Positions 1-64,000 of a stretch of DNA of 64,000 nucleotides are shown piece after piece. The stretch's first letter is position 1. Every line of letters starts with the position of its first letter. This stretch comes from Pseudopyrenochaeta lycopersici (lineage: Eukaryota > Ascomycota > Dothideomycetes > Pleosporales > Pseudopyrenochaetaceae), in NCBI GenBank assembly GCA_003313425.1, contig NHZP01000001.1, positions 248,001 to 312,000 of the forward strand, given 5' to 3'. A program made the translations under genes and the position numbers. The notes beneath the pieces are model-generated. The model worked only from the letters and a program-made list of their open reading frames with translations, searched no databases and was not told the origin of the DNA.

Positions 1-429
1 ACGGAGATCGGCTACCATGACGTACCGTTGGTGCAAGCTTGACGCCCGAAAATGTAGCGGCCATGTGGCGGAATTTCACGATGACTGAAAGTGAATCTGC
101 ATAGAGTTACCGCAAGACGACGTGGGTTTGTGCTGATGAAGCTGTGTAAGACTGTCGGAAAAACACGGAGTGAGACGGGGCATCTGATCAAGCGTTCGGA
201 AGCTGCGACCAGGAAATTGTTTTTGCTTCTGAAGATGTATTTAGACATGAGTCGTTATGATAGATCAATTCAAAAGGAAAACAAATGCACTATTCGATAC
301 AAAGACGCTCTGGATATTCCTTGCGATAGAATCTTGCTCACGTTTCCCGAACTCCGTGACGCCGTCCCATCAAACCCTATGACAAATTCCACGTCCAGTG
401 GACCAAAAACGAAGAACTAACAAATGGCT
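1..429. other. intergenic, no gene seen
   Basis: I see no supported gene here. Short open frames on both strands show no family resemblance. This is the 3' side of the Mis14 gene plus whatever lies beyond the window edge. Confidence 0.5.
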
Positions 430-1128
430 CTATTTGGTACTCCCACCAAGATACCCAACAACATCTCCACACCTCTCTAACCGTGCCCTTGTCTCTGGTA
501 ATCCCTTGTTCAACCGCCCCAGCCCATCAACGGCCCTCTCCCAATTCCTCTGCACTTCTTCCGCCCTTTTGATACCTTGCACTGTTGCTACATCCCCGTC
601 TGTCACAGTTGCCGCTGATTCATACGCAGTGGCTTGTGCAGCGAAAAGAGTCTCTGAGTCCCGGGAAAATTGTGTTTGGAAGGCTTCTGCGGCTGTAAAG
701 GGCGTGGTTCTGCGATGTTGGCTAATCTTTGCAATGAGGTTGTCGCGCTTCTGCACCGTTTTTGACAGTTTCCCCCTCAATTTATCGTCAAAGGGTTCGA
801 ATTCCTCTTTCTCGACTTGAGAGGGGCCGTCTTGTATCACGCCCTCCATCATCTGCCCATGTTCGTCTACTTCGTCGCCTTCCCGACCCCGCGTGACTAC
901 ATCGATGCCGTTGATAGAGATGTTCTGGCGCATGCCTTGTAGAACTTGCGCAACAAATGCATCGACAAGTTGCTCAACCTGCGAGCGTAGTTCGTCGGGC
1001 TCGGCGCTGTCGGAAACGGTTGGTAGGTGGAGGTCGAGCTTTTGTCGCGCGGCAGTGCGGATCTGTGATGTGATGAATGTAAGGTCGGCCGGGGATTGGA
1101 GTTCGATCCTTCGGTGTTCAGACTCCAT
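430..1128 (-). CDS. mis14: kinetochore protein Mis14/Nsl1 (MIND/Mis12 complex)
   Basis: Single-exon gene for 232 residues. Mis14 (Nsl1) is one of four subunits of the Mis12/MIND complex, which links the inner kinetochore to Ndc80 and Knl1. The N-terminal block is typical of the family: RIELQSPADL, then a run ending in KLDLHLP, then LRSQVEQLVDAFV and the short motif ENISINGID-like NISINGID near residue 80. The rest is charged and probably helical, with LRGKLSKTVQKRD around residue 135. The frame stays open for 67 codons upstream but only through non-ATG codons, and homology begins just after the ATG at 1126-1128, so I start there. Length fits fungal Mis14 proteins (about 200-240). No intron is needed. 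The call rests on remembered family motifs. Confidence 0.82.
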   Translation of the reverse strand: MESEHRRIELQSPADLTFITSQIRTAARQKLDLHLPTVSDSAEPDELRSQVEQLVDAFVAQVLQGMRQNISINGIDVVTRGREGDEVDEHGQMMEGVIQDGPSQVEKEEFEPFDDKLRGKLSKTVQKRDNLIAKISQHRRTTPFTAAEAFQTQFSRDSETLFAAQATAYESAATVTDGDVATVQGIKRAEEVQRNWERAVDGLGRLNKGLPETRARLERCGDVVGYLGGSTK

Positions 1129-1806
1129 TATGTGCGGTATTGTGACTGGTTTGTTTTGTGTTGAGTTTAGTCGCGTTGCGCTGCGATTGCCAGGAGCTTT
1201 GTGGTGTCGCAATTGACCCTGTCTGCAAGAAAGATGGACAAAACCGGAATTGCTGCCGCTAATATGATAATCTCCAGTCGTAAAGCGGTGTGTTGTTGCA
1301 AATTCGTCGTAGTGCGTGTGTTTGTTCACTTTGTTTTGGTCTTGTTTGCGCGCGGAACATGGGCCGCGATTTTGCAGGTGCTCTTATCTTATCGCACGCG
1401 TCCGTGCCGAGGTGTGGGGCATAGCTTCACACCTCAGAGTTACAGTGAACCGTGAGACATCCCAAGCAGATACAGGTTCATAAGTAATTTAGATAGATTC
1501 TTTCATTTGCAGTAATTGAAATATCGACTTGCAGCCTTCAAACTACACAAACACCCTAAGGTGCGCCAGATGGCGAACGAGCGAACGATCTTATAACACC
1601 CTAGTATACACCCCATACCCCATAGAGTATCCAGACGCCCCTGCAATCCATATAAACAACGCGGTGTGATAACAGCAAGTCCAAAGACATAATCACATAA
1701 ACCTTAAGTTGACCCGTAAAATCCAAATTCCAAGATCAGATCCCCATATATACCCCCAGTAACACCAATCCCATATGCTCATATACATCCCTATCCGTAC
1801 CACAGC
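1129..1806. other. intergenic, no gene seen
   Basis: Upstream region of Mis14 and 3' region of the small four-exon gene, which is also on the minus strand. I see no further gene, RNA or repeat. Confidence 0.5.
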
Positions 1807-2467
1807 TTACGATGGGAACATGTTCTTCACCTCCTCATCTGTGACTATGATATCCTGCACAGGATCCTGGCGGCGCTCGAGGTCATCGAAGTGGTAGTCT
1901 GCGTAACTGGGAAGGAAGATCTCTGTAGACATGTCTGGTTAGCAACGGTACTCTTCTCAGCTTTCAGACATCTGTATGCTGCAGCGCAAGTCTAGAGAGA
2001 CAAAGAAGATATGGAGACCTACCCATATTCCAGTCAAATCCTTGCGATGCTTTCACGCATGTGATCTGCGGCAAGTCAGCCTCGTGCACTCCCCTCTACT
2101 TGGATGAGGTGACACGTACCAACCGCGGACTCTCCTCCTCACCTATATTGATAACTGTATGTTCTGCTTGTGAGAAGGTCGCAGCTACCCATCCCATATT
2201 AGCCTTTATATCCAACATACCATGACGAAGCAGGGGTGACATACACATCAACGACTCCCTCCTCCTCTGCATCTTTCCCTCAGTTCCTGGGCTTCCGCTC
2301 TGCGAGCCAGCCGCAGACGCATTGCTGCTGTAGCTTCCACACGCAAACCCGCTCGCACTCGCAACGCTGGAGCCCGCAGCCGAGTCTACAGAGCGTGAAG
2401 CATCCCTCTCACTCGCCCGCAGCTGTCTGCGCTTAGGAATCGGTATCGCATTCGACGACGGCGCCAT
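1807..2467 (-). CDS. small conserved fungal protein, four exons, function unknown
   Basis: My model gives 149 residues from four exons: 2221-2467, 2120-2163, 2023-2065 and 1807-1922. Introns are 57, 54 and 100 nt with GTATGT, GTACGT and GTAGGT donors and CAG acceptors, and the frame closes through all joins. The first half is low complexity (Ser/Ala/Gly). The second half looks conserved: MSPLLRHEHTVINIGEEE, then SPRLITCVKASQGFDWN, then a 20-residue stretch starting EIFLPSYADY, and the C-terminus DIIVTDEEVKNMFPS. Coding is supported because the tiny middle exons join without stops into a continuous acidic and aromatic sequence, not because I recognise the family. The start is the ATG giving MAPSSNAIPIPKRR. 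The frame extends further upstream, but only through weak sequence. Function unknown. Confidence 0.62.
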
Positions 2468-4192
2468 AACGAAGCTGTCTATCCGGCCGGACCGCTGGCA
2501 CCAAAACGCCCGTAGTAATAAAAGTAAACCACCGTGTACTGCTCCCGTCCCGGGAAACGTCAGAGGCAAGTCAAGTTCAAGTTAAGAGAGTGTGTACGCC
2601 CGTCAAAGTGTCATGGAGGAAGTCAAAAGGTCAGGCTTCGTCGAACGAGAACATTACGACAGCGCGACCAACCGACAAGCAGCCTCACTCACGCCTGGTC
2701 TGACTCCTACGTGGAGATGCGCCAATCAGATGCTACACTCTGCGCTGGAGCCTGACGATCAAGGCTTAGCGTTGAGGGCATGGGTGCGTGTGACAGGCAC
2801 CGAGCAGGGGTACGCATCAGCTCCGCGTAGCTCCGGGAAGCGAAGCGTCATGGTGTTATCTGTTATCTCAAAGACGTGCGATTGCGCTGGACGCATGCAT
2901 GCAGCTTGAGATAGAAACGGATAATATCTGGATTGGTGGATTCAAGAGCCGATGCCAGCCGTTTTACTATCTGCTCAGCTATTCAGACATATTGCTGGGA
3001 CTCTTAGTTGACGACAAACGACCGGGATGGTGACGTAGACATGGCCGGTCGTAATCCCCGCGTCTTTGAGACAAAGGAGATGGCAAATGGGGTCAATCAG
3101 GCAATCAAACATATCCCAGTTACCTATACCCTTTCAAGCTCCACAGCCCCACCTATCCACTATCCCACTTCCATTATCCACGCCCCAACAAGCCCAACCT
3201 TCATCCTCATGCCCTCCATCAATACCACAAGCCCCACCTATCACATTCCTTCCAGACACAGTCACTCTAACATGATACACATCAAGCCAAATAGCACAGC
3301 ACGCAAATCAATTCAAAAAGTCCATTAAATCAAATAACCGCCATCAATCTAATATTCCACTAAACACCGCCTACAACTACACAACTAACCATGCTATGAT
3401 CGTACAAGTAGATATGTCGCTCAGACCAAACAAGCAAGCAAACAACACAAGGAGGGTGTGGGGGGGAGGGAACCATCGGTCCTGCCGAAAGGAAAACAAG
3501 AGGTTGAATGCCCAGGGGTAGCGAAGAGGGTGCAAGCAGTAAGCAAGTAGTAAGCAAGCAAGCAAGCAAGCACCGGGTTACAAGGAGGGAAGCAGGGAGG
3601 GAGGGAGGTAAACCAGAGCAGCCAAGCAACACTCAATAGCAAAAAAAGCAAACCAAATAGTACAGAAAAAAACGCCCGTCGAGGTTCCCAGACCTGTGAT
3701 ATGCTATCCCTCGATTGCGTTGCAAACATACATAACTTATTACAGCGAGAGTTTTTGAAGCGGTATAATAGTAATAATAAAAAACAAAACATTTCAAAAA
3801 GGGGGAAAGGGCGCGGCACACTTGCTGGTTGGTAAAGAACCACTTAAAGCAATGTATAAAGTTGGCGGGTGGGACACTAAAACATCCCCATATCATCCAA
3901 TGAAAAAGAACAGGGCCTGTGTTTTTAATTGCCCTTGTACCCAAAAATCCCTCCATCCATAACAATGAATCAATTCGGCTCATCCGCCACCAAGGGGTAT
4001 CCTCAAAACTCGAAGTGGTAGTCCCAAATACTCCATACTCCGACGCCGTGATGTTCTTATGAATAGTCGTGGTCAAGGATGGAAGGAATTACGGGCGTAA
4101 AGGATGGGACATCAAACAGCGGGTAATGCATAGTAAAAATCGGGGGTATCGTAGTTTTTTCGTGGCGCGTCGCGTGGTTGGAGAAGGCGAAT
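2468..4192. other. intergenic, low-complexity stretches
   Basis: Promoter of the small four-exon gene and long 3' region of the RasGAP gene. It contains a C-rich pyrimidine stretch at about 3110-3290 and tetranucleotide repeats near 3545-3608. Several frames of 60-150 codons on both strands have skewed composition (Leu/Cys- or Pro/Thr-rich) and no family signature, so I call no gene. Confidence 0.5.
3545..3608. repeat. simple repeats (AAGC)n and (GGGA)n
   Basis: An AAGC-type tetranucleotide run at about 3545-3572 is followed by a GGGA-type run at about 3585-3608. Both lie in the probable 3' region of the RasGAP gene. Likely a microsatellite with no function I can infer. Confidence 0.7.
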
Positions 4193-6744
4193 CTACCATC
4201 CCTTCTTCCGTGCGAACCGCTTGTTGAGGAGGACTAGGACTTTTGAGACGTTGAACTGAACGTACTCGAGGTCGAGATCTTCCTGGTTGTCCTTTTGCAT
4301 CTCGAGGAGGTCGTCAAGCTTCAGATCGAGCTCGAGGAGACCGCGGTTCCGGCCCTTGTAGTGTAGTGAGATGACAAAGGTGCCAGGTAAGGGGCTCGTA
4401 AAGTTGAAGTAGATGTTGGCTCTCCTGTTTTCCGGGACGTTGCTCTTCTGGATCACGCCCTCCCTCTCGAGTTGCTGATGGGTAAATTTGTACGGCCCCA
4501 AGACTTGATGTTTCTGCTGCTTCCGCGTCTTGCCCTCAGATTGGCTGCGTACGTTGTGGAGGTAAGACTTGTACGTCTCAAGCTGACCAACTAGGAAGCC
4601 GTTGTGATCGCGGATTGTGCGATTCACTTCCTCAAGCTTTCGTGTCTCCTCAATGACCTTGTCTTTCATGGAGCCTAAATGTACGAGCTCTTGCTCGACT
4701 TCATCCCTAAGTAGTGAGAAGCCGTCGTCCTTATCAATGACACCCAAATCTTGTAGTTGACTCAACAGCTCCATACTACGAATGCCCTTCTTCACCATGA
4801 CGGAATCGTTCTTGGTAGTGGCAGCTGCCTCGGCTATCCTGTCAAGCCTCAATGGTCTTCGAGTGATGGACGTATTGGCAGGAAGTGAACGCAGAATCAT
4901 CACAAAGGTAGATTTGGCCTCCATGAAGAAGATCTCCTCTTGGGTGATGTCTAGTGCTGCTGTGAAATCGTCCAGGGGCACCTCCCATTTGCTGAACAGT
5001 GGCAGGTTGATGGCCCTGTTCTCTTTTCGTGGAAGCTGGGCCGGTGCAGGTCCGAGTTCTGACAGAATGACACCTAAATGCGAGCTATCGTCCTTTGCCT
5101 AAGGAGTGTCAGTGCATGCTCTTGACAGGTGCTTGAAGAAACAAACTTACAAGTTCCGCCGAATGTCTTTCCAGGAGCGAATGCGTCGCATACACTTCAT
5201 TGAGTGTAATAGAGAGCTCAAGATCTTTCTTTGACAAAGCAACATAATTGTCAATCTCCAGGCTCTCATAAAAGTCCTGGACTTCACAAAGGTCGAGGAG
5301 GAACTTGTTGATCCGCTCCTTGTTCTGGTGAATAAAAGGTTGCAGTTTGACCATGTACGGCTCCTTTGCGTAAGATGGCTTGTTGGCCAAGTTCTGTAGC
5401 ATCTTCGCAATGTACGTCAAGGTGCGCTTTGGGTTCTCGGCTGGGGTGGCATCGATGAGCATGTATGATCTTGGAGTGACAATGGCTGGATTGATGAAGC
5501 GGAGGAAGAAGAAACCGCCGATGAGCGTGCATATGGTCTGGTCCTGTGCATCAGGGTATTTTCGTCGCGACAAGCTGCGAATTTGCTTGCAAATCCATCG
5601 AATGCCGTATGGTGTCTCCTCAAGGCCCTTGATGATGGTAGTGAGAAAATTGTTGGCAATCTCCATCAACGTAGTCAAGCGTGGGGCTATAATCTGTTGC
5701 ACCCTAATGTTGTCGGCAGCCTGCTCCGCAGTCACGCCTTTCGGTAAATGAGGTGACGATTGGCCTTGCATTTCCTGCTCTGCGACCAATTTCTCGTACA
5801 CCTTCAGTGGGTTGATTTCGAGATCGAGGTCCTTGAGCTCAATCAACGAATTTATGCTGTTCTGCAGAACAACCTTGAGGTAGCTCTGGCCGGGCCCTCT
5901 TCGGGTGTATGTAGTCATCATGCGAGACACTGGGGTATTAGCGCGCAGAAGCGAACTATAGTCGGGGGTATTATCGAATTGGTATGTGAGTACTGACTGC
6001 GGGCCGAAATTAACTCAAAGTCTCCGAGATTGAACGTTGTACTACATACCTGAAACATGGTCAGAAGTAAATGTTCTTCGCGACTCTCGTATTGATTTCC
6101 ATAGATTGTGAACATGACCGTCTGGAGCAGGGCGTCGATCTCGGCCATTGAAACGAGGCGGCACAGATGCGCAATGTGGCGTGGTTCCGACTGGAGGAGG
6201 AACAGAAGGTTGCCGTATTTTTGCGTCTTCTCGTCGTTGGGGAAAAAGCCTTCCTGCAGCTCAATGCCTTCTTCGAGGTGGCTGGCAACTTCATTTTGCT
6301 AGGCACACAGTCAGCCTCTATTATATAAAATGCACAACAAACACAAAGCCTACCTCTTCCAATGCCATGCGGTTCTGAATCAGCAGCGCTATTCGGGAGT
6401 CGAGGTATCGCACGTCTTTCTCGAGGACGAAATTCTTCTTCGACTGTGACGAAATTTTGGCCTTGAGTTCTCGCAAAATCTTCTGAGCTACGAAATGTTA
6501 GCAAAGCCTTTCCTTCCTCGTTGCGCAATGCGACCATACCTCTGGCCAGATCATCCTCAATTTCGAGCTCCTTGTCCTTTGCCGACATGGACAGGTACAG
6601 CGCCGTGACCGAGTAGCGCTTCGACTGGCGCACCGAGCGCGAGCCATCGTGCGAAGACATTGTGTTCTGGCGCGAAACGGGTGCAAAGGACGACGAGGAC
6701 GAGGTCGAGGCTCGCGAGGGAGCGTGCAGCATAGAAACGGCCAT
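4193..6744 (-). CDS. Ras GTPase-activating protein (Gap1/Sar1/Smo1-like)
   Basis: Five exons (6540-6744, 6354-6487, 6050-6298, 5151-5996, 4193-5098) give 779 residues. Introns are 52-55 nt with canonical ends and the frame closes. The protein speeds GTP hydrolysis by Ras and so switches off Ras/cAMP signalling at the membrane. A Ser-rich N-terminus leads into a charged helical region. The RasGAP domain covers about 160-470, with the putative arginine finger at R214 in [12 protein letters not shown] and the signature FLRFINPAI at 360-368. A RasGAP_C region fills the end, with the coiled segment [19 protein letters not shown] and KFNLTSPLPG-like [11 protein letters not shown]. Size and order match S. 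pombe Gap1 and Magnaporthe Smo1, about 760-800 residues. IQGAP is excluded because there is no calponin-homology domain or IQ motif. The start is the first ATG, followed by a plausible low-complexity leader. Confidence 0.9.
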
Positions 6745-8889
6745 GTGAGAATCGCTCTACCGAGAGCAGAGGGCAGTAGACAAAGAGGCCACGGCTCAGG
6801 GAGGCAGGAAAAAGTGAGCGTGTTGCGACAAAGCACGCGGCGCCGTTGGGCGCTTTGTGTGAGAGGCTGCGAGGTGAGATTGTGCAGGCCCGTGGTATGG
6901 GCGTGTGCAGCCGAGTGGCAGCGGCAGCGTCCGTCCAGCGAGAGCTTCCAAGGGTGACGGTAGAGGAGAGGGTTGAGTCGTTCGACGGCTGGGTCGGGAA
7001 GCGCGATGCAGCTGAAATTATGGGCGAGGGGGGCGTTTGCGAATGGTTCGCGAGCCTGGGATGCGAGGCGTGGTCCGCGGGTGCTGAATGGTGGGCGGGC
7101 AGTGCGGGCGCGGGGAGGGTTCAGACGGTGAGTGGACGGGCGTGGAAGGGCGACATTCCAGGGCAGCGGCGTCTCGTTGGCGAATTGGTGGGAGAGAGAC
7201 GGCGTGGACGTGTGTTGTATGGAGGGCTATGGCAGGCAGGAGCAATGGGCGGGTGGGCAGGAGCAGTGTTTCAGGCAGTGTCGGGCGCGACTAGGCGGTC
7301 GAGCGAGGGCCAGGGTTGGTGTGGAGAGCATGCACACGGCCGCACCTGCAGACGACGGCGGGGGGAGGCAGTCGCAATCGACAGCGTCCAGGACGAGGAG
7401 GGCAGTTGCGTCAACTGTGTTGCGCATGCGGAGAACAGACTGCAAGAGGGGACACGGCGCGCCCAGGGCAGGGTTGATCGCTCAGGCACCGTGGGAACTG
7501 GACGCACAGCTCTGAAACATGGTCACCTGCTGCACATTTTAACCCCCCTTATCCGACCCTCGCTGCTGGAAGCAGGCAAGGCCCGCGCATGGGGCACCGT
7601 GGTTCCTGGCTAGCCGCTAGCAGCCAGAGCGAACCCATTGCCAGCCCTCACTCCACCCGAGAAACACCAGAAGGGAGGGAGAAGGCGGCCCTCTACGCGC
7701 GCCGCCTCTGCACTGAACCATGGTCCTGCGCCTGCTCGACATGCAGAGTGGCGTGCACAAGGGAACACACTAGCCTCGTTGCACGCCCCGCCTGCACCAC
7801 CGCAGTCATGTATGGAATGCAGATACCGAACACACACATCCATTGACAATATGCTTTCCATGGCGTGCACTTTCTCAAACCTGATCTCCGTGCCCTGCTG
7901 CCTCCCACAGACAATTCGCCTCCCCCCATCATCTTATCATCGGTCCGATGCCGTAGCTCTGAACCTTCATCAACGGGAAACGTACGTGGCACCGTGTGCA
8001 CAGCGACCATCGCAATGTGATGGACAACGACTACTAGCGCCACATTGTCATCCACCGCGGAGCACACTCCAGCTTTGTTCTTCTACATGTCAGGAATGAT
8101 CTGGCATCCCGCTGCACCAGCCTGATAGGTACAGAATCAGGCCATGAGCCCTCCTAATCCAGATGACAAACCATCCTTCCGGCTCTTCTGGCAACCAACT
8201 GCCCCATCAATCGGGAACCTCCCACATTAGGCCTGCCGCGGGAAACCTCTTCGCTCGCGAACCATGCCAGAAACGCTGATCCCGAACCCAGCCAAGCCGA
8301 GCGCCAATTCTGAGCAGAGCCTACCAGCCCCTCACCTCGATTACCAGTTCGCTCTCAAATGAGGACCAGCCAGCCGGGCTACGCTGCCAAAGGAAATATC
8401 AAAACGCCCGCAAACCTAAACACCAGTTGCCCGAGTCGTCTCGATATACATGACGCCATTGCGCGGGAACACAAACCTGCCCAAAAATTCACCGGACTCC
8501 ACATTCTTCACATTGTGGTCGGACACGGCGGGTGTACCTGGCTCCACCTTGACCACCTGCGTGCCTGGGCCTGTGCGCAAAATCGATGGCGATCATTGCG
8601 CTTAACCCCTCGGTAGCGTCCGAGGAATGTGCAACCTGAGTCAGTACCTCTCAGCGCACGAGGCCTGCCAGAACCACATTCAGCCCAAAATAGCTGCGCG
8701 CATTAGCTTCAACTTCCATTTCTAACGGGCGACAGGGAACCATTGACAACCACATCGTGTGAGCGGCATGTGTGAGAATTCCAGTCGGGTAAAAGTGGAT
8801 AAAAGAGATGTGATGTTGCGAACTGCTGAGGGGTTTCAGAGCGTCGCACGAATCGGGAGGCAAAGCGCTTCAGACCGCGCTGCTGGTGC
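6745..8889. other. long GC-rich upstream region of the RasGAP gene
   Basis: About 2.1 kb between the RasGAP start and the end of the DUF6594 gene. A 255-codon plus-strand frame at 6846-7613 is Gly/Trp/Arg-rich with no family resemblance, and the opposite strand is just as open, so I treat it as a by-product of GC content. Probably promoter and 5' UTR. No repeat or RNA gene seen. Confidence 0.5.
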
Positions 8890-11545
8890 TTACCGGTGTT
8901 GCAACCCCGCAAGCACCACTATAGCTCTATGAATGGAGCCGTCATGACAATTTTTCTTTTCTTTTCTCGTTGATCCATTGACCAATAGGTGCAGAATCAG
9001 AAGAAAACAGACACTTACATAGAGGCAGCCATAGTCCACTCCTGAATGGTCATAAAACTCCTCAGCTCAGGTGTCGACGTGACCAGCTTTAGCTCCGCAC
9101 CACCGATAAGGACGATAACCACAAGGCGACCAAGAAGGCTAGGAACTATGGCGAACGCCATGAGGGGAAGGATGAGAGTCAGAGGAAACCAGACCGCGGC
9201 CGAATGGTGGTGGTTAGCGCCACGGGCTGTGCTCATAGACGTCTTCCGTGAGACTGCAAGCAGATCGTGTTTGCGCTCGAGGAACCGAGTTTCTACATAG
9301 TCAATTGGCTCGCGCTTTTCAATCCATGCGCGATAAGCGTGCAAAGCTTCAGGACTGGCTGGGTCGAGATCCTTCAAAAGGTTATTGAAGGAACACAGGG
9401 CTTGATCTGTCCTGAGTCAGTCGGTGCTTTGTGATCGGTGAAGGGTCACATCTTGATCCATGTTCCATCATGTGCCCATGTTAAAAAAAGCTCCGTAGAC
9501 GCCACACTTACTGTATTGTCCCAGCTTTTGAAATATCCGGCCCAGCAACTCCGTTCGCCTATAGTGCAACTCATTACCGTAGCGAGCGTCACCTCGCCTC
9601 GATGCAGGATATGCATGTCCTGTCTCGTCCCTCGGCGATGTTTGAGCAATACTCTCATCCAGATAGCGGAGCTCTTCCTCGAGCTCGCTAACTTCGTCTT
9701 GCAGATGAAGTAGAACGCGGTGGTTTAGATGTTCAAACTTGCGATACATCGGCACAATCCTTCCTGCCCTGGGTTTGAACTCCTTTGGCGGTTCGCTTAG
9801 CTTTTCGGCCAAAAGCTCGTATCCCACCAATGTGGTTCTGGACAGGTCTGGCCCTGGGGCGTGTGGCTGGTAATGTGGCGGCTGTGTAGGATACTGATGG
9901 AATGGTGGAGCGTTGTGTTGGACCGAGTTCTCGGGTGCACCTATCGGAGGCTGCACAGCCAATGGTAAAGCATGTCCGGCTTCTGGAGACAGATGCATTG
10001 CTTGAGGAGAGTAGCCGATTGGAAGCGGTGCCGGTAAAGAGGGCATTGGTGGCCACGCTGTTGTATGGTCAACTGCAGCAGGGAAAGTGGTTGAAGGGGC
10101 ACCTGGATCAGCTTGAGGGCTGTACAGGGGCATTGTAGGATAGCCATTGGTAGGCGGTTTGCCAAATTTGATGTCCTTGTGCGGCTGCGGGCTCTGGAAA
10201 ACGTGGTTGGCGAGCTCTCGCTCTTGTTGCCGAAGTCGCCTTGTATGTGGATCGCTATGTCGAGAAGACGTCGACGGAGCTCTGGGTGGAGGGACTCCCC
10301 CAGGGCCAGCACTATTAGCTCCGGCCTCATCATGCTCCTCGTCGTGCTCCTCGTCACTACTTGCCTCGCTGTCTTCATCCTCTTCCTCATCGTCGTCTTC
10401 CTCTTCATCCGCATGTCCGTGTACAAAACTGCTTGCATACAGTGGTTTCTTAGAGCTGCGATAGTCGTGGTTTGCTCCATTGTGATTGAATGTTCGTATT
10501 GAAGGTGGTGAGGTCATTGGTGACTCTGTGTCATGTTGAGGTTCTCCAACGTTAGAAGATTGTTCCTCGATTTGTATATCATCTGAACTTGAAGACGACG
10601 AAGAAGAGGAGGATGTGGCAGATGACTGAGGTATTCCGTTATGATCCTGATCTGAGAAGTGCTCGATTGTTGGACTTTGGTTTAGAAATTGGAAAACATC
10701 GGACTGTGACGCTTCCATTCTAGCAAGCTTTGAGGTGTGTGAGGCTCTTGCAGCCTTGGATAATTTCTTCACAGGGAAAGAGACACGCTCGCTAATGTGG
10801 CTCTGGTCGTCATAAGACTTCTGTGTGACAGTTGAATTACTCCCACCTGAGGCAGCAGACTGTTGCGTTGAGCCAGACAGAACTGAGATCAAAGACGGGC
10901 TCGACAGTTTCGAGAGGCTTCCAGCACCGCGCTGTAGTGATCCGTGTTTGTGACGGACTCGTGAGCCACTCTGAGAATTGTCTTCACTAGGCCGACGGAT
11001 GCGGCGGCGGCGGGTCTGAGGATCGGTGGTTGAGTTGACTATGGAGCTTCCTCGGCTCCTTGTGGTTTTGCTCGCTTTCCCTTCACGGATCTGATTAAGC
11101 TTTGGCACGAAGCCAACAACGTCTTCCTCTTCTGGGTGTTGCTGTCCGCTTGGTGATGCCAGTGAAGTATCTATAAGAAGAGAGTCACGCCTTGGGTGCT
11201 TTTTCAATGTTTTTCGACCAGTCTTGCTCCTCTTGCTGCTGTCTTTATCTGTATCTACACATGGTGGGGAGGCTGATCGAGTGGGTTCTTTAGTACCTGA
11301 ATTCGTGCGTGAAGGTCGACGTCGTGAGGAAGAATTATCAGTAGGCTGAGCACCAGTTGCTTGATTCAGGCTGTCATAGTGATATTGAGCATTGTCCGAG
11401 AAAGGGCTACGATGTCGTGAAGGTGGTTGAGAGCCTTCAAAAGATGCTGGGCGGTCCGTCTATGATTCGACGCACACAATCAGTATTAGAAATCATTACA
11501 TAGTCCCAAAATCCAAGGACAGCATGTGCTTCTTCTACCTACCAT
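8890..11545 (-). CDS. DUF6594 membrane protein with long disordered N-terminus
   Basis: My model has four exons: 11543-11545 (the ATG alone), 9512-11459, 9019-9406 and 8890-8926, giving 791 residues. The first 580 residues are Ser/Arg/Pro-rich and disordered, with a run of about 20 acidic residues near 340-360. A DUF6594 region follows: VGYELLAEKLSEPPKEF, YRKFEHLNHRVLLHLQDEV, LEEELRYLDES, then the C-terminal hydrophobic helices WFPLTLILPLMAFAIVPSLL, RLVVIVLIGGAEL and IAIVVLAGL. This pattern, one helical block and three terminal membrane segments, is usual for the family, whose function is unknown. The third intron is supported because joining the 37-nt last exon restores the third membrane segment. 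The start is weak: the ATG sits directly against a GTAGGT donor. Earlier coding sequence cannot be excluded, since the frame stays open upstream without an ATG. Confidence 0.75.
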
Positions 11546-12735
11546 GCTATGGAGTGCTCGCAGGGCTGAGCTATCGCCAGCGGAAGCGGCGGTTGCGTCA
11601 ATGGATCTGGTACTGGCGGCGATGTCCCGGTGCGGGGATGTAAGCCGTAGAGGAAAGAATAATATCGACGGTAGCGCAGAGTGCGATTGCGTGCATGCTG
11701 GAACCGATCAAAAGCATACGTTGTGCTACGGGAGAGGCTGAGCAGGGCACAGCAGGCAATTAGTCGTACACCCTTTCACAGGCCAGACGTGAGAGCCGGC
11801 AAACATGGCAGCGTGGGATTTGGAGGGAAAGAGAGAACACATCCCCGGCTGGAAGAAGCGAGGGAATGTGCAAGGGAATCCAGCCAGTCGGTCACCGCCT
11901 CGTGGATGCAAGAGAGTCGTTCTTGAACATGTGTGGAGAATGGCACATGCGGAAGTGTCGAGCTGTCAGCCAATCAGCTGATCAAACGACCGATGCCCAC
12001 ACACTGCCCACCCAGCGCCCGCCCAACTGCCCAAACGCATTTCTGCCGCTTCTGCTAAATCCGTCGAGCCGCATCAGAGGCACGTCGATGTCGTAACAGG
12101 CGCGGCCAGTTAGACACGGCCTTGCCATAGCATCCGCAAACTCCTCCAGTATATTCTGTCAAGACAACCTGTTCGCCCTTCGCCACGTCGACGAACTACT
12201 GCAACTTTTTACCGGGGTCTCCTGTGAACTGAGGCTGTTCGGCATGGATCCTCGCTTCACACCGCCCGCTGCTTTGGGATCTCCAGATAATTTCAGGCTT
12301 GAAACTTAACCCTAGGGCAATCCACCACAGGTTTCAGGTCTCCGGTTTCAAGTATAAGGGCGAGCATTTCTCCAAACACTGTCTCCAAGTATGACGTCGT
12401 GCTCGTTTCTATTTAACGCATTGGGGACGCGGATGCAACTCGATAATGGTTGTGCAGGTGCTTCTCAGAGCGGAAAGTTCGACCGAAATTGCTCGCAGAA
12501 CGGAAGGACCTCGTCCGTACGCCTGGGTGCCAGTCTGATGGGCTGTTCGGCGGTTTTTCGTAGTACCGTTACAGTCATCGACTATAATTGCTATTCTAAA
12601 CTTAGTCTGTCTGTCACTTTTAAAAAATCCGCCAAATGTCAGGAAAGTTTATGAATTTTTGTTATTGACATGCTGAAAGGGACGTTTGATCTGCGTTCAT
12701 AGAGATATGTGAGCGTTATACTCTACACATTATAT
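11546..12735. other. intergenic, no gene seen
   Basis: Upstream region of the DUF6594 gene and 3' region of the NTF2-like gene. Short frames show no conservation I recognise. No repeat seen. Confidence 0.5.
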
Positions 12736-13537
12736 TCAGCCTATTATCTTCCCCCTTAGCTCACTTTCCCTCAAAACCACCTCATCACTCCTCCCATCTA
12801 ACTCAGTCCACCCCTTTCGCCTTGCATGCCCGTGCCCCTTTCTCGTAGCCTCTCCCCATCCCCAATTCTCTTCCACCCAGCTCACCGGACTCCCCACCAC
12901 AGCTCCAATTACACAAAAGAAGGTCGCCCAGAACTGCCATAGCCACACTAGGACCCAACTCCCCGGCGCGACAAACTTGACAAACTGGTCAACTTGGTAG
13001 TGATCGTTTTGAGACTCGATGTAGTATTTGTGATCGTCAGGGTTGAGGGAAAGTGTCAACACGCTAGTCAATTTGACCGGTGCATAGTAAAACGGAACCA
13101 GCCAGATACGAAAGATTTGGAAAATCTGCACGTAGAGAATAGCGTTTGGTTTATCGAATGCTGTACTCGTCCCTTTAGCATTGCCGTCCCAGCCCTACGT
13201 GTGACAACATTGGGGGGATGCTGGAGAAATAGCTTACCAACACTCTGCACAGACATGTCGATCCGCGGACTCAAGACTTTGTACCATCGGTATATCATCT
13301 GCACTACCGACCGCGAGTTCAGCCACGGCGAGACCTGCCAACTGCCTGTGCGGCAGAAAGGGTGTGTGAACGATGCATTTGGGGTGAAGTATTTTTCTAT
13401 CGTTTCGCGCTGTACTGATGGCGAAGATTGCGTAAGTAGGTGGATTACGGCAGGTATTTCTTTGGCTGGGAGAAGAGTTGTTAGTAGGATGTGGAAGAGA
13501 TGTGGGAATGGAGAGGTGGCGTACCTGGGTCCTCCAT
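12736..13537 (-). CDS. SigF-like NTF2-fold protein
   Basis: Three exons (13525-13537, 13238-13465, 12736-13160) give 221 residues. Introns are 59 and 77 nt. The first exon encodes only MEDP plus one base; the join gives MEDPAKEIPAVIHLL, the normal start of this family. The core is an NTF2/SnoaL-type fold: QRETIEKYFTPNASFTHPFC, VVQMIYRWYKVLSPRIDM, then KPNAILYVQIFQIFRIWLVP and YYIESQNDHYQVDQFVKFV. The C-terminal WVLVWLWQFWATFFCVIGAV is a probable membrane anchor. Fungal members are usually annotated as SigF-like NTF2-like domain proteins without a known reaction. The conserved pocket suggests binding of a small hydrophobic ligand; that is inference from the fold. A CRE-type palindrome lies 138 bp upstream of the ATG. 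Confidence 0.8.
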
Positions 13538-13674
13538 CTTTGGGTAACGAAGACAAGATGCGACCTTTAAGAGCTGCACAAAGGGATTTGAATAAAAGGT
13601 TAGAAAAGTGCGTACTGGGTGTCAATGGATTATTTTGTTCGACATGTCACGGTACTTTTCATGTGAAAATGGGT

Positions 13675-13682
13675 TGACGTCA
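13675..13682. promoter_or_regulatory. CRE-type palindrome TGACGTCA
   Basis: Exact 8-bp palindrome 138 bp upstream of the NTF2-like gene start. Fungal bZIP factors of the Atf1/Sko1/AtfA class bind this site under stress. Binding here is inferred from sequence only. Confidence 0.4.
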
Positions 13683-13895
13683 TTTGACATCACATTGACT
13701 TTGCAAATCATTGACAACATATATCCAAAGTGCAAGTGTAGGTATTGATACGAATGATCATTATATTCATGTTTAATTGATATATTTCATCTACATGTAG
13801 CCTTCGAAAAATGGTCTCAGGTATTGTATTCAGGTCTAATTAAGCGTGGCTCATATCTCGATGCCTTTGCGACCAATTTATATCAACAAGTCCAT

Positions 13896-14561
13896 CTACT
13901 GGGCCTTCCATTGCTGAACCTCAGCCTCACTGATCTGCCTCAGCTTATTCACGCTTGGTGCCTCTCCAGTCGCGACACCCTTCGCCAACTCTACAATGCC
14001 ACCAATCGCGGTTCTCCTTGATACAGCATACTGAGCAGTGCTGGCCTTGACACGGATGATACCAATGCGAGGGTCTTCTGGGCCACCGTCGTGCTTGCCG
14101 TCACCGAGATCACCGATCCAAGCCTTTAGCGCTGGCGAGTAGTGCTTTCGGACAATGTCGCGGTTGGTTTCAATGGAAGCATGACCGGAGATGGAAGCCC
14201 ACTCGCCAGAGTTGTTGATGAAGCCAATGTTGACAGAGGCATGCTCCTTGAGATCATCTGTCTTGCCAGATTCGGTGTTTGTGTGAAAGAGGAGATCGAA
14301 GCCGTTACCTTCCTGTTCACTTGTCACTACTCTGCTTTAGGTTCTCCCAAACTAGATATGGCATACCTTGGCCGCCAGAGCCATAGCTCTTGATGCTAGC
14401 AGATCGCTGTCCGCGACTTGTGTTGTCAACAGGCAAAACTTGGTCTTGTCAACGAAGGCGAGAAGATCCTCAACCTTCTCCTTAAGAGAAGGCTCCTGGA
14501 GATTCTTCTCTGTGTACGGGTCGGCAGTCTTTGAGCCGGTATCAGTGTTGCTGAAAGACAT
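13896..14561 (-). CDS. bli-3: Bli-3-like FMN-binding split-barrel protein
   Basis: Two exons (14367-14561 and 13896-14312) joined over a 54-nt intron give 203 residues. The family belongs to the pyridoxamine-phosphate-oxidase-like flavin split barrels (general stress protein 26 group) and is named after the Neurospora blue-light-inducible gene bli-3. Visible landmarks are LAFVDKTKFCLLTTQVADSD, the strand GFDLLFHTNTESGKTDDL, VNIGFINNSGEWASISGHAS, HYSPALKAWIGDLGDG and the C-terminal RIGIIRVKASTAQYAV. Length matches the family (about 200). Likely a cytosolic flavin- or cofactor-binding stress protein; the substrate is unknown. Downstream it runs tandem with the NTF2-like gene. A CRE palindrome lies about 245 bp upstream. 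Confidence 0.87.
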
Positions 14562-15323
14562 GATGGTTCTCTAGAGATTTGTGGTCGGTGGTAGAAGTGA
14601 TTGGACGAGGTTGATTGGTTGCTATGAAGATGTCAGCGTGAATATGATATTTGTTTGGCAGAAAATGTATGCAATGATCTATCATGCGAATGACAAAGAT
14701 ACAGAAGTGAGTGAGTGTACCTTTTGAAGGTCAATTGGTGTAATAGGGTTCTGAGGTGATCGAGGTTCTGGATGTCGCGAGACTTTGTACTCTGCTACCT
14801 ATCCATGACGTCAGGTTAGCATATGCGCGTTTAGTACCACATAACCCCGCTATGTGGGGTATAGATGATCTGACAGCAGCTAGAGAGGTGTCAGTGACCT
14901 GGGATTGTTTTTACCAGTCGCGGAGTTTCGGTTGGGTCAGAGCCTGCGTCATATCTTACCCAGCGGGAGGTCCCACCATACAGAAGCAACCAAAGCCAAT
15001 GAATCCTAAATGGGATCTACAAATGGTCACGCCCGTCATTTCACAATGATGAGAATAATGCACTTTGGGCTTGAACATTAAAGAAATACGTATTCCCGAT
15101 CTAGATACCTTGCGCTTTCTACGGAGAGGAGAACGTAGACACTCACGCAATGAACTTAATCGATGCCATGCTCGTAATCGATGAACAGTAGCTGAGAACA
15201 TACCAATCTCAAGCTAGAAATGAAGAGCGACGGGCCAGGCCCTAGGTGATGCAAATATCCGGAACAGATGACCCAACTTTTGGCGACACGACATCTCTAC
15301 AGCGAAAGCTGTGCTTGCATGAT
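14562..15323. other. intergenic: bli-3 promoter and BFR1 3' region
   Basis: No gene seen. It contains one CRE-type palindrome (14806-14813). Confidence 0.5.
14806..14813. promoter_or_regulatory. CRE-type palindrome TGACGTCA
   Basis: Exact palindrome about 245 bp upstream of the bli-3-like start. It is a candidate Atf1/AtfA bZIP site, which would fit a stress- and light-responsive gene. Sequence match only. Confidence 0.4.
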
Positions 15324-17039
15324 CTATGCCTCCTCTTTATCCTCGAGGGAAGCCTTCTTGAGATCCTCAGCGGCATCGGCGGCGGCGTCTTTCTCCTGCT
15401 CAAGCTCGGCCTCTGCCGAAGTAGAGCCGTTGACGCCCTGGTTCTTCTGTGCAGGCTTGCGGGCGGTGTCCGTGGAACCTTCGACAGCTTCGTCTTCCTC
15501 AGCCTCAAGGCGCTCGATTTCCTTTTGTGCCTTGGCGATGTTCTTCATGTTCTGTTAGCTCTGTTTACATGTAAATCTAGTAAGTATAAACTCACCTCCT
15601 TGGTCTTGCGGTCTTGGTCTTCTTTCCAGTGCGCGAGCTTCGCCTTGAGCTTCTCGACAGTGGCAGGAACCTCGTCCTGGCTGGAAGGAGCATCGACACC
15701 AACCTTTGCCAGCTCCTCAATAATACCCATGTTGAGGTTGAACTTGGTAGCGGCAGGAGCAGCACCGCCCTTCTTTCCCTTCTTGCCCTTCTTGCCGCCA
15801 GTGCCGACGAAATAGCTCTCCTCTTCAGTATCTTTCTTGGAGACACGGGTACCCTTGATGCCAGACTCGTCTACGGTACGCTGAGCAGAGGCGGCAAACT
15901 TGCTGGTTGCAGCGGCCTCCTTCGCGGGCAGGGCAGATGGGTCGAAATGGCGGATCAAGCCTTCAGTAGACAGAATCTCATCTTGGTATGCGGGTGCGCT
16001 GGCCTCCTCGAGGCGCTTGCTAGCTGCCTCCTTGCGCTTGCCAGCGACATACTGCTGCTGCTCTACACGCCTCTTCTCATTGCGGACTTTGCGGGCCTCA
16101 AACTCATAGTTCTGGAACGCGCGCTTTCCCTGGTAGTACGCATCCTTGATCTCCTTCCGCGCCTGGTATTTTTCCTGCTGCTCGGCACGTGCCTTGTCGG
16201 TCTCTGCGCGGAGATCCTTCAGATTCTTGAATGCCTCGTCTTGCTCTGCCTTCAGTCCGTCTAGCTCGGTCTGCAACAAGGTGTACTTCTCGCTCAAAGC
16301 CTTCTGCTCTGGGTCGTCCAGAGTCTTCTTCTGCTCAGCAATTTGTGCCTTGATATCATCGATACCCTTTTGCTGCGAATCGAAGCTGGAGAAGTTCTTG
16401 CGGGCCTTGTTGAGGTTGGTGATCTCGGACAAGGCCTTCTTCTCATCTACCAGCTTCATCATTCCACCGTCGACTTGCTTTTGTAGGCGTGCAATCTCCT
16501 GGTCGACATCCTCGACGGACTTGAAGTTGACCTTGCCCTTGGCAGTCTTGAGCTCGGCCAACCGCGACTTGAGCTGTTCATCGAGTTTCTTGATCTTCTC
16601 AAATACGGCGTTTCGGGAGGACTTGTTGCCCTGCTGTGCCTGGCGGATTGCGTTCAGTTCGGTCTTGAGCTCTTGTTGGCGCTTGCCGTTTGGCGAATCC
16701 TTATTATTTGGTTTGGCGAGGTCGAGCTTGGCCTTGCAGGCGTTCTGGTTCCGTTAGTACAACATTACGATGGCACAAGGTTTGCGCCCGATGCAAGCAC
16801 CCGGCGGCGCGGTCCGTGGGCTTGCAGCACTTGTGCGCATTGCGGCAGAGACTCGTTGGAGTGGTGCTACTTACCAGCTTCTCTTGCGCGGCAGTGTGCT
16901 CCTTCTCTGCCTTGGCGAGGTCTGCCTTGTACTTCTCCTCATCAGGTTTCTCGGGCTTCACGATCTGTTGCTTGCCCTGAGGGGCAGCGGCATCGGTAGT
17001 GGCCACCGCGGCGGTGGAAGGAGTTGCGACGTCGGCCAT
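15324..17039 (-). CDS. BFR1: nuclear segregation protein Bfr1 (mRNP/ER-associated)
   Basis: Three exons (16875-17039, 15596-16744, 15324-15551) give 513 residues. Intron 1 is long (130 nt) with a consensus TACTAAC branch site; intron 2 is very short (44 nt). In yeast Bfr1 binds mRNA and polysomes at the ER and affects ploidy and secretion. The product is nearly all charged coiled coil: KPEKPDEEKYKADLAKAEKE, KSRLAELKTAKGKVNFKSVE, DVDQEIARLQKQVDGGMMKL, ARKNFSSFDSQQKGIDDIK and KEIKDAYYQGKRAFQNYEFE. A lysine-rich GKKGKKGKKGG linker precedes the FNLNMGIIEELAKVGVDAPS motif. The C-terminus is Ala/Glu-rich. The start is the first ATG in a Pro/Ala-rich leader. It is divergent from the uroporphyrinogen-III synthase gene across 231 bp. 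Confidence 0.93.
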
Positions 17040-17270
17040 GGTGCAGTCAATTGGGCGGAGGAGATGACTGGTTGAGGATGGCAGTCGGTGGGGTCTGCGA
17101 GAGGTGATGTGGACCGGCGAAGGGTGAGGGTGGATTGTGTGCTCGCGGAGGACAACTATTAATTTCGAGGTCTGGTCCCTTGACCCTGTGAACCACGGAA
17201 ATTGCAACTTTAGCCGAGTTTTGGCGGCCACGTTCAGAGCGGTCGCCAACTTCACTCCCTTCCTAACAAC
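17040..17270. promoter_or_regulatory. shared divergent promoter BFR1 / HEM4
   Basis: Only 231 bp separate the two start codons, so both genes must be driven from here. ATTGG (a CCAAT box on the minus strand) is present near 17050. The region is moderately GC-rich and has no open frame. Confidence 0.6.
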
Positions 17271-18200
17271 ATGGCCGAACACTCGCGGGGTAAAACCCCA
17301 GTGTTGCTCTTGAAGACGAAGTCCGTGCCAACCGATACATACGAGGACCTCTTCCGTACCTTGGCAAACAGTCGATATTCTCCCGTTTTCGTGCCGGTTC
17401 TGGAGCACCGCTTCAAGCGAGACGCCCTGAGCGAGATACAACACCATGTCCTAAGCCGAGGTTTCGTGCCCATGTCACAGCAAGGGCTTGCGACCTACGG
17501 TGCTCTTATATTTACTTCTCAACGCGCTGTGGAAGCCTTCGTAGACATCGTCGAGACAATTCGAAGACAAGGTGCACACAATATCGATGATTTGCTTCCA
17601 GAGAGCCTCCCATTATATGTTGTGGGGCCGGCGACCGCACGTGGATTGAGAGCACTCAATCTGTCTTGCCCCATCTTAGGTGAAGATACTGGCACGGGCG
17701 AAGTTCTCGCAGCCTTTATCCTGGACCACTACAACTCTATCTACCATGGCGCTGGGAAACCACCAATCCTGTTTCTTGTTGGCGACAAAAGACGAGATAT
17801 TATACCAAAAACGCTTCAATCAGAGGCACTTAGCCCCGAGAGCAGAACTGGTGTGGATGAGGTTGTTATATACGAGACGGGAGAGATGCAATCATTCAAG
17901 GCCGACTTTTCGACAATCTGGCGAAAGAATGCCGACGAAGGATTGGAACGTCAATGGGTTGTTGTGTTCTCTCCAACTGGCTGTCAGGCCATGCTCGAGA
18001 GCTTGGGTCTTCTCGATACGACAACCGGCAAGGCTACACTTGCAACTAGTCAGAAAGACATCTTTGTGGCGACTATCGGCCCAACAACTCGCGACTATCT
18101 CATCAACGAGTTTGGATTCACTCCTGATGTCTGCGCAGAGAAGCCAAGCCCCGAAGGCGTAGCTACAGGTATTGAAGCCTTCACAGCGCGTCTCCATTGA
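17271..18200 (+). CDS. HEM4: uroporphyrinogen-III synthase
   Basis: Intronless gene for 309 residues. The enzyme closes and inverts ring D of hydroxymethylbilane to make uroporphyrinogen III, the fourth step of haem synthesis, in the cytosol. The two-lobed HemD fold is visible from the N-terminal PVLLLKTKSVPTDTYEDLF, FVPVLEHRF, YGALIFTSQRAVEAF, LPLYVVGPATARGL, ILFLVGDKRRDIIPKTL, VDEVVIYETGE, WVVVFSPTGCQAML, FVATIGPTTRDYL and the C-terminal KPSPEGVATGIEAF. Sequence conservation in this family is low, but the ordered TSQRAV, VGxxT, GDKRRD, SPTG and IGPTT motifs are characteristic. Length is as expected for fungi. The ATG used is the first one and lies in the shared promoter context with BFR1. 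Confidence 0.93.
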   Translation: MAEHSRGKTPVLLLKTKSVPTDTYEDLFRTLANSRYSPVFVPVLEHRFKRDALSEIQHHVLSRGFVPMSQQGLATYGALIFTSQRAVEAFVDIVETIRRQGAHNIDDLLPESLPLYVVGPATARGLRALNLSCPILGEDTGTGEVLAAFILDHYNSIYHGAGKPPILFLVGDKRRDIIPKTLQSEALSPESRTGVDEVVIYETGEMQSFKADFSTIWRKNADEGLERQWVVVFSPTGCQAMLESLGLLDTTTGKATLATSQKDIFVATIGPTTRDYLINEFGFTPDVCAEKPSPEGVATGIEAFTARLH

Positions 18201-18789
18201 GTTTCTAGCCTCTGAGCTTTGCGCGTTGTTCGCACCTAGCAGGCAATAGGGACACAAATTAGCTTATCTATTAGCGGTTCCAGCGTTGCAGATGCTACAA
18301 GTGCTGGATCTAGATTCTCACAGGCCGAGGTCACTTAGCATAAGGAGTGGGAGATGGAAAGGAGGCGTAGCGTAACTAGGCCAAGTAGGCCTAGTCTGGA
18401 CGTTGACCTTATTTTCCAGGTCTTGCCATTTGAGAAGCAGCCTCTCTCTCAGCAGCAGTTATAACGCAAAGAGTCACTTGTCATTTGGGCTTCTAGCATG
18501 AGGAAAGTATGTGTGTTTGCCTGCTTGCGAGCGTGTTAGCACACAGCCGCCTCTGCTTGCTGATAGCTGCCCAATCATATATTCTGCCTTCAATCAAGGT
18601 TCAAGCTGCCCTCCATATCAAGCAACCTCTAGCGAATAAAGCTCTTAGATAACGGAAATCATTGTCGCAAGATCAGTGAACGACATTTTATTTGACTCTA
18701 CCTACCACGTGATAACCCCACACATCTCACAATAGCTTATTCTTGACTTTACCACTATCTTTATTGCACAATGCACGGCCCCTATACTC
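18201..18789. other. intergenic, no gene seen
   Basis: 3' region of HEM4 and promoter remnant of the HET pseudogene. No feature supported. Confidence 0.5.
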
Positions 18790-19716
18790 ATGGTCGAACA
18801 ACCCATATCCCGCTCATTCAGCTACGATGCACTAGCACCTGGCGAGGTACGTACATTGGAGCCGATGGGCAAGGCTGACGAATTGGAATGGCGTCTGCGA
18901 ACAGTTCATCTTCAGACCATAAGCACAAATTCGATGCTCTTTCCTACGTATGGGGATCTTGTACGCAAAGGTTCCCGATCATCTGTAATGGTATGGCCTT
19001 GCATGTTCACGAAAACCTGCACCTCACCTTGCCATTCTTAGCCCAGCGCTATAAGATCCCAGCATGAAGATGCATCTAATATGGGTAGATGCAGTGTGCA
19101 TCAATCAGACTGGTGAGGAGGAGAAATTTTTGCAGATCAGATTGATGAACAAAGTCTATCGAAATGCCGACACGCGTTGGGTTTGGTATGGGCTGGCAAA
19201 GAGACAAGCTCGGATCCTGGAGACTATTACTCTGCTTCTGAAGAGCATCGAGGCCAGCAAGAAAATTTCAAGATATTCCTTTGAACCACGGAGTGCAGAG
19301 GATAAAGAGCACCTACGGTTGAATAGGATCACCACCGCTCGTCGGCATCGTGTCGACGATTCTTATGGTCTCAATAGCGTAGACCTCGATCTTTGGAGTG
19401 CACTTATACATCTCATTGACAATCCTTGGTGCCACGGAGTTTGGGTAGTCCAGGAGGCAGCACTCGCAAAAGGCATCATTTTCCTATGTGGGGAACATGA
19501 GATTGCATATCTGTTGATGAGGGCCGCGATATACAGCGATCTGCTCCACATACATATCAGCGACACGGAGGGGTGCCAGATCCCTGTTAACGGCGCGAAC
19601 AGCGAATATGTCTTTTATGCTAGACACATCGTGCAACAGCAGATAGACTCTACTAACGTCCCCCTTACGTGCCGAAAACCTACTCATGCTCTGCATCACA
19701 ACAACGTCAATGCATA
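18790..19716 (+). pseudogene. HET-domain gene, 5' part, broken
   Basis: N-terminal half of a heterokaryon-incompatibility (HET) protein in at least three frames. Frame one gives SFSYDALAPGEVRTLE and WRLRTVHLQTIST. One base seems lost near 18930, after which the next frame continues the domain: FDALSYVWGS, FPIICNGMALHVHENLHL, then a TGA near 19060. A third frame resumes with LIWVDAVCINQTGEEEKFL, QIRLMNKVYRNADT and later DNPWCHGVWVVQEAALAKG and LCGEHEI. These are the standard ordered HET motifs (the LSYVWG, WIDAxCINQ and WVVQE blocks). The reading stops at 19717, exactly where an inverted repeat begins. I infer that the 3' part is the fragment at 23766-25085 and that the gene was dead or died with the insertion. 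No intron placement repairs both frame changes. Confidence 0.75.
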
Positions 19717-19947
19717 CTAAGAGGCGCCGATAATCTCGGGATACACTCTCCGTACCTCAGCCTTAGTCTTCACTTCTCTGCTCCTCCTTCTTAGCTCTGT
19801 TGCGCTGATAATACTATATCTTGTCGTCGACGTGCAGAACAGCCTAAGCTCGGCCGAGCTCGGATCCCCTCCACAGCTGATGAATCCTTGCTAGAACCTG
19901 GTCAGCTGCAGACAGACATACCAGGATTGTATTCCGAGCGCAGCATC
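19717..19947 (+). repeat. left inverted arm of NLR1 segment (231 bp)
   Basis: Starts CTAAGAGG and matches the reverse complement of 23535-23765 in ungapped register. My hand count is about 157 of 231 identical positions. The best blocks are CTCGGGATACACTCTC, TGCGCTGATAATAC, GTCGTCGACGTG and TGTATTCCGAG. Inside lies a 204-bp unit (19735-19938) with its own CTCGGGATAC / GTATTCCGAG inverted ends. Confidence 0.75.
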
Positions 19948-20318
19948 TCTACATCTATACTAGCTGCGTAGTAGATGCAATAAGTACCTATGTCGAGCGG
20001 GATCGCCAAGCGAGAGACCCACTTCGCGCCTGTATCTAAATGTCAAGAAGAGACTAGCGGTATGTGAGCAATGCTGACATAATCGCTCGACTTGCAGGTT
20101 ATTCATACAAATGGCGAGTAACTCCAAGCCACACTTGACGGTGAGCCACTCACGCATATAGCTGAGCGCCTAACCTCACAGGCCCAGTACCGAAGCACTC
20201 AGCCTGCTCGACATGTTGAGGGACACGCGATGCTCTGCACCCCTCATCCTCCTCTGACAGCGAGTCTGCACTGCATCCCTCCACCCTCGCTTCTTGCTTG
20301 AGCGAAACATGTTCCACG

Positions 20319-23216
20319 ATGCGACTTCTGCAGCGCCTGCAGGACGACGTCTTCAAGCTGACCTCTTTTAACGATGAACATCTCCCGCTGTACGCCATCC
20401 TCTCGCACACCTGGACAGAAGGACAGGAAGTCACATTTAATGAAGTAGTAGCTGGCGAAGGCAAGAACAAGACGGGGTACGACAAGCTCCTGTTCTGTGC
20501 TGAGCAGGCGGCAACAGACGGCTATCAGTACTTCTGGGTCGATACCTGCTGCATCGACAAGGCAGATCCTGTCGAGCTAAGCACAGCGATTAATTCTATG
20601 TACCGTTGGTATCAGGGTGCGGCCAAGTGCTACGTATACCTCTCGGATGTTTCTATACCAGTAGAGGTTGTTAACGCCCAGGCCTTCCCAATAACATGGA
20701 TAGAAGCGTTTCGACGATGCCGGTGGTTCACACGAGGCTGGACGCTACAAGAGCTGTTAGCGCCACCGTGTGCCGAGTTCTTCTCTAGAGAGGGCAGGCA
20801 GTTAGGCAGTAAAATCTCGCTAGAGCAGGAGATACATCAAGTTACTACAGTTCCTATTAGAGTGCTGAGAGGACAAAGTGTCGCTGAGTATAGTATTGAG
20901 GAGCGAATGAGGTGGGCTGCTGCACGTACAACAACGTTCAAAGAGGATAAAGTGTACTGCTTGCTAGGTATTTTTGGGGTATTCTTACCTCTTATTTACG
21001 GAGAGGGAGAAGAATACGCAACTCAACGACTAGAGGAGGAGATAGCAAGGCGTCTGAAAGGGCAAGGAACTAGAGACCAGCAAACCCTATCTGGTGTGTT
21101 TTTGCTAATAGAGCAACATTTCTTTCTACAAACTATTCGGAGCTGACGATGAGCAGTGTCCCAATTATTACCTTTTCCAAGAAACGAGCGGTTCGTTGGA
21201 CGAGAGGATCAGCTTCAGTCTCTCAAACAAACGCTCTTCTGTTCGAATATACACTCTCGCATAACAATATATGGGCTAGGTGGTTGTGGAAAGTCGGCGT
21301 TAGCTCTCGAGTTCGCATATCGCATTCTGGCGGACCGCGCTGCAAATCGAGTGTTCTGGGTGCCTGCTATTAGCCGAGATAGCTTTGAGCTCGCGTATCG
21401 CGAGATTGCGACCAGCCTGCGCATCCCAGGAATAAGTGACAGCAACGCAGACATCAACAAGCTTGTCAAAGATACACTGAGCGCAGACAGCTCCGGCAGC
21501 TGGCTAATGATCGTCGATAATGCTGACGACCCTGCAGTCCTCCGAGGTACAGGTGATGGTGATCTAAGGTCGGCTCGGTTAAGCGACTTTCTCCCCCGTA
21601 GTCGCCAGGGCGCTATCCTGTTCACTACACGGAGTAGGAAAGCGGCTCAGACACTGACGCCTAATCGTGTCTTAGAGCTTAAAGATATGAGTCAAGTAGA
21701 AGCTAGGCAGCTTTTAGTGCAACGTGTTACAGAAGAAGCGTTGCTTGACGACTCGTTAGCTATTGACCGACTGCTTAACATACTCGCCTGTCTCCCACTT
21801 GCTATCGTGCAAGCAGCTGCTTTTATTAACAGTAATGAAACATCAGCCTCTGAGTATGTGTCATTGTTCGAACATGCAGGCGCAGAGACAGAGCTCTTCA
21901 GCGAACAATTCGAAGACCCTAGCAGGTACCAGGGAATGGACAGCACGATCGCTAAGACGTGGCACATCTCTTTCGCCCAAATACGCAGGCAAGACCCGCT
22001 TGCTGCAGAATATCTTGCGTTTATAGCGTGCATCGATCGCATCAACATCCCGCGTTCGCTGTTGCCTCATAGCAGTTCCCCTGTGCAGCAAACCAAGGCA
22101 CTTGGAACCTTAACTGGGTACGCATTTATAACAGAGCGTCAGCGAACAGTACAAGGAGCAGATAGAGAAAGGTTTTTTGATATGCACCGTCTCGTTCACA
22201 TAGCATCAGTTGCATGGTTGCATGATCACAGTGAATGGGTAGGTTGGGCCCGTACAGCTACGGACCGACTCCAGGAACTAGTGCCGTACGGCGGACATGA
22301 AAGAAAGGACATATGGGTGCCATACCTCCAACATGCTGTACATGTAGCAGGGTACGAGGACGCAGTAGATACGACAACAAGAGCGTCTCTGCTTGAACGA
22401 GTAGGCTTGTGTCAGCAAGATCTAGGACAGTATGCGGCGGCTGAAGCATCGCACGGGCAAGCGTCATCTCTGAGAGAAAAAGTACTTGGGGCTGAGCATC
22501 CAGACACGCTGACGAGCATGAGCAACTTGGCGCTTATGCTGAACAGGCAGGGTAAGTACGAAGAGGCGGAAGCGATGAACAGACAGACGCTGGCGCGGAG
22601 GGAGAAAGTACTTGGGGCTGAGCATCCCTCCACGCTGATGAGCATGAGCAACTTGGCGCTTGTGCTGAACAGCCAGGGCAAGTACGAAGAGGCGGAGGCA
22701 ATGAACAGACAGACGCTGGCGCGGAGGGAGAAAGTACTTGGGGCTGAGCATCCCTCCACGCTGATGAGCATGAGCAACTTGGCGGATGTGCTGAACAGCC
22801 AGGGCAAGTACGAAGAGGCAGAAGCGATGAATAGACAGACGCTGGCACGGAGGGAGAATGTACTTGGGGCTGAGCATCCCTCCACGCTGATGAGCATGAG
22901 CAACTTAGCGGGAGTGCTGAACAGGCAAGGCAAGTACGAAGAGGCAGAAGTGATGAATAGACAGACGCTGGCGCGGAGGGAGAATGTACTTGGGGCTGAG
23001 CACCCCTCCACGCTGATGAGCATGAGCAACTTGGCGGGAGTGCTGAACAGCCAGGGCAAGTACGAAGAGTCCCTCGCGCTGTACGGAAGAGCATGGACAG
23101 TTCTTGGGACAGATCATTCAACTACCCGCGCATGTTATCAACACTATAGCGAAGCACAAACTGCGCTCAGGGCGAGCCCTGTCCAATATCTCCCCTTAAG
23201 TTCTAGAAAGCAATAA
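20319..23216 (+). CDS. NLR-type receptor: HET / NB-ARC / TPR (NLR1)
   Basis: Two exons (20319-21093, 21157-23216) joined over a 63-nt intron with a CTGAC branch site give 944 residues. Fungal NLRs of this design are STAND ATPases thought to sense non-self or damage and trigger HET-driven cell death. The HET domain fills 1-250: LPLYAILSHTW, YQYFWVDTCCIDK, WFTRGWTLQELLAP. The NB-ARC domain has P-loop GLGGCGKS at 298-305, a Walker-B-like SWLMIVDNADD, an RNBS/sensor-like GAILFTTRSRKA and LACLPLAIVQAA. The C-terminus holds five nearly identical 42-residue TPR units (22479-23108) and one degenerate unit before them. The short tail is not repetitive. The start is the first ATG in frame, giving MRLLQRL as in other HET-NLRs. 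The intron lies between HET and NB-ARC in the same phase as in the second NLR. The gene is intact and is the only gene in its segment. Confidence 0.9.
22479..23108 (+). repeat. 126-bp tandem repeat, five units (TPR coding)
   Basis: Five direct 126-bp units encode 42-residue TPR modules beginning (K/N)VLGAEHPSTLMSMSNLA. Units differ at very few codons: ALV/ADV/AGV after SNL, NSQ/NRQ before GKYEE, and K/N at the start. The last unit diverges in its second half. Confidence 0.95.
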
Positions 23217-23534
23217 AACAGTAGTTAATTATAGATAAAATATTAAGGTTAGCGCGCGGGCTAGCAAAGATAGGTATTAGAAGCTCAAAAGCATCTTCTA
23301 TATTAAAGATATAAGTAGCCTAACTACTCATAAACTGTACTACAGCAAAGCGAGTCATGTTATAGAAGCCGTGCGTACGGTCCTTGCTTAACTAGACAGT
23401 ACCGCTTAAATACCGCTAGCCTATTTCTGACTATTTGGTACAGACGTGAAGTGGGCTGCTCGCTTAGTAATATGCTGGTGTAGATGTCTCCCGCGATTAA
23501 ACTGCAAATAATGCGCAACGAATTTAAATACAAG
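23217..23534. other. TA-rich 3' flank of NLR1
   Basis: Between the NLR1 stop codon and the right arm. TA-dinucleotide-rich and without open frames, as expected for RIP-mutated or neutrally decayed DNA. No gene seen. Confidence 0.5.
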
Positions 23535-23765
23535 GATGCTATGCTCGGAATACATCCTTAATATGTTTTCCTACAGCTGAGCGGGTGCCAGTGAGGGTGC
23601 ACGAGCCTCTCAGCAGACCCGAGGCTGACCGAGGTCATGCTGACGTACACGTCGGCGACGAGATGCTGTATTGTCAGCGCATCAAAAGTCCTTAGGAGAA
23701 ATCAAGCAGTCCAGGCAAAGACTGAGATACAGAGAGTGTATTCCGAGAGTATAGGAGTTTCCTAG
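23535..23765 (-). repeat. right inverted arm of NLR1 segment (231 bp)
   Basis: Reverse complement partner of 19717-19947. On the minus strand it starts CTAGGAAA and continues CTCGGAATACACTCTC. Roughly half of the differences from the left arm are transitions. Confidence 0.75.
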
Positions 23766-25085
23766 ATAATACTGACTTTATTATGACTGAGAGTAAAGAT
23801 TGGTTTTCGCCACGCAGGGTCTTTCGCGACATGAGGAGGGATGTTAATTTGATGGTCGCCCCAGTGCAGATTTCCTTGATTGCGTCGTGGGTAGCTGAAT
23901 ATCTTAGCTGCCACTATGCACAGGATCGTGTATTCGGGTTATTAGAACTCCTGGACGATAAAGTATTGCGAAGTGACAGCACCGGATCCCAAACCATTAT
24001 TACGAACAGCTCATCCATTTCAGACCTTTACGTGGCTTTCGGTAGATACATCATCTTCAATGTCGACCCAAACGACACAGCCTGGGGGTAGTGGCTGGAA
24101 CTCTCATTTCCCTACGATAGGATGCAAGGCTTACCTTCCTGGGTTCCAGGTCTGCATCATCAGACTTCTGATTACTCCTGCCTGCCTTGAAAAACCATTC
24201 CGGCTATCCGACAGAGCGGCAAATGTAATTTCAAAGCGAGCACGCGGACAGCACAAGTTCGAAGTGGTGCATGACCAAACGAGATGACACTATAGAGTGC
24301 GTTGATTGATACAGCCAGCTTTGTGCATGCCGAGTTCCCAGAACCTCTCCTGGAAAGTACGCCTGGGAATGAGAGTCCGGAATGTATTGCTGAACTAGTA
24401 CAGCAAATAATCGGCATAGTAGACTGGGAATCATCACTCGCAGCCAGATGCCTGGATAGGTGCACGACAAACTACGGGATCGACCAAGCCGTGGATACTC
24501 GACCTCAATATGTACCTGTATCTACTGACGCTTATTGACGGACTCTTTTGGGCAATGTTACCGAGGATGAGGGCGATACACCAACGTACGACACTAATAC
24601 CGAGTACTCTACCGCCTTTAAATCATGGAGGGATTTGCTAGTAAAGTATCGAAAGTGAGCATGACTAGTCTTAGGGTAAACTCCCCACTCAGAGAACGGA
24701 TTAACTTAGGTAGCGACAGATGTTTTACTGGGAGGAAGCACCTGAATTCGAGGCTGAATCTCAGACTGAGCAAATGCCCAAGGACACTATACGACGAGTC
24801 GGCATTGACAGGGGAGCACATCGCTTCTTCACTCGAGTTGTAAACCTTAGCAAACGACAGGTCTTTACCACTGTAAAAGGTAGGATTGGTTTCACCCTCG
24901 AGGGAGTTGAGCCCGGTGATTTAATATGCGTATTCAATGGCTTCATAGCCCTGCATGTACTTACAAGGGCAGAAAATTGTACGGAAAAGGCATATAGATC
25001 TGTTGGAGATGCATACGTACATGGCCTAATGCACGGCGAAGCAGATAAGATAGACTTACAGGTGCATGATACCATTCTAGTATAA
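23766..25085 (+). pseudogene. HET-domain gene, 3' part, broken
   Basis: Remnant of the middle and C-terminal region of a HET protein. The first frame (from about 23783) gives WVAEYLSCHYAQDRVFGLLE, matching the RDRVFALLGL block that follows the HET domain. An in-frame TAG near 24089 follows DTAWG, after which the reading continues as WLELSFPYDRMQGLPSWVPG up to a TGA near 24185. A later frame gives SWRDLLVKYRK, and the last one gives RRVGIDRGAHRFFTRVVNL, GRIGFTLEGVEPGDLICVFN and YRSVGDAYVHGLMHGEADK, the usual C-terminal block of these proteins. Several stops and frame changes show it is dead. I infer it is the other half of 18790-19716 because orientation and domain order fit; it could instead be a separate fragment. 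Confidence 0.7.
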
Positions 25086-25557
25086 TAGACTATTCCTTAA
25101 CAGTTCCAATAAGTATAACTATAAACAAACCTAATTAGTAACATAGCTATTGTGGGAGTGGGTGAAGCAACTAATGAGTAAGCTCCCTTTATTCGTTTAC
25201 TGGGGTGGTATTATACAGTAGGATGTAAATCCGCTTGTGGCTAAAGATAATGTCTTCTTTTTCTAATACAGACATGGATAGAAGCCTTTTAGATGCGCTT
25301 TATGGATCAATTCTAGTGATCCTTCCAGATAGACCCGCTTTTCTTTGGTGGCAAGCCGTTGCACGTGAATTGGCGCGTTAAGGGTCCAAAAATGATTGAC
25401 GTCACGCGTTGGTCACCACTGCATCTCAGCTCAAGGGCAAACCTCCGTCGCGCATAGAGTATTCTGTCTTTATTTCTTCCCACACCTGCTCATTGACCAT
25501 TTGTCGCAAATACAGCCCACTATCCGCACATAACCGAATTGACCAAGGATCACCAAT
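25086..25557. other. intergenic, no gene seen
   Basis: TA-rich first half next to the HET remnant, then the promoter of the following gene, with a CRE-type palindrome at 25397-25404. Confidence 0.5.
25397..25404. promoter_or_regulatory. CRE-type palindrome TGACGTCA
   Basis: Exact palindrome about 154 bp upstream of the ATG at 25558. Candidate bZIP site by sequence only. Confidence 0.4.
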
Positions 25558-26977
25558 ATGGTCGGTACACGCTCATCAACACGTAAAAATGAAGCCAGCG
25601 CAAGCCCTGTAAAGAGCGATGACGCTGCTGCGGGAACGAAGAGGAAGCCGGAGGTTAAGCCTTCTCCAAAGCGTGGCCCCAAGGCAGCGAAGAAGCAAAC
25701 AACTCTTGAGGAGACACTTGGAAATCCAGAGGAAGACAGCGAAATGAAAGACGTCGAGAACTCCGAGCAGAGCATACAAAACGAAGAGGAACAGGATGAG
25801 CCCAAGCAGGAGGCAAATGACGCAGAATCAGGCAGTAACAATAAGGATGTCAAAGAAGACGAGGTGGATGGTGCTACGACCAACGATAACGCAGCCGGGG
25901 ATGCTACAAATAGTAACGCGAAGCATTCTACAGCGAATGGAAATGGTGCGATTGAGAAATCGTCTCAGCGCGAGAAACAAGTTCCGTCAAATATATTGGA
26001 GAAAGGTGTTATATACTTCTTCACACGTAACCGCGTTGGGATCGAAGACGCCGATAGTGTAGATGACCTTCAGCGAACTTTCTTTGTGCTGCGGCCCCTT
26101 CCAACTGGCGCAAACCTAGGCGACGGCAGCGTTCAGGACCTCAATAATAACCGGCTTTTTGCGTTACCGAAGAAGAAATTTCCTAAATCACACAGCGACC
26201 GCTTCATGGCTTTCGTGGAGAAAGCGAATACAACCATCCAGGATCTCAAGGACAACTTCTTCGCTGCCAATGAGTACGAGACCAAAACACAAGGCACTCG
26301 ACGAACCGAACCCGTGACTCCTACGGCAGAGGGTGTTTACGCGATCACGCGCACTGAAGATGCTACCACTCATCTTGTCTACTCAACTACTATTCCTTCC
26401 AAGCTTGGTGAGGTGCAGGAGGACATTGGTATAAAGTCACAGGGCAGCTTCATAATCAGCGTCAAGAACCCCGAGCGGTCAGGGCCAGCTTCTGCTCGAC
26501 TGCCACAGAAGCCCGACTTTCCAAAGGAGTAGGTAAATTTAATGGATTGAAAATGATCAGGCTAACCGTCTGCAGAATCATCGAAGAGTTTCGTAACTTG
26601 GCTTGGACTGAGGTCAAGCCTAAGTATCTCAACTATCCGTACTGCCAGATCCTCCTCATTGGCGAGAAGGTTGACAAAGCTGTTGAGCCCACCAAGAAAG
26701 ACCAGAAGCATGACAAGGAGACACCTCAGGAAGAAATCGAGAAGCTCGAGCACGAAGATGAGCTCCGCGTTCAACATCTTAATGGTAAGCATTACACATA
26801 GTACTGAAGTTCTCTCGGACCTCACAAGCTTCCCGATTCGAAGCTGCGAAGCTACTGGAACAGGCCCTGGTTATATTCAACTATGACGGCGCTGACAGAT
26901 GCCCAGGTGACGACTCTATTTATGACGACCTCAAGATTAGCAAAGACGAATATCCAAAAGTTCCTACCACCTGGTAG
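25558..26977 (+). CDS. conserved fungal nuclear-type protein (often labelled BTB domain transcription factor)
   Basis: Three exons (25558-26528, 26576-26784, 26907-26977) give 416 residues. Intron 1 is 47 nt with a GCTAAC branch; intron 2 is 122 nt. The first 140 residues are lysine-rich and then acidic, with a possible nuclear signal KRKPEVKPSPKRGPKAAKK. The conserved part is VIYFFTRNRVGIEDADSVDD, FFVLRPLPTGANLGDG, NRLFALPKKKFPKSHSDRFM, GTRRTEPVTPTAEGVYAITR and the end DDLKISKDEYPKVPTTW. I recall this family from other filamentous fungi under the name BTB domain transcription factor, but I see no BTB fold in it, so that label may be a propagated error. Splicing out intron 2 gives HLNGDDSIYDDL. 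Keeping part of it would also stay open (LLEQALVIFNYDG), so this join is the weak point. Confidence 0.7.
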
Positions 26978-27546
26978 ACATTTGTTTTAAAAATTTAAGC
27001 TCAAGGAAATTGCTTTTTTGTTGTTGTAGCATGCCTGTTTCCATATATGCTGTAAAAATAAGGAGATCCAGTCTTCCCAGCGACTCAATTCATGGGACAG
27101 GGACTTGTGATGTTGTTGAGCATCTAAAATGGACAACATAACGGAGTTACCCTTATCTACTGAAATTAAGCCCCCATAGGGTTATCTGTCAGTCGCATCA
27201 TACTATTAGCTACCAAACCATACAGCGAACAGATTCCTCAGAAAAACCCAAGAGGTTCTTAGCTAAATTAACCTTCGCTCGAGCCGTGCTGCTCTTGCAT
27301 TTGTTGACATCCCAATGTTCACTTCACCTTGCGAATCACTTTCACAATCATGCATCACTTCACCATGACCCAAGCAGGCTGCTACCAGAGCTAGTAAGGA
27401 GGTATATTTTATCAGTTCTTGCCAACTTCTTCATTCTCTACCTGCCTTTCTTACAGCTTCTAGGTGTGGAGCAATATTGGCGATCTCCCCCTCCCCCAGC
27501 CATACCCACCCATTCCAACCACCATTCGCAGCGCTCAATCAACAAT
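26978..27546. other. intergenic, no gene seen
   Basis: 3' region of the previous gene and promoter of the BTB/POZ gene. An open frame runs from 27286 into the BTB gene but lacks an ATG and has UTR-like composition. Confidence 0.5.
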
Positions 27547-28947
27547 ATGACTCAATCATCGACCTCGGCCGTCGAGGAGCATCAAACGGTATCCTGGCAA
27601 CTCCGGTCTTTTGCTGTTGACAAAGATTCTCAGTCCGCAAGCCCCGCAGACTTGATCTTGGACCGCGCCAACGGAGAGTTTGGCTTCATTCGTTACACTT
27701 CGCCCGCTATGGCTATCGTCGTGCAGTTCCCAGACACGGGGGAACCCATCTACTTCCAAGCAAAAGATGCACTCGCCGCAGCCTGGCGAACTAAGTCCCG
27801 GAAGATATCGATCCTGTTCCAGCACTTGCAGTTTGATCTAGAGTTCAGCTCACCAGGGCAGGCTCGTGGTTTCCTATGTGTTCTGCAAGATCTCGCTATG
27901 GCAGCTGGTAGCCACTCCTTCTACAGTCATGAAGTTCCTACGTGAGTATGTTCTCGTTTATTAAGGAGTCTTGAACTGAATGATTCGTGATTAGGGACCG
28001 GGTGTTCATGCGAGCTGACTTTGACATGACCAAGCACGGCTTTACTGGCCGTGTTGTTCAACCATGGATGGCAGTACCTGTTGAGATATTCGATTGGCCG
28101 CAGTAGGTACAGGATAAATTCGAAAAGACATGGCACTGATTGCGAGCAGCCTCCGGAAGACTGGGGAGTGGTCTGACTTCACCATCATCGCTGAGGACAA
28201 GAGGTTCCCCGTGCATCGCTTGAAGTAAGCTAGACTGGTGCATCCTAGACTCAGGAACTGACCATAAACATCAGGATATGCAAGGAGTCCTTTTACTTCA
28301 GAGCGGTCTGCGGTGGAGGCTTCGTGGTAAGTGTGGCCAGCAACCAGCAACCAGTCACCAAGCAACTGACAATACCAAGGAGAGCGCGATGCAGTCCATC
28401 CGGCTTCCAGAGTCGGCAAAAACTATCAACACAATGCTCGATGAGATGTATGGAACCTATAATGAGACTACCGGATCTCTTTTCACGAACTTTGCGCTTC
28501 GACTGGAGATCGAGAAGGAGCGCATTATTAATCAGCTGTTGGCCTTGTTCATCACCTCTGATAAGGTTGGGTGCTCTTGTCTAAGCGTTTAGACACCTGC
28601 TAACATGCATACAGTACAGTCTCGAAAAGATCAAGCATAGGGCAGCGGAAGCAATCATCGACCGCCTACCCTTCATCCATGATGCCTTAGTAATCGTGGA
28701 CCTGGCAGCCTCCATCTACAACGAAAATTGCCCGGAGAATGATCGTGGATTGCGCAAGGGTATCATTGCTCACCTCCAAGCTCGAATGCCGGCAATCATC
28801 GGTGATGAGAGTGCCTGGCAGGAGTTCTCGGAAAACAAAACGCTGTTGAAAGCTTTCCATGCGTATCAATGCGAGAAGCCTGATTCAGACTCCTCAATGG
28901 GGTCCATCACACCGCCAGCTACTCCTGCGAAGAGGCACGATGGATAA
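27547..28947 (+). CDS. BTB/POZ domain protein
   Basis: Six exons (27547-27941, 27995-28102, 28150-28224, 28275-28326, 28380-28565, 28615-28947) give 382 residues. Introns are 47-53 nt and the frame closes through all five. The N-terminal 170 residues form a region I do not recognise (SWQLRSFAVDKDSQSASPAD, FQHLQFDLEFSSPGQARGFL). A BTB/POZ domain follows: GEWSDFTIIAEDKRFPVHRL, KICKESFYFRAVCGGGF, SAMQSIRLPESAKTINTML, DEMYGTYNETTG. After it comes a helical tail, KYSLEKIKHRAAEAIIDRL. BTB domains dimerise or bind Cul3; which applies here is unknown. Donor five is GTTGGG, unusual but followed by a good TGCTAAC branch. The ATG is the first in frame after UTR-like sequence. Confidence 0.83.
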
Positions 28948-29419
28948 TTGGATTCGTTGATGCAGAAGGATATTCGAAGTTTGTGTCTGCTTAGGAATGC
29001 GCGTCGTAATGATCAGGTCTCTTACGCATCACATCTGATCAACTTACCGATTGACGCGTAAGGAATGCTGTGGCTTGGATGTATCCCACCATCGGAAGGC
29101 CAGATGGTGAGATTTGAGGTTGATTCAGCTCGAGTCGGCTGATCGTGTGAACTTCCAGCTTAGAATGGAAGGGGAAATTTATCGCGCGAATGCATATAAC
29201 TTCGAGTGCCATTGAGAAATTATAATAATCCTACTCTTACACAACGAACTTCCTAATAGAGGATCTTATAATATGTACCACTCCTGAGCGCTTTGACTTT
29301 CAAGTACCCTCAGATGTCAAACCTCAACACGTGCCACCGCGTCTCGCACTAGCGAGGGGACCTGCAAACCTCAACACGTCACCGCCTCCGCCCGCTCGCG
29401 CGCGCGTCTTGTTGCCCCA
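28948..29419. other. intergenic, no gene seen
   Basis: 3' region of the BTB gene and promoter of the MYST gene. A CACGTG E-box lies near 29330. Confidence 0.5.
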
Positions 29420-30567
29420 ATGGCCCTCGATGTCACTATGGTCAATGGATCGCCTGCGATACCAACGACATCTACGCTGAAGTCCCCCCAGAAGCCCTCG
29501 GTTGTCCCAAATGTGCTTGAGGTCGTCTTTGGTTCCCTCGTCATCAAGCCATGGTACCCGTCGTTCTACCCTGAAGAGCTCGTCGGACGGAAAGTAGATC
29601 GCTTATACGTCTGCCAATGGTGTTTTAAATACAGTAATAAACTCAATCCCTTCTTGGGGCACCTGGTAGGCTCCGAATGCCTTCAATCTAACCCTAGGCG
29701 GGCGCAGAGCTGACGCACGTAATTAGAAAGCATGTCCCCTCCGCAACACGCCACCCCCGGGCATCAATGTCTACGAGAAAGACGGGTATTCCATTTACGA
29801 AATAGACGGCTCAGAGCATAAACTCTACGCGCAAAACCTCTCGCTCTTCGCGAAACTCTTCTTGGATACGAAATCGGTTTTCTACGATGTCACGACATTT
29901 CTCTACTACCTCTTAGTCTCACACAACCCTGTTCCGGGCATACCACATACCAAATTCAGCACTGGTGAGGAAGGTGGAGGCTCTGTGGGAGAACATGGGC
30001 AAGTGGTGGGCTTCTTCAGCAAGGAGAAGATGAGCTGGGACAACAATAATCTGGCGTGTATATTAGTGCTCCCACCGTGGCAGAAGCAAGGCCTGGGGCA
30101 GATACTGATGGGTGCAAGCTACGAGATGAGTAGACGAGAAGGGAGACTTGGTGGGCCAGAGAAGCGTACGTATACACTCTTATCTCCCCATACTACCTGT
30201 TCCATATCTGCAGGTGTTGTGTGCTAATGATTTTATAACAGCGCTGTCCGATCTTGGCCGCCTAGCATATATACACTACTGGTCCGCGACCCTTGCGCGC
30301 ACCATCCTCACCTGTCCCTCCAAAAAGACCCTCACAGTTCTCGACCTCCGCGAAAAGACATATATCGTCCCTGAAGACATCATCGCAACACTACAAGCTA
30401 TGGACGTGCTTGATCACAAAAAGAGAGGTGGTGCAGACGCTGTCATTAACAAGGCGAAGGTCAGGGCGTGGGCGGAAACCCACAAAGTGAATCTAAAGAG
30501 TTGGCCGGTAGATCCCGAAGCATTTGTTGTAAGGGAAGTCAGCAGGAATGCGAGCGAGGAGTCATGA
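29420..30567 (+). CDS. MYST-family histone acetyltransferase, Sas2-like
   Basis: Three exons (29420-29665, 29727-30165, 30242-30567) give 336 residues, the size of yeast Sas2 (338) and much smaller than Esa1 or Sas3. It transfers acetyl from acetyl-CoA to histone lysines; Sas2 acts on H4 K16 at silent-chromatin borders. The C2HC zinc finger is complete after splicing: C65, C68, H81, C85. The MYST core follows: KLYAQNLSLFAKLFLDTKSV, VGFFSKEKMSWDNNNLACIL with catalytic C193, the acetyl-CoA loop QKQGLGQ (201-207), and GGPEKPLSDLG with the general base E227. No chromodomain or long C-terminus is present, which argues against Esa1. Both introns fall inside conserved blocks and restore them exactly, so the model is strong. 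Confidence 0.9.
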
Positions 30568-32159
30568 AAGGAATTGGGAATGGCGTTATGGGCGCATGGG
30601 CGTGAGATACCCTGGCAATAATCGTTTTGCGCAAATATACTAGATACTTATGATGCAAATCTCTGTCTTCAAGTCCAACAAGAAGGAGAAGTGGCAAGAT
30701 AGTGCAACCCCACCGTTGCGCTCGCGTACTCGCAGGTCCTGGTCTTGCGTGGATATTCAATAGCCTATATTTAGCCAACAACGAATCGCGACTTGCCAAC
30801 GACCGTGCAACCCACTTCTACGCCTACTGACGAGATGATCGGCCCGAGGGTGCATGTATTGCCTGCTTCTCGAAGCAGCGTAGCAGCACGAGGGCATAGT
30901 GGGGTGGTGCACCTAGGAAGAAAACTCGACAACCAAATCGGGTGCCAATGTGCTGAGACTTCGCCGTTCGTATTTCCGCTTGATCCCGGGATATCTGCTG
31001 CACTCGTATCTCTCCCAACAGTGCGATTCGGAAAGCTCACTCCCCGCTATCAAGGATTGGCATTTTCGAACATCAGCGCTGCCAGTCTTGTCCTCGCGTA
31101 CACACCCTGGAAGGTCTTGTGACATGCGTCTTGGAGGAATACCTGCAGCCTTAAGGTATGGCTCGAGCGTCAGCTGTCCGTAGAGCCCTTGTCATGCACA
31201 CTACGACGCTTATGGAAAAGATCAGTAAAACGTTCAAACCGTCACACCTTAGCGTGCGCGACGCAGACCATGGCAATGGAAAACCTGCCGTGGCTCTGCG
31301 GCACTTGGGCGACTGCTGTCAGGCACAACGGCGCGCCTTATGTGGGCTCGGGGCGTCCGGCATGACATCAAGTCTGAGGACAAACTATTTGTTGACTCCT
31401 TTGGGCTGGATCTGGAAAAGGAAAGCCAAGCGCATCGACGAGACTTGATGGTGTGTAGATTAAGTGCATTAACATGGCTTGCCTACGCCGTGCGCGCTTC
31501 CGAGTTGCCAGAACCGAGTTATGCCCTTGGCGAATCGCAGCCCTGGTCTTTGATCTTTTTCTCAGCAGCTAGTATCTTGGTCGCATGCCCAAAGCTCTGC
31601 GAGATCGCGGGCAACTTTCCAAGGACCGCCAAATGACATCGATGCTTGGAAAAAGGGCTGCTAACCCTGCTTCTTCTGACACTGCTCAGCCAATGGCGGC
31701 GCAAGCAAAGAAAAAAACCAATGTGCATTCCGAGTATGGCCGTAGAGTGAAATGGAACATGTGCTGGGATTGCTCAAAAATGATCGCCCTGCGGGTGAGG
31801 CATCCCGGTCAACCCAGTATTGCCCTGAGTGAACGGCTCATGCTAGTCGCGTGTAAGGCAGGGTTAAAGGTTGGGTCTGGCACTTTTCCCCTCTTAGTAC
31901 CGTTATTCTTGCGCGAGTGGTGTGTATATAGTGCTCAGTCGAGCCTGTCCTGTCTACAGCTGGAGACGCACTCCCTTCCACCTTTCGCTCGCTACAGTAC
32001 AACATATCGCAATTCTTCTTGCGTTTATCTCCCTCGTTTCTTATTAACACCACCAAAACCTGTCGATCGTTCCGCTATACAAGCCAGTGCGCACTGTAAT
32101 CACCTACACCCTCATTCGCTACATCATAACGAACTGCGCACAAAACGAACACCGCCGAA
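30568..32159. other. intergenic, 1.6 kb, no gene seen
   Basis: Frames of 60-260 codons occur on both strands, but none has a family signature or a plausible start and intron structure. Probably the long promoter of the secreted-protein gene plus the MYST 3' region. Confidence 0.45.
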
Positions 32160-32990
32160 ATGTCGCTTAAGTTTGTCACGCTCGCTCTGGCGACGATCGC
32201 ATACGCATCGCCATTCGAGTCGCTATCAAAAGCATCAAATGACGACCCTTGCGAACCATGCAAGCCCCAAGGAGCAACTGGCACAAGCCCACCAGCATTC
32301 GGCACAGACCTCAGCTCGCTCTACATCGATGTCCTCACATCCGTCAAGGGAATCGATTTCCGAAAGCGATCCGTAGAGTCTCGCGATGAAGGTTTCTGCT
32401 GCCGTCAAAGTCTAGATTGCGTAAATGTGCAAAGACTCAATATCGCCATGTGCTACGATAAGTTCACAACGAACTACGCTTTCGCCGATGGCTCGTATGG
32501 AAGTTTGACAACTGGAGATTATACCTCTGGGTCATCGACGGCTAACCTCTTGACTGGAGAGTATTCCAACGGCACCAATCGGGGAAATATCTACTCCAAC
32601 GATCCGCAAGCGAAGCCAAATACCGCGACCCTTTCGATACCGCCACAATTTACGGGGACAGGTGTCGGGTCAGCAGTTCCGGCTTCGGAACTTGGGTCTG
32701 TCATTGTCTATACGACAACGATCCCTGGAACGACATTCACAGCACCAACAACTCTCGCGCAGACCGTGAGGGTAGCGACGGTTAATGGGCAAGCAGTAAC
32801 GACCACGGTACCACCACAGACGATTACCGAAGCTACTACAATTGCTCCTAAGACAAATGTTGTAACTCAAACACAAAATGTGGCAGCTGCATCGAGCACT
32901 GGTGCTGCGGCACAAGTGGCGCTTGATTCAACTCGGTCGGTCGGGATGTCCATTTTGGGCGCCTTGATGTATGGTCTTTACGCCCTATAA
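32160..32990 (+). CDS. probable GPI-anchored secreted cysteine-containing protein
   Basis: Intronless, 276 residues. The first 17 residues (MSLKFVTLALATIAYAS) form a clear signal peptide. The mature N-terminal part has six cysteines in two clusters (DDPCEPCK; GFCCRQSLDC, then AMCYD), a KRS dibasic site near residue 70 and no domain I recognise. The middle and C-terminal half is Thr/Ser/Val-rich (TTTIPGTTFTAPTTLAQTV, TTTVPPQTITEATTIAP), typical of heavily O-glycosylated wall proteins. The end, SSTGAAAQVALDSTRSVG followed by a hydrophobic tail, fits a GPI-anchor signal. Likely a cell-surface or wall protein. Effector activity cannot be judged from sequence. Confidence 0.75.
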   Translation: MSLKFVTLALATIAYASPFESLSKASNDDPCEPCKPQGATGTSPPAFGTDLSSLYIDVLTSVKGIDFRKRSVESRDEGFCCRQSLDCVNVQRLNIAMCYDKFTTNYAFADGSYGSLTTGDYTSGSSTANLLTGEYSNGTNRGNIYSNDPQAKPNTATLSIPPQFTGTGVGSAVPASELGSVIVYTTTIPGTTFTAPTTLAQTVRVATVNGQAVTTTVPPQTITEATTIAPKTNVVTQTQNVAAASSTGAAAQVALDSTRSVGMSILGALMYGLYAL

Positions 32991-33229
32991 ATATGGCGAA
33001 TATTCCGAGCTCTTGAACCTTTGACGCATTTGCTGCTGCCTCTTGGCCGCAATCCATCTATGCATGATGTCCAAAAAGTTGGCAATGGATGTATGTCCGG
33101 CGAGACAATGCAGGGATGATACCCTTTGGAAGTTTACCGTTTTGGAAGTCAAACTTTTCCATAATGTGGCCGTCTCTTAATTAATTGACGCTTTTAATGA
33201 CCCATATCTCATAATACCAAGCAACTTGA

Positions 33230-33967
33230 CTATTGAAAAGTTGATGAACCGACGCTTTGAAGAATTTCGTGCATCGTCTTGACTTCTTCACCATCAACCT
33301 CTTCACCCTGCTTCGTGATCGCTGCTGAGTGAACCCAAGGAACAGAAGTTCCTTCCTTGAGCTCTTCGACATTCGAGCTCCTGACACCACCACCAAGGAT
33401 GAAGGTGATCTTCTCTCCAAACTTCTCTTGCAACTTTGTGACTCTTTCTGCTCCTTCAGCTGCGTTCTTAGCCCCGCCGCTCGTCAGTATGCTCTTGAAA
33501 CCGCAAGCTACCACGCGGTCAACGGCTTCATCGAGATCCTCAATTTCATCAATAGCACGATGAAATGTACATGGCAGCGGTGTAGCAAGCTCAACTAGCT
33601 CGCGATTTCGATCCTCGTCTACGTGTTTATCCGAGTCTAGGATGCCGAATACGAATCCACTTGCAGCCGGCTTGAAAAGCACGATTTCTGCCTTCATTTG
33701 CTCAAATTCTTCTCGCGAGTAGTTGAAGTCTCCCGCTCGAGGACGGATCATGACATTGATCGGTATCGCGATCGCTTCGCGGATGATGTGTAGAGAGCTG
33801 GGGGTGGGAGTGATTCCGCCAGCTGAGTAGTCAGCGCAAAGCTCGATACGATCTGCACCAGCCTTTGCGGCTGTGATGGCCGATGAGGCGGTGAAACAGG
33901 CAATTTCGAGCATTGTTGATGTTATGACAATGGAGGTGGATGGGGAGATCTGAGTCTTGTTGGCCAT
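33230..33967 (-). CDS. cutC: CutC family protein (copper homeostasis)
   Basis: Intronless, 245 residues, the usual CutC length. CutC proteins form a TIM barrel and were linked to copper tolerance in bacteria; the fungal role is not settled. Motifs: LEIACFTASSAITAAKAGAD, RIELCADYSAGGITPT, IPINVMIRPRAGDFNYSREE, KPAASGFVFGILD, CTFHRAIDEIEDLDEAVD, GFKSILTSGGAKNAAEG, TFILGGGVRSSNVEEL. The ATG chosen gives an 18-residue leader. A second Met (residue 19, MLEIACF) matches the start of bacterial CutC and could be the real one. Confidence 0.93.
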   Translation of the reverse strand: MANKTQISPSTSIVITSTMLEIACFTASSAITAAKAGADRIELCADYSAGGITPTPSSLHIIREAIAIPINVMIRPRAGDFNYSREEFEQMKAEIVLFKPAASGFVFGILDSDKHVDEDRNRELVELATPLPCTFHRAIDEIEDLDEAVDRVVACGFKSILTSGGAKNAAEGAERVTKLQEKFGEKITFILGGGVRSSNVEELKEGTSVPWVHSAAITKQGEEVDGEEVKTMHEILQSVGSSTFQ

Positions 33968-35441
33968 TAGTCAGTCTAACTTTTTTCGACCTAGCCCGAT
34001 CGTCACCACAAACGAACCTCGCGCATTGTCAGCTTTCAGACTTTGGTTCTATTGCTGTGGTGACAATCATCAAATATCTAGAAAGATGCCTTATACGATA
34101 TCGTGTTTTACGATGGATTTGCCAGTAATCGAAGCCGCCACGAAGTATAATTGACCAACCATGCCTATGTAGTGTAGGCACCTGCATGAAACAATCGCCA
34201 AAGCCCGTCGGAACCTCATCGGGTTCCCTTGGTCGGTCGTTATTCTCCCCACCGCCCATCTCTCATCTCACCATAGCGCTACCCATATACTGTATACCAG
34301 TATTGTAGTTAAGGTGTCACGAACTCTTAACGTCATAATCTTGCAGCTTCCAAGTACTGAACAGCCCTTCTGTCCTTGCCAGATGAGGGGCTGTGACCGT
34401 AACTTCCAGTGGATCTGCCCTTCCGACTCACTAGATTGACTTGATGCCAAATGATCAATAAGCCCACTTCTTCCACCATTCTCCGACGAAATTTGAATCA
34501 ACTTATGACTTCGACGGGACTGGGGAGCCTGCACTTTCAGAGTCCACCTGCAGTGCCCTCAGACGCAAGATAAGACTTGAACCTCAAAGGGCGTACTGGT
34601 TGAGCACTATTACCTCTGACAGCATCTTCTAACTAATCATTGAACCTCTTATTACCCACTGAGAGTTGATGTCTCTAGAGGACGCCCTGGACGAGATCCC
34701 AGGATAATATGAATGCTACGATCTACTTGTGTAGGTCGCAATGGAGAAGTTTGGCTGTGAGGCTCCTGAGCTCTTTGCCCTGTTATAAGTCGCTCGGTAC
34801 TCTCCACATGAGGTCCAAGCCACGCCTGACTCGGCTCTTGCTGCTGGTAATCTGTGCTCCCTACCCTCTGGTCATAACTCACACGGAAAGCGATTATCAG
34901 GATACTGGCCTGTGGCACCCTTAAAGTCAATTATGACCCTTGGTTCGGAGGGGATCTCTTCTACTTCTAGTATTTGCTCAGATTTTTCAGCGATGAGCTC
35001 TGCGGGCAAGCCACCTTCAACCGCGTCCCATACTTTGTCGCGTATCTCAAAGTAGGCAATATGCTAGACGATATCTAAATTTTCAAGTAACTGGTTATAC
35101 AAATAGGCATTATGCTCGTTCCATTATCAAGATCCTAGCGCCCACGGGACATTACACGGTTTACTAACTATGCAGCTCTTTGCTCTTCTTCTAGCGGCGG
35201 CTACGTCCCAGTACTCCTCGCGGTAAGGCAGCAGCCCTCGGAATGTAACTTTAAAGTGGTGATTGGCCTCAAAGCAGCGCGCACAAAAGTTTCGAGGGCT
35301 GCTATCTTCGACCTTTTGGTTGAGAATCTCAACCACGGCTGTCAATTTTGACCCTAAAACCCCACCATATAAACCCTCTAATCTCGCCCAGAAATGCCGA
35401 TCCCCCAGGACTTCGACACGCACTTCACCACTTCATAAAAA
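33968..35441. other. intergenic, 1.5 kb, no gene seen
   Basis: Divergent promoter space between cutC (minus) and the phosphoesterase gene (plus). Only short, unsupported frames. Confidence 0.5.
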
Positions 35442-36470
35442 ATGTCTTTCTTCACACCCCAATTCCAGATCGTGTCCGATCTCCACCTGGAAACGCCCCT
35501 AACAACGCCGCTCTACGCTTCCTTTCGTCTCAACGTGCAAGCCGACAATTTACTTTTGCTCGGCGATATAGGCCTCGCTGTAGACGCTGGACTGTTCCAA
35601 TTCTTACGCCGCATCCTGGAACAGAATAGAGGGTGTCGCATATTCTATGTACTGGGAAACCACGAGCCCTATCGAACAACATATGAGCATGCATACAAAT
35701 TGCTGCGCGACTTCGAACACGAGGCCAAGGACGATCTCGGCGGTCGCTTCAAATTTCTATGCCGCGATCGCTACAATCTAGACAAAAATATTACCATCTT
35801 GGGCTGCACATTATGGTCCGCTATTCAACACAACCAGGAATCGGACATTGCCTCTCGCTCGACCGATTTGAATAGCGAACGTGGCATTCAAAATTGGACA
35901 CTGGAGCGGCATCGAGAAGAACACGAAAAAGACCTCATGTGGCTGAATTCTCAAATATCTACTATTGAGGAAGACGAACCACATCGTCAAATCATGATCG
36001 CAACGCATTACAGCCCAACAATAGATCCAAGAGCCAATGATCCACAACATGAGGGGAGTTCTGTGTCGAGTAATTTTGTCACAGATTTGTCACAAGAGCC
36101 ATGTTGGCTTTCCCCAACAGTCAAGCTCTGGGCTTTTGGACATACGCATTACAGCTGCAATTTTTGGGACGAAAAGACCGGAAAGCTTGTTGTTGCGAAT
36201 CAGAAGGGATATTCCGGACTTGGGGCGGGAAGGAAGAGGGTGGGAATGAAAATGAAAGTGGTGGAAGCAGGGAAGGAGGGGTGGGAGGTGGTTGAGACGA
36301 GAAAGATTGGTCGAGAAGAACAGATCCGAGCGATAGATACGCAGACTGAGAAGGAGGTGGTAGATGATGGTGAGAAGGAAATTGATGCGGAAACACCCAA
36401 AGTCTCATTGCTGCATCGCATAACCAGGCGGATACAAGTCTTCGCGGTTCGCGGCGGAAATGTTTCATAG
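35442..36470 (+). CDS. calcineurin-like metallophosphoesterase
   Basis: Intronless, 342 residues. All metal-binding motifs of the class are present in order: IVSDLHLE (D13, H15), LLLLGDIG, VLGNHEPY, IATHYSPT and FGHTHYSC. The enzyme is therefore probably active as a two-metal phosphoesterase. The substrate cannot be told, and the fungal members are mostly uncharacterised cytosolic proteins. The C-terminal 80 residues are charged (GREEQIRAIDTQTEKEVVDD) and are not part of the core fold. The ATG is the first in frame and sits seven codons before the first motif. Confidence 0.9.
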   Translation: MSFFTPQFQIVSDLHLETPLTTPLYASFRLNVQADNLLLLGDIGLAVDAGLFQFLRRILEQNRGCRIFYVLGNHEPYRTTYEHAYKLLRDFEHEAKDDLGGRFKFLCRDRYNLDKNITILGCTLWSAIQHNQESDIASRSTDLNSERGIQNWTLERHREEHEKDLMWLNSQISTIEEDEPHRQIMIATHYSPTIDPRANDPQHEGSSVSSNFVTDLSQEPCWLSPTVKLWAFGHTHYSCNFWDEKTGKLVVANQKGYSGLGAGRKRVGMKMKVVEAGKEGWEVVETRKIGREEQIRAIDTQTEKEVVDDGEKEIDAETPKVSLLHRITRRIQVFAVRGGNVS

Positions 36471-36833
36471 TGGCGACAAAGAAGATGAGACGTTCTAGTT
36501 ATTATCCGTAGAAAGGTAAGGACATTCTAGTAAGTATAATGAGTATGCTATAATGTATACTTTACATAGTTTATGTTCTGGACTATTCTACTTAAGCTAA
36601 GTTGCTAGATACACTCTTTAGTTCTATTTTATACTACTGTTTAGATCTAATTACTTATCTTGTAGAATATTCTTAAGAGCTAGCTAGTTTATACTAGTTG
36701 TTTTATATTATAACTACTCAGCCAGCCCATCTTAATACTACAATAGACTGTAGATTAGATAGGAGAACTTGTCTTAAGATCCTATAGTTGTATGTAAAGA
36801 TATGTTGTCTAAATTGTATTTACATAGTGCTTT
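36471..36833. other. TA-rich decayed DNA, RIP-like
   Basis: About 360 bp very rich in TA dinucleotides with no open frame. It lies between a normal gene and a transposon-like region and resembles RIP-mutated repeat remnants. Composition was judged by eye. Confidence 0.45.
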
Positions 36834-37046
36834 TGTTGCAGACAACGCGCCGTAGCCTGTTGTACGGTGCGCAGCGTGTGCTCACGTGCGAGCTCACGCA
36901 CGTCCTGTACACACACGCTACTCTCGCCCCTGCCGTAAGCTGGCCCCTGCAGTAGGCCGTGCTCAGCTCTCTCTTATATGAGATCCCAATACGATACCTG
37001 TGTTAAACACCCTTCCCTTTTATGTGGGATGGGTAGGGTGTTGACA
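36834..37046 (-). repeat. possible solo LTR
   Basis: On the minus strand this 213-bp block begins TGTCAACACCCTACCC and ends GTTGTCTGCAACA, the TG...CA ends of an LTR. A TATA-like segment (TCATATAAGAG) is inside, and the first about 45 bp can fold as an imperfect palindrome. No clear 5-bp target duplication, so the call is tentative. Confidence 0.33.
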
Positions 37047-37261
37047 CTTCGTCGTTGAGGTGCACGCGGGTCCGGTCTGTGGTTCCAGCGCCCAGCGCGA
37101 ACTTACCATGCTATAGTACCAACTGGCGACAGTGCTAGTTATGTCATGTAGCGAACAAAATGCTACGCGCCCAAGGACTTTGCACAGATAAATCTCATAT
37201 TTACTTAAAACCTTGTTCTCCTCGTTCAGTCAAATATTTTACTTACTTTGATGCTGCTACT

Positions 37262-37375
37262 ATCCCTCACCACGTTGCGAGAATCACCCCGTTGCGAGAA
37301 TCACCCCGTTGCGAGAATCACCCCGTTGCGAGAATCACCCCGTAGCGAGAAAATCAATAGGTACTTAGACTTTAC
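37262..37375 (+). repeat. left terminal repeat with 17-bp units
   Basis: Four exact copies of GTTGCGAGAATCACCCC run head to tail at 37274-37341, followed by a variant GTAGCGAGAAAATCA and an inner block shared with the right end. The array extends the terminal repeat compared with the right side, which has only two units. Confidence 0.8.
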
Positions 37376-37598
37376 AGTTATAAAAATCCTTCTCACATCG
37401 ACTTATTCATATTTTGCTGTTTGGTCATGTATTAAGGGTCTTTCCTGATAATCTGACTATCGCTATTCAGATAATTACCATCCTTGTCGTCGCCATCGCG
37501 GCCTAGATAACAAGGGTCTTGTTTTGTATCCAGTAATTACCTTTATCTTGAGCGAGATAATCCTGCCGCCACCTGCGCGTCTACGTAATAATTACAAT

Positions 37599-37635
37599 GT
37601 AATAATTACAGTGTAATAATAAGCCACTCTAGCAG
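37599..37635 (+). repeat. subterminal inverted block, left
   Basis: TAATAATTACAGTGTAATAA followed by AAGCCACTCTAG matches the reverse complement of 42864-42899 with a few mismatches. Together with the terminal block it suggests arms of about 380-480 bp that have lost colinearity through insertions and deletions. Confidence 0.55.
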
Positions 37636-38007
37636 ACAAGCCAAGCCAGTGGCTATCAGATACGTGGCTCTGCGCACCACCCAGAGGCCAACATCTCACA
37701 AGGACGAATCTACGACAACAATGTGCGAAAAATTTGTGTGACACTATTCAGGCTGCCACCACTAGTTACACCTATGGCTATTAAAGATGCACTGCGCATG
37801 GCCATGTGCTGCGTCGCACTCGCTCGCGCTCGCTCGCTGAGCTGCCTCCTGCTGCCCATTACGATATCTAATAAATTTGCCCAGCTGTCCTTGCATCTGC
37901 ATTCCCTTCGTCGTACGTGTTGCTTGGGTAAAATCACCACATTAGGGCTATACTCGAATTACTGCCAGAAGGTCGCAAGAAGTAGAAAGCGATTTTGCTC
38001 TTATGGG
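37636..38007. other. 3' flank of NLR2 within the segment
   Basis: No gene is supported. The plus-strand frame starting at 37723 runs into the antisense of the NLR2 coding sequence. Confidence 0.5.
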
Positions 38008-41000
38008 CTATCTTGCATTCAGCCGCCTTCGCTTCACAGATCTCGACTTTGGTGCTCCAATCTCTGTAGAATCATCGTGGCCTTCTTTCAGCTCAACAGA
38101 CGCAACTTGCATCGCTTGAAGCCGATCTTTAAGTTGCTTACACCATTTCGAAGAAGGCCCTTGGACAGCTCCGTATCCAGCCAGTGCCTGACTATACATT
38201 CTCTCCGCTGCATTTTTACGGCCTGTCTGGGAGAAGAGGTCACCAAAGGAGAACATTGTATTCAATGCCGGCAAATAAGACAGCAAAAGCTCAGGTCCAA
38301 GTGCCTCCTCGTAGCCTTGCAGCGCCCGAGTGTACATAGCCTCCGCGTCAGCCAGCTTGCCTTGGTCAGCGTAGAGCAAGCCTAGGTTGTTGACTGTATT
38401 GAGTGTTGATGTGTGCTTCAGTCCAAGTGCCTCCTCGTAGCCTTGCAGCGCCCGAGTGTACATAGCCTCCGCGTCGGCCAGCTTGCCTTGGTCAGCGTAG
38501 AGGTTGCCTAGGTTGTTGACCGTTAAGAGTGTCGATGTGTGCTTCAGTCCAAGTGCCTCCTCACGGCCTTGCAGCGCCCGAGTGTACATAGCCTCCGCGT
38601 CAGCCAGCTTGTCTTGGTCAGCGTAGAGGTTGCCTAGGTTGTTGACCGTATCGAGTGTCGATGTGTGCTTCAGTCCAAGTGCCTCCTCGTAGCCTTGCAG
38701 CGCCCGAGTGTACATAGCCTCCGCGTCAGCCAGCTTGCCTTGGTCAGCGTAGAGGTTGCCTAGGTTGTTGACCGTATCGAGTGTCGATGTGTGCTTCAGT
38801 CCAAGTGCCTCCTCACGGCCTTGCAGCGCCCGAGTGTACATAGCCTCCGCGTCGGCCAGCTTGCCTTGGTCAGCGTAGAGGTTGCCTAGGTTGTTGACCG
38901 TATCGAGTGTCGATGTGTGCTTCAGTCCAAGTGCCTCCTCACGGCCTTGCAGCGCCCGAGTGTACATAGCCTCCGCGTCAGCCAGCTTGCCTTGGTCAGC
39001 GTAGAGCAAGCCTAGGTTGTTGACTGTATCGAGTGTCGATGTGTGCTTCAGTCCAAGTGCCTCCTCACGGCCTTGCAGCGCCCGAGTGTACATAGCCTCC
39101 GCGTCAGCCAGCTTGCCTTGGTCAGCGTAGAGGAAGCCTAGGTTGTTGACTGTACCGAGTGTTGATGTGTGCTTCAGTCCAAGTGCCTCCTCGTAGCCTT
39201 GCAGCGCCCGAGTGTACATAGCCTCCGCGTCAGCCAGCTTGCCTTGGTTTTTGTAGAGGTTGCCTAGGTTGTTGACCGTATCGAGTGTTGATGTGTGCTT
39301 CAGTCCAAGTGCCTCCTCACGGCCTTGCAGCGCCCGAGTGTACATAGCCTCCGCGTCGGCCAGCTTGCCTTGGTCAGCGTAGAGCAAGCCTAGGTTGTTG
39401 ACTGTATCGAGTGTCGATGTGTGCTTCAGTCCAAGTGCCTCCTCACGGCCTTGCAGCGCCCGAGTGTACATAGCCTCCGCGTCAGCCAGCTTGCCTTGGT
39501 CAGCGTAGAGCAAGCCTAGGTTGTTGACTGTATCGAGTGTCGATGTGTGCTTCAGTCCAAGTGCCTCCTCACGGCCTTGCAGCGCCCGAGTGTACATAGC
39601 CTCCGCGTCAGCCAGCTTGCCTTGGTCAGCGTAGAGGAAGCCTAGGTTGTTGACTGTACCGAGTGTTGATGTGTGCTTCAGTCCAAGTGCCTCCTCGTAG
39701 CCTTCCAGCGCCCGAGTGTACATAGCCTCCGCGTCAGCCAGCTTGCCTTGGTTTTTGTAGAGGTTGCCTAGGTTGTTGACCGTATCGAGTGTTGATGTGT
39801 GCTTCAGTCCAAGTGCCTCCTCACGGCCTTGCAGCGCCCGAGTGTACATAGCCTCCGCGTCGGCCAGCTTGCCTTGGTCAGCGTAGAGCAAGCCTAGGTT
39901 GTTGACTGTATCGAGTGTTGATGTGTGCTTCAGTCCAAGTGCCTCCTCGTAGCCTTGCAGCGCCCGAGTGTACATAGCCTCCGCGTCGGCCAGCTTGCCT
40001 TGGTCAGCGTAGAGCAAGCCTAGGTTGTTGACTGTATCGAGTGTCGATGTGTGCTTCAGTCCAAGTGCCTCCTCACGGCCTTGCAGCGCCCGAGTGTACA
40101 TAGCCTCCGCGTCAGCCAGCTTGCCTTGGTCAGCGTAGAGCAAGCCTAGGTTGTTGACTGTATCGAGTGTTGATGTGTGCTTCAGTCCAAGTGCCTCCTC
40201 GTAGCCTTGCAGCGCCCGAGTGTACATAGCCTCCGCGTCAGCCAGCTTGCCTTGGTTTTGGTACAGCAAGCCTAGGTTGTGCGGCGCCCATTCTATTCCC
40301 TTGATATCTACATAGCCGTCTGTAATAAAATGGTTATGCCTTCCAGCATGTTGGAGGAGCCGCTGCTGTAGGAGCCACCACTTGTCTACGTCCGTGCTAG
40401 GAACTTCAGATGCCACGCAAGACATGGCTACCCTTGCTAGGCCGTCGTCCCACTCGCTATTCAACACATATATCGTCCACGAGTGCACACAGCTATGTAC
40501 TCCATACCCTGCGGCCCCAGTCGGCTGTCTAAGTGAAGGTTCTGGATGAGCCAGACCGTATTCGCATAGCAGTCGAACTGCCTTAATAAAACTCAATTCG
40601 TCTTCTGTAAGCTTCTGTATCCACTCATCATCCGCAGAGCAGGCATGTCGAAGAAGTCCGAACCATATGTCTTGCTTATCGAAATATGCCCACAGCTTGA
40701 GTAACTGGGCTGATGCCGCGTTCTGTTTTCGTATCCGATCAAAAGTAACCTGCCATGTCGTGTACAGCGATCGGTCTTCATAGGAGCTCAATCTCGGACT
40801 CGTCGTCTGGAGTTTCAACCAAGACGCCTCGTATAGCCGAAGATACTCCGCGAAGCTAGTGGCCATATGCTCTAGATAAGCCCCAGCCGTAGAGAGAGCA
40901 AGTGGTAGGCCGTCTAGCTTCATTACAAGCGCTTTTGCATCAGAATCTATTAAATAAGCTCAGTGTAACTCATTGAAGACTCAAGTAACATACCGTTTTC

Positions 41001-42420
41001 AACTCCCTCTCTTCCAGACATATTCGACAGGATCTTGAGTCCGTCCTCTAGGCCTGTCAACTTCTGAACGTGAAGACGCCGACCTTGGGTAACACTCGCT
41101 GACCGCGTCGTAATGATGATTGAGCCTTGGTCACTTTCTGGCAGATACCGACGTATATCTACTGTTGAGCGGTCGGAAGCATTGGAGGTTCGGGGGTTGT
41201 CGTAATTGTCATAGACCATCAGCCAACGGGTATTGTCTCGGAGATCGAACCAGGCTTTGACTGCACTAACCACTCGATCAAGGTCTCCTTCTAAGTCCAC
41301 ATTACTAAGCACTCTAGTCGAAGGATGATACTTTAAGACTTGCTGAGCGATGCCGCGAAAGCTAAGCCGGAGAGAGTCTTTATCATTCGCATTCAGCCAA
41401 AATATCGCTGTGTGTTTTTCTTTGTGCCTTCTGATGTATTCGATTGCGAGCTGAGTCTTTCCAATTCCTCCAAGCCCATGCAAGACTGCTGCCGATCGGT
41501 TACTGTGACCATAAAGCTGCTCATGCATCTTCAATAACTCCTTCTCTCTAGCAACGAATTGTGTAGCTTCAGGAAATGACGTAAGATTAAGTCCGACGGC
41601 ATATTGTTCGAGATCAATACCTATGCTAGTCAGTATCATTGCTTTAATCAGCACATCTAGGCAAAAGTATACCCTTGTGCAACTTGTGGATTTCTTCCTC
41701 TAGCCGCCGAAATGCTTGGTCTCTTCCCTCACCATAGTTTGGCACTATAGAGACACCACAGATTCCGATTAAACAGTACACTTTATCCTCTTCAATTGTA
41801 GTATTGCGGCGCTCGGCCCAGGACCTCCGCTCTTTAATACTAAAACTCGTCAATGCATCGCCTCGAAGAGCATTCTTCGCAATGCCAGTAATTTCATGTA
41901 TTGCGGACTCTAGCACCAACTTGCTCCCAAGTCGCTTGGCTTCTAAGCTGAAAAAGTCAACCAGCCTTGGTGCGATGAGCTCTTGAAGCGTCCAGCCTCG
42001 GGTGAACCATCGACTTGTCCTGAAATCCTCTTCCCATGCCCTTTTACTATCCGCTTCGGCGGGTTTGGTGACATCCGAAAGGTAGACGTAGCAGCGTGCG
42101 GCATTCTGATACCACCGAAACATGGAGTTGATCGCCGCGCCGAGTTCTACCGCATTCCTTTTGTCAATGCAGCAAGTGTCTATCCAGAAGTATTGTAGTC
42201 CATCAGCTGCGGCCTGCTTTGCACAGAACTGTATTTTTCTCCACCCAGCCTTATTCATAGTCTTGCTCATATCCGCGCTGTCTTCCAGGTCGTGAAAGGT
42301 GACCTCCTCTTTTCCCCATGTGTGAGAGAGTATTGCGTAAGCAGGGACATGGCTGCTGGTAGGTTCGCGAAAGACGATCTCGCCGTCCGGTTTAAGCTGT
42401 AAGAGGCGTATGAGGGCCAT
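38008..42420 (-). CDS. NLR-type receptor: HET / NB-ARC / TPR (NLR2)
   Basis: Three exons (41673-42420, 40994-41620, 38008-40946) with introns of 52 and 47 nt give 1437 residues. The domain plan is the same as NLR1. HET fills 1-249: VPAYAILSHTW, LQYFWIDTCCIDK, WFTRGWTLQELIAP. NB-ARC has P-loop GLGGIGKT at 298-305 (the same residue numbers as NLR1), Walker-B-like RWLMVYDNYDN, GSIIITTRSASV and LDGLPLALSTAGAYL. Sixteen 42-residue TPR units follow at about 679-1350, then one degenerate unit. The tail ends KSRSVKRRRLNAR, a possible nuclear signal. The first intron separates HET from NB-ARC in the same phase as NLR1. Expected role: a sensor whose repeats bind a ligand, NB-ARC oligomerises and HET triggers cell death; this is family knowledge, not shown here. 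The gene is intact. Confidence 0.9.
38272..40287 (-). repeat. 126-bp tandem repeat, 16 units (TPR coding)
   Basis: Sixteen direct 126-bp units encode modules of the form VNNLGxLYxxQGKLADAEAM plus YTRALQGxEEALGLKHTSTL. Differences are confined to a few codons: L/N/F in GxLY, AD or KN before QGK, Y/R before EEALG, and D/G/N/L before T. A four-unit block (504 bp) is duplicated: the rare KNQ unit recurs at 39241 and 39745. Confidence 0.97.
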
Positions 42421-42863
42421 GGCTGAGGCGCGATCTCATGGCAAGTGCGACTCGTGCGGCTTGTTCGGCATGGCGGCGCGAGCTGTTCGAGGGTTGACAG
42501 CACTGAAGCAGACGTCGGAGGACTGATCGTGATGAGGTGGTGAAGTGGTGGTCGTAGGCACTGCCCACAAGGCTGCGTCGTGGCGCAGGCGGGCTGGTGA
42601 AGGGATGCTCATGTCGCCTGGATGTTATTGGAAGCCTCACAGTAACACACCGAACCTTGACGCGAACCGCCCGCTTTTACATGTAGCAAACCATTTGAGA
42701 CTTTGCAAAACTGATAAAAGGCGGTTAGAGAGCAAATTTGCTCTAAGGTAGAGCGTTCACACTTGTTGAATAAGAGAGTCAAATAACGGTAGTGCAAAAT
42801 TCGCAAGCCACTGATACCTGGGTGCTGTGCCACATGTCTGCCCGCCACAGACTTCCCATGCTG
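42421..42863. other. NLR2 promoter region
   Basis: No gene supported. Short frames on both strands. Lies inside the TIR-bounded segment. Confidence 0.5.
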
Positions 42864-42899
42864 GCCAGTGTGGCTTGTATCATACTGTAATTATTACGT
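42864..42899 (-). repeat. subterminal inverted block, right
   Basis: Reverse-complement partner of 37599-37635. On the minus strand it reads ACGTAATAATTACAGTATGA, then AAGCCACACTGG. Confidence 0.55.
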
Positions 42900-43280
42900 A
42901 CCCCTGCAGGTTGCGCTGCAGGATAGCCAGGCCTCTTCGCTTAGATCAAGAGGTACCAATCGCCGTAGCGACCTCGCATGAATTATCCATAATTTCCCGC
43001 CATAGGGCTGATCATGTCTTGTTAGCGTAATTGCACTGTTTTGGAACTCGAATACTATTATATTATAGCTGTTTAAAGTTCTAAAAGTTAAGCGCTGAAG
43101 CTATAATAGAGAAGCCCTATTATATTGCAGAATATGACTACCTAATGCTAGGCACTACGTTGACGATGAGGACAGTAATTTTTCCATCAGCAGCAGCTAG
43201 AAGGTAGAGGAAGATACAGGTTACCTAGCTTAAGCACTAACGCATGGATATCTGGAAGTGGGAAGACTTTAAACAGCTTT

Positions 43281-43340
43281 GAAGTTGAAGTACCCATGAT
43301 TTTCTCGCTACGGTGTGGTTCTCGCTACGCAGTGGGGGAT
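43281..43340 (-). repeat. right terminal repeat
   Basis: On the minus strand it carries ATCCCCCACTGC, one 17-bp unit GTAGCGAGAACCACACC, the variant GTAGCGAGAAAATCA and GGTACTTCAACTT, mirroring the left end. Confidence 0.75.
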
Positions 43341-43451
43341 GTTAACTGGTTTTTTCTTCTTTCGTTCCCAAGTCTTCATTGACACGTTTTCGCGTTGTGC
43401 GCTAGAACCTCAGGCTCCCAGACATGCCTGCCTCACCAATCCCGCCATACA

Positions 43452-44279
43452 ATGTCACCCAATCAAGAATCATTGGTCCCTTCGATAATCTCAATGGAAA
43501 TTGACGATGACGATGAAAACGAGAGCGAGTACCGGCTTAGGATTGGCAACAGAATCAAGTACATCAAAGTCGCAGCCGCTACGTTTGACAGAGCAACGCT
43601 TTCCTTTCCGCTCGCGCATTTGCCGCAATTGCCATACGAAGACGACAATTGGACCGTTGCATATCTCTCTCGTGATGCTGAGTCTGGCAAACTGAAGACT
43701 TTGTTATCCGATCAACAAATTGCAGGCGTCGAGAACGTCTGGCATAGAACCCAGGTCAACGTCCTTGACCTAAGAAGAGTCGAGCGGTTGACGGCCGCGA
43801 CTTTTGAGGCTGTAGTATGCGAAAAGACAACCCTAAATACAACCCTAGCGCCAGCGACAGTAATCGCAAAGATCGCACGATTTGAGTGGGAGGTTCCACG
43901 TATCGAGCGGGAGACGCGTGCGTACCAATTACTGCAGCAGCTCGAGTCAGACCTCGCCCCACGCTTCCTGGGGCATATCCACGAGGAAGGCCGTGTGATG
44001 GGCTTTATACTTGAGAAGTTAGAGGACAGCAGAAGAGCGTCAGTTGGGGACCTGAGTAAATGTGAGCTCGTGTTGAGGAAATTTCACAGCTTTGGATTTT
44101 TGCACGGCGACGTAAACCGATACAATTTTCTTATTAGAAGGGACAAAGTCAAACTCATTGACTTTGAGCGCTTTGAAGAGAGCTCCACAGACGATGCGAG
44201 GACAAGAGAAATGCGGAGCTTGAGCGCAGAGTTTGTCGACCAGTCCGGCAGAGGTGCGGGATTTGTTTTCGTTGGCTAG
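43452..44279 (+). CDS. protein kinase-fold protein of fungal small-kinase type
   Basis: Intronless, 275 residues. The C-terminal half carries kinase-like landmarks: TVIAKIARFEWEVPRIERE (the AxK-like lysine and partner Glu), LAPRFLGHIHEEGRVMGFIL, FLHGDVNRYNFLI (the HxDxxxxN catalytic loop) and KVKLIDFERFEE (a DFE in place of DFG). This is the pattern of a fungal group often misnamed alpha-galactosidase A; nothing in it suggests a glycosidase. Activity is uncertain because of DFE. The N-terminal 150 residues are acidic then beta-rich and unrecognised. The ATG at 43452 is used because the frame upstream has only a TTG; a later Met (MEIDDDDE) is possible. It begins about 110 bp outside the NLR2 segment. 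Confidence 0.7.
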   Translation: MSPNQESLVPSIISMEIDDDDENESEYRLRIGNRIKYIKVAAATFDRATLSFPLAHLPQLPYEDDNWTVAYLSRDAESGKLKTLLSDQQIAGVENVWHRTQVNVLDLRRVERLTAATFEAVVCEKTTLNTTLAPATVIAKIARFEWEVPRIERETRAYQLLQQLESDLAPRFLGHIHEEGRVMGFILEKLEDSRRASVGDLSKCELVLRKFHSFGFLHGDVNRYNFLIRRDKVKLIDFERFEESSTDDARTREMRSLSAEFVDQSGRGAGFVFVG

Positions 44280-44857
44280 GAGATCTCTGAATGGATTAAG
44301 TAAACCTGTTCTACAGTAGTTATACATAGTCAAGAATTTAGCTATTGGCATTGAGAACGAGCATGTACAGGGAAAGGATCCCTAGCTATCTACAAGAAGC
44401 TTGTCAGACGTGGGGCGGATCATTGTTTCAAAACCACTTGCAACTCGGACAATAATGTCTCTGAAAAGTAGAATTCGTTGAAGACATCAAGCAGACCTTT
44501 CCATGAAAAAAAGCAATGGCTGTATTCCTATTGACTAGCACTTTGCCAACAATAATCAGACGAGCTTTGGCTCTGAAAGATGGCCGTTGCAGTCCTTTAG
44601 CTACATGACACGCCTTGGATCGATGCTAGTTACAGACATTCAGCTTTCTCCTTGATTACGGATAGCTCAAAAATGCAATCGTCCTCAAAAGGATGAATAC
44701 GACCAGATGTTTTCGAAAAAGTGATTGACGTTGGGCTAGACTCTTCGTATTGGTCATGCACGTCAGGTGGGGCTGGAGTCAAGCACCACCATAACTAGTA
44801 GCCTACCCCCAGTCGAGAAAGCTTAACGCAGAACTACTCAGCGTAAGAGGCCCAAAT
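44280..44857. other. intergenic, no gene seen
   Basis: 3' region of the kinase-fold gene and promoter of the glyoxalase-fold gene. Nothing else supported. Confidence 0.5.
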
Positions 44858-45298
44858 ATGTCGAACAATAACACCAATAATACATCCCCAAACCCTCTTT
44901 TCAAAGCACACCTCCGCATCGCGCGCCCAACACAATCCATTGCCCCTCTCCTCCCATTCTACATTGATGGCCTCGGTTTCCAAAACATCGGCTCCTTCAC
45001 CAAACACAACGGCTTCGATGGCATAATGCTCGGCCACCCAAGTATTCCATATCACCTCGAGTTTACCAAGGAGGAGAACCATGATCCGGGACGGGCGCCT
45101 ACCCAAGACAACTTGCTGGTGTTCTATTTGCCAGACAAGGCGGAATGGAACAGTGCGGTGGAGAGGATGGAAAAGGCGGGATTTGTAGCAATGAAGAGCT
45201 GGAATCCGTATTGGGAGGCTGATGGTAAGGGGAGGACTTTTGAGGATTCCGATGGGTATCGGGTTGTGCTCTGGAATGAAGAGTGGAGGGCGTTTTGA
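44858..45298 (+). CDS. glyoxalase/VOC superfamily protein
   Basis: Intronless, 146 residues, the size of a single two-module VOC domain. Landmarks: AHLRIARPTQSIAPLLPFYI, DGLGFQNIGSF, GFDGIMLGHPSIPYHLEFT, DNLLVFYLPDKAEWNSAVER, and GRTFEDSDGYRVVLWNEEW near the end. VOC proteins bind a metal or small molecule in a beta barrel and include glyoxalases, dioxygenases and resistance proteins. Resemblance is closest to the YycE-like group, where activity is unknown. It is convergent with the M20 peptidase gene 113 bp downstream. Confidence 0.85.
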   Translation: MSNNNTNNTSPNPLFKAHLRIARPTQSIAPLLPFYIDGLGFQNIGSFTKHNGFDGIMLGHPSIPYHLEFTKEENHDPGRAPTQDNLLVFYLPDKAEWNSAVERMEKAGFVAMKSWNPYWEADGKGRTFEDSDGYRVVLWNEEWRAF

Positions 45299-45410
45299 AG
45301 TCTCTAGATTCGAACAAAAATTATTCAGGGATCGCAATAGTTTCTAGTTTGAAACTAAGAATTGTCTTCAATATGTAGTTATAGCTACTCTTTATAATCG
45401 ATTATACACA

Positions 45411-46691
45411 CTATTCTTTCTTTTTCAAAAATTCAAACGCAGTTATCGCGTGCACCTTGGCTACCTGCTCCAACTCCTCAACCAAACAATACTCATCCGG
45501 ACCCCCCATATTAAACGGCGTCAAGCCTACCACCACCGTTGGAATTCCCTTCCCTCGGTACAATCTTGCATCCGAAGCACCAACCCGCATATTCACCGTA
45601 GCCTGCGGGCTAACGATCTCCTTCGCCGCGTCTAGAGAGCACGTGACAATATCCGCAGACGGAGACGTCCATGTAGGATCGTATTGCTGGATAATGCGGC
45701 ACGATATGCCATCTAATAATACCGGTGATGCGAGCGCTTCGTTGATATGTTGCATCAACTTCGCCGTGGTGGCGCCATTCGGGAGCCGGATATCCAGTCT
45801 CGCTGTTGCAGAATCGGGGACAAGATTCATACTTGAACCGCCCGAGATAGTTCCCACATTCACGGTAATACTCTTCAAAACACGCGCTTCGCCGTCGCCG
45901 GACAAGGGCTCGGAAAGGGGCTTCGCTGCGTCGACGGTCTGGCTCACTTCATCCACTGGCATGGGTAACTCTTCGAGTTTTTTGATCCGGCGTATGGCTT
46001 CCATGAGTGTGTCGATCGCGTTCATGCCGCGGTGTACGTGTGCGCCGTGTGCTGCTTTGCCGGTGGATGTGATTTCGAGCCAGAGAAGGCCTTTCTCGCC
46101 GGTGCGTATGACGAGTGGAGAACCTGCATCGCCGACGATGACTGCATCGGCGTTCTTAACGATGTCGATGTTTTCAAGAAGCCATGCGGTGCCTAGGGTC
46201 CCCATTGTTTCTTCATCGCCAGCCAGTGCCAACGCGACTTGTCCATCCCAGGCATCTTTCTGCTCAGCCAGAGCCCGCATTGCAATGATGGAAGCTGCGA
46301 TTCCTCCTTTCATATCTGCTGCCCCTCTTCCATAGATTCGTGTGCTATCCGCTGATAGGGAACCTCCCAGTGGTGGGACACTCCATTGAGACGGATCTCC
46401 AATAGGGTATGTATCCAGATGGCCGCTGAACACTAGCGTTCTGCCAGGCTGGTTTGATTGAAGAACGGCAACAACATTAGTAATCCCTGGCGCAGTCTCG
46501 TGTACAGAGACCACACTGGATGGTATGTGTTGTCTGATTAAAGCTACAGCAGCATCTGCCGCCGCCGATACCACTCCCGGTGGATTTGGCGAGGGAGCTT
46601 GAATGAGGCTCTTAGTGGCGCCAATGAGGATTGAGTGACTATCCCTAATGGATTGGATGAGTGTAGCCTTAGTTGCGTTCTGTTCAGGCAT
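45411..46691 (-). CDS. M20 family metallopeptidase/deacylase (ArgE/DapE-like)
   Basis: Intronless, 426 residues. M20 enzymes are two-zinc amidohydrolases that cleave acyl groups or dipeptides; the ArgE/DapE branch deacylates small amino-acid derivatives. Zinc ligands are visible in LVFSGHLDTYP (His, Asp), YGRGAADMKGG (bridging Asp), LALAGDEETMG (Glu pair) and VGDAGSPLV. The dimerisation domain is marked by STGKAAHGAHVHRGMNAI, and the late His/Glu region by GGPDEYCLVEELEQVAK. The start is the ATG at 46691; the frame continues upstream only through a GTG. The exact substrate is unknown. Probably cytosolic; no signal peptide. Confidence 0.9.
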   Translation of the reverse strand: MPEQNATKATLIQSIRDSHSILIGATKSLIQAPSPNPPGVVSAAADAAVALIRQHIPSSVVSVHETAPGITNVVAVLQSNQPGRTLVFSGHLDTYPIGDPSQWSVPPLGGSLSADSTRIYGRGAADMKGGIAASIIAMRALAEQKDAWDGQVALALAGDEETMGTLGTAWLLENIDIVKNADAVIVGDAGSPLVIRTGEKGLLWLEITSTGKAAHGAHVHRGMNAIDTLMEAIRRIKKLEELPMPVDEVSQTVDAAKPLSEPLSGDGEARVLKSITVNVGTISGGSSMNLVPDSATARLDIRLPNGATTAKLMQHINEALASPVLLDGISCRIIQQYDPTWTSPSADIVTCSLDAAKEIVSPQATVNMRVGASDARLYRGKGIPTVVVGLTPFNMGGPDEYCLVEELEQVAKVHAITAFEFLKKKE

Positions 46692-47151
46692 ATTGGATGT
46701 GGTATATGATGCTGTTTGTTCGTGACTAGGGCTATTATTTGATAAGTCAAATATTACCGTTGTTAGCCTGCTCTTTCCGAGCTGTACGTTTTGATCCACA
46801 CAGTGAGGTCAATGTCTTGTATTTTGTTGTTCTCAGTCTTCAAACTCGACTGTATGCCTTCAATTTACTTACTCAGCATTGGAAGGGTGCCACGAGTAAT
46901 TTCACGTCGGCAACTCGGTTACTTTTCGCGACTCATGATATTCATCATTATTTAGGTATAAATTGTGTTAAATGACAAACCAATACATGGTTTGTGTTAC
47001 GTGTCTCATCGAAGAGCATGTTTCGACATGGCAGACACCAAGGATACAAGCTGAGGTTACCGCACACGCTGGGACCTCAGATGTCTTCCGATCATTTTGC
47101 AACATGCTCTCTAACAGATGCTGTGGCGCATATACTTTACATAACGTACTT
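46692..47151. other. intergenic, no gene seen
   Basis: Promoter of the M20 gene and 3' region of the transporter gene, both on the minus strand. Confidence 0.5.
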
Positions 47152-49030
47152 CTACAGCGTATACACAAATTCCGGGTTCTCCTTATCAGTAAGATCAAGC
47201 CACCTGCGCTGTGTCAGCCTCATAATCATCACATGTTCTGAAAGGACGATGGAACATACTCCTGATTCTCGAGCTTCACATATTCTGGCTCCGCTCTGAT
47301 TTGTGCCTTCTTCTTGTTCTGCGATACGCAATAGAAGTGAATGAAGGCTAGAATGCCCAGACAGACACCCCAACACACGATGATGGTGATCTCGGCTGGC
47401 ACGTAGCGTGGAGCATCTTCAGGACGGAATGTCTGGGGACCTAAATTTATCATTAATCCTTTGTCTTCACAGCACTGTAACAAATCAAATATGGCCACGC
47501 ACCAATGATGTTGCCGGCACAGTATCCAATCAAATACATCGCAGCCACAGTCGTCTTCTTTGTATATCCCGCAACATTGCTCGAGATGAGACTCAGCAAC
47601 GCAACAAATGGAGTTGGACTGGCCTGTGTCAAGTAGTACCCAGCAAGTCGACCAGAATTATTACTGAGCGGGAGAGCGACAATGAGAACCATGCCAAGTA
47701 TAGCGGTGCAGAGACCGATCATAGAAATCAGAATACGATAGCCGTACTTGTCGCCAGCCCAGCCACAAGCGATGAGGAAGACCACTTCAACGGCGCCGCC
47801 AGGCGTGCCGTAGAGAAGTGACTCTTCGGCTGTGTAGCCAAATCCGACGATGAGTTGGGAGAAGAAGTTTGAGATTCCACCTGCAATAGGTATTAGCTCA
47901 GCAGATTACAACCGCAGGGGATCACTCACCATTTGGAATATCAGCAATCAGTGCATAGAAGAAGAATGCCCAACTCAGTGGATCAAGCAAAGCCTCCTTC
48001 AATTGGTAGAACTTGAAGTGCTTATTTCCAACACCCTGGGCGTTCACTCGGATGCGCTCAATCGCGAGAACACGGTCTTCTTTACTCAGCCAGCGACAAT
48101 TCAACTGGTTATCTGGCACAATCCAGAGGAAAACTATGCCGAGGGTAGCAGTCAAGAGTCCAGTTGCAAGGAAAACGATCTTCCATGGCTCGATGATAGT
48201 TCCGGTCTTGCGGCAACCCACTGCTATACCGTACGCTAGGCATCCGCCGAATATCTGAGCCCACCCGTTGAAGCTGAACCAAATTGCTGTTCTCGATCCT
48301 TGCTCTTTCTTCGTATACCATTGCGATGTGAAGAGAGCAAAGCCAGGAGTAACTGCGGATTCAAACACACCTAGGAAGAACCGAATGGCAATTGCACCAG
48401 CATAGTTCTCGACTGCTGCAAAGCATGACAGAACGAGGCCCCACATAATGATATTGAATGCCGCTATAGTACGTCAGTTCTCAGTCTGAGTGAGGAGAAA
48501 GCGGGGGTGGCTTACAGTACTTCCCAAGTGGCAAGATCTGTAACAAGCGGTTCGTAGGATACTCCCACGCAATGTATCCAAAGTAAAACATCGAGCCTAG
48601 CCATTGGTACTGGTCTCCTGTCAAGTTGATGCCAGACCGCAACTTGTTGTCTGAAGGAGGGAGTCTGAGGCCCATGACACTGGCATAGCTCAGTGTTGTC
48701 TTGTCGAGGTAGTTTAGCCCATAGACTACACACATGATCTATCATGGAAGTCAGCTCTAGGTCAAATCCAATTATGAATGAAGGATGTCTTACAGGCATC
48801 AAATGCCAGTCAATCTTCCTCAGCAATGCTTTACTCTTCTCCTCGGTCAACTCAATTACCTGCCCGTCCAAGCCCTCGAAGGCCTTCATCGCTGTATCCG
48901 CATCGTGAGAGTGCTTCAAAAGCTTGTCGCTAATTCCCTTTGGCAGCTTCGATGGCGACGATGTTTCATCCACAACCGTTCCCTTCTCAACATCCACTGG
49001 AGGACTCATCTTCTCGGTTGCGCTCGCCAT
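47152..49030 (-). CDS. MFS transporter, Dal5/anion:cation symporter type
   Basis: Six exons (48794-49030, 48516-48738, 47930-48463, 47503-47880, 47260-47440, 47152-47203) give 534 residues. Introns are 49-62 nt and close in frame. The Dal5 branch of the major facilitator superfamily imports allantoate, ureidosuccinate, dipeptides, vitamins or similar anions at the plasma membrane. Marks: a hydrophilic N-terminus, IMCVVYGLNYLDKTTLSYAS (the TM1 signature), WEYPTNRLLQILPLGKY, AFNIIMWGLVLSCFAAV, FFLGVFESAVTPGFALFTSQ, IWFSFNGWAQIFGGCLAYGI, WAFFFYALIADIPNGGISNF, and a C-terminal LTDKENPEFVYTL typical of the branch. Joining exons 3-4 and 4-5 restores GGISNFF and NIIGPQTFRPEDAPRY exactly. Substrate unknown. 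Confidence 0.92.
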
Positions 49031-49924
49031 TTTCTACACACCACTCTGATTCACGAGGTCTGAGGCTCTCCGATATCCGGATGAAGAAACAGATTGGACT
49101 AGGATGTATCACACGACTTCAAATACTGCACCGTTGCATAGCGCGGTTATGTACGACTGCCAGCTCATTGCCGGTAGTGGCAACCAAGATAACGCTTCTC
49201 AGTGCTTGTTCGCGCGCCATCGACGTCGGGTGATAAGCCACCCTGTCGGCTCTCCAGCGCCATCTGCAAAGAAGGTTACATGCGGGGTATTTGCCATGTC
49301 GATCCGCGGGTGGTTAGTGATAAGTTCAGGGATGTGCAGTAGAACTTCCATATAAGGAAGCTACTTGTGACATGGTGGTGCGATTGTTGGCTTGCATGCT
49401 CAACAATGAGGCTGGGAATGCCGTTTTAGCATTATCATGAACTATAGGGGAGCGGATAAAGCGAGTGGTAGTTCGCTATCACGCTGGTGGTGGAATGTTT
49501 GGTGTCGAAGACCATGATGTCATTTCTCTAATTGGAAGGCGCGAGCGTTTGAGGCCCCGCTTAGCACACCTCAAATTGAGCAAAGCAAAATGGCGAAGGG
49601 GCAAGCAGAGATGCAAGATTAACCATGCTGTTGTCGCATAGAGATGAATTCAGACAACGAATGTGCTGCTAAATACAGTAATTGACAAGATTATACTGAC
49701 ATTACCCTGATGCCCTTATGTGCACCTGCGCCGGAGAATCCAAAGCCGACCGTCGGCTGATATGATGACCCAGATCCCGCGCTAGGGAGAGGAAAATATG
49801 GTACCCGAACGCCGCCCATATGCAGGTCGTAAATGCTTCAAACATCCGCTCCCGTACCTTAATGAAAAAACAAGAGTCATTTTAACTGAGAGAAGAGTGA
49901 AGATGGAAAAAGAGTTTCGTTATC
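49031..49924. other. intergenic, no gene seen
   Basis: Promoter of the transporter and 3' region of the WOPR gene. No supported feature. Confidence 0.5.
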
Positions 49925-51259
49925 CTACGATCGAACAAAGACGCTGTTGAGCTTGTTCAGCGCGCTGCTATCAGCCGCCGAGCTGTTCTTTGCAAGGCGC
50001 TCAGGTGCAAGATCGCGCGGGAATCTTGATGCTGTATTTGGGCTGCGACTGCCGGAGCGGCTGTTGGCCTGGTTTTCCTTGTCGGGAGCGTCGCCATTGA
50101 GTAGCGAGCCCAGTGTCGGAAGTGGTCGTGATGCTGCTGCTGCACTCGACTCGAGAGCCTGTGCCTGTGACTTGTCTGAGGGTTCAGGCGTTGGTGGCTT
50201 GTTCACGCCCCCTGCAGTGACAGCACCGTTAATGGCAGGGAGTTGTGGGCCCTGCTCGGGAATAGACGAGGCCGGCGCTGGGGGTGGTGCAGCTCCGCTG
50301 GTATGTGGATATTGCTGAGCCTGTTCGGCCACTGATGGGGTGCGTTGTGGTGGAGTTGCCATGTATTGTTGGGCCGCATGTGCTGCTGCGTAGGCAGGGT
50401 GGTGAACAAGCATAGGATGAGCTGGAGGAGCGTTTGTATTGGCCATAGGCGGAGGCGGTCGATCGAATACGTGTGCCTGTGGATGATAGGGAGGCTGAGC
50501 GTAGATGACGCCGCCGTAGAAATAGGGGTGTTGTGCATAGTAGGCATGTAGCGGAGGAGTGCCGTTGGGAGGAGTTGGGGGATATACTGGCACCGCATAC
50601 ATTGGAGCTACTGGTCCTGGACGGGCATATGGTGAACTTGGTCCCATGCTGTGTGCGGCTGCGCTGTATGGCGAACCAGGCATTGGTCCTCGGGTAACGG
50701 CGGGTACAGTCTGGGCTTCATTGACCGTAGACTCTGGGTACATGTTCTTGGGCGGTCGGATGTGTCGTAGCTGTGCGTCGTTTGTCGGTTGTGGGAGGTT
50801 GTTTGAATTTGAGCGAGAATAGTAGCTGATGAGGTGGAGGTGCTGTCCGCTCGAGGTGGTGATGCTGAAGGACTGCTTCATCAGACCGTCGGGCTTGTAT
50901 CGGTAGCCATCTGGGCCCTCGCCCTCTGAATCACCCTCTGCTGAGCCGTCTGGGGACTTTCCGCTTGCTCGCTTGACGACTGGGGCGGTAGGCACGGCGC
51001 TTCCGCCACGCTTGCCTTCCATTTCTCGGTAGGTCAAGAAGCTACCCGACACGCGGCTCGCGCTCCACGACTTTCCGTCAGTCCACCGCCTCATTCCGGC
51101 CTCGCGCTCGTCCCAGACAAAGACTGATCCTGACTTGATCTGCTGGCGCTCCTTCTCGGACAGGCGGCGCTGCACCCGTGGTAATATGCCAATGCGGCAG
51201 GCCTCGAACAGGATGATGGCATCGTTGGGCGTGCGGACATGGCCATGGTAGGTCTCCAT
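49925..51259 (-). CDS. pac2: Gti1/Pac2 family (WOPR) transcription factor
   Basis: Intronless, 444 residues. WOPR proteins (Wor1, Ryp1, Sge1, Pac2) are fungal DNA-binding master regulators of morphology, mating and virulence. Both halves of the WOPR box are present: METYHGHVRTPNDAIILFEA, CRIGILPRVQRRLSEKERQQ, SGSVFVWDEREAGMRRWTDG and SWSASRVSGSFLTYREMEG at 1-100, then YRYKPDGLMKQSFSITTSSG and QHLHLISYYSRS at about 135-170. This wording (METYHGH start, KPDGLMKQSFS) fits the Pac2 clade more than Wor1/Sge1. The remainder is a Pro/Ala/Tyr/Gln-rich low-complexity region, usual for activation or condensate-forming tails. The start is the ATG that begins the conserved block. The upstream gene-free region is unusually long. 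Confidence 0.92.
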   Translation of the reverse strand: METYHGHVRTPNDAIILFEACRIGILPRVQRRLSEKERQQIKSGSVFVWDEREAGMRRWTDGKSWSASRVSGSFLTYREMEGKRGGSAVPTAPVVKRASGKSPDGSAEGDSEGEGPDGYRYKPDGLMKQSFSITTSSGQHLHLISYYSRSNSNNLPQPTNDAQLRHIRPPKNMYPESTVNEAQTVPAVTRGPMPGSPYSAAAHSMGPSSPYARPGPVAPMYAVPVYPPTPPNGTPPLHAYYAQHPYFYGGVIYAQPPYHPQAHVFDRPPPPMANTNAPPAHPMLVHHPAYAAAHAAQQYMATPPQRTPSVAEQAQQYPHTSGAAPPPAPASSIPEQGPQLPAINGAVTAGGVNKPPTPEPSDKSQAQALESSAAAASRPLPTLGSLLNGDAPDKENQANSRSGSRSPNTASRFPRDLAPERLAKNSSAADSSALNKLNSVFVRS

Positions 51260-51850
51260 TGCGAAGACGGTGTGCGATGTAAGGGAATTTGCTGAGGTCA
51301 AGAGGGTTATGGAGATTCAGGTGGCCGAAGGAATTTGGACGGCCAGACTAAGTCTCATGGGTGTCTGTAATGCTGGTGTTAGCCCTGCTGGTGGCTCGAT
51401 GTGGAAGAAACAAGCGCCTCTGGAGTGCACAGATAGTCGGCTTATAGGCAAACAGCGCGATGCAGTCTTGTCCAACATTGAAATAGGCCGGCGAAAATTG
51501 TGGGGTCAAAGGCAGCCTTGCGATCAATGCAGGGCTTTTGGGGAGATAGCGCAGGGGCAGGCGCTCGCAGTATTATGCAGCTCCAGCAGCACGCGTAATT
51601 GATGGACGAATATGCACAGTGGGCGCGGTAGGGGCACTTGAACGGGAAATGAGCAGACTTACTACAGGACTTGTGTCTGCGTGCGGTAATAGCGTAACAT
51701 GCGACTGGAGCCTCTATATGCGGCAGCGCCGATGACGGGCGGGCTGTGAGGCGTTGGGTGGAGATGGAGTGACGTGAAACCGGGTGGGCAAGGAAACGAA
51801 ATATAGATGAGGCAGGGTTGCGCGGCAATGGTCGGTTTGACAGGACACAG

Positions 51851-51878
51851 GCTGGGTGCTGGGTGCTGGGTGCTGGGT
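51851..51878. repeat. minisatellite (GCTGGGT)4
   Basis: Four exact head-to-tail copies of a 7-bp unit in the region upstream of the WOPR gene. Confidence 0.9.
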
Positions 51879-52928
51879 CAGAGAGGCACAAGGAGCGAAA
51901 AAAGTTGGAAATGGCATCAGCAGTCATCCGTCTTCATGTACTCTCGGGGGCCTGCAGCAGTAGCGGGCCCTGGGATCCTGGAATGTCTTTGGGCGTTTCT
52001 CGGCGCTGGGGGGTCTTTCTTCTTGATCGCCGCCCAGAGCTGGAGTGGCGTTTGATAGCGAAATAAGGCCCACAAGCGGCCGGGACAAGCTTTATTTGGA
52101 CGCCGTTGACTCCGTCCACTACCCACTCGGGGGCCGCTCATCCAAGCGGTGCAACCCCAGAAGCGCATACGTACTCAGCGCCCATAGCCCCTGTGCCCGC
52201 TGCGCCGTACCGTGCGGCGAGGCAGCTTTCCTCAGCGGGGGATTGTGAGCACTGCTCCGTCAACCAGCACAACGCTCAGCGGTCCGTCGACTCCGAGAAC
52301 CAGCATGTGCCTCTCTTAGCGGGCGTGCCCAGTCCGCCGCAGCTCATAGCGGCGTTGGCCTCGATCAGCCAAGCTTTTGTCTAGCCGGAGAACTCTAAAC
52401 GTCGCTAGCCAACCTAAACCCAATCTTTAACCTCGACAAGCCTTCGATCGCTGGGCGGCCCCACTTAACCCCAGCTCTGACACCTTCCAAGCCTTCGCTG
52501 TGTCTGCCTTTTTCGCCGTCAGTCCGTCTTGTGATCCTTGGCTGCCGCTCGTGTGTGGGCGACCGACACTGCCCTCTTTGACCACCAATTTACCAAGCAA
52601 AGCCAAGGCGACCCAGTTGTCTGTGTCGGCGCGAACCATCTCGCACTGTTTCTCCTCCTGCAGAGTTATGGCATGTCATGGCGTTGCTTGGCCCTAAGCC
52701 GCACCAAACCTGCAACCCATGGCCGCCTGCTCCACGCTCCGACCGCTGCCTCTCGGCGTCCTTGGAAGATGGACAGAGACAGCTCGGCGTCTTGCCGGTT
52801 CCGCTGTGCTGATTACCGCCGTCTAAACGAATGCAGACGGGCGCAGTCACGGAAGCTGACACCTGTACCCTCGTCGAACAGCCAGCATAGCCTGTTTCGT
52901 GCCTCTGTCCTCAATGCTGCAAGTGGAC

Positions 52929-52951
52929 CACACACACACACACATACACAC
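52929..52951. repeat. (CA)n microsatellite
   Basis: About ten CA dinucleotides with one interruption (CATA). Confidence 0.9.
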
Positions 52952-55900
52952 GCCCATCGACCAACCTTGAGGCCTACGTGGAACATGTCGTACCCACTAA
53001 CCAAGCATACCACGCCTCCTCTCCTTGGAACTGCATCCGCTCGGCTCCACAGTAACGTAATTCAGCACATGCTATTTCTCAGCCATTCGCTTAGACGCTC
53101 GGCCAGGAGCATTGATTAAGCTTGGGGCCTGTTGTTTAAGCTTACCCAGTGCCACGAGGTTCCGATTTACCCACGCTTACGGTATGACAGGCCCGAACGC
53201 AGTATTCGGTCTTGGGCAAAACACATCTGCACTGGGGTCTACCGCAATCTTCTCCCTTTCCCAAACCACTACTATGCCTTCATATCCGTAGCCATCCGTA
53301 AGAGTCACATCCTACACACTTACCGGAGGCTATGCCTTGTCGTCGTGTGCCGGGTTAGCGAGGTACCGAGGCAGCAGAGTTGCGTCCACCCGGCTTCCTC
53401 ATAGCCAGTTGTCTTCACAATCTGCAAATCATCCTTAGGAGCTGCCCAAGGTAGTAAGAGTACTGAGTTACTATCAGGAGCACTTTCTGCAAGGTGCCAT
53501 GAAGCCTGGCGTCTCAGCCTGCCTTGTGGAGATAAAGGCCCGAGTTGCGCTGTATTGGCGCGGTCACACTCAAGCCTGCCAAGCAGCAAACACGAACGTT
53601 CTTTTCGACGACTGGCCAAGTCTCCCATTCCCGCGATTATCAACGGCGGCGGCTTGTGGTAACCGGCATACGCAGTGCGAAGGGCCGCGTCAGTAGAGAT
53701 GACAAGCTCGCCTAATAGGTGCAGCTTGACCCCACATCTCGGCACTCTGGCATCATGGGATCCTTACAGAACGAACGGAAAAATGATTGCAAATAACTAC
53801 AAGGAATAATCTCCTGACTGATCCCTCACCAAAAACAGCCCAAAAGTCTTTTTTCGTCTACATTGACGCCAACCAAAGAGTTACGAGAATACGAGTGCCG
53901 TGCAGTCAGCCGACTCGCTTACTCCTGTAAGATTAGAGATAAGGTTGGAGCAAGTTAAGCATAATTTCGGACCCGCTGCTCACCCCCCGGAGTATGACCG
54001 CTGCAAGCCGACTCCAGAGTAGGGCCATTTCGCGAGTGTGGGAGCCTAAAAAAAGCCACCGCGCAGTCTAATCGTTGACGGCAATCAGCCCATACTGTCG
54101 CAATCTTTGCACATTGCAACGTGGTCATTTGTGATAACCGTCGTGCCTCCCGTACAGCGTATCCGGAATCAACCAGTCCTCCACATGTCTTAACACAAAC
54201 AAAGGGGAGCCGCTAGACCCGGAAACCACACGAGCACAACATGTGATTACGTTCACCAACTCTAGAGCTGCGCCATCGGATGGTCGTACCGTGGCTTTCG
54301 TGGAAGCGTGCCCGTGATTGAGGGGGTCAGCCGGCTCCAAGGGAAGGATTAAGGTAGGCCAAGCAATGGCGCTGTCCGATAGCGCCCGATCTTTTCCCAA
54401 AACCTTCACTCGACGACCTGCATTCAGGGCGAACCGAAGGGCTTGACCGTCGCAATCTAATTTTCCTGCCAGTCGCACTGAGGGATTATACGAAGCGGCA
54501 GGCCTGCTGTGCCAAAACCCGGGTTTGCGTTGCGTATCCGTATGTACCCATATTAATTATGGCCTTCGCTACCTCCCGCGCATCCCACATCGACCGCTAA
54601 ATAAGCCAGGCCTATGTAGCACTTTGATAGTACTGACCCTGCTGTGCAAGCGAATTTGCCTTCCAGAAGTTCTACAGTCGTTGCTTGTGGGAACACAAGT
54701 AATTGAGCGGCTCACCTCAGCGCCATTGATGCGCACATCAGCGTCACCGACTTCGGGCACTACCACTTACCTAAGACAAGTATACAGATTCATCAAAACT
54801 GCTGCGTTTGAAGCAAAGATCCGCAGAATGTTCCTTCATTTTATTGCCGATTTAATATAATGTCATTATTCCCGGTCCCATTACATGCATTGAATCCTGC
54901 ACTTGTTTGTCCTCAAGAGCAATAGGCCCCTCACCTCAGAAGTCTATGCATTCATACACCGTACATTGCAAGCGAAGCTTGGCGACTTGGCATAGAATGA
55001 CGAACAGTCAGGCTTACTGGACACAAGAATAGCAGACGCCTAAGGATCGACAACTTGTCCTACAGCATACAACCTATGGCATTACTTCGCGGAATTTGGC
55101 TACTCTGAATCTCCATTGTGTCTATCGGTTACATCCTGTGCATGGTAGGAATCATCCACGAACCAGAACTCGGCACCGTCGCGATTAGAAACCCCATCGA
55201 AGGATCTGTGGCTGGAATGTCACGTTTGGCCTAACGGACTCGGGTAAAAAAAATCTTGATTGCATTTGAAGTAACGACACGCTTTACTCCATGAAGCTAA
55301 TGCATTCCGAGGAGGCCTCATAATTGCGTGCCTAGGCGCACTGCAGAACCGAAAGAGAGCAAGGTTGACCCAAAAGTACAAAGCACATGCTGCAAGAACG
55401 TACCTGATTAACGCCCCAAAATCCTCCGGCCCCCGAGTGGCAAAATGTTGGGATGACAAGCGCAGACAGTCACCAATATTGGCAGGTACCCCCCATCGAT
55501 ATTGCGGCGCAGTTATCGCACCCTATTAGCCACGACTGTCTGTTACACACGCGTATTGGTGCGATGCCCTGGGGCTTTGCGTCGGCCCGGAAGATCTATA
55601 CATGGATTTGTGTACGACCTTCCCCTCCACGTTAAGTTTGCCCAGGCGGGTACCCGTTTCTTGGCCAAGGACGCACAGCGACCTCAATATGCTATTGCTC
55701 TGCTGGAAAAATAGGGTTTGAGAGTGGAGACGTTCGCTTTACGGCGGCTTGGGATGGGCGGTATGGATTGGCGACTAGAAAAGGTAAATTAAGTCTTGAT
55801 GCAAATTTTCACGAAGACGGTTTTTCTTGGCTTGGGACTGGTGATGGGGATGACGCATCGTTCTGGCGGCTTGCCAGGCTGCAAGAGTATGAATTTTTGA

Positions 55901-57390
55901 TTCTTCTCTCCCTTTGCTTCTTTTTCCCCTCTCTCAAATCAATACTCGTGTGTCAAGCACAACGTTTATGCGCATCTCACATGTGTCTGGGCATCCGTCT
56001 ACGTGACTATGTGATCAAAATATTGATTGACGCGAACACAGAATTGAGTCATTCTGCGCGCAATCCAATGGACTGACGTAAACGGTTTCTTCCTTTACCA
56101 AGAGGATTCTGCTAGATTCAAAGTATTGGAGGTTGGAAGGTGTACTATCACTACTGGATGGTCGATTCAAACCATCAATACAAATAGCTTATATAGAGTA
56201 GGCCTCGTCTTCCTCTTTCTTGCAATCACTGGCACCATGCTCTGGCACCAGATTAGAGGGAATCGTTATGCCTAGTACCAGACCTCTGAGTTGTTTGTTT
56301 CAATCTTCGTAATTCAATACACAGTCCACAGCTCCATCTTTCTTACGCATAAACAAATGCCGACTATCCAAGAAGCCTATATGGTTCTTAGAGCTACCCA
56401 CCATCCCATTGTGGAGACTCTTATCGATTCAAAACAAGAACCCAACGACTGGTGAACTAGTGAAACATCTCTCTCCCCCCACCCTTCCATCAAACCGACC
56501 ACTTAAGGAGCTATTCCTCACCAGACCGCTCCTCTCAAAGCATCACTGACAAAACCCCGCATGAAAATACCCCTCAAACCGATTATCTAGGAATATACCT
56601 CATCCCCACAAGCACAGCCTCCCCCTTCGCATAAACACTTACAAATCTCCACAGCCCTTCCCATATGTCCGAATACCCTACCAGAATCCTCCACACATGC
56701 TCCACCGCCCGGACAAACACGCAATGCCCAACAAGCCCCGCGCTACCGTTTCAACGAGCGCAGCGTGAGGAGCTCCGCTGCTGCGGAAAACAGCCCCTCA
56801 GCCGGGTTCAACGGCTTGTTGCTCTCGGTCCGATGCGTGTACCCGCCAGATTGCGGGCGCAGTGCTGGGCCGAGATTCTGCGCGCGGACTAAAAGTCGTG
56901 TTCGTTCTGCGGGTGCGGTTGCGCTTGAGGGTGCTGGGAGGATGGGCGGATGGGTAGGTTGGGCCGGGGGGGGGGGGTAAGTGGTAGGTGTGGAAGTGGC
57001 GGGGAGTGAGAGTGTGTTGATTTGGATGTTATTTCAAAGGCTTGGAGGATGATGCTGTGTTTTTGTATTGGAGGATTGATAAACTACATTCGTGGATCAT
57101 GCTTGTTGTACTTTGGTAAGTTATGTCGCCAAATACATAGTGAAAGAGTCTGCTTATTGGTATTTACCTAATTGCTGATACAGAGACAGGCTGCATAGAT
57201 GTTGTCATACAAAGCGAGTGTGGATACTTTTTGCTTCAGAGCAAGCTCTGAATGGGAGCGTAGATGCGTATAGTCTTTGCAATCCAGAACCCAATGTAGG
57301 TTATTTCAGGAACTATGTGATGTGATTATTCCAATTGTGAATAACGGCGATGCTAGACTCAAGTCTTCCACTCTTTCGTACGTCTGGGTG

Positions 57391-58882
57391 CTAAGACGGA
57401 TACGTAGCAATCCAGGGCTGATAATCGTCCCTCTGGAAAATCTTCTCAAGCTGCCTCCTCCTCACGCCGACATTCCCACCGTCAAACAGCGGCAGACAAG
57501 ACGCATCCTCAAGGAGCTTTGAAAACGGCATATCCGTTGCGTACGACTTCCTGTATGGGTTGTATCAGCATCTTAACCTGTCACCAACTGTATTCCCTCG
57601 AACTCTGCTGCGCTCCGTTTGGAAAGGGGGGAGGAGAAACTCACATTCCAACAACATCCATACACTCCAATACCGCCCGGGGCGCTGCATCGCCGCAGAA
57701 GATCTTAGCTTCAAGGGTGAGCTCGAGTCTCTGCTCCCAGCTAATACTTTCGTCTGTGGATTCCATAACGCTCATAGCCTTCCAGGTCAGCGCCCTCGCA
57801 GCCTCAATCTGGGCTTTCACGCTAATCAGCCGGTCCGCTACAGACTGGTGCTGGATAATCGGCACAGCGCCACCACGATCGTCGCTCTTACAGAACGCCA
57901 GCGCAGCTTCAAAGGCGTGCCGCATCACGCCAACGCACATTGCGCCTACGATGGCGGCGCTGGTGCCGAAGGTCTTTTCGACAACTTGGGCGCCCTGCCC
58001 GGGCGCGGCGAGGAGGTTGATGGCCGGGACGCGGAGGTTGGTGAAGCGGGAGTGTGGTCCGTTGGCGGATTTGTGGCCGGCGAGTTCGGGGTCAGAGAGT
58101 ACTTGGTAGGCGGCGGGGTCGTTGTTAGCGATGTCTTCGCGGGTGACGATGAGTATCAAGATACTTGATGCTGGGTCGGAAGAGGGGTCTTGGGGTGTAT
58201 TGGGTTTGGACTCGCGAGCGACAACGCATTGTAGTTCTGCGCCACGGTCATCCCAGCCGCCGGAGTTGGTCGTCCAGAGCTATGAATGGTAAGTGTAATT
58301 GAGCTTGATTGTAGATGCAGCGAAGTAAACACGCATGGGAGATGAAAGGAAAAGACAAAGGCCACGAGAAGAACAACTCACCTTCTCCCCATCAATAACC
58401 CACTCATCCCCATCCTTCCACGCCGTAGTCCCCAGCCCCTTCCCCCCCTTGACAAGCCAATTCGCGGTACCACCAGGCTCACTATGAACCAGACTCGCCA
58501 ATCGCGCGCCATCCTGCGCCAAAAACGGGTTCAAAAACTTCTCGTGCTGCTCAGGACTTCCTGCTAGAATAAGAGGCGTGAGGCCCAGTCCCGTTCCCAG
58601 AATGCTCAACGCAGTGCTTGGCTCCACGGCGTGGAACTCTTCGACTACGATGGCGGCGTCGACGAGGCCGTTGGATAGGCCGCCGAGGGGAACGGGGATT
58701 TGGGCTTTGATCAGGCCAGCGGAGGCGGCTTGTTGGTAGATGGGGAGGATGGATTGGAAGCGCTGTGTTTGAGTGGGGAGATTTGAGTAGAGATTGGGAG
58801 CTGTTGAAAGGACATTTTGAGCGAATGCTCGGGCGTTGTTGCGGAGCGCTTTTTGCTCTGGTGTGAGGCTGAAGTCCACCAT
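57391..58882 (-). CDS. acyl-CoA dehydrogenase family protein
   Basis: Three exons (58382-58882, 57645-58279, 57391-57550) give 431 residues. Introns are 102 and 94 nt, both longer than the local norm. The enzyme class uses FAD to oxidise an acyl-CoA or related substrate at the alpha-beta bond. The N-terminal helical domain shows FSLTPEQKALRNNARAFAQN and KAQIPVPLGGLSNGLVDAAI. The middle beta domain shows LASLVHSEPGGTANWLVKGG, WKDGDEWVIDGEK and the join LWTTNSGGWDD. The C-terminal domain shows FGTSAAIVGAMCVGVMRHAF, IIQHQSVADRLISVKAQIEA and ends ATDMPFSKLLEDASCLPLFD then GGNVGVRRRQLE. The last exon was needed to complete the C-terminal domain and closes at TAG 57391. Subtype and compartment are unclear; I see no convincing mitochondrial leader, and the end is not a canonical SKL. 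Confidence 0.88.
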
Positions 58883-59225
58883 GATGCTTGTTTGATGTAT
58901 CTCAAGGCTTTATGATATAGGTTTGAAGCAAAGAACGTGAACTTTTGAACAGATAACCAACTTATATGGAGGTTGATTTAGGCGGTTATTAATCAGCTGC
59001 CCAGTATCAGCATTCCTGATAAATACATGTCGTCAGCAAAGGCTGTCCAATAGCTGCAAGCAGTGTATGTACTTGGGACTAGGCATGTATGGCGTTGTCC
59101 TCGTTCAGTCAAGTGCGGGGATCATGAGGATCATAAACATGGGTATCTCACTGCAAACTCCTCAGCCTCAGCACAAGACGGAAATGTTCCGCCTTGTCTG
59201 TCCAAGTCAACCAACAGTTTGTACA
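58883..59225. other. intergenic, no gene seen
   Basis: Promoter of the acyl-CoA dehydrogenase gene and 3' region of SPC34. Confidence 0.5.
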
Positions 59226-60109
59226 TCACCGTAGGCCTGAAATATCTCTCGACATGGAGTGCACCCGGTCCTCAAGCTCCCTCTTCTTTCGCTCCAAGTG
59301 CCGCATCTCCTCCTCCTCTCGCCGCAGATCGTCCTCAGTCAAGGGGACAGTTTGCTGCGGCTCCTCTTCCGCTTCGTCAGGGTCATCATCGACGAAATCT
59401 CGTGAGCGGTTGAGGCGGTTGAGCTGAGTCTGCTGTTCGGCAAGGCGGCCTTCGTAGTAGTCTATCGAGGCTGCGACTTGGACATGTCGCTGGCGCATTG
59501 CAGCGATTTTCTCGTGCGCACCCGGTATTGGACTGGGATGGTCAGCCTGTGATTGATCAGACGAGGTTGAAATAACACACTATACTCCCAGCAGCTTCTC
59601 TGCGCCTTCCAGTAGTGACTCCACATCTACTTCGTTCCTGTTGTTTCCGTCGTAGGTCCTGTAGCCCAAGCCTGAGCCTGCCCCTCCTCCACCCCCGCGG
59701 CGAATCTTCTCGACCAATTCGTTCCCCAGCACAGCTGCTACTGCCGTGTTGCGTCGCGGTGCTCGTACGGCGTTTGCGCCTCCGCCTGAAATGTTGGAGC
59801 CGCCGCCATTGGGGTTGAAGATGGTGTTGCGCCTATTCGTAGATGCCGAGGGGTCTGCATGCTTGGGGGGCGCTGGAGGGGGCGGGACAGAGAATAGAGC
59901 GCGTTCATGGACTTCGGTGTCTCGAATCAAGCTTGTAATATCATGGTTCTGCAGCAGCGCGTTGGTGAATATCTTGGGCGGGGCGAAGCTGGTGCATGGT
60001 TAGACGCGGCCACAGGACACAAGCAGTAGACATACGGCAGCTCTGCAATTGACGCGGCGCAGAGCGATATTTGCTCCAAATGAGCATCGAGAAGCGTCAT
60101 GACGGACAT
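59226..60109 (-). CDS. SPC34: DASH complex subunit Spc34
   Basis: Three exons (60036-60109, 59581-59988, 59226-59532) with 47- and 48-nt introns give 262 residues. Spc34 is one of ten DASH/Dam1 subunits that ring spindle microtubules at kinetochores. The N-terminal block is the family signature: TLLDAHLEQISLCAASIAEL, PFAPPKIFTNALLQNHDITS, LIRDTEVHERALFSV. A Pro/Gly-rich linker with RRNT sites follows, then VDVESLLEGAEKLLGVYPIP and a C-terminal coiled coil ending RELEDRVHSMSRDISGL. For intron 2 I chose donor 59580 / acceptor 59533 because it gives LLGVYPIPGAHEKI; another join of 39 nt is possible but too short. The start may be either of two close ATGs (60109 or 60100). Divergent from RPN3. 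Confidence 0.86.
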
Positions 60110-60338
60110 GAATCGGGAGCAAATGCAATGCGCGGCGTTGGGTTGACGCGTGGGGTAAACAAACGACACAAACGTCTCGGGGCTCGCAATACTATTCTCC
60201 GACGCCCGCGTCAGTGGAGCACCTGGAGCTTCCGCCTCACCACGGCAGCAACACCAAGCGCCATCTCCCGCACTACCCCTTCCTCTATTCCACCTGCACC
60301 TTCCCTTTCTCCCCAGATACCCTGCAAGAGCGACCATC
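60110..60338. promoter_or_regulatory. shared divergent promoter SPC34 / RPN3
   Basis: 229 bp separate the two start codons. The RPN3-proximal part is a pyrimidine-rich tract (CCTTCCTCTATTCC), usual upstream of strongly expressed fungal genes. I found no yeast-type PACE element (GGTGGCAAA). Confidence 0.6.
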
Positions 60339-61977
60339 ATGGCTGAGGGCATGGAAGGCGTCGTGGCCGAGGGCGAGCAGCCCCAGACGGAGAATGTCGA
60401 GCAGAAGGCCATTGCCGGTATGCCTCCCACCATCGCCACAGAATGGCGTCCTGCAAACACCTGTGCCGGCGCGCTGACCCCACCACTGCAGATATCCGCG
60501 GCAACTTTGTCCTCCTCGAACGAGCCGTGGCCCAGTTCGACAGCCGCTTCACCCTGCGCGCCCTCCGCTCCATATCGTCGCTCCGCAAGAGGCTCACCGA
60601 CCGCGTGCTGTGCTCCGTCATCATCCTGACCTACTCGCCCAACAACGCCACGGCCCGCACATTCATCGAGTACATTGGCATGGACGGCGAGGCAATACAG
60701 AGCGTCGTCTCCCAGTACAAGGAGGAGGTGCAACTCAACAAGAACAACACCAAGGAGCCGCTGCCCGAGGTCGACGTCTACATAGCCATTCTGATACAGG
60801 TATGTTTGCCAGCACGCACATGGGCTGCCGTGGCTGACCAGCACAGGTCTATCTCTACGACACAAACGAGTACGACGAGGGCGCCGAGTTCTCAGAGAAG
60901 CTGGTGGACAAGATCCGCGAGCTGAACAGGCGGACGCTGGACTCGTTGGCAGCAAAAGCCTACTTCTACTTCTCGCTCTTCACCGAGGAGATGGACCCCA
61001 AGCCCCCGTCCAAGCAGTCGCCCGTCATCAGCATTCGCGGGAAGCTGCTTGCTGCCCTGCGAAGTGCAGTGCTCAGGAAAGACCCAGATACCCAGGCATC
61101 CGTCACCACGTTACTCCTCCGCAACTACATCTCCACCGCCGACATCACCCAGGCCGATCTTCTTGTTGCACAGACCCAATTCCCTCCAAACGCCCCCAAC
61201 AACCAGGTTGCAAGGTATCTGTTCTACCTTGGCCGCATACGGGCTATCCAGCTCTCCTACACCGAAGCACACGAGCACCTCGTCAGCGCTACCCGCAAAT
61301 CACCCTCAGCGCACGTCGCGACCGGCTTCTACCAGGCGTCTATGAAGCTGCTGATCGTCGTGGAGCTGCTCATGGGCGACATTCCCGAGCGCGACGTCTT
61401 CAGCCAGCCCCGCTTGGAGCGCGCTCTCGAGCCATACTTCCGCCTGGTGCAGGCCGTCCGCGTTGGCGATCTGCAGGGTTTCCTCAAGGTTGTCCAAATG
61501 TCCTCTTCCGTCTTCCACCGCGACGGCACCTACACGCTTATCCTCCGGCTGCGACAAAACGTAATCAAGACTGGCATCCGTATGCTGTCGCTTTCCTACT
61601 CACGCATCTCCCTCCGCGATATCTGCATCCGCCTCGGTCTGGAGAGCGAGGAGTCGGCCGAATACATTGTCGCCAAGGCTATCCGCGATGGCGTTATTGA
61701 GGCTTCCATTGATCACGAGAAGGGGTTCATGCAAACAAAAGTGGCTGGAGACATCTACGCGACCCGCGAACCTGGTGAGGTCTTCCACGAGCGTATCCGT
61801 GCATGCTTGACTCTGCACGACGAGTGCGTCAGGGCCATGCGCTACCCCATGAACCAGCATCGTTTAGAGTTGAAGAACGCGCAAGAGGCAAGGGAAAGGG
61901 AGCGAGAGCTGGCAAAGGAGATTCAGGAGGGTGATATTGATGATGACGATGCGGGTGGCGACTTTGATGGCCTATAG
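60339..61977 (+). CDS. RPN3: 26S proteasome regulatory subunit Rpn3
   Basis: Three exons (60339-60417, 60492-60799, 60847-61977) with 74- and 47-nt introns give 505 residues, close to yeast Rpn3 (523). Rpn3 (PSMD3) is a PCI-domain scaffold of the 19S lid. Motifs: DIRGNFVLLERAVAQFDSRF, ITLRALRSISSLRKRL-like TLRALRSISSLRKRLTD, VYLYDTNEYDEGAEFSEKLV, then AAKAYFYFSLFTEE, LLRNYISTADITQADLLVAQ, ARYLFYLGRIRAIQLSYTEA, the PCI core GDLQGFLKVVQMSSSVFHRD, YSRISLRDICIRLGLESEES and VAKAIRDGVIEASIDHEKGF. It ends in an acidic DDDDAGGDFDGL. The acidic start MAEGMEGVVAEGEQ uses the first ATG. Essential and cytosolic/nuclear. Confidence 0.95.
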
Positions 61978-62344
61978 AGGTGGTAGTCCCTTCAGCATGT
62001 AAAACAGCCGCTGTAATAGCGAGCATTGATAGACAAGCCGGGAGTGATTGAGGAGAATACATCTTAATGATGCATGACTTGGAAGACTCAGACTTGATCG
62101 CAATGTTAATCGTGACTTCTCATTCAAATGATAGAACCGCTGCTAGATTGACGCAGCAAGATCCCCGCACACATACCCAAGCTTCACGATCGCTCTAACC
62201 ACTTCAAGCAAATATCCGTGAATTAGCCTCCGCAGCTCATAACCCCCCCCCCCGCATCCCAGCTCCAACTCCACCTCACAACAAACACCCCCACATCCCG
62301 CCTTCCTCGCTTTGGGCGCACAATCATGCTTCATTGTCTTCGCC
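61978..62344. other. intergenic, no gene seen
   Basis: 3' region of RPN3 and promoter of the ankyrin gene. A C run lies near 62245. Confidence 0.5.
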
Positions 62345-63381
62345 ATGTAGGTCCCTTTCCTCTCTGCAAAGTACAAGCCTCCCACCGCCCATTGGCCGCA
62401 TACTGATGGCACCACAACAGGATTGACGTACCGCGGCGTCTGCGCCGCGCCATTCTCCTCAACGACCTCCCGCTTGTCAAACGCATTATCCGCAATAACC
62501 CAACATACTTGAAGAATCCGGATTGGGAAGACAAGAGCAATACATCGCTGCATTTGGCGGGCAAGTTTGGCTTTGTTGCCATTGCTGAGTTCCTCATCGA
62601 GCAGGGGCATGAAGATGGCATGATTAGTAGGAATGGCGACTTTGAGACGCCTTTGATGTTGGCGGCTATGGCGGGGAAGGAGGAGGTGGGTGTTATGCTG
62701 GCGAAGAGGTTTCCAGAGTGTATTACCTGGAAGAACAAAGCTGGACTTGACGCTGTATGTCTCCCTTGCTAGCTCCAGTGTATTTGCTGACGCTGATATT
62801 ACCAGCTCATGCTTTCCAGCGCCTCAGGCTCCGGTACTTTACACCTAATTCCAACCCTCATCCTGCACTCCCCGCCACACCTCCCCTCTACACTCCTCGC
62901 CTCCGACGCCTCCGGCAACACAGCACTGCACCACGCATCCGCAGCCGGCGAGCTCAAAGCCCTTCGCATGCTCCTACAATACGGCGCAAACCCGCTCGCT
63001 AGCAACGCGTTCAGCTGGAATCCTGTACATTACTCAGCAACCTCAGCCGCAGAGGCGTATTTCAAGACGCTCATCATCGAATTCGAGAAGAAGAAAGCTG
63101 AGGGCAAGAGGGCAGTAGCAGAACGCGAGAGGCAGCGAACTGCTGGCGTAAGACTAGTCACGGACCAAGAGAGCACAGGTACTGTTGGACCCGCCATCCC
63201 GCGTGTCAGCGGCGACAGACAGCGCGCCAGAGACGATGCCGCGATTGCAGGCCTCCCAGCACCGGGCATGGATTGGAGTCCTGTCGAGAAGAGGAGAGCT
63301 ATGACGCCTACGGAGGGGAGGGGATGGACTTTTACACCTGAGGGTATGCGACCGAGAGCTGAAACGGGGGAGTCGATTTAA
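62345..63381 (+). CDS. ankyrin-repeat protein (possibly TORC2 subunit Avo2-like)
   Basis: My model gives 303 residues from exons 62345-62346, 62421-62754 and 62806-63381. The start codon is split: AT, a 74-nt intron with GTAGGT donor and CAACAG acceptor, then G, giving MIDVPRRLRRAILLNDLPLV. I propose this because the ankyrin frame is open back to the acceptor and has a stop just upstream, and no other upstream ATG fits the phase. Ankyrin units: KSNTSLHLAGKFGFVAIAEF, GDFETPLMLAAMAGKEEV, AGLDALMLSSASGSG and GNTALHHASAAGELKALRML. The order RLRRAI...LVKRII then ankyrins then YFKTLIIEFEKKKAEGKR matches a filamentous-fungal protein annotated as TORC2 subunit Avo2; that assignment is from memory. 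The C-terminus is disordered with SPVEKRR. Confidence 0.7.
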
Positions 63382-64000
63382 GCACACTTTTGGATTCTAA
63401 CGGCGTTGGGTTTGTACGGCGTGTTGCTGTTGAGGCTTAGGTACAAGGTGTTTTGGAGCAAGGCAGATGGAGGGATGTTGGCTAGGAATGTACTCTTACA
63501 TGTCTTCTATTATCACAATGCAGAATTGTTTTAAGCATCGCTTCGAATTTGTTGATCTCATGCTGTTTAGGCAGAAGTCGAATTTACACTTCCTAGTCTG
63601 CGTACAGATACAGGACGGGCAAAAATTTCAAAGCAATTCGTTCGTCTTGGGCGGACTTCGAATGTACAGCCCAGTCTAACATCTGTGACAGCGAACTCTC
63701 TGGGCACAGCGCAGTGAGACGTAAACCAACAGTGCAATATCGACAACTACTGCAAACATCCGAGTTTCGATATACTATCTATAGGAAAAGAGAAAATCAA
63801 ACATCCCCTTCCAACTCATTCTGGCGCTTAAGCCTATTTGTACAGCTAACACGAAAATTCTTCAGATTCACTGTCCTTTTTCGTTCTACGTGAATTGCTG
63901 AGGTGTCGTTCTGGCGTGTGGTGTATGTGGCAAGTGCGGGTGAGGCCAGATTTGGGGATCGATTTGTGTAAGGTGCTGGGTTGGGGAATGTGCTTCGTGG
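63382..64000. other. intergenic, no gene seen
   Basis: 3' region of the ankyrin gene to the window edge. Nothing supported. Confidence 0.5.

What the first reader, a model, noticed from the sequence alone, without database searches (positions are those of the whole stretch)
19717..43340. Two NLR immune-type receptors, each the only gene between its own pair of inverted terminal repeats
NLR1 (19717-23765 segment) and NLR2 (37262-43340 segment) share the same HET/NB-ARC/TPR plan, the same P-loop residue numbers (298-305) and an intron in the same phase between HET and NB-ARC. Yet the inverted repeats around them are unrelated. Two independent TIR-type contexts for two related receptors, about 14 kb apart and with no transposase, suggest that mobile DNA repeatedly acquires or spreads this receptor class. 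Seen: repeats, intact genes, absence of transposase motifs. Inferred: mobility and cargo status. NLR turnover in fungi is known; systematic carriage inside non-autonomous TIR elements would be notable.
Basis: partly seen in the sequence, partly recalled or inferred. Interest (0 to 1): 0.88.

Follow-up and report, generated by a model that had tools for sequence, protein, structure and literature searches.

The report
Transposon family shuttling fungal immune genes
Two immune-type receptor genes of a fungus each sit between the end sequences of one jumping-DNA family, other copies of which carry many different self/non-self recognition genes, so this family likely copies and moves such genes around the genome.

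Summary
The inverted repeats are real and are transposon ends; corrected boundaries are 19654-23846 (NLR1) and 37258-43344 (NLR2). They are not unrelated: both elements end in one superfamily motif, matched 186 times in the 62.7 Mb genome (reversed control 0), as two subfamilies. Of 15 other paired elements read, 9 carry HET genes (HET-NB-ARC-TPR, HET-NACHT-WD40, HET-TPR-DUF7104, HET alone), in at least three unrelated HET classes, between shared ~640-bp arms that start exactly at the ends. HET density inside is about 12-27 times the genome mean. One HET-bearing element (C43) has empty sites elsewhere with a single TA (101 of 102 bases identical in two of three fetched copies): direct evidence of unit insertion. 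An element with the same ends holds an intact pogo/Fot-type transposase, the likely, unproven, mobiliser. Movement of NLR1 and NLR2 themselves is inferred: their arms are old and no empty site was found in a capped search. The NLR1-type subfamily shows little association with receptors. The genome is almost certainly Pseudopyrenochaeta lycopersici ER1518; its 2018 paper noted HET genes near repeats, not as cargo of one TIR family.

The parts
19654..23846 (+). NLR1 element (subfamily D), TA at both ends
   Evidence: ends read; right end is a profile hit; relative with complete left end at C6:1231840
19654..20076 (.). left terminal inverted repeat of the NLR1 element (outermost motif partly deleted)
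23397..23846 (.). right terminal inverted repeat of the NLR1 element
20319..23216 (+). NLR1 gene: HET, NB-ARC, TPR; predicted intron about 21094-21156
37258..43344 (-). NLR2 element (A family), TA at both ends
37258..37506 (.). left terminal inverted repeat of the NLR2 element, begins with tandem copies of a 17-bp CACCCCGTTGCGAGAAT motif
43148..43344 (.). right terminal inverted repeat of the NLR2 element; similarity to other A arms runs inwards for about 400-525 bp
38008..42420 (-). NLR2 gene: HET, NB-ARC, long TPR array of near-identical 126-bp units; predicted first intron about 41672-41621

Best explanation
NLR1 (19654-23846) and NLR2 (37258-43344) lie between terminal inverted repeats of one genome-wide superfamily that inserts at TA, and each is likely a cargo gene predicted to be moved in trans by a pogo/Fot-type transposase. 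Shown: shared termini; shared ~640-bp arms with different interiors in the A family; repeated HET-gene cargo; a single-TA empty site for a HET-bearing member, and a junction-spanning one for the transposase-bearing member. Inferred: that the pogo-type enzyme recognises all subfamilies; that cargo is gained when arms of different elements come to flank a gene (C43 has a left arm closest to one element and a right arm closest to another); that the result is turnover of the allorecognition/NLR repertoire; that NLR1 and NLR2 themselves moved this way.
For: Termini: 186 matches (93+/93-) to the general motif, 0 with the pattern reversed; 40 for the A motif, 47 for the D motif, both with control 0. 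Arms: all 228 ordered comparisons between 16 arms of ten A elements start at base 1 of both arms, at 81-99% identity over the first 600 bp, while interiors mostly differ. Cargo: 9 of 15 paired elements read outside the window hold HET domains; 10 HET genes in 99.2 kb against 0.37-0.82 expected, Poisson P 8e-12 to 2e-8 (14 elements, L061 left out). At least three HET classes, 41-81% identical within and mostly 20-33% between. Empty sites: C43 flanks joined by one TA match 6 other places over equal spans of 105-107 bp at 81-98%; of three copies fetched, two agree at 101 and one at 95 of 102 bases. The transposase element C54:160468-167067 has single-TA copies whose match runs 50 bases left and 12-15 bases right of the junction. 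A 562-bp short relative inside the C5b arm shows the same TA duplication against empty arms. The C5a element's two flanks joined at one TA give one frame open over 150 codons, the other two frames holding 7 and 11 stops. Transposase: intact 649-aa DDE_1 ORF inside 48-bp, 92% TIRs; a 60%-identical homologue on C51 has a superfamily terminus 621 bp upstream of the match (score 37.7, reversed maximum 3.7). Arms of three young elements differ almost only by transitions (19:0, 28:2, 24:4), as expected under RIP.
Against: No empty site for NLR1 or NLR2 was found; but one search scored only 40 of 231 candidates and did not even list NLR2's own left flank, so absence is weak evidence. Their arms are 65-67% identical with balanced transitions and transversions, so any move is old. 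The transition bias is not general: C43 50:23, C13b 49:19, C7 82:19, C42 0:2. In the NLR1-type subfamily none of the seven paired elements holds a listed NB-ARC or top-150 HET hit, while three have one within 5 kb outside; the one read (L061) holds a MULE. Four further pairs seen only by coordinates (C15, C2:1421584, C37 twice) hold no listed hit either. These lists miss weak hits (C13b was blank too, yet holds a HET domain when read). The pogo unit may itself be a passenger: its 5.66-kb interior is 98.8% identical to a C28 copy whose right arm is only 71% similar and whose left neighbour is a MULE gene. For two of five pogo loci examined (C37, C5) the ~900 bp read upstream held no correctly oriented terminus. 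HET genes are also common outside TIR elements.
Confidence: 0.75

Rival explanations
1. HET/NLR genes merely sit in repeat-rich regions; pairs of independently inserted MITE-like repeats bracket them by chance and never moved as a unit.
For: HET genes near repeats were noted for this genome (PMC6034849). Unit movement of NLR1 and NLR2 is not shown. Several HET/NB-ARC hits lie just outside termini (9 within 9 kb outside against 16 inside, two of them counted in both; three beside D-type pairs).
Against: C43 carries its HET gene into an exact TA site. Arms within C5a, C14 and C54a are 95-97% identical, face inwards and are full length at both ends. Density inside is about 12-27 times expectation.
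Confidence: 0.15
2. The family is cargo-bearing TIR DNA as described, but its mobiliser is a Mutator-like (MULE) transposase; the pogo unit is a nested passenger.
For: Long arms are typical of MULEs (recalled). MULE or MuDR domains lie inside the A elements of C34 and C46, and a MULE lies between D arms in L061.
Against: Insertion duplicates TA only, whereas MULEs make 8-11 bp duplications (recalled). Seven further copies identical to the L061 MULE have no D terminus of the list within 6 kb (two have one at 6.2 kb), so the L061 MULE looks nested.
Confidence: 0.2
3. The inverted repeats around NLR1 and NLR2 come from ordinary segmental inverted duplication or gene conversion of flanking DNA, not from a transposon.
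For: Large palindromes exist in this assembly (C42), and both arm pairs are old.
Against: Three of the four window ends are the only strong places for a terminus profile built elsewhere, and these termini delimit arms all over the genome.
Confidence: 0.04

Closest known systems
Tc1/mariner-pogo (Fot) DNA transposons of fungi and their MITEs
   Same: TA target duplication, terminal inverted repeats, DDE_1 transposase in one member with the same ends, short non-coding relatives of ~560 bp
   Different: most members read are 4-11 kb; many have arms of ~480-940 bp with tandem end motifs and carry HET/STAND genes instead of a transposase
ToxhAT (PMC6737239, passages seen)
   Same: TIR element of about 14 kb in Pleosporales carrying host genes, among them a patatin-domain gene with short tandem repeats
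   Different: named as a hAT-type element; 74-bp TIRs; cargo around a virulence gene; no family of swapped immune-gene cargo in the passages I saw
Starship giant transposons
   Same: mobile DNA of Pezizomycotina with cargo that can include an NLR (one sesA-NACHT-WD NLR in Gaeumannomyces, PMC12134995, passages seen)
   Different: Starships are tyrosine-recombinase elements up to ~700 kb with many genes (abstract); these are 4-11 kb TIR elements with usually one cargo gene and TA duplications
TET/JBP-carrying DNA transposons of fungi (PMC12730594, abstract and outline seen)
   Same: several DNA transposon lineages repeatedly captured one functional gene class
   Different: there the cargo is a dioxygenase thought to help the element escape silencing, and the lineages named in the abstract do not include pogo/Fot; here the cargo is HET/NLR genes
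HET genes near repeats in Pyrenochaeta lycopersici ER1518 (PMC6034849, passages and section 16 read)
   Same: almost certainly the same assembly (188 unitigs, 62,731,747 bp; held copy 188 contigs, 62,731,430 bp); 42 HET genes reported near repeats
   Different: proximity only in what I read; no TIR family, ends, target site, empty site or cargo claim

Membership tests
Tc1/mariner-pogo (Fot) transposons | TA target-site duplication | tested here: met
   empty/filled pairs for C43, C54:160468 (12-15 bases on the right side) and a 562-bp short relative
Tc1/mariner-pogo (Fot) transposons | DDE_1 (PF03184) transposase between the same ends | tested here: met
   one complete element, C54:160468-167067, 649-aa intact ORF, E 1e-30; nesting not excluded
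Tc1/mariner-pogo (Fot) transposons | CENP-B/Tc5-type DNA-binding domain in the transposase | tested here: inconclusive
   Pfam at E<=0.01 reports only DDE_1 for the C54 protein; several homologues carry PF03221
Tc1/mariner-pogo (Fot) transposons | the enzyme acts on these ends | not testable with these tools
   needs an excision assay
Mutator-like elements (MULE) | 8-11 bp target-site duplication (recalled) | tested here: not met
   2 bp TA only
hAT elements (as ToxhAT) | 8-bp target-site duplication (recalled) | tested here: not met
   2 bp TA only
Starships | giant size with many cargo genes | tested here: not met
   paired elements read are 3.8-11.2 kb
Starships | tyrosine-recombinase captain gene at one end | not tested
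   no dedicated search made; none appeared among the ORFs given to Pfam
Fungal HET-type NLRs | HET effector + NB-ARC + repeat domain | tested here: met
   both window genes

The most novel reading that the evidence does not exclude
A pogo/Fot-type TIR transposon superfamily has become a dedicated shuttle for the fungal self/non-self recognition repertoire: its arms are constant, its cargo is exchanged, and it repeatedly captures, recombines and reinserts intact HET, NLR and ankyrin/TPR genes at TA sites, making an immune repertoire that turns over by transposition.
Probability: 0.45. Interest if true: 0.9.

Novelty: new variant of a known kind. Interest (0 to 1): 0.8.

Why it matters
Fungal HET and NLR genes differ sharply between strains and species, and how the repertoire turns over is an open question. 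Here a defined DNA transposon family with known ends and a 2-bp target carries such genes as the commonest cargo among the elements read in one genome. That makes turnover testable: the ends give PCR and read-mapping markers for presence/absence, the candidate transposase can be assayed, and strains can be compared cargo by cargo. It also points to immune-gene mobility outside the Starship system.

Tried and rejected
MULE as the family transposase: it looked compelling in L061 (MULE between 99.8% identical D arms), but the protein search shows seven identical copies elsewhere without a D end within 6 kb, and the target duplication is TA, so it is treated as nested.

A hAT-like 884-aa ORF in the C68 element (Dimer_Tnp_hAT) was considered as mobiliser and set aside: it was seen in one element, and hAT makes 8-bp duplications (duplication length recalled).

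The 20-kb span C34:432194-452154 was first taken as one element; an internal terminus at 442636 makes it a composite, so only 432194-442636, whose two ends are of different type, was counted. Dropped before counting: C34:448418-452154 (mixed ends; read; a TPR ORF), C54:291861-300133 (HET inside, no left end found), and pairs of 233-562 bp, too short for cargo (C37:107781, C41:296639, C46:87940, two on C5; C6:1704387 and C37:113345). Imperfect ends among counted elements: C2's right end lacks a clear TA, and C68's right end lacks its last bases.

Arms left out: C5b left (interrupted), C13a right (extra motif), C34 right, C68 right, and all arms of C2, C54:160468, C13b, C7, L061, NLR1 and NLR2.

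Empty-site search for 13 elements: full-length success for 1 (C43), junction-spanning on a short right side for 1 (C54 transposase element), a left-flank-only repeat for C54a; for the rest only own-locus matches, and for some flanks not even those, because 40 of 231 candidates were scored.

Enrichment caveats: the HET list is the best 150 of 520 candidates, the terminus list shows 100 of 186 hits, and a Poisson model ignores clustering of HET genes in repeat-rich DNA. The inside/outside count (16 against 9 within 9 kb) is a weaker contrast, includes both window genes, and two hits fall in both classes.

Literature: searches found 0 papers; others (25 of 561 shown; 15 of 1,443; 13 of 13; 20 of 31; 13 of 13; 12 of 207) listed no paper that, by title and start of abstract, describes HET/NLR genes as cargo of a TIR family. 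Most subscription papers are not in that library.

Relatives in other species could not be tested: the genome tool says this genome has no relatives there, the genome-contig collection is prokaryotic, and metagenome scans were capped at 0. Protein relatives of the NLR2 NB-ARC exon are plentiful (1666 hits, best listed 85-86%) but come without genomic context.
Full report
WHAT WAS CHECKED. The window is C1:248001-312000 of a held genome of 62,731,430 bases in 188 contigs. The published Pyrenochaeta (now Pseudopyrenochaeta) lycopersici ER1518 assembly has 188 unitigs and 62,731,747 bp (PMC6034849, passages; name). I infer that this is the genome; named relatives of its transposase include Pleosporales such as Pyrenophora.

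THE OBSERVATION. Both receptors lie between inverted repeats far above chance. Pfam confirms HET, NB-ARC and TPR in each. The HET parts are 53% and the NB-ARC parts 31% identical, so the two genes are not recent duplicates. Among the cargo compared, NLR2's closest relative is in the C2 element (HET 81%, NB-ARC 64%), itself a TIR element; public NB-ARC relatives reach 85-86%.

THE ENDS. NLR2's left arm matched 34 places including itself, many in facing pairs 4-11 kb apart. Reading those pairs gave a sharp terminus, TAACATCCCYCACTACGTAGCGAGAACCAC (40 hits within 3 mismatches, control 0). A general form, TAACRTCCCTCACTGCGTRGCGARA, has 93 forward and 93 reverse hits, control 0 (first 100 listed). 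NLR1's ends belong to a D subfamily, TAACRTCCCTCCCTGCGTGSCGAAARACC, with 24 forward and 23 reverse hits, control 0. A profile made without window rows finds three of the four window ends and no other strong site in the window.

THE ARMS. I compared the first 600 bp of 16 arms from ten A elements. All 228 ordered comparisons between elements start at base 1 of both arms, at 81.0-98.6% identity; interiors mostly differ, apart from related HET genes. One search lists 44 matches to one A arm, some of them pieces of the same arm, with 40 of 103 candidates scored. Within one element the arms are 97% (C5a, 937 bp; C14, 647 bp), 95% (C54a), 84% (C43) and 99.9% (C42) alike; NLR1 65%, NLR2 64%, C2 73%. 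In C14, C5a and C54a differences are nearly all transitions (19:0, 28:2, 24:4), a RIP-like signature. In C43 (50:23), C13b (49:19) and C7 (82:19) the bias is weaker, and in NLR1, NLR2 and C2 it is gone (80:60, 36:32, 32:36), so these last three are old.

THE CARGO. DNA of 15 paired elements outside the window was read. HET-bearing (9 of 15): C2 HET-NB-ARC-TPR; C5a HET-TPR-DUF7104; C5b HET-NACHT-WD40; C13a HET; C14 HET; C43 HET; C46 two HET genes (one HET-TPR-DUF7104); C54a HET; C13b HET. Not HET (6 of 15): C42 C2H2-ankyrin; C34:432194-442636 ankyrin plus a MULE; C68 a hAT-dimer ORF and uncharacterised ORFs; C7 TPR repeats only; C54:160468 the pogo-type transposase; L061 a MULE. Pairs were chosen by their ends, not their content; the window's two were excluded from the statistics. 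Ten HET genes in 99,208 bp (14 elements, L061 left out) compare with 0.37 expected from the 231 modules of PMC6034849, or 0.82 from 520 first-look candidates. By coordinates alone, C14:185262 to about 192281 (right end extrapolated) is a further pair around an NB-ARC hit, and C11:288993 and C6:1231840 are single ends beside NB-ARC hits. Against: the seven D-type pairs and four other pairs seen only by coordinates hold no listed HET or NB-ARC hit (the HET list is the top 150 only, and C13b shows that it misses weak domains). The strong association is therefore an A-family result; NLR1 is the exception within D.

SEVERAL CAPTURES. HET domains in these elements fall into one group with NLR1, NLR2, C2, C5b and C13b (52-81%), one with C5a, C14 and C46-2 (47-56%), one with C13a, C43, C46-1 and the uncounted C54b (41-60%), and C54a apart; between groups identity is mostly 20-33%. 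The same arms thus hold unrelated receptors. C43's left arm is closest to an arm of C54a (93.6%), its right arm to one of C5a (98.6%). This chimera suggests that two elements' arms can come to flank a gene and then act as one unit (inference).

MOVEMENT. C43's flanks, joined with one TA, match C88, C34 (two places), C35, C54 and C37 over equal spans of 105-107 bp at 81-98%. Of three copies fetched, two agree at 101 and one at 95 of 102 bases: filled ...GAGAGAA[TAACATC...GATGTTA]GACAGG..., empty ...GAGAGAATAGACAGG.... A 562-bp non-coding relative inserted in the C5b arm gives the same TA duplication against uninterrupted arms. The transposase-bearing element has junction-spanning copies with one TA, matching 12-15 bases on the right side. 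The C5a element sits inside a patatin-like ORF: its flanks joined at one TA leave one frame open for 150 codons (Patatin match below the curated cut-off). No such copy was found for NLR1 or NLR2, in a search that scored 40 of 231 candidates.

THE LIKELY ENGINE. C54:160468-167067 has A-type ends and an intact 649-aa ORF with a DDE_1 domain; TA duplication fits pogo/Fot elements (recalled). NLR2's right arm is similar to this element's right arm over 412 bp (62%) and to C2's over 513 bp (63%). A homologue on C51 (60%) has a superfamily end 621 bp upstream; homologues on C37 and C5 show none in the right orientation in the ~900 bp read. The interior recurs at 98.8% on C28 beside a MULE gene (81% to the L061 MULE's second ORF) and a right arm only 71% similar, so nesting is possible. 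I put the pogo-type enzyme at about 0.55 and a MULE at about 0.2.

WHAT IT DOES. The cargo are receptors of the fungal allorecognition and immune type (family names from Pfam; function not tested). I propose that the family spreads and recombines such genes at TA sites, raising turnover of the repertoire, and that old members such as NLR1 and NLR2 persist because the intact receptor is kept while the arms decay. The last step is inference: arms near 65% identity around open frames, and a C6 relative of NLR1 (84% over 3.4 kb) whose NB-ARC hit carries two stop codons.

PRIOR WORK. PMC6034849 (section 16 read) reports 42 HET genes near repeats. ToxhAT (PMC6737239, passages), one NLR in a Gaeumannomyces Starship (PMC12134995, passages) and TET/JBP-carrying DNA transposons (PMC12730594, abstract and outline) are the nearest precedents for cargo. 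PMC12258605, on NLR organisation in Sordariales (passages), has no occurrence of 'inverted repeat', 'mobile' or 'Starship' in its main text. None of the listings showed a TIR family with HET/NLR cargo; most of those listings were partial.

Noticed in passing
G000:C42:352893-372409: Large palindrome centred near 362651: NB-ARC hits, termini and flanks are mirrored about an ankyrin gene; the 2419-bp inner arms are 99.9% identical. Real inverted duplication or assembly artefact is undecided.
   Followed up: partly
L061 (G000:C34:570350-574300): The arms' identity runs on into the flanks (about 78 bp beyond the terminus), as if the element sat at the TA centre of a palindrome; C42 looks the same.
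   Followed up: partly
G000:C5:1757973 and 1765642 (L035): The C5a element lies within a patatin-like ORF (Patatin E 3e-4, below the curated cut-off); its two flanks share one open frame.
   Followed up: partly
window 38295-40280 and 22472-23069: TPR arrays of 126-bp units, about 92-97% (NLR2) and 85-94% (NLR1) alike between copies: recent internal homogenisation of the sensor repeats.
   Followed up: partly
genome-wide MULE and pogo homologues: Many copies carry numerous TAG/TAA stops, fitting RIP, while eight MULE copies are listed at 100% identity over 376 aa: recent activity beside RIP.
   Followed up: no
C46:94159-94581 and C54:293603-294130: PDDEXK_12 nuclease-like ORFs occur inside or between A-type ends in two loci; possible second cargo or accessory gene.
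   Followed up: no
C46:100080-101188, C28:141445-142400, C68:59930-61000: The right flanks of three elements are similar to each other (77-98%), so they share a duplicated insertion site; in C28 and C68 the last bases of the terminus are lost.
   Followed up: partly
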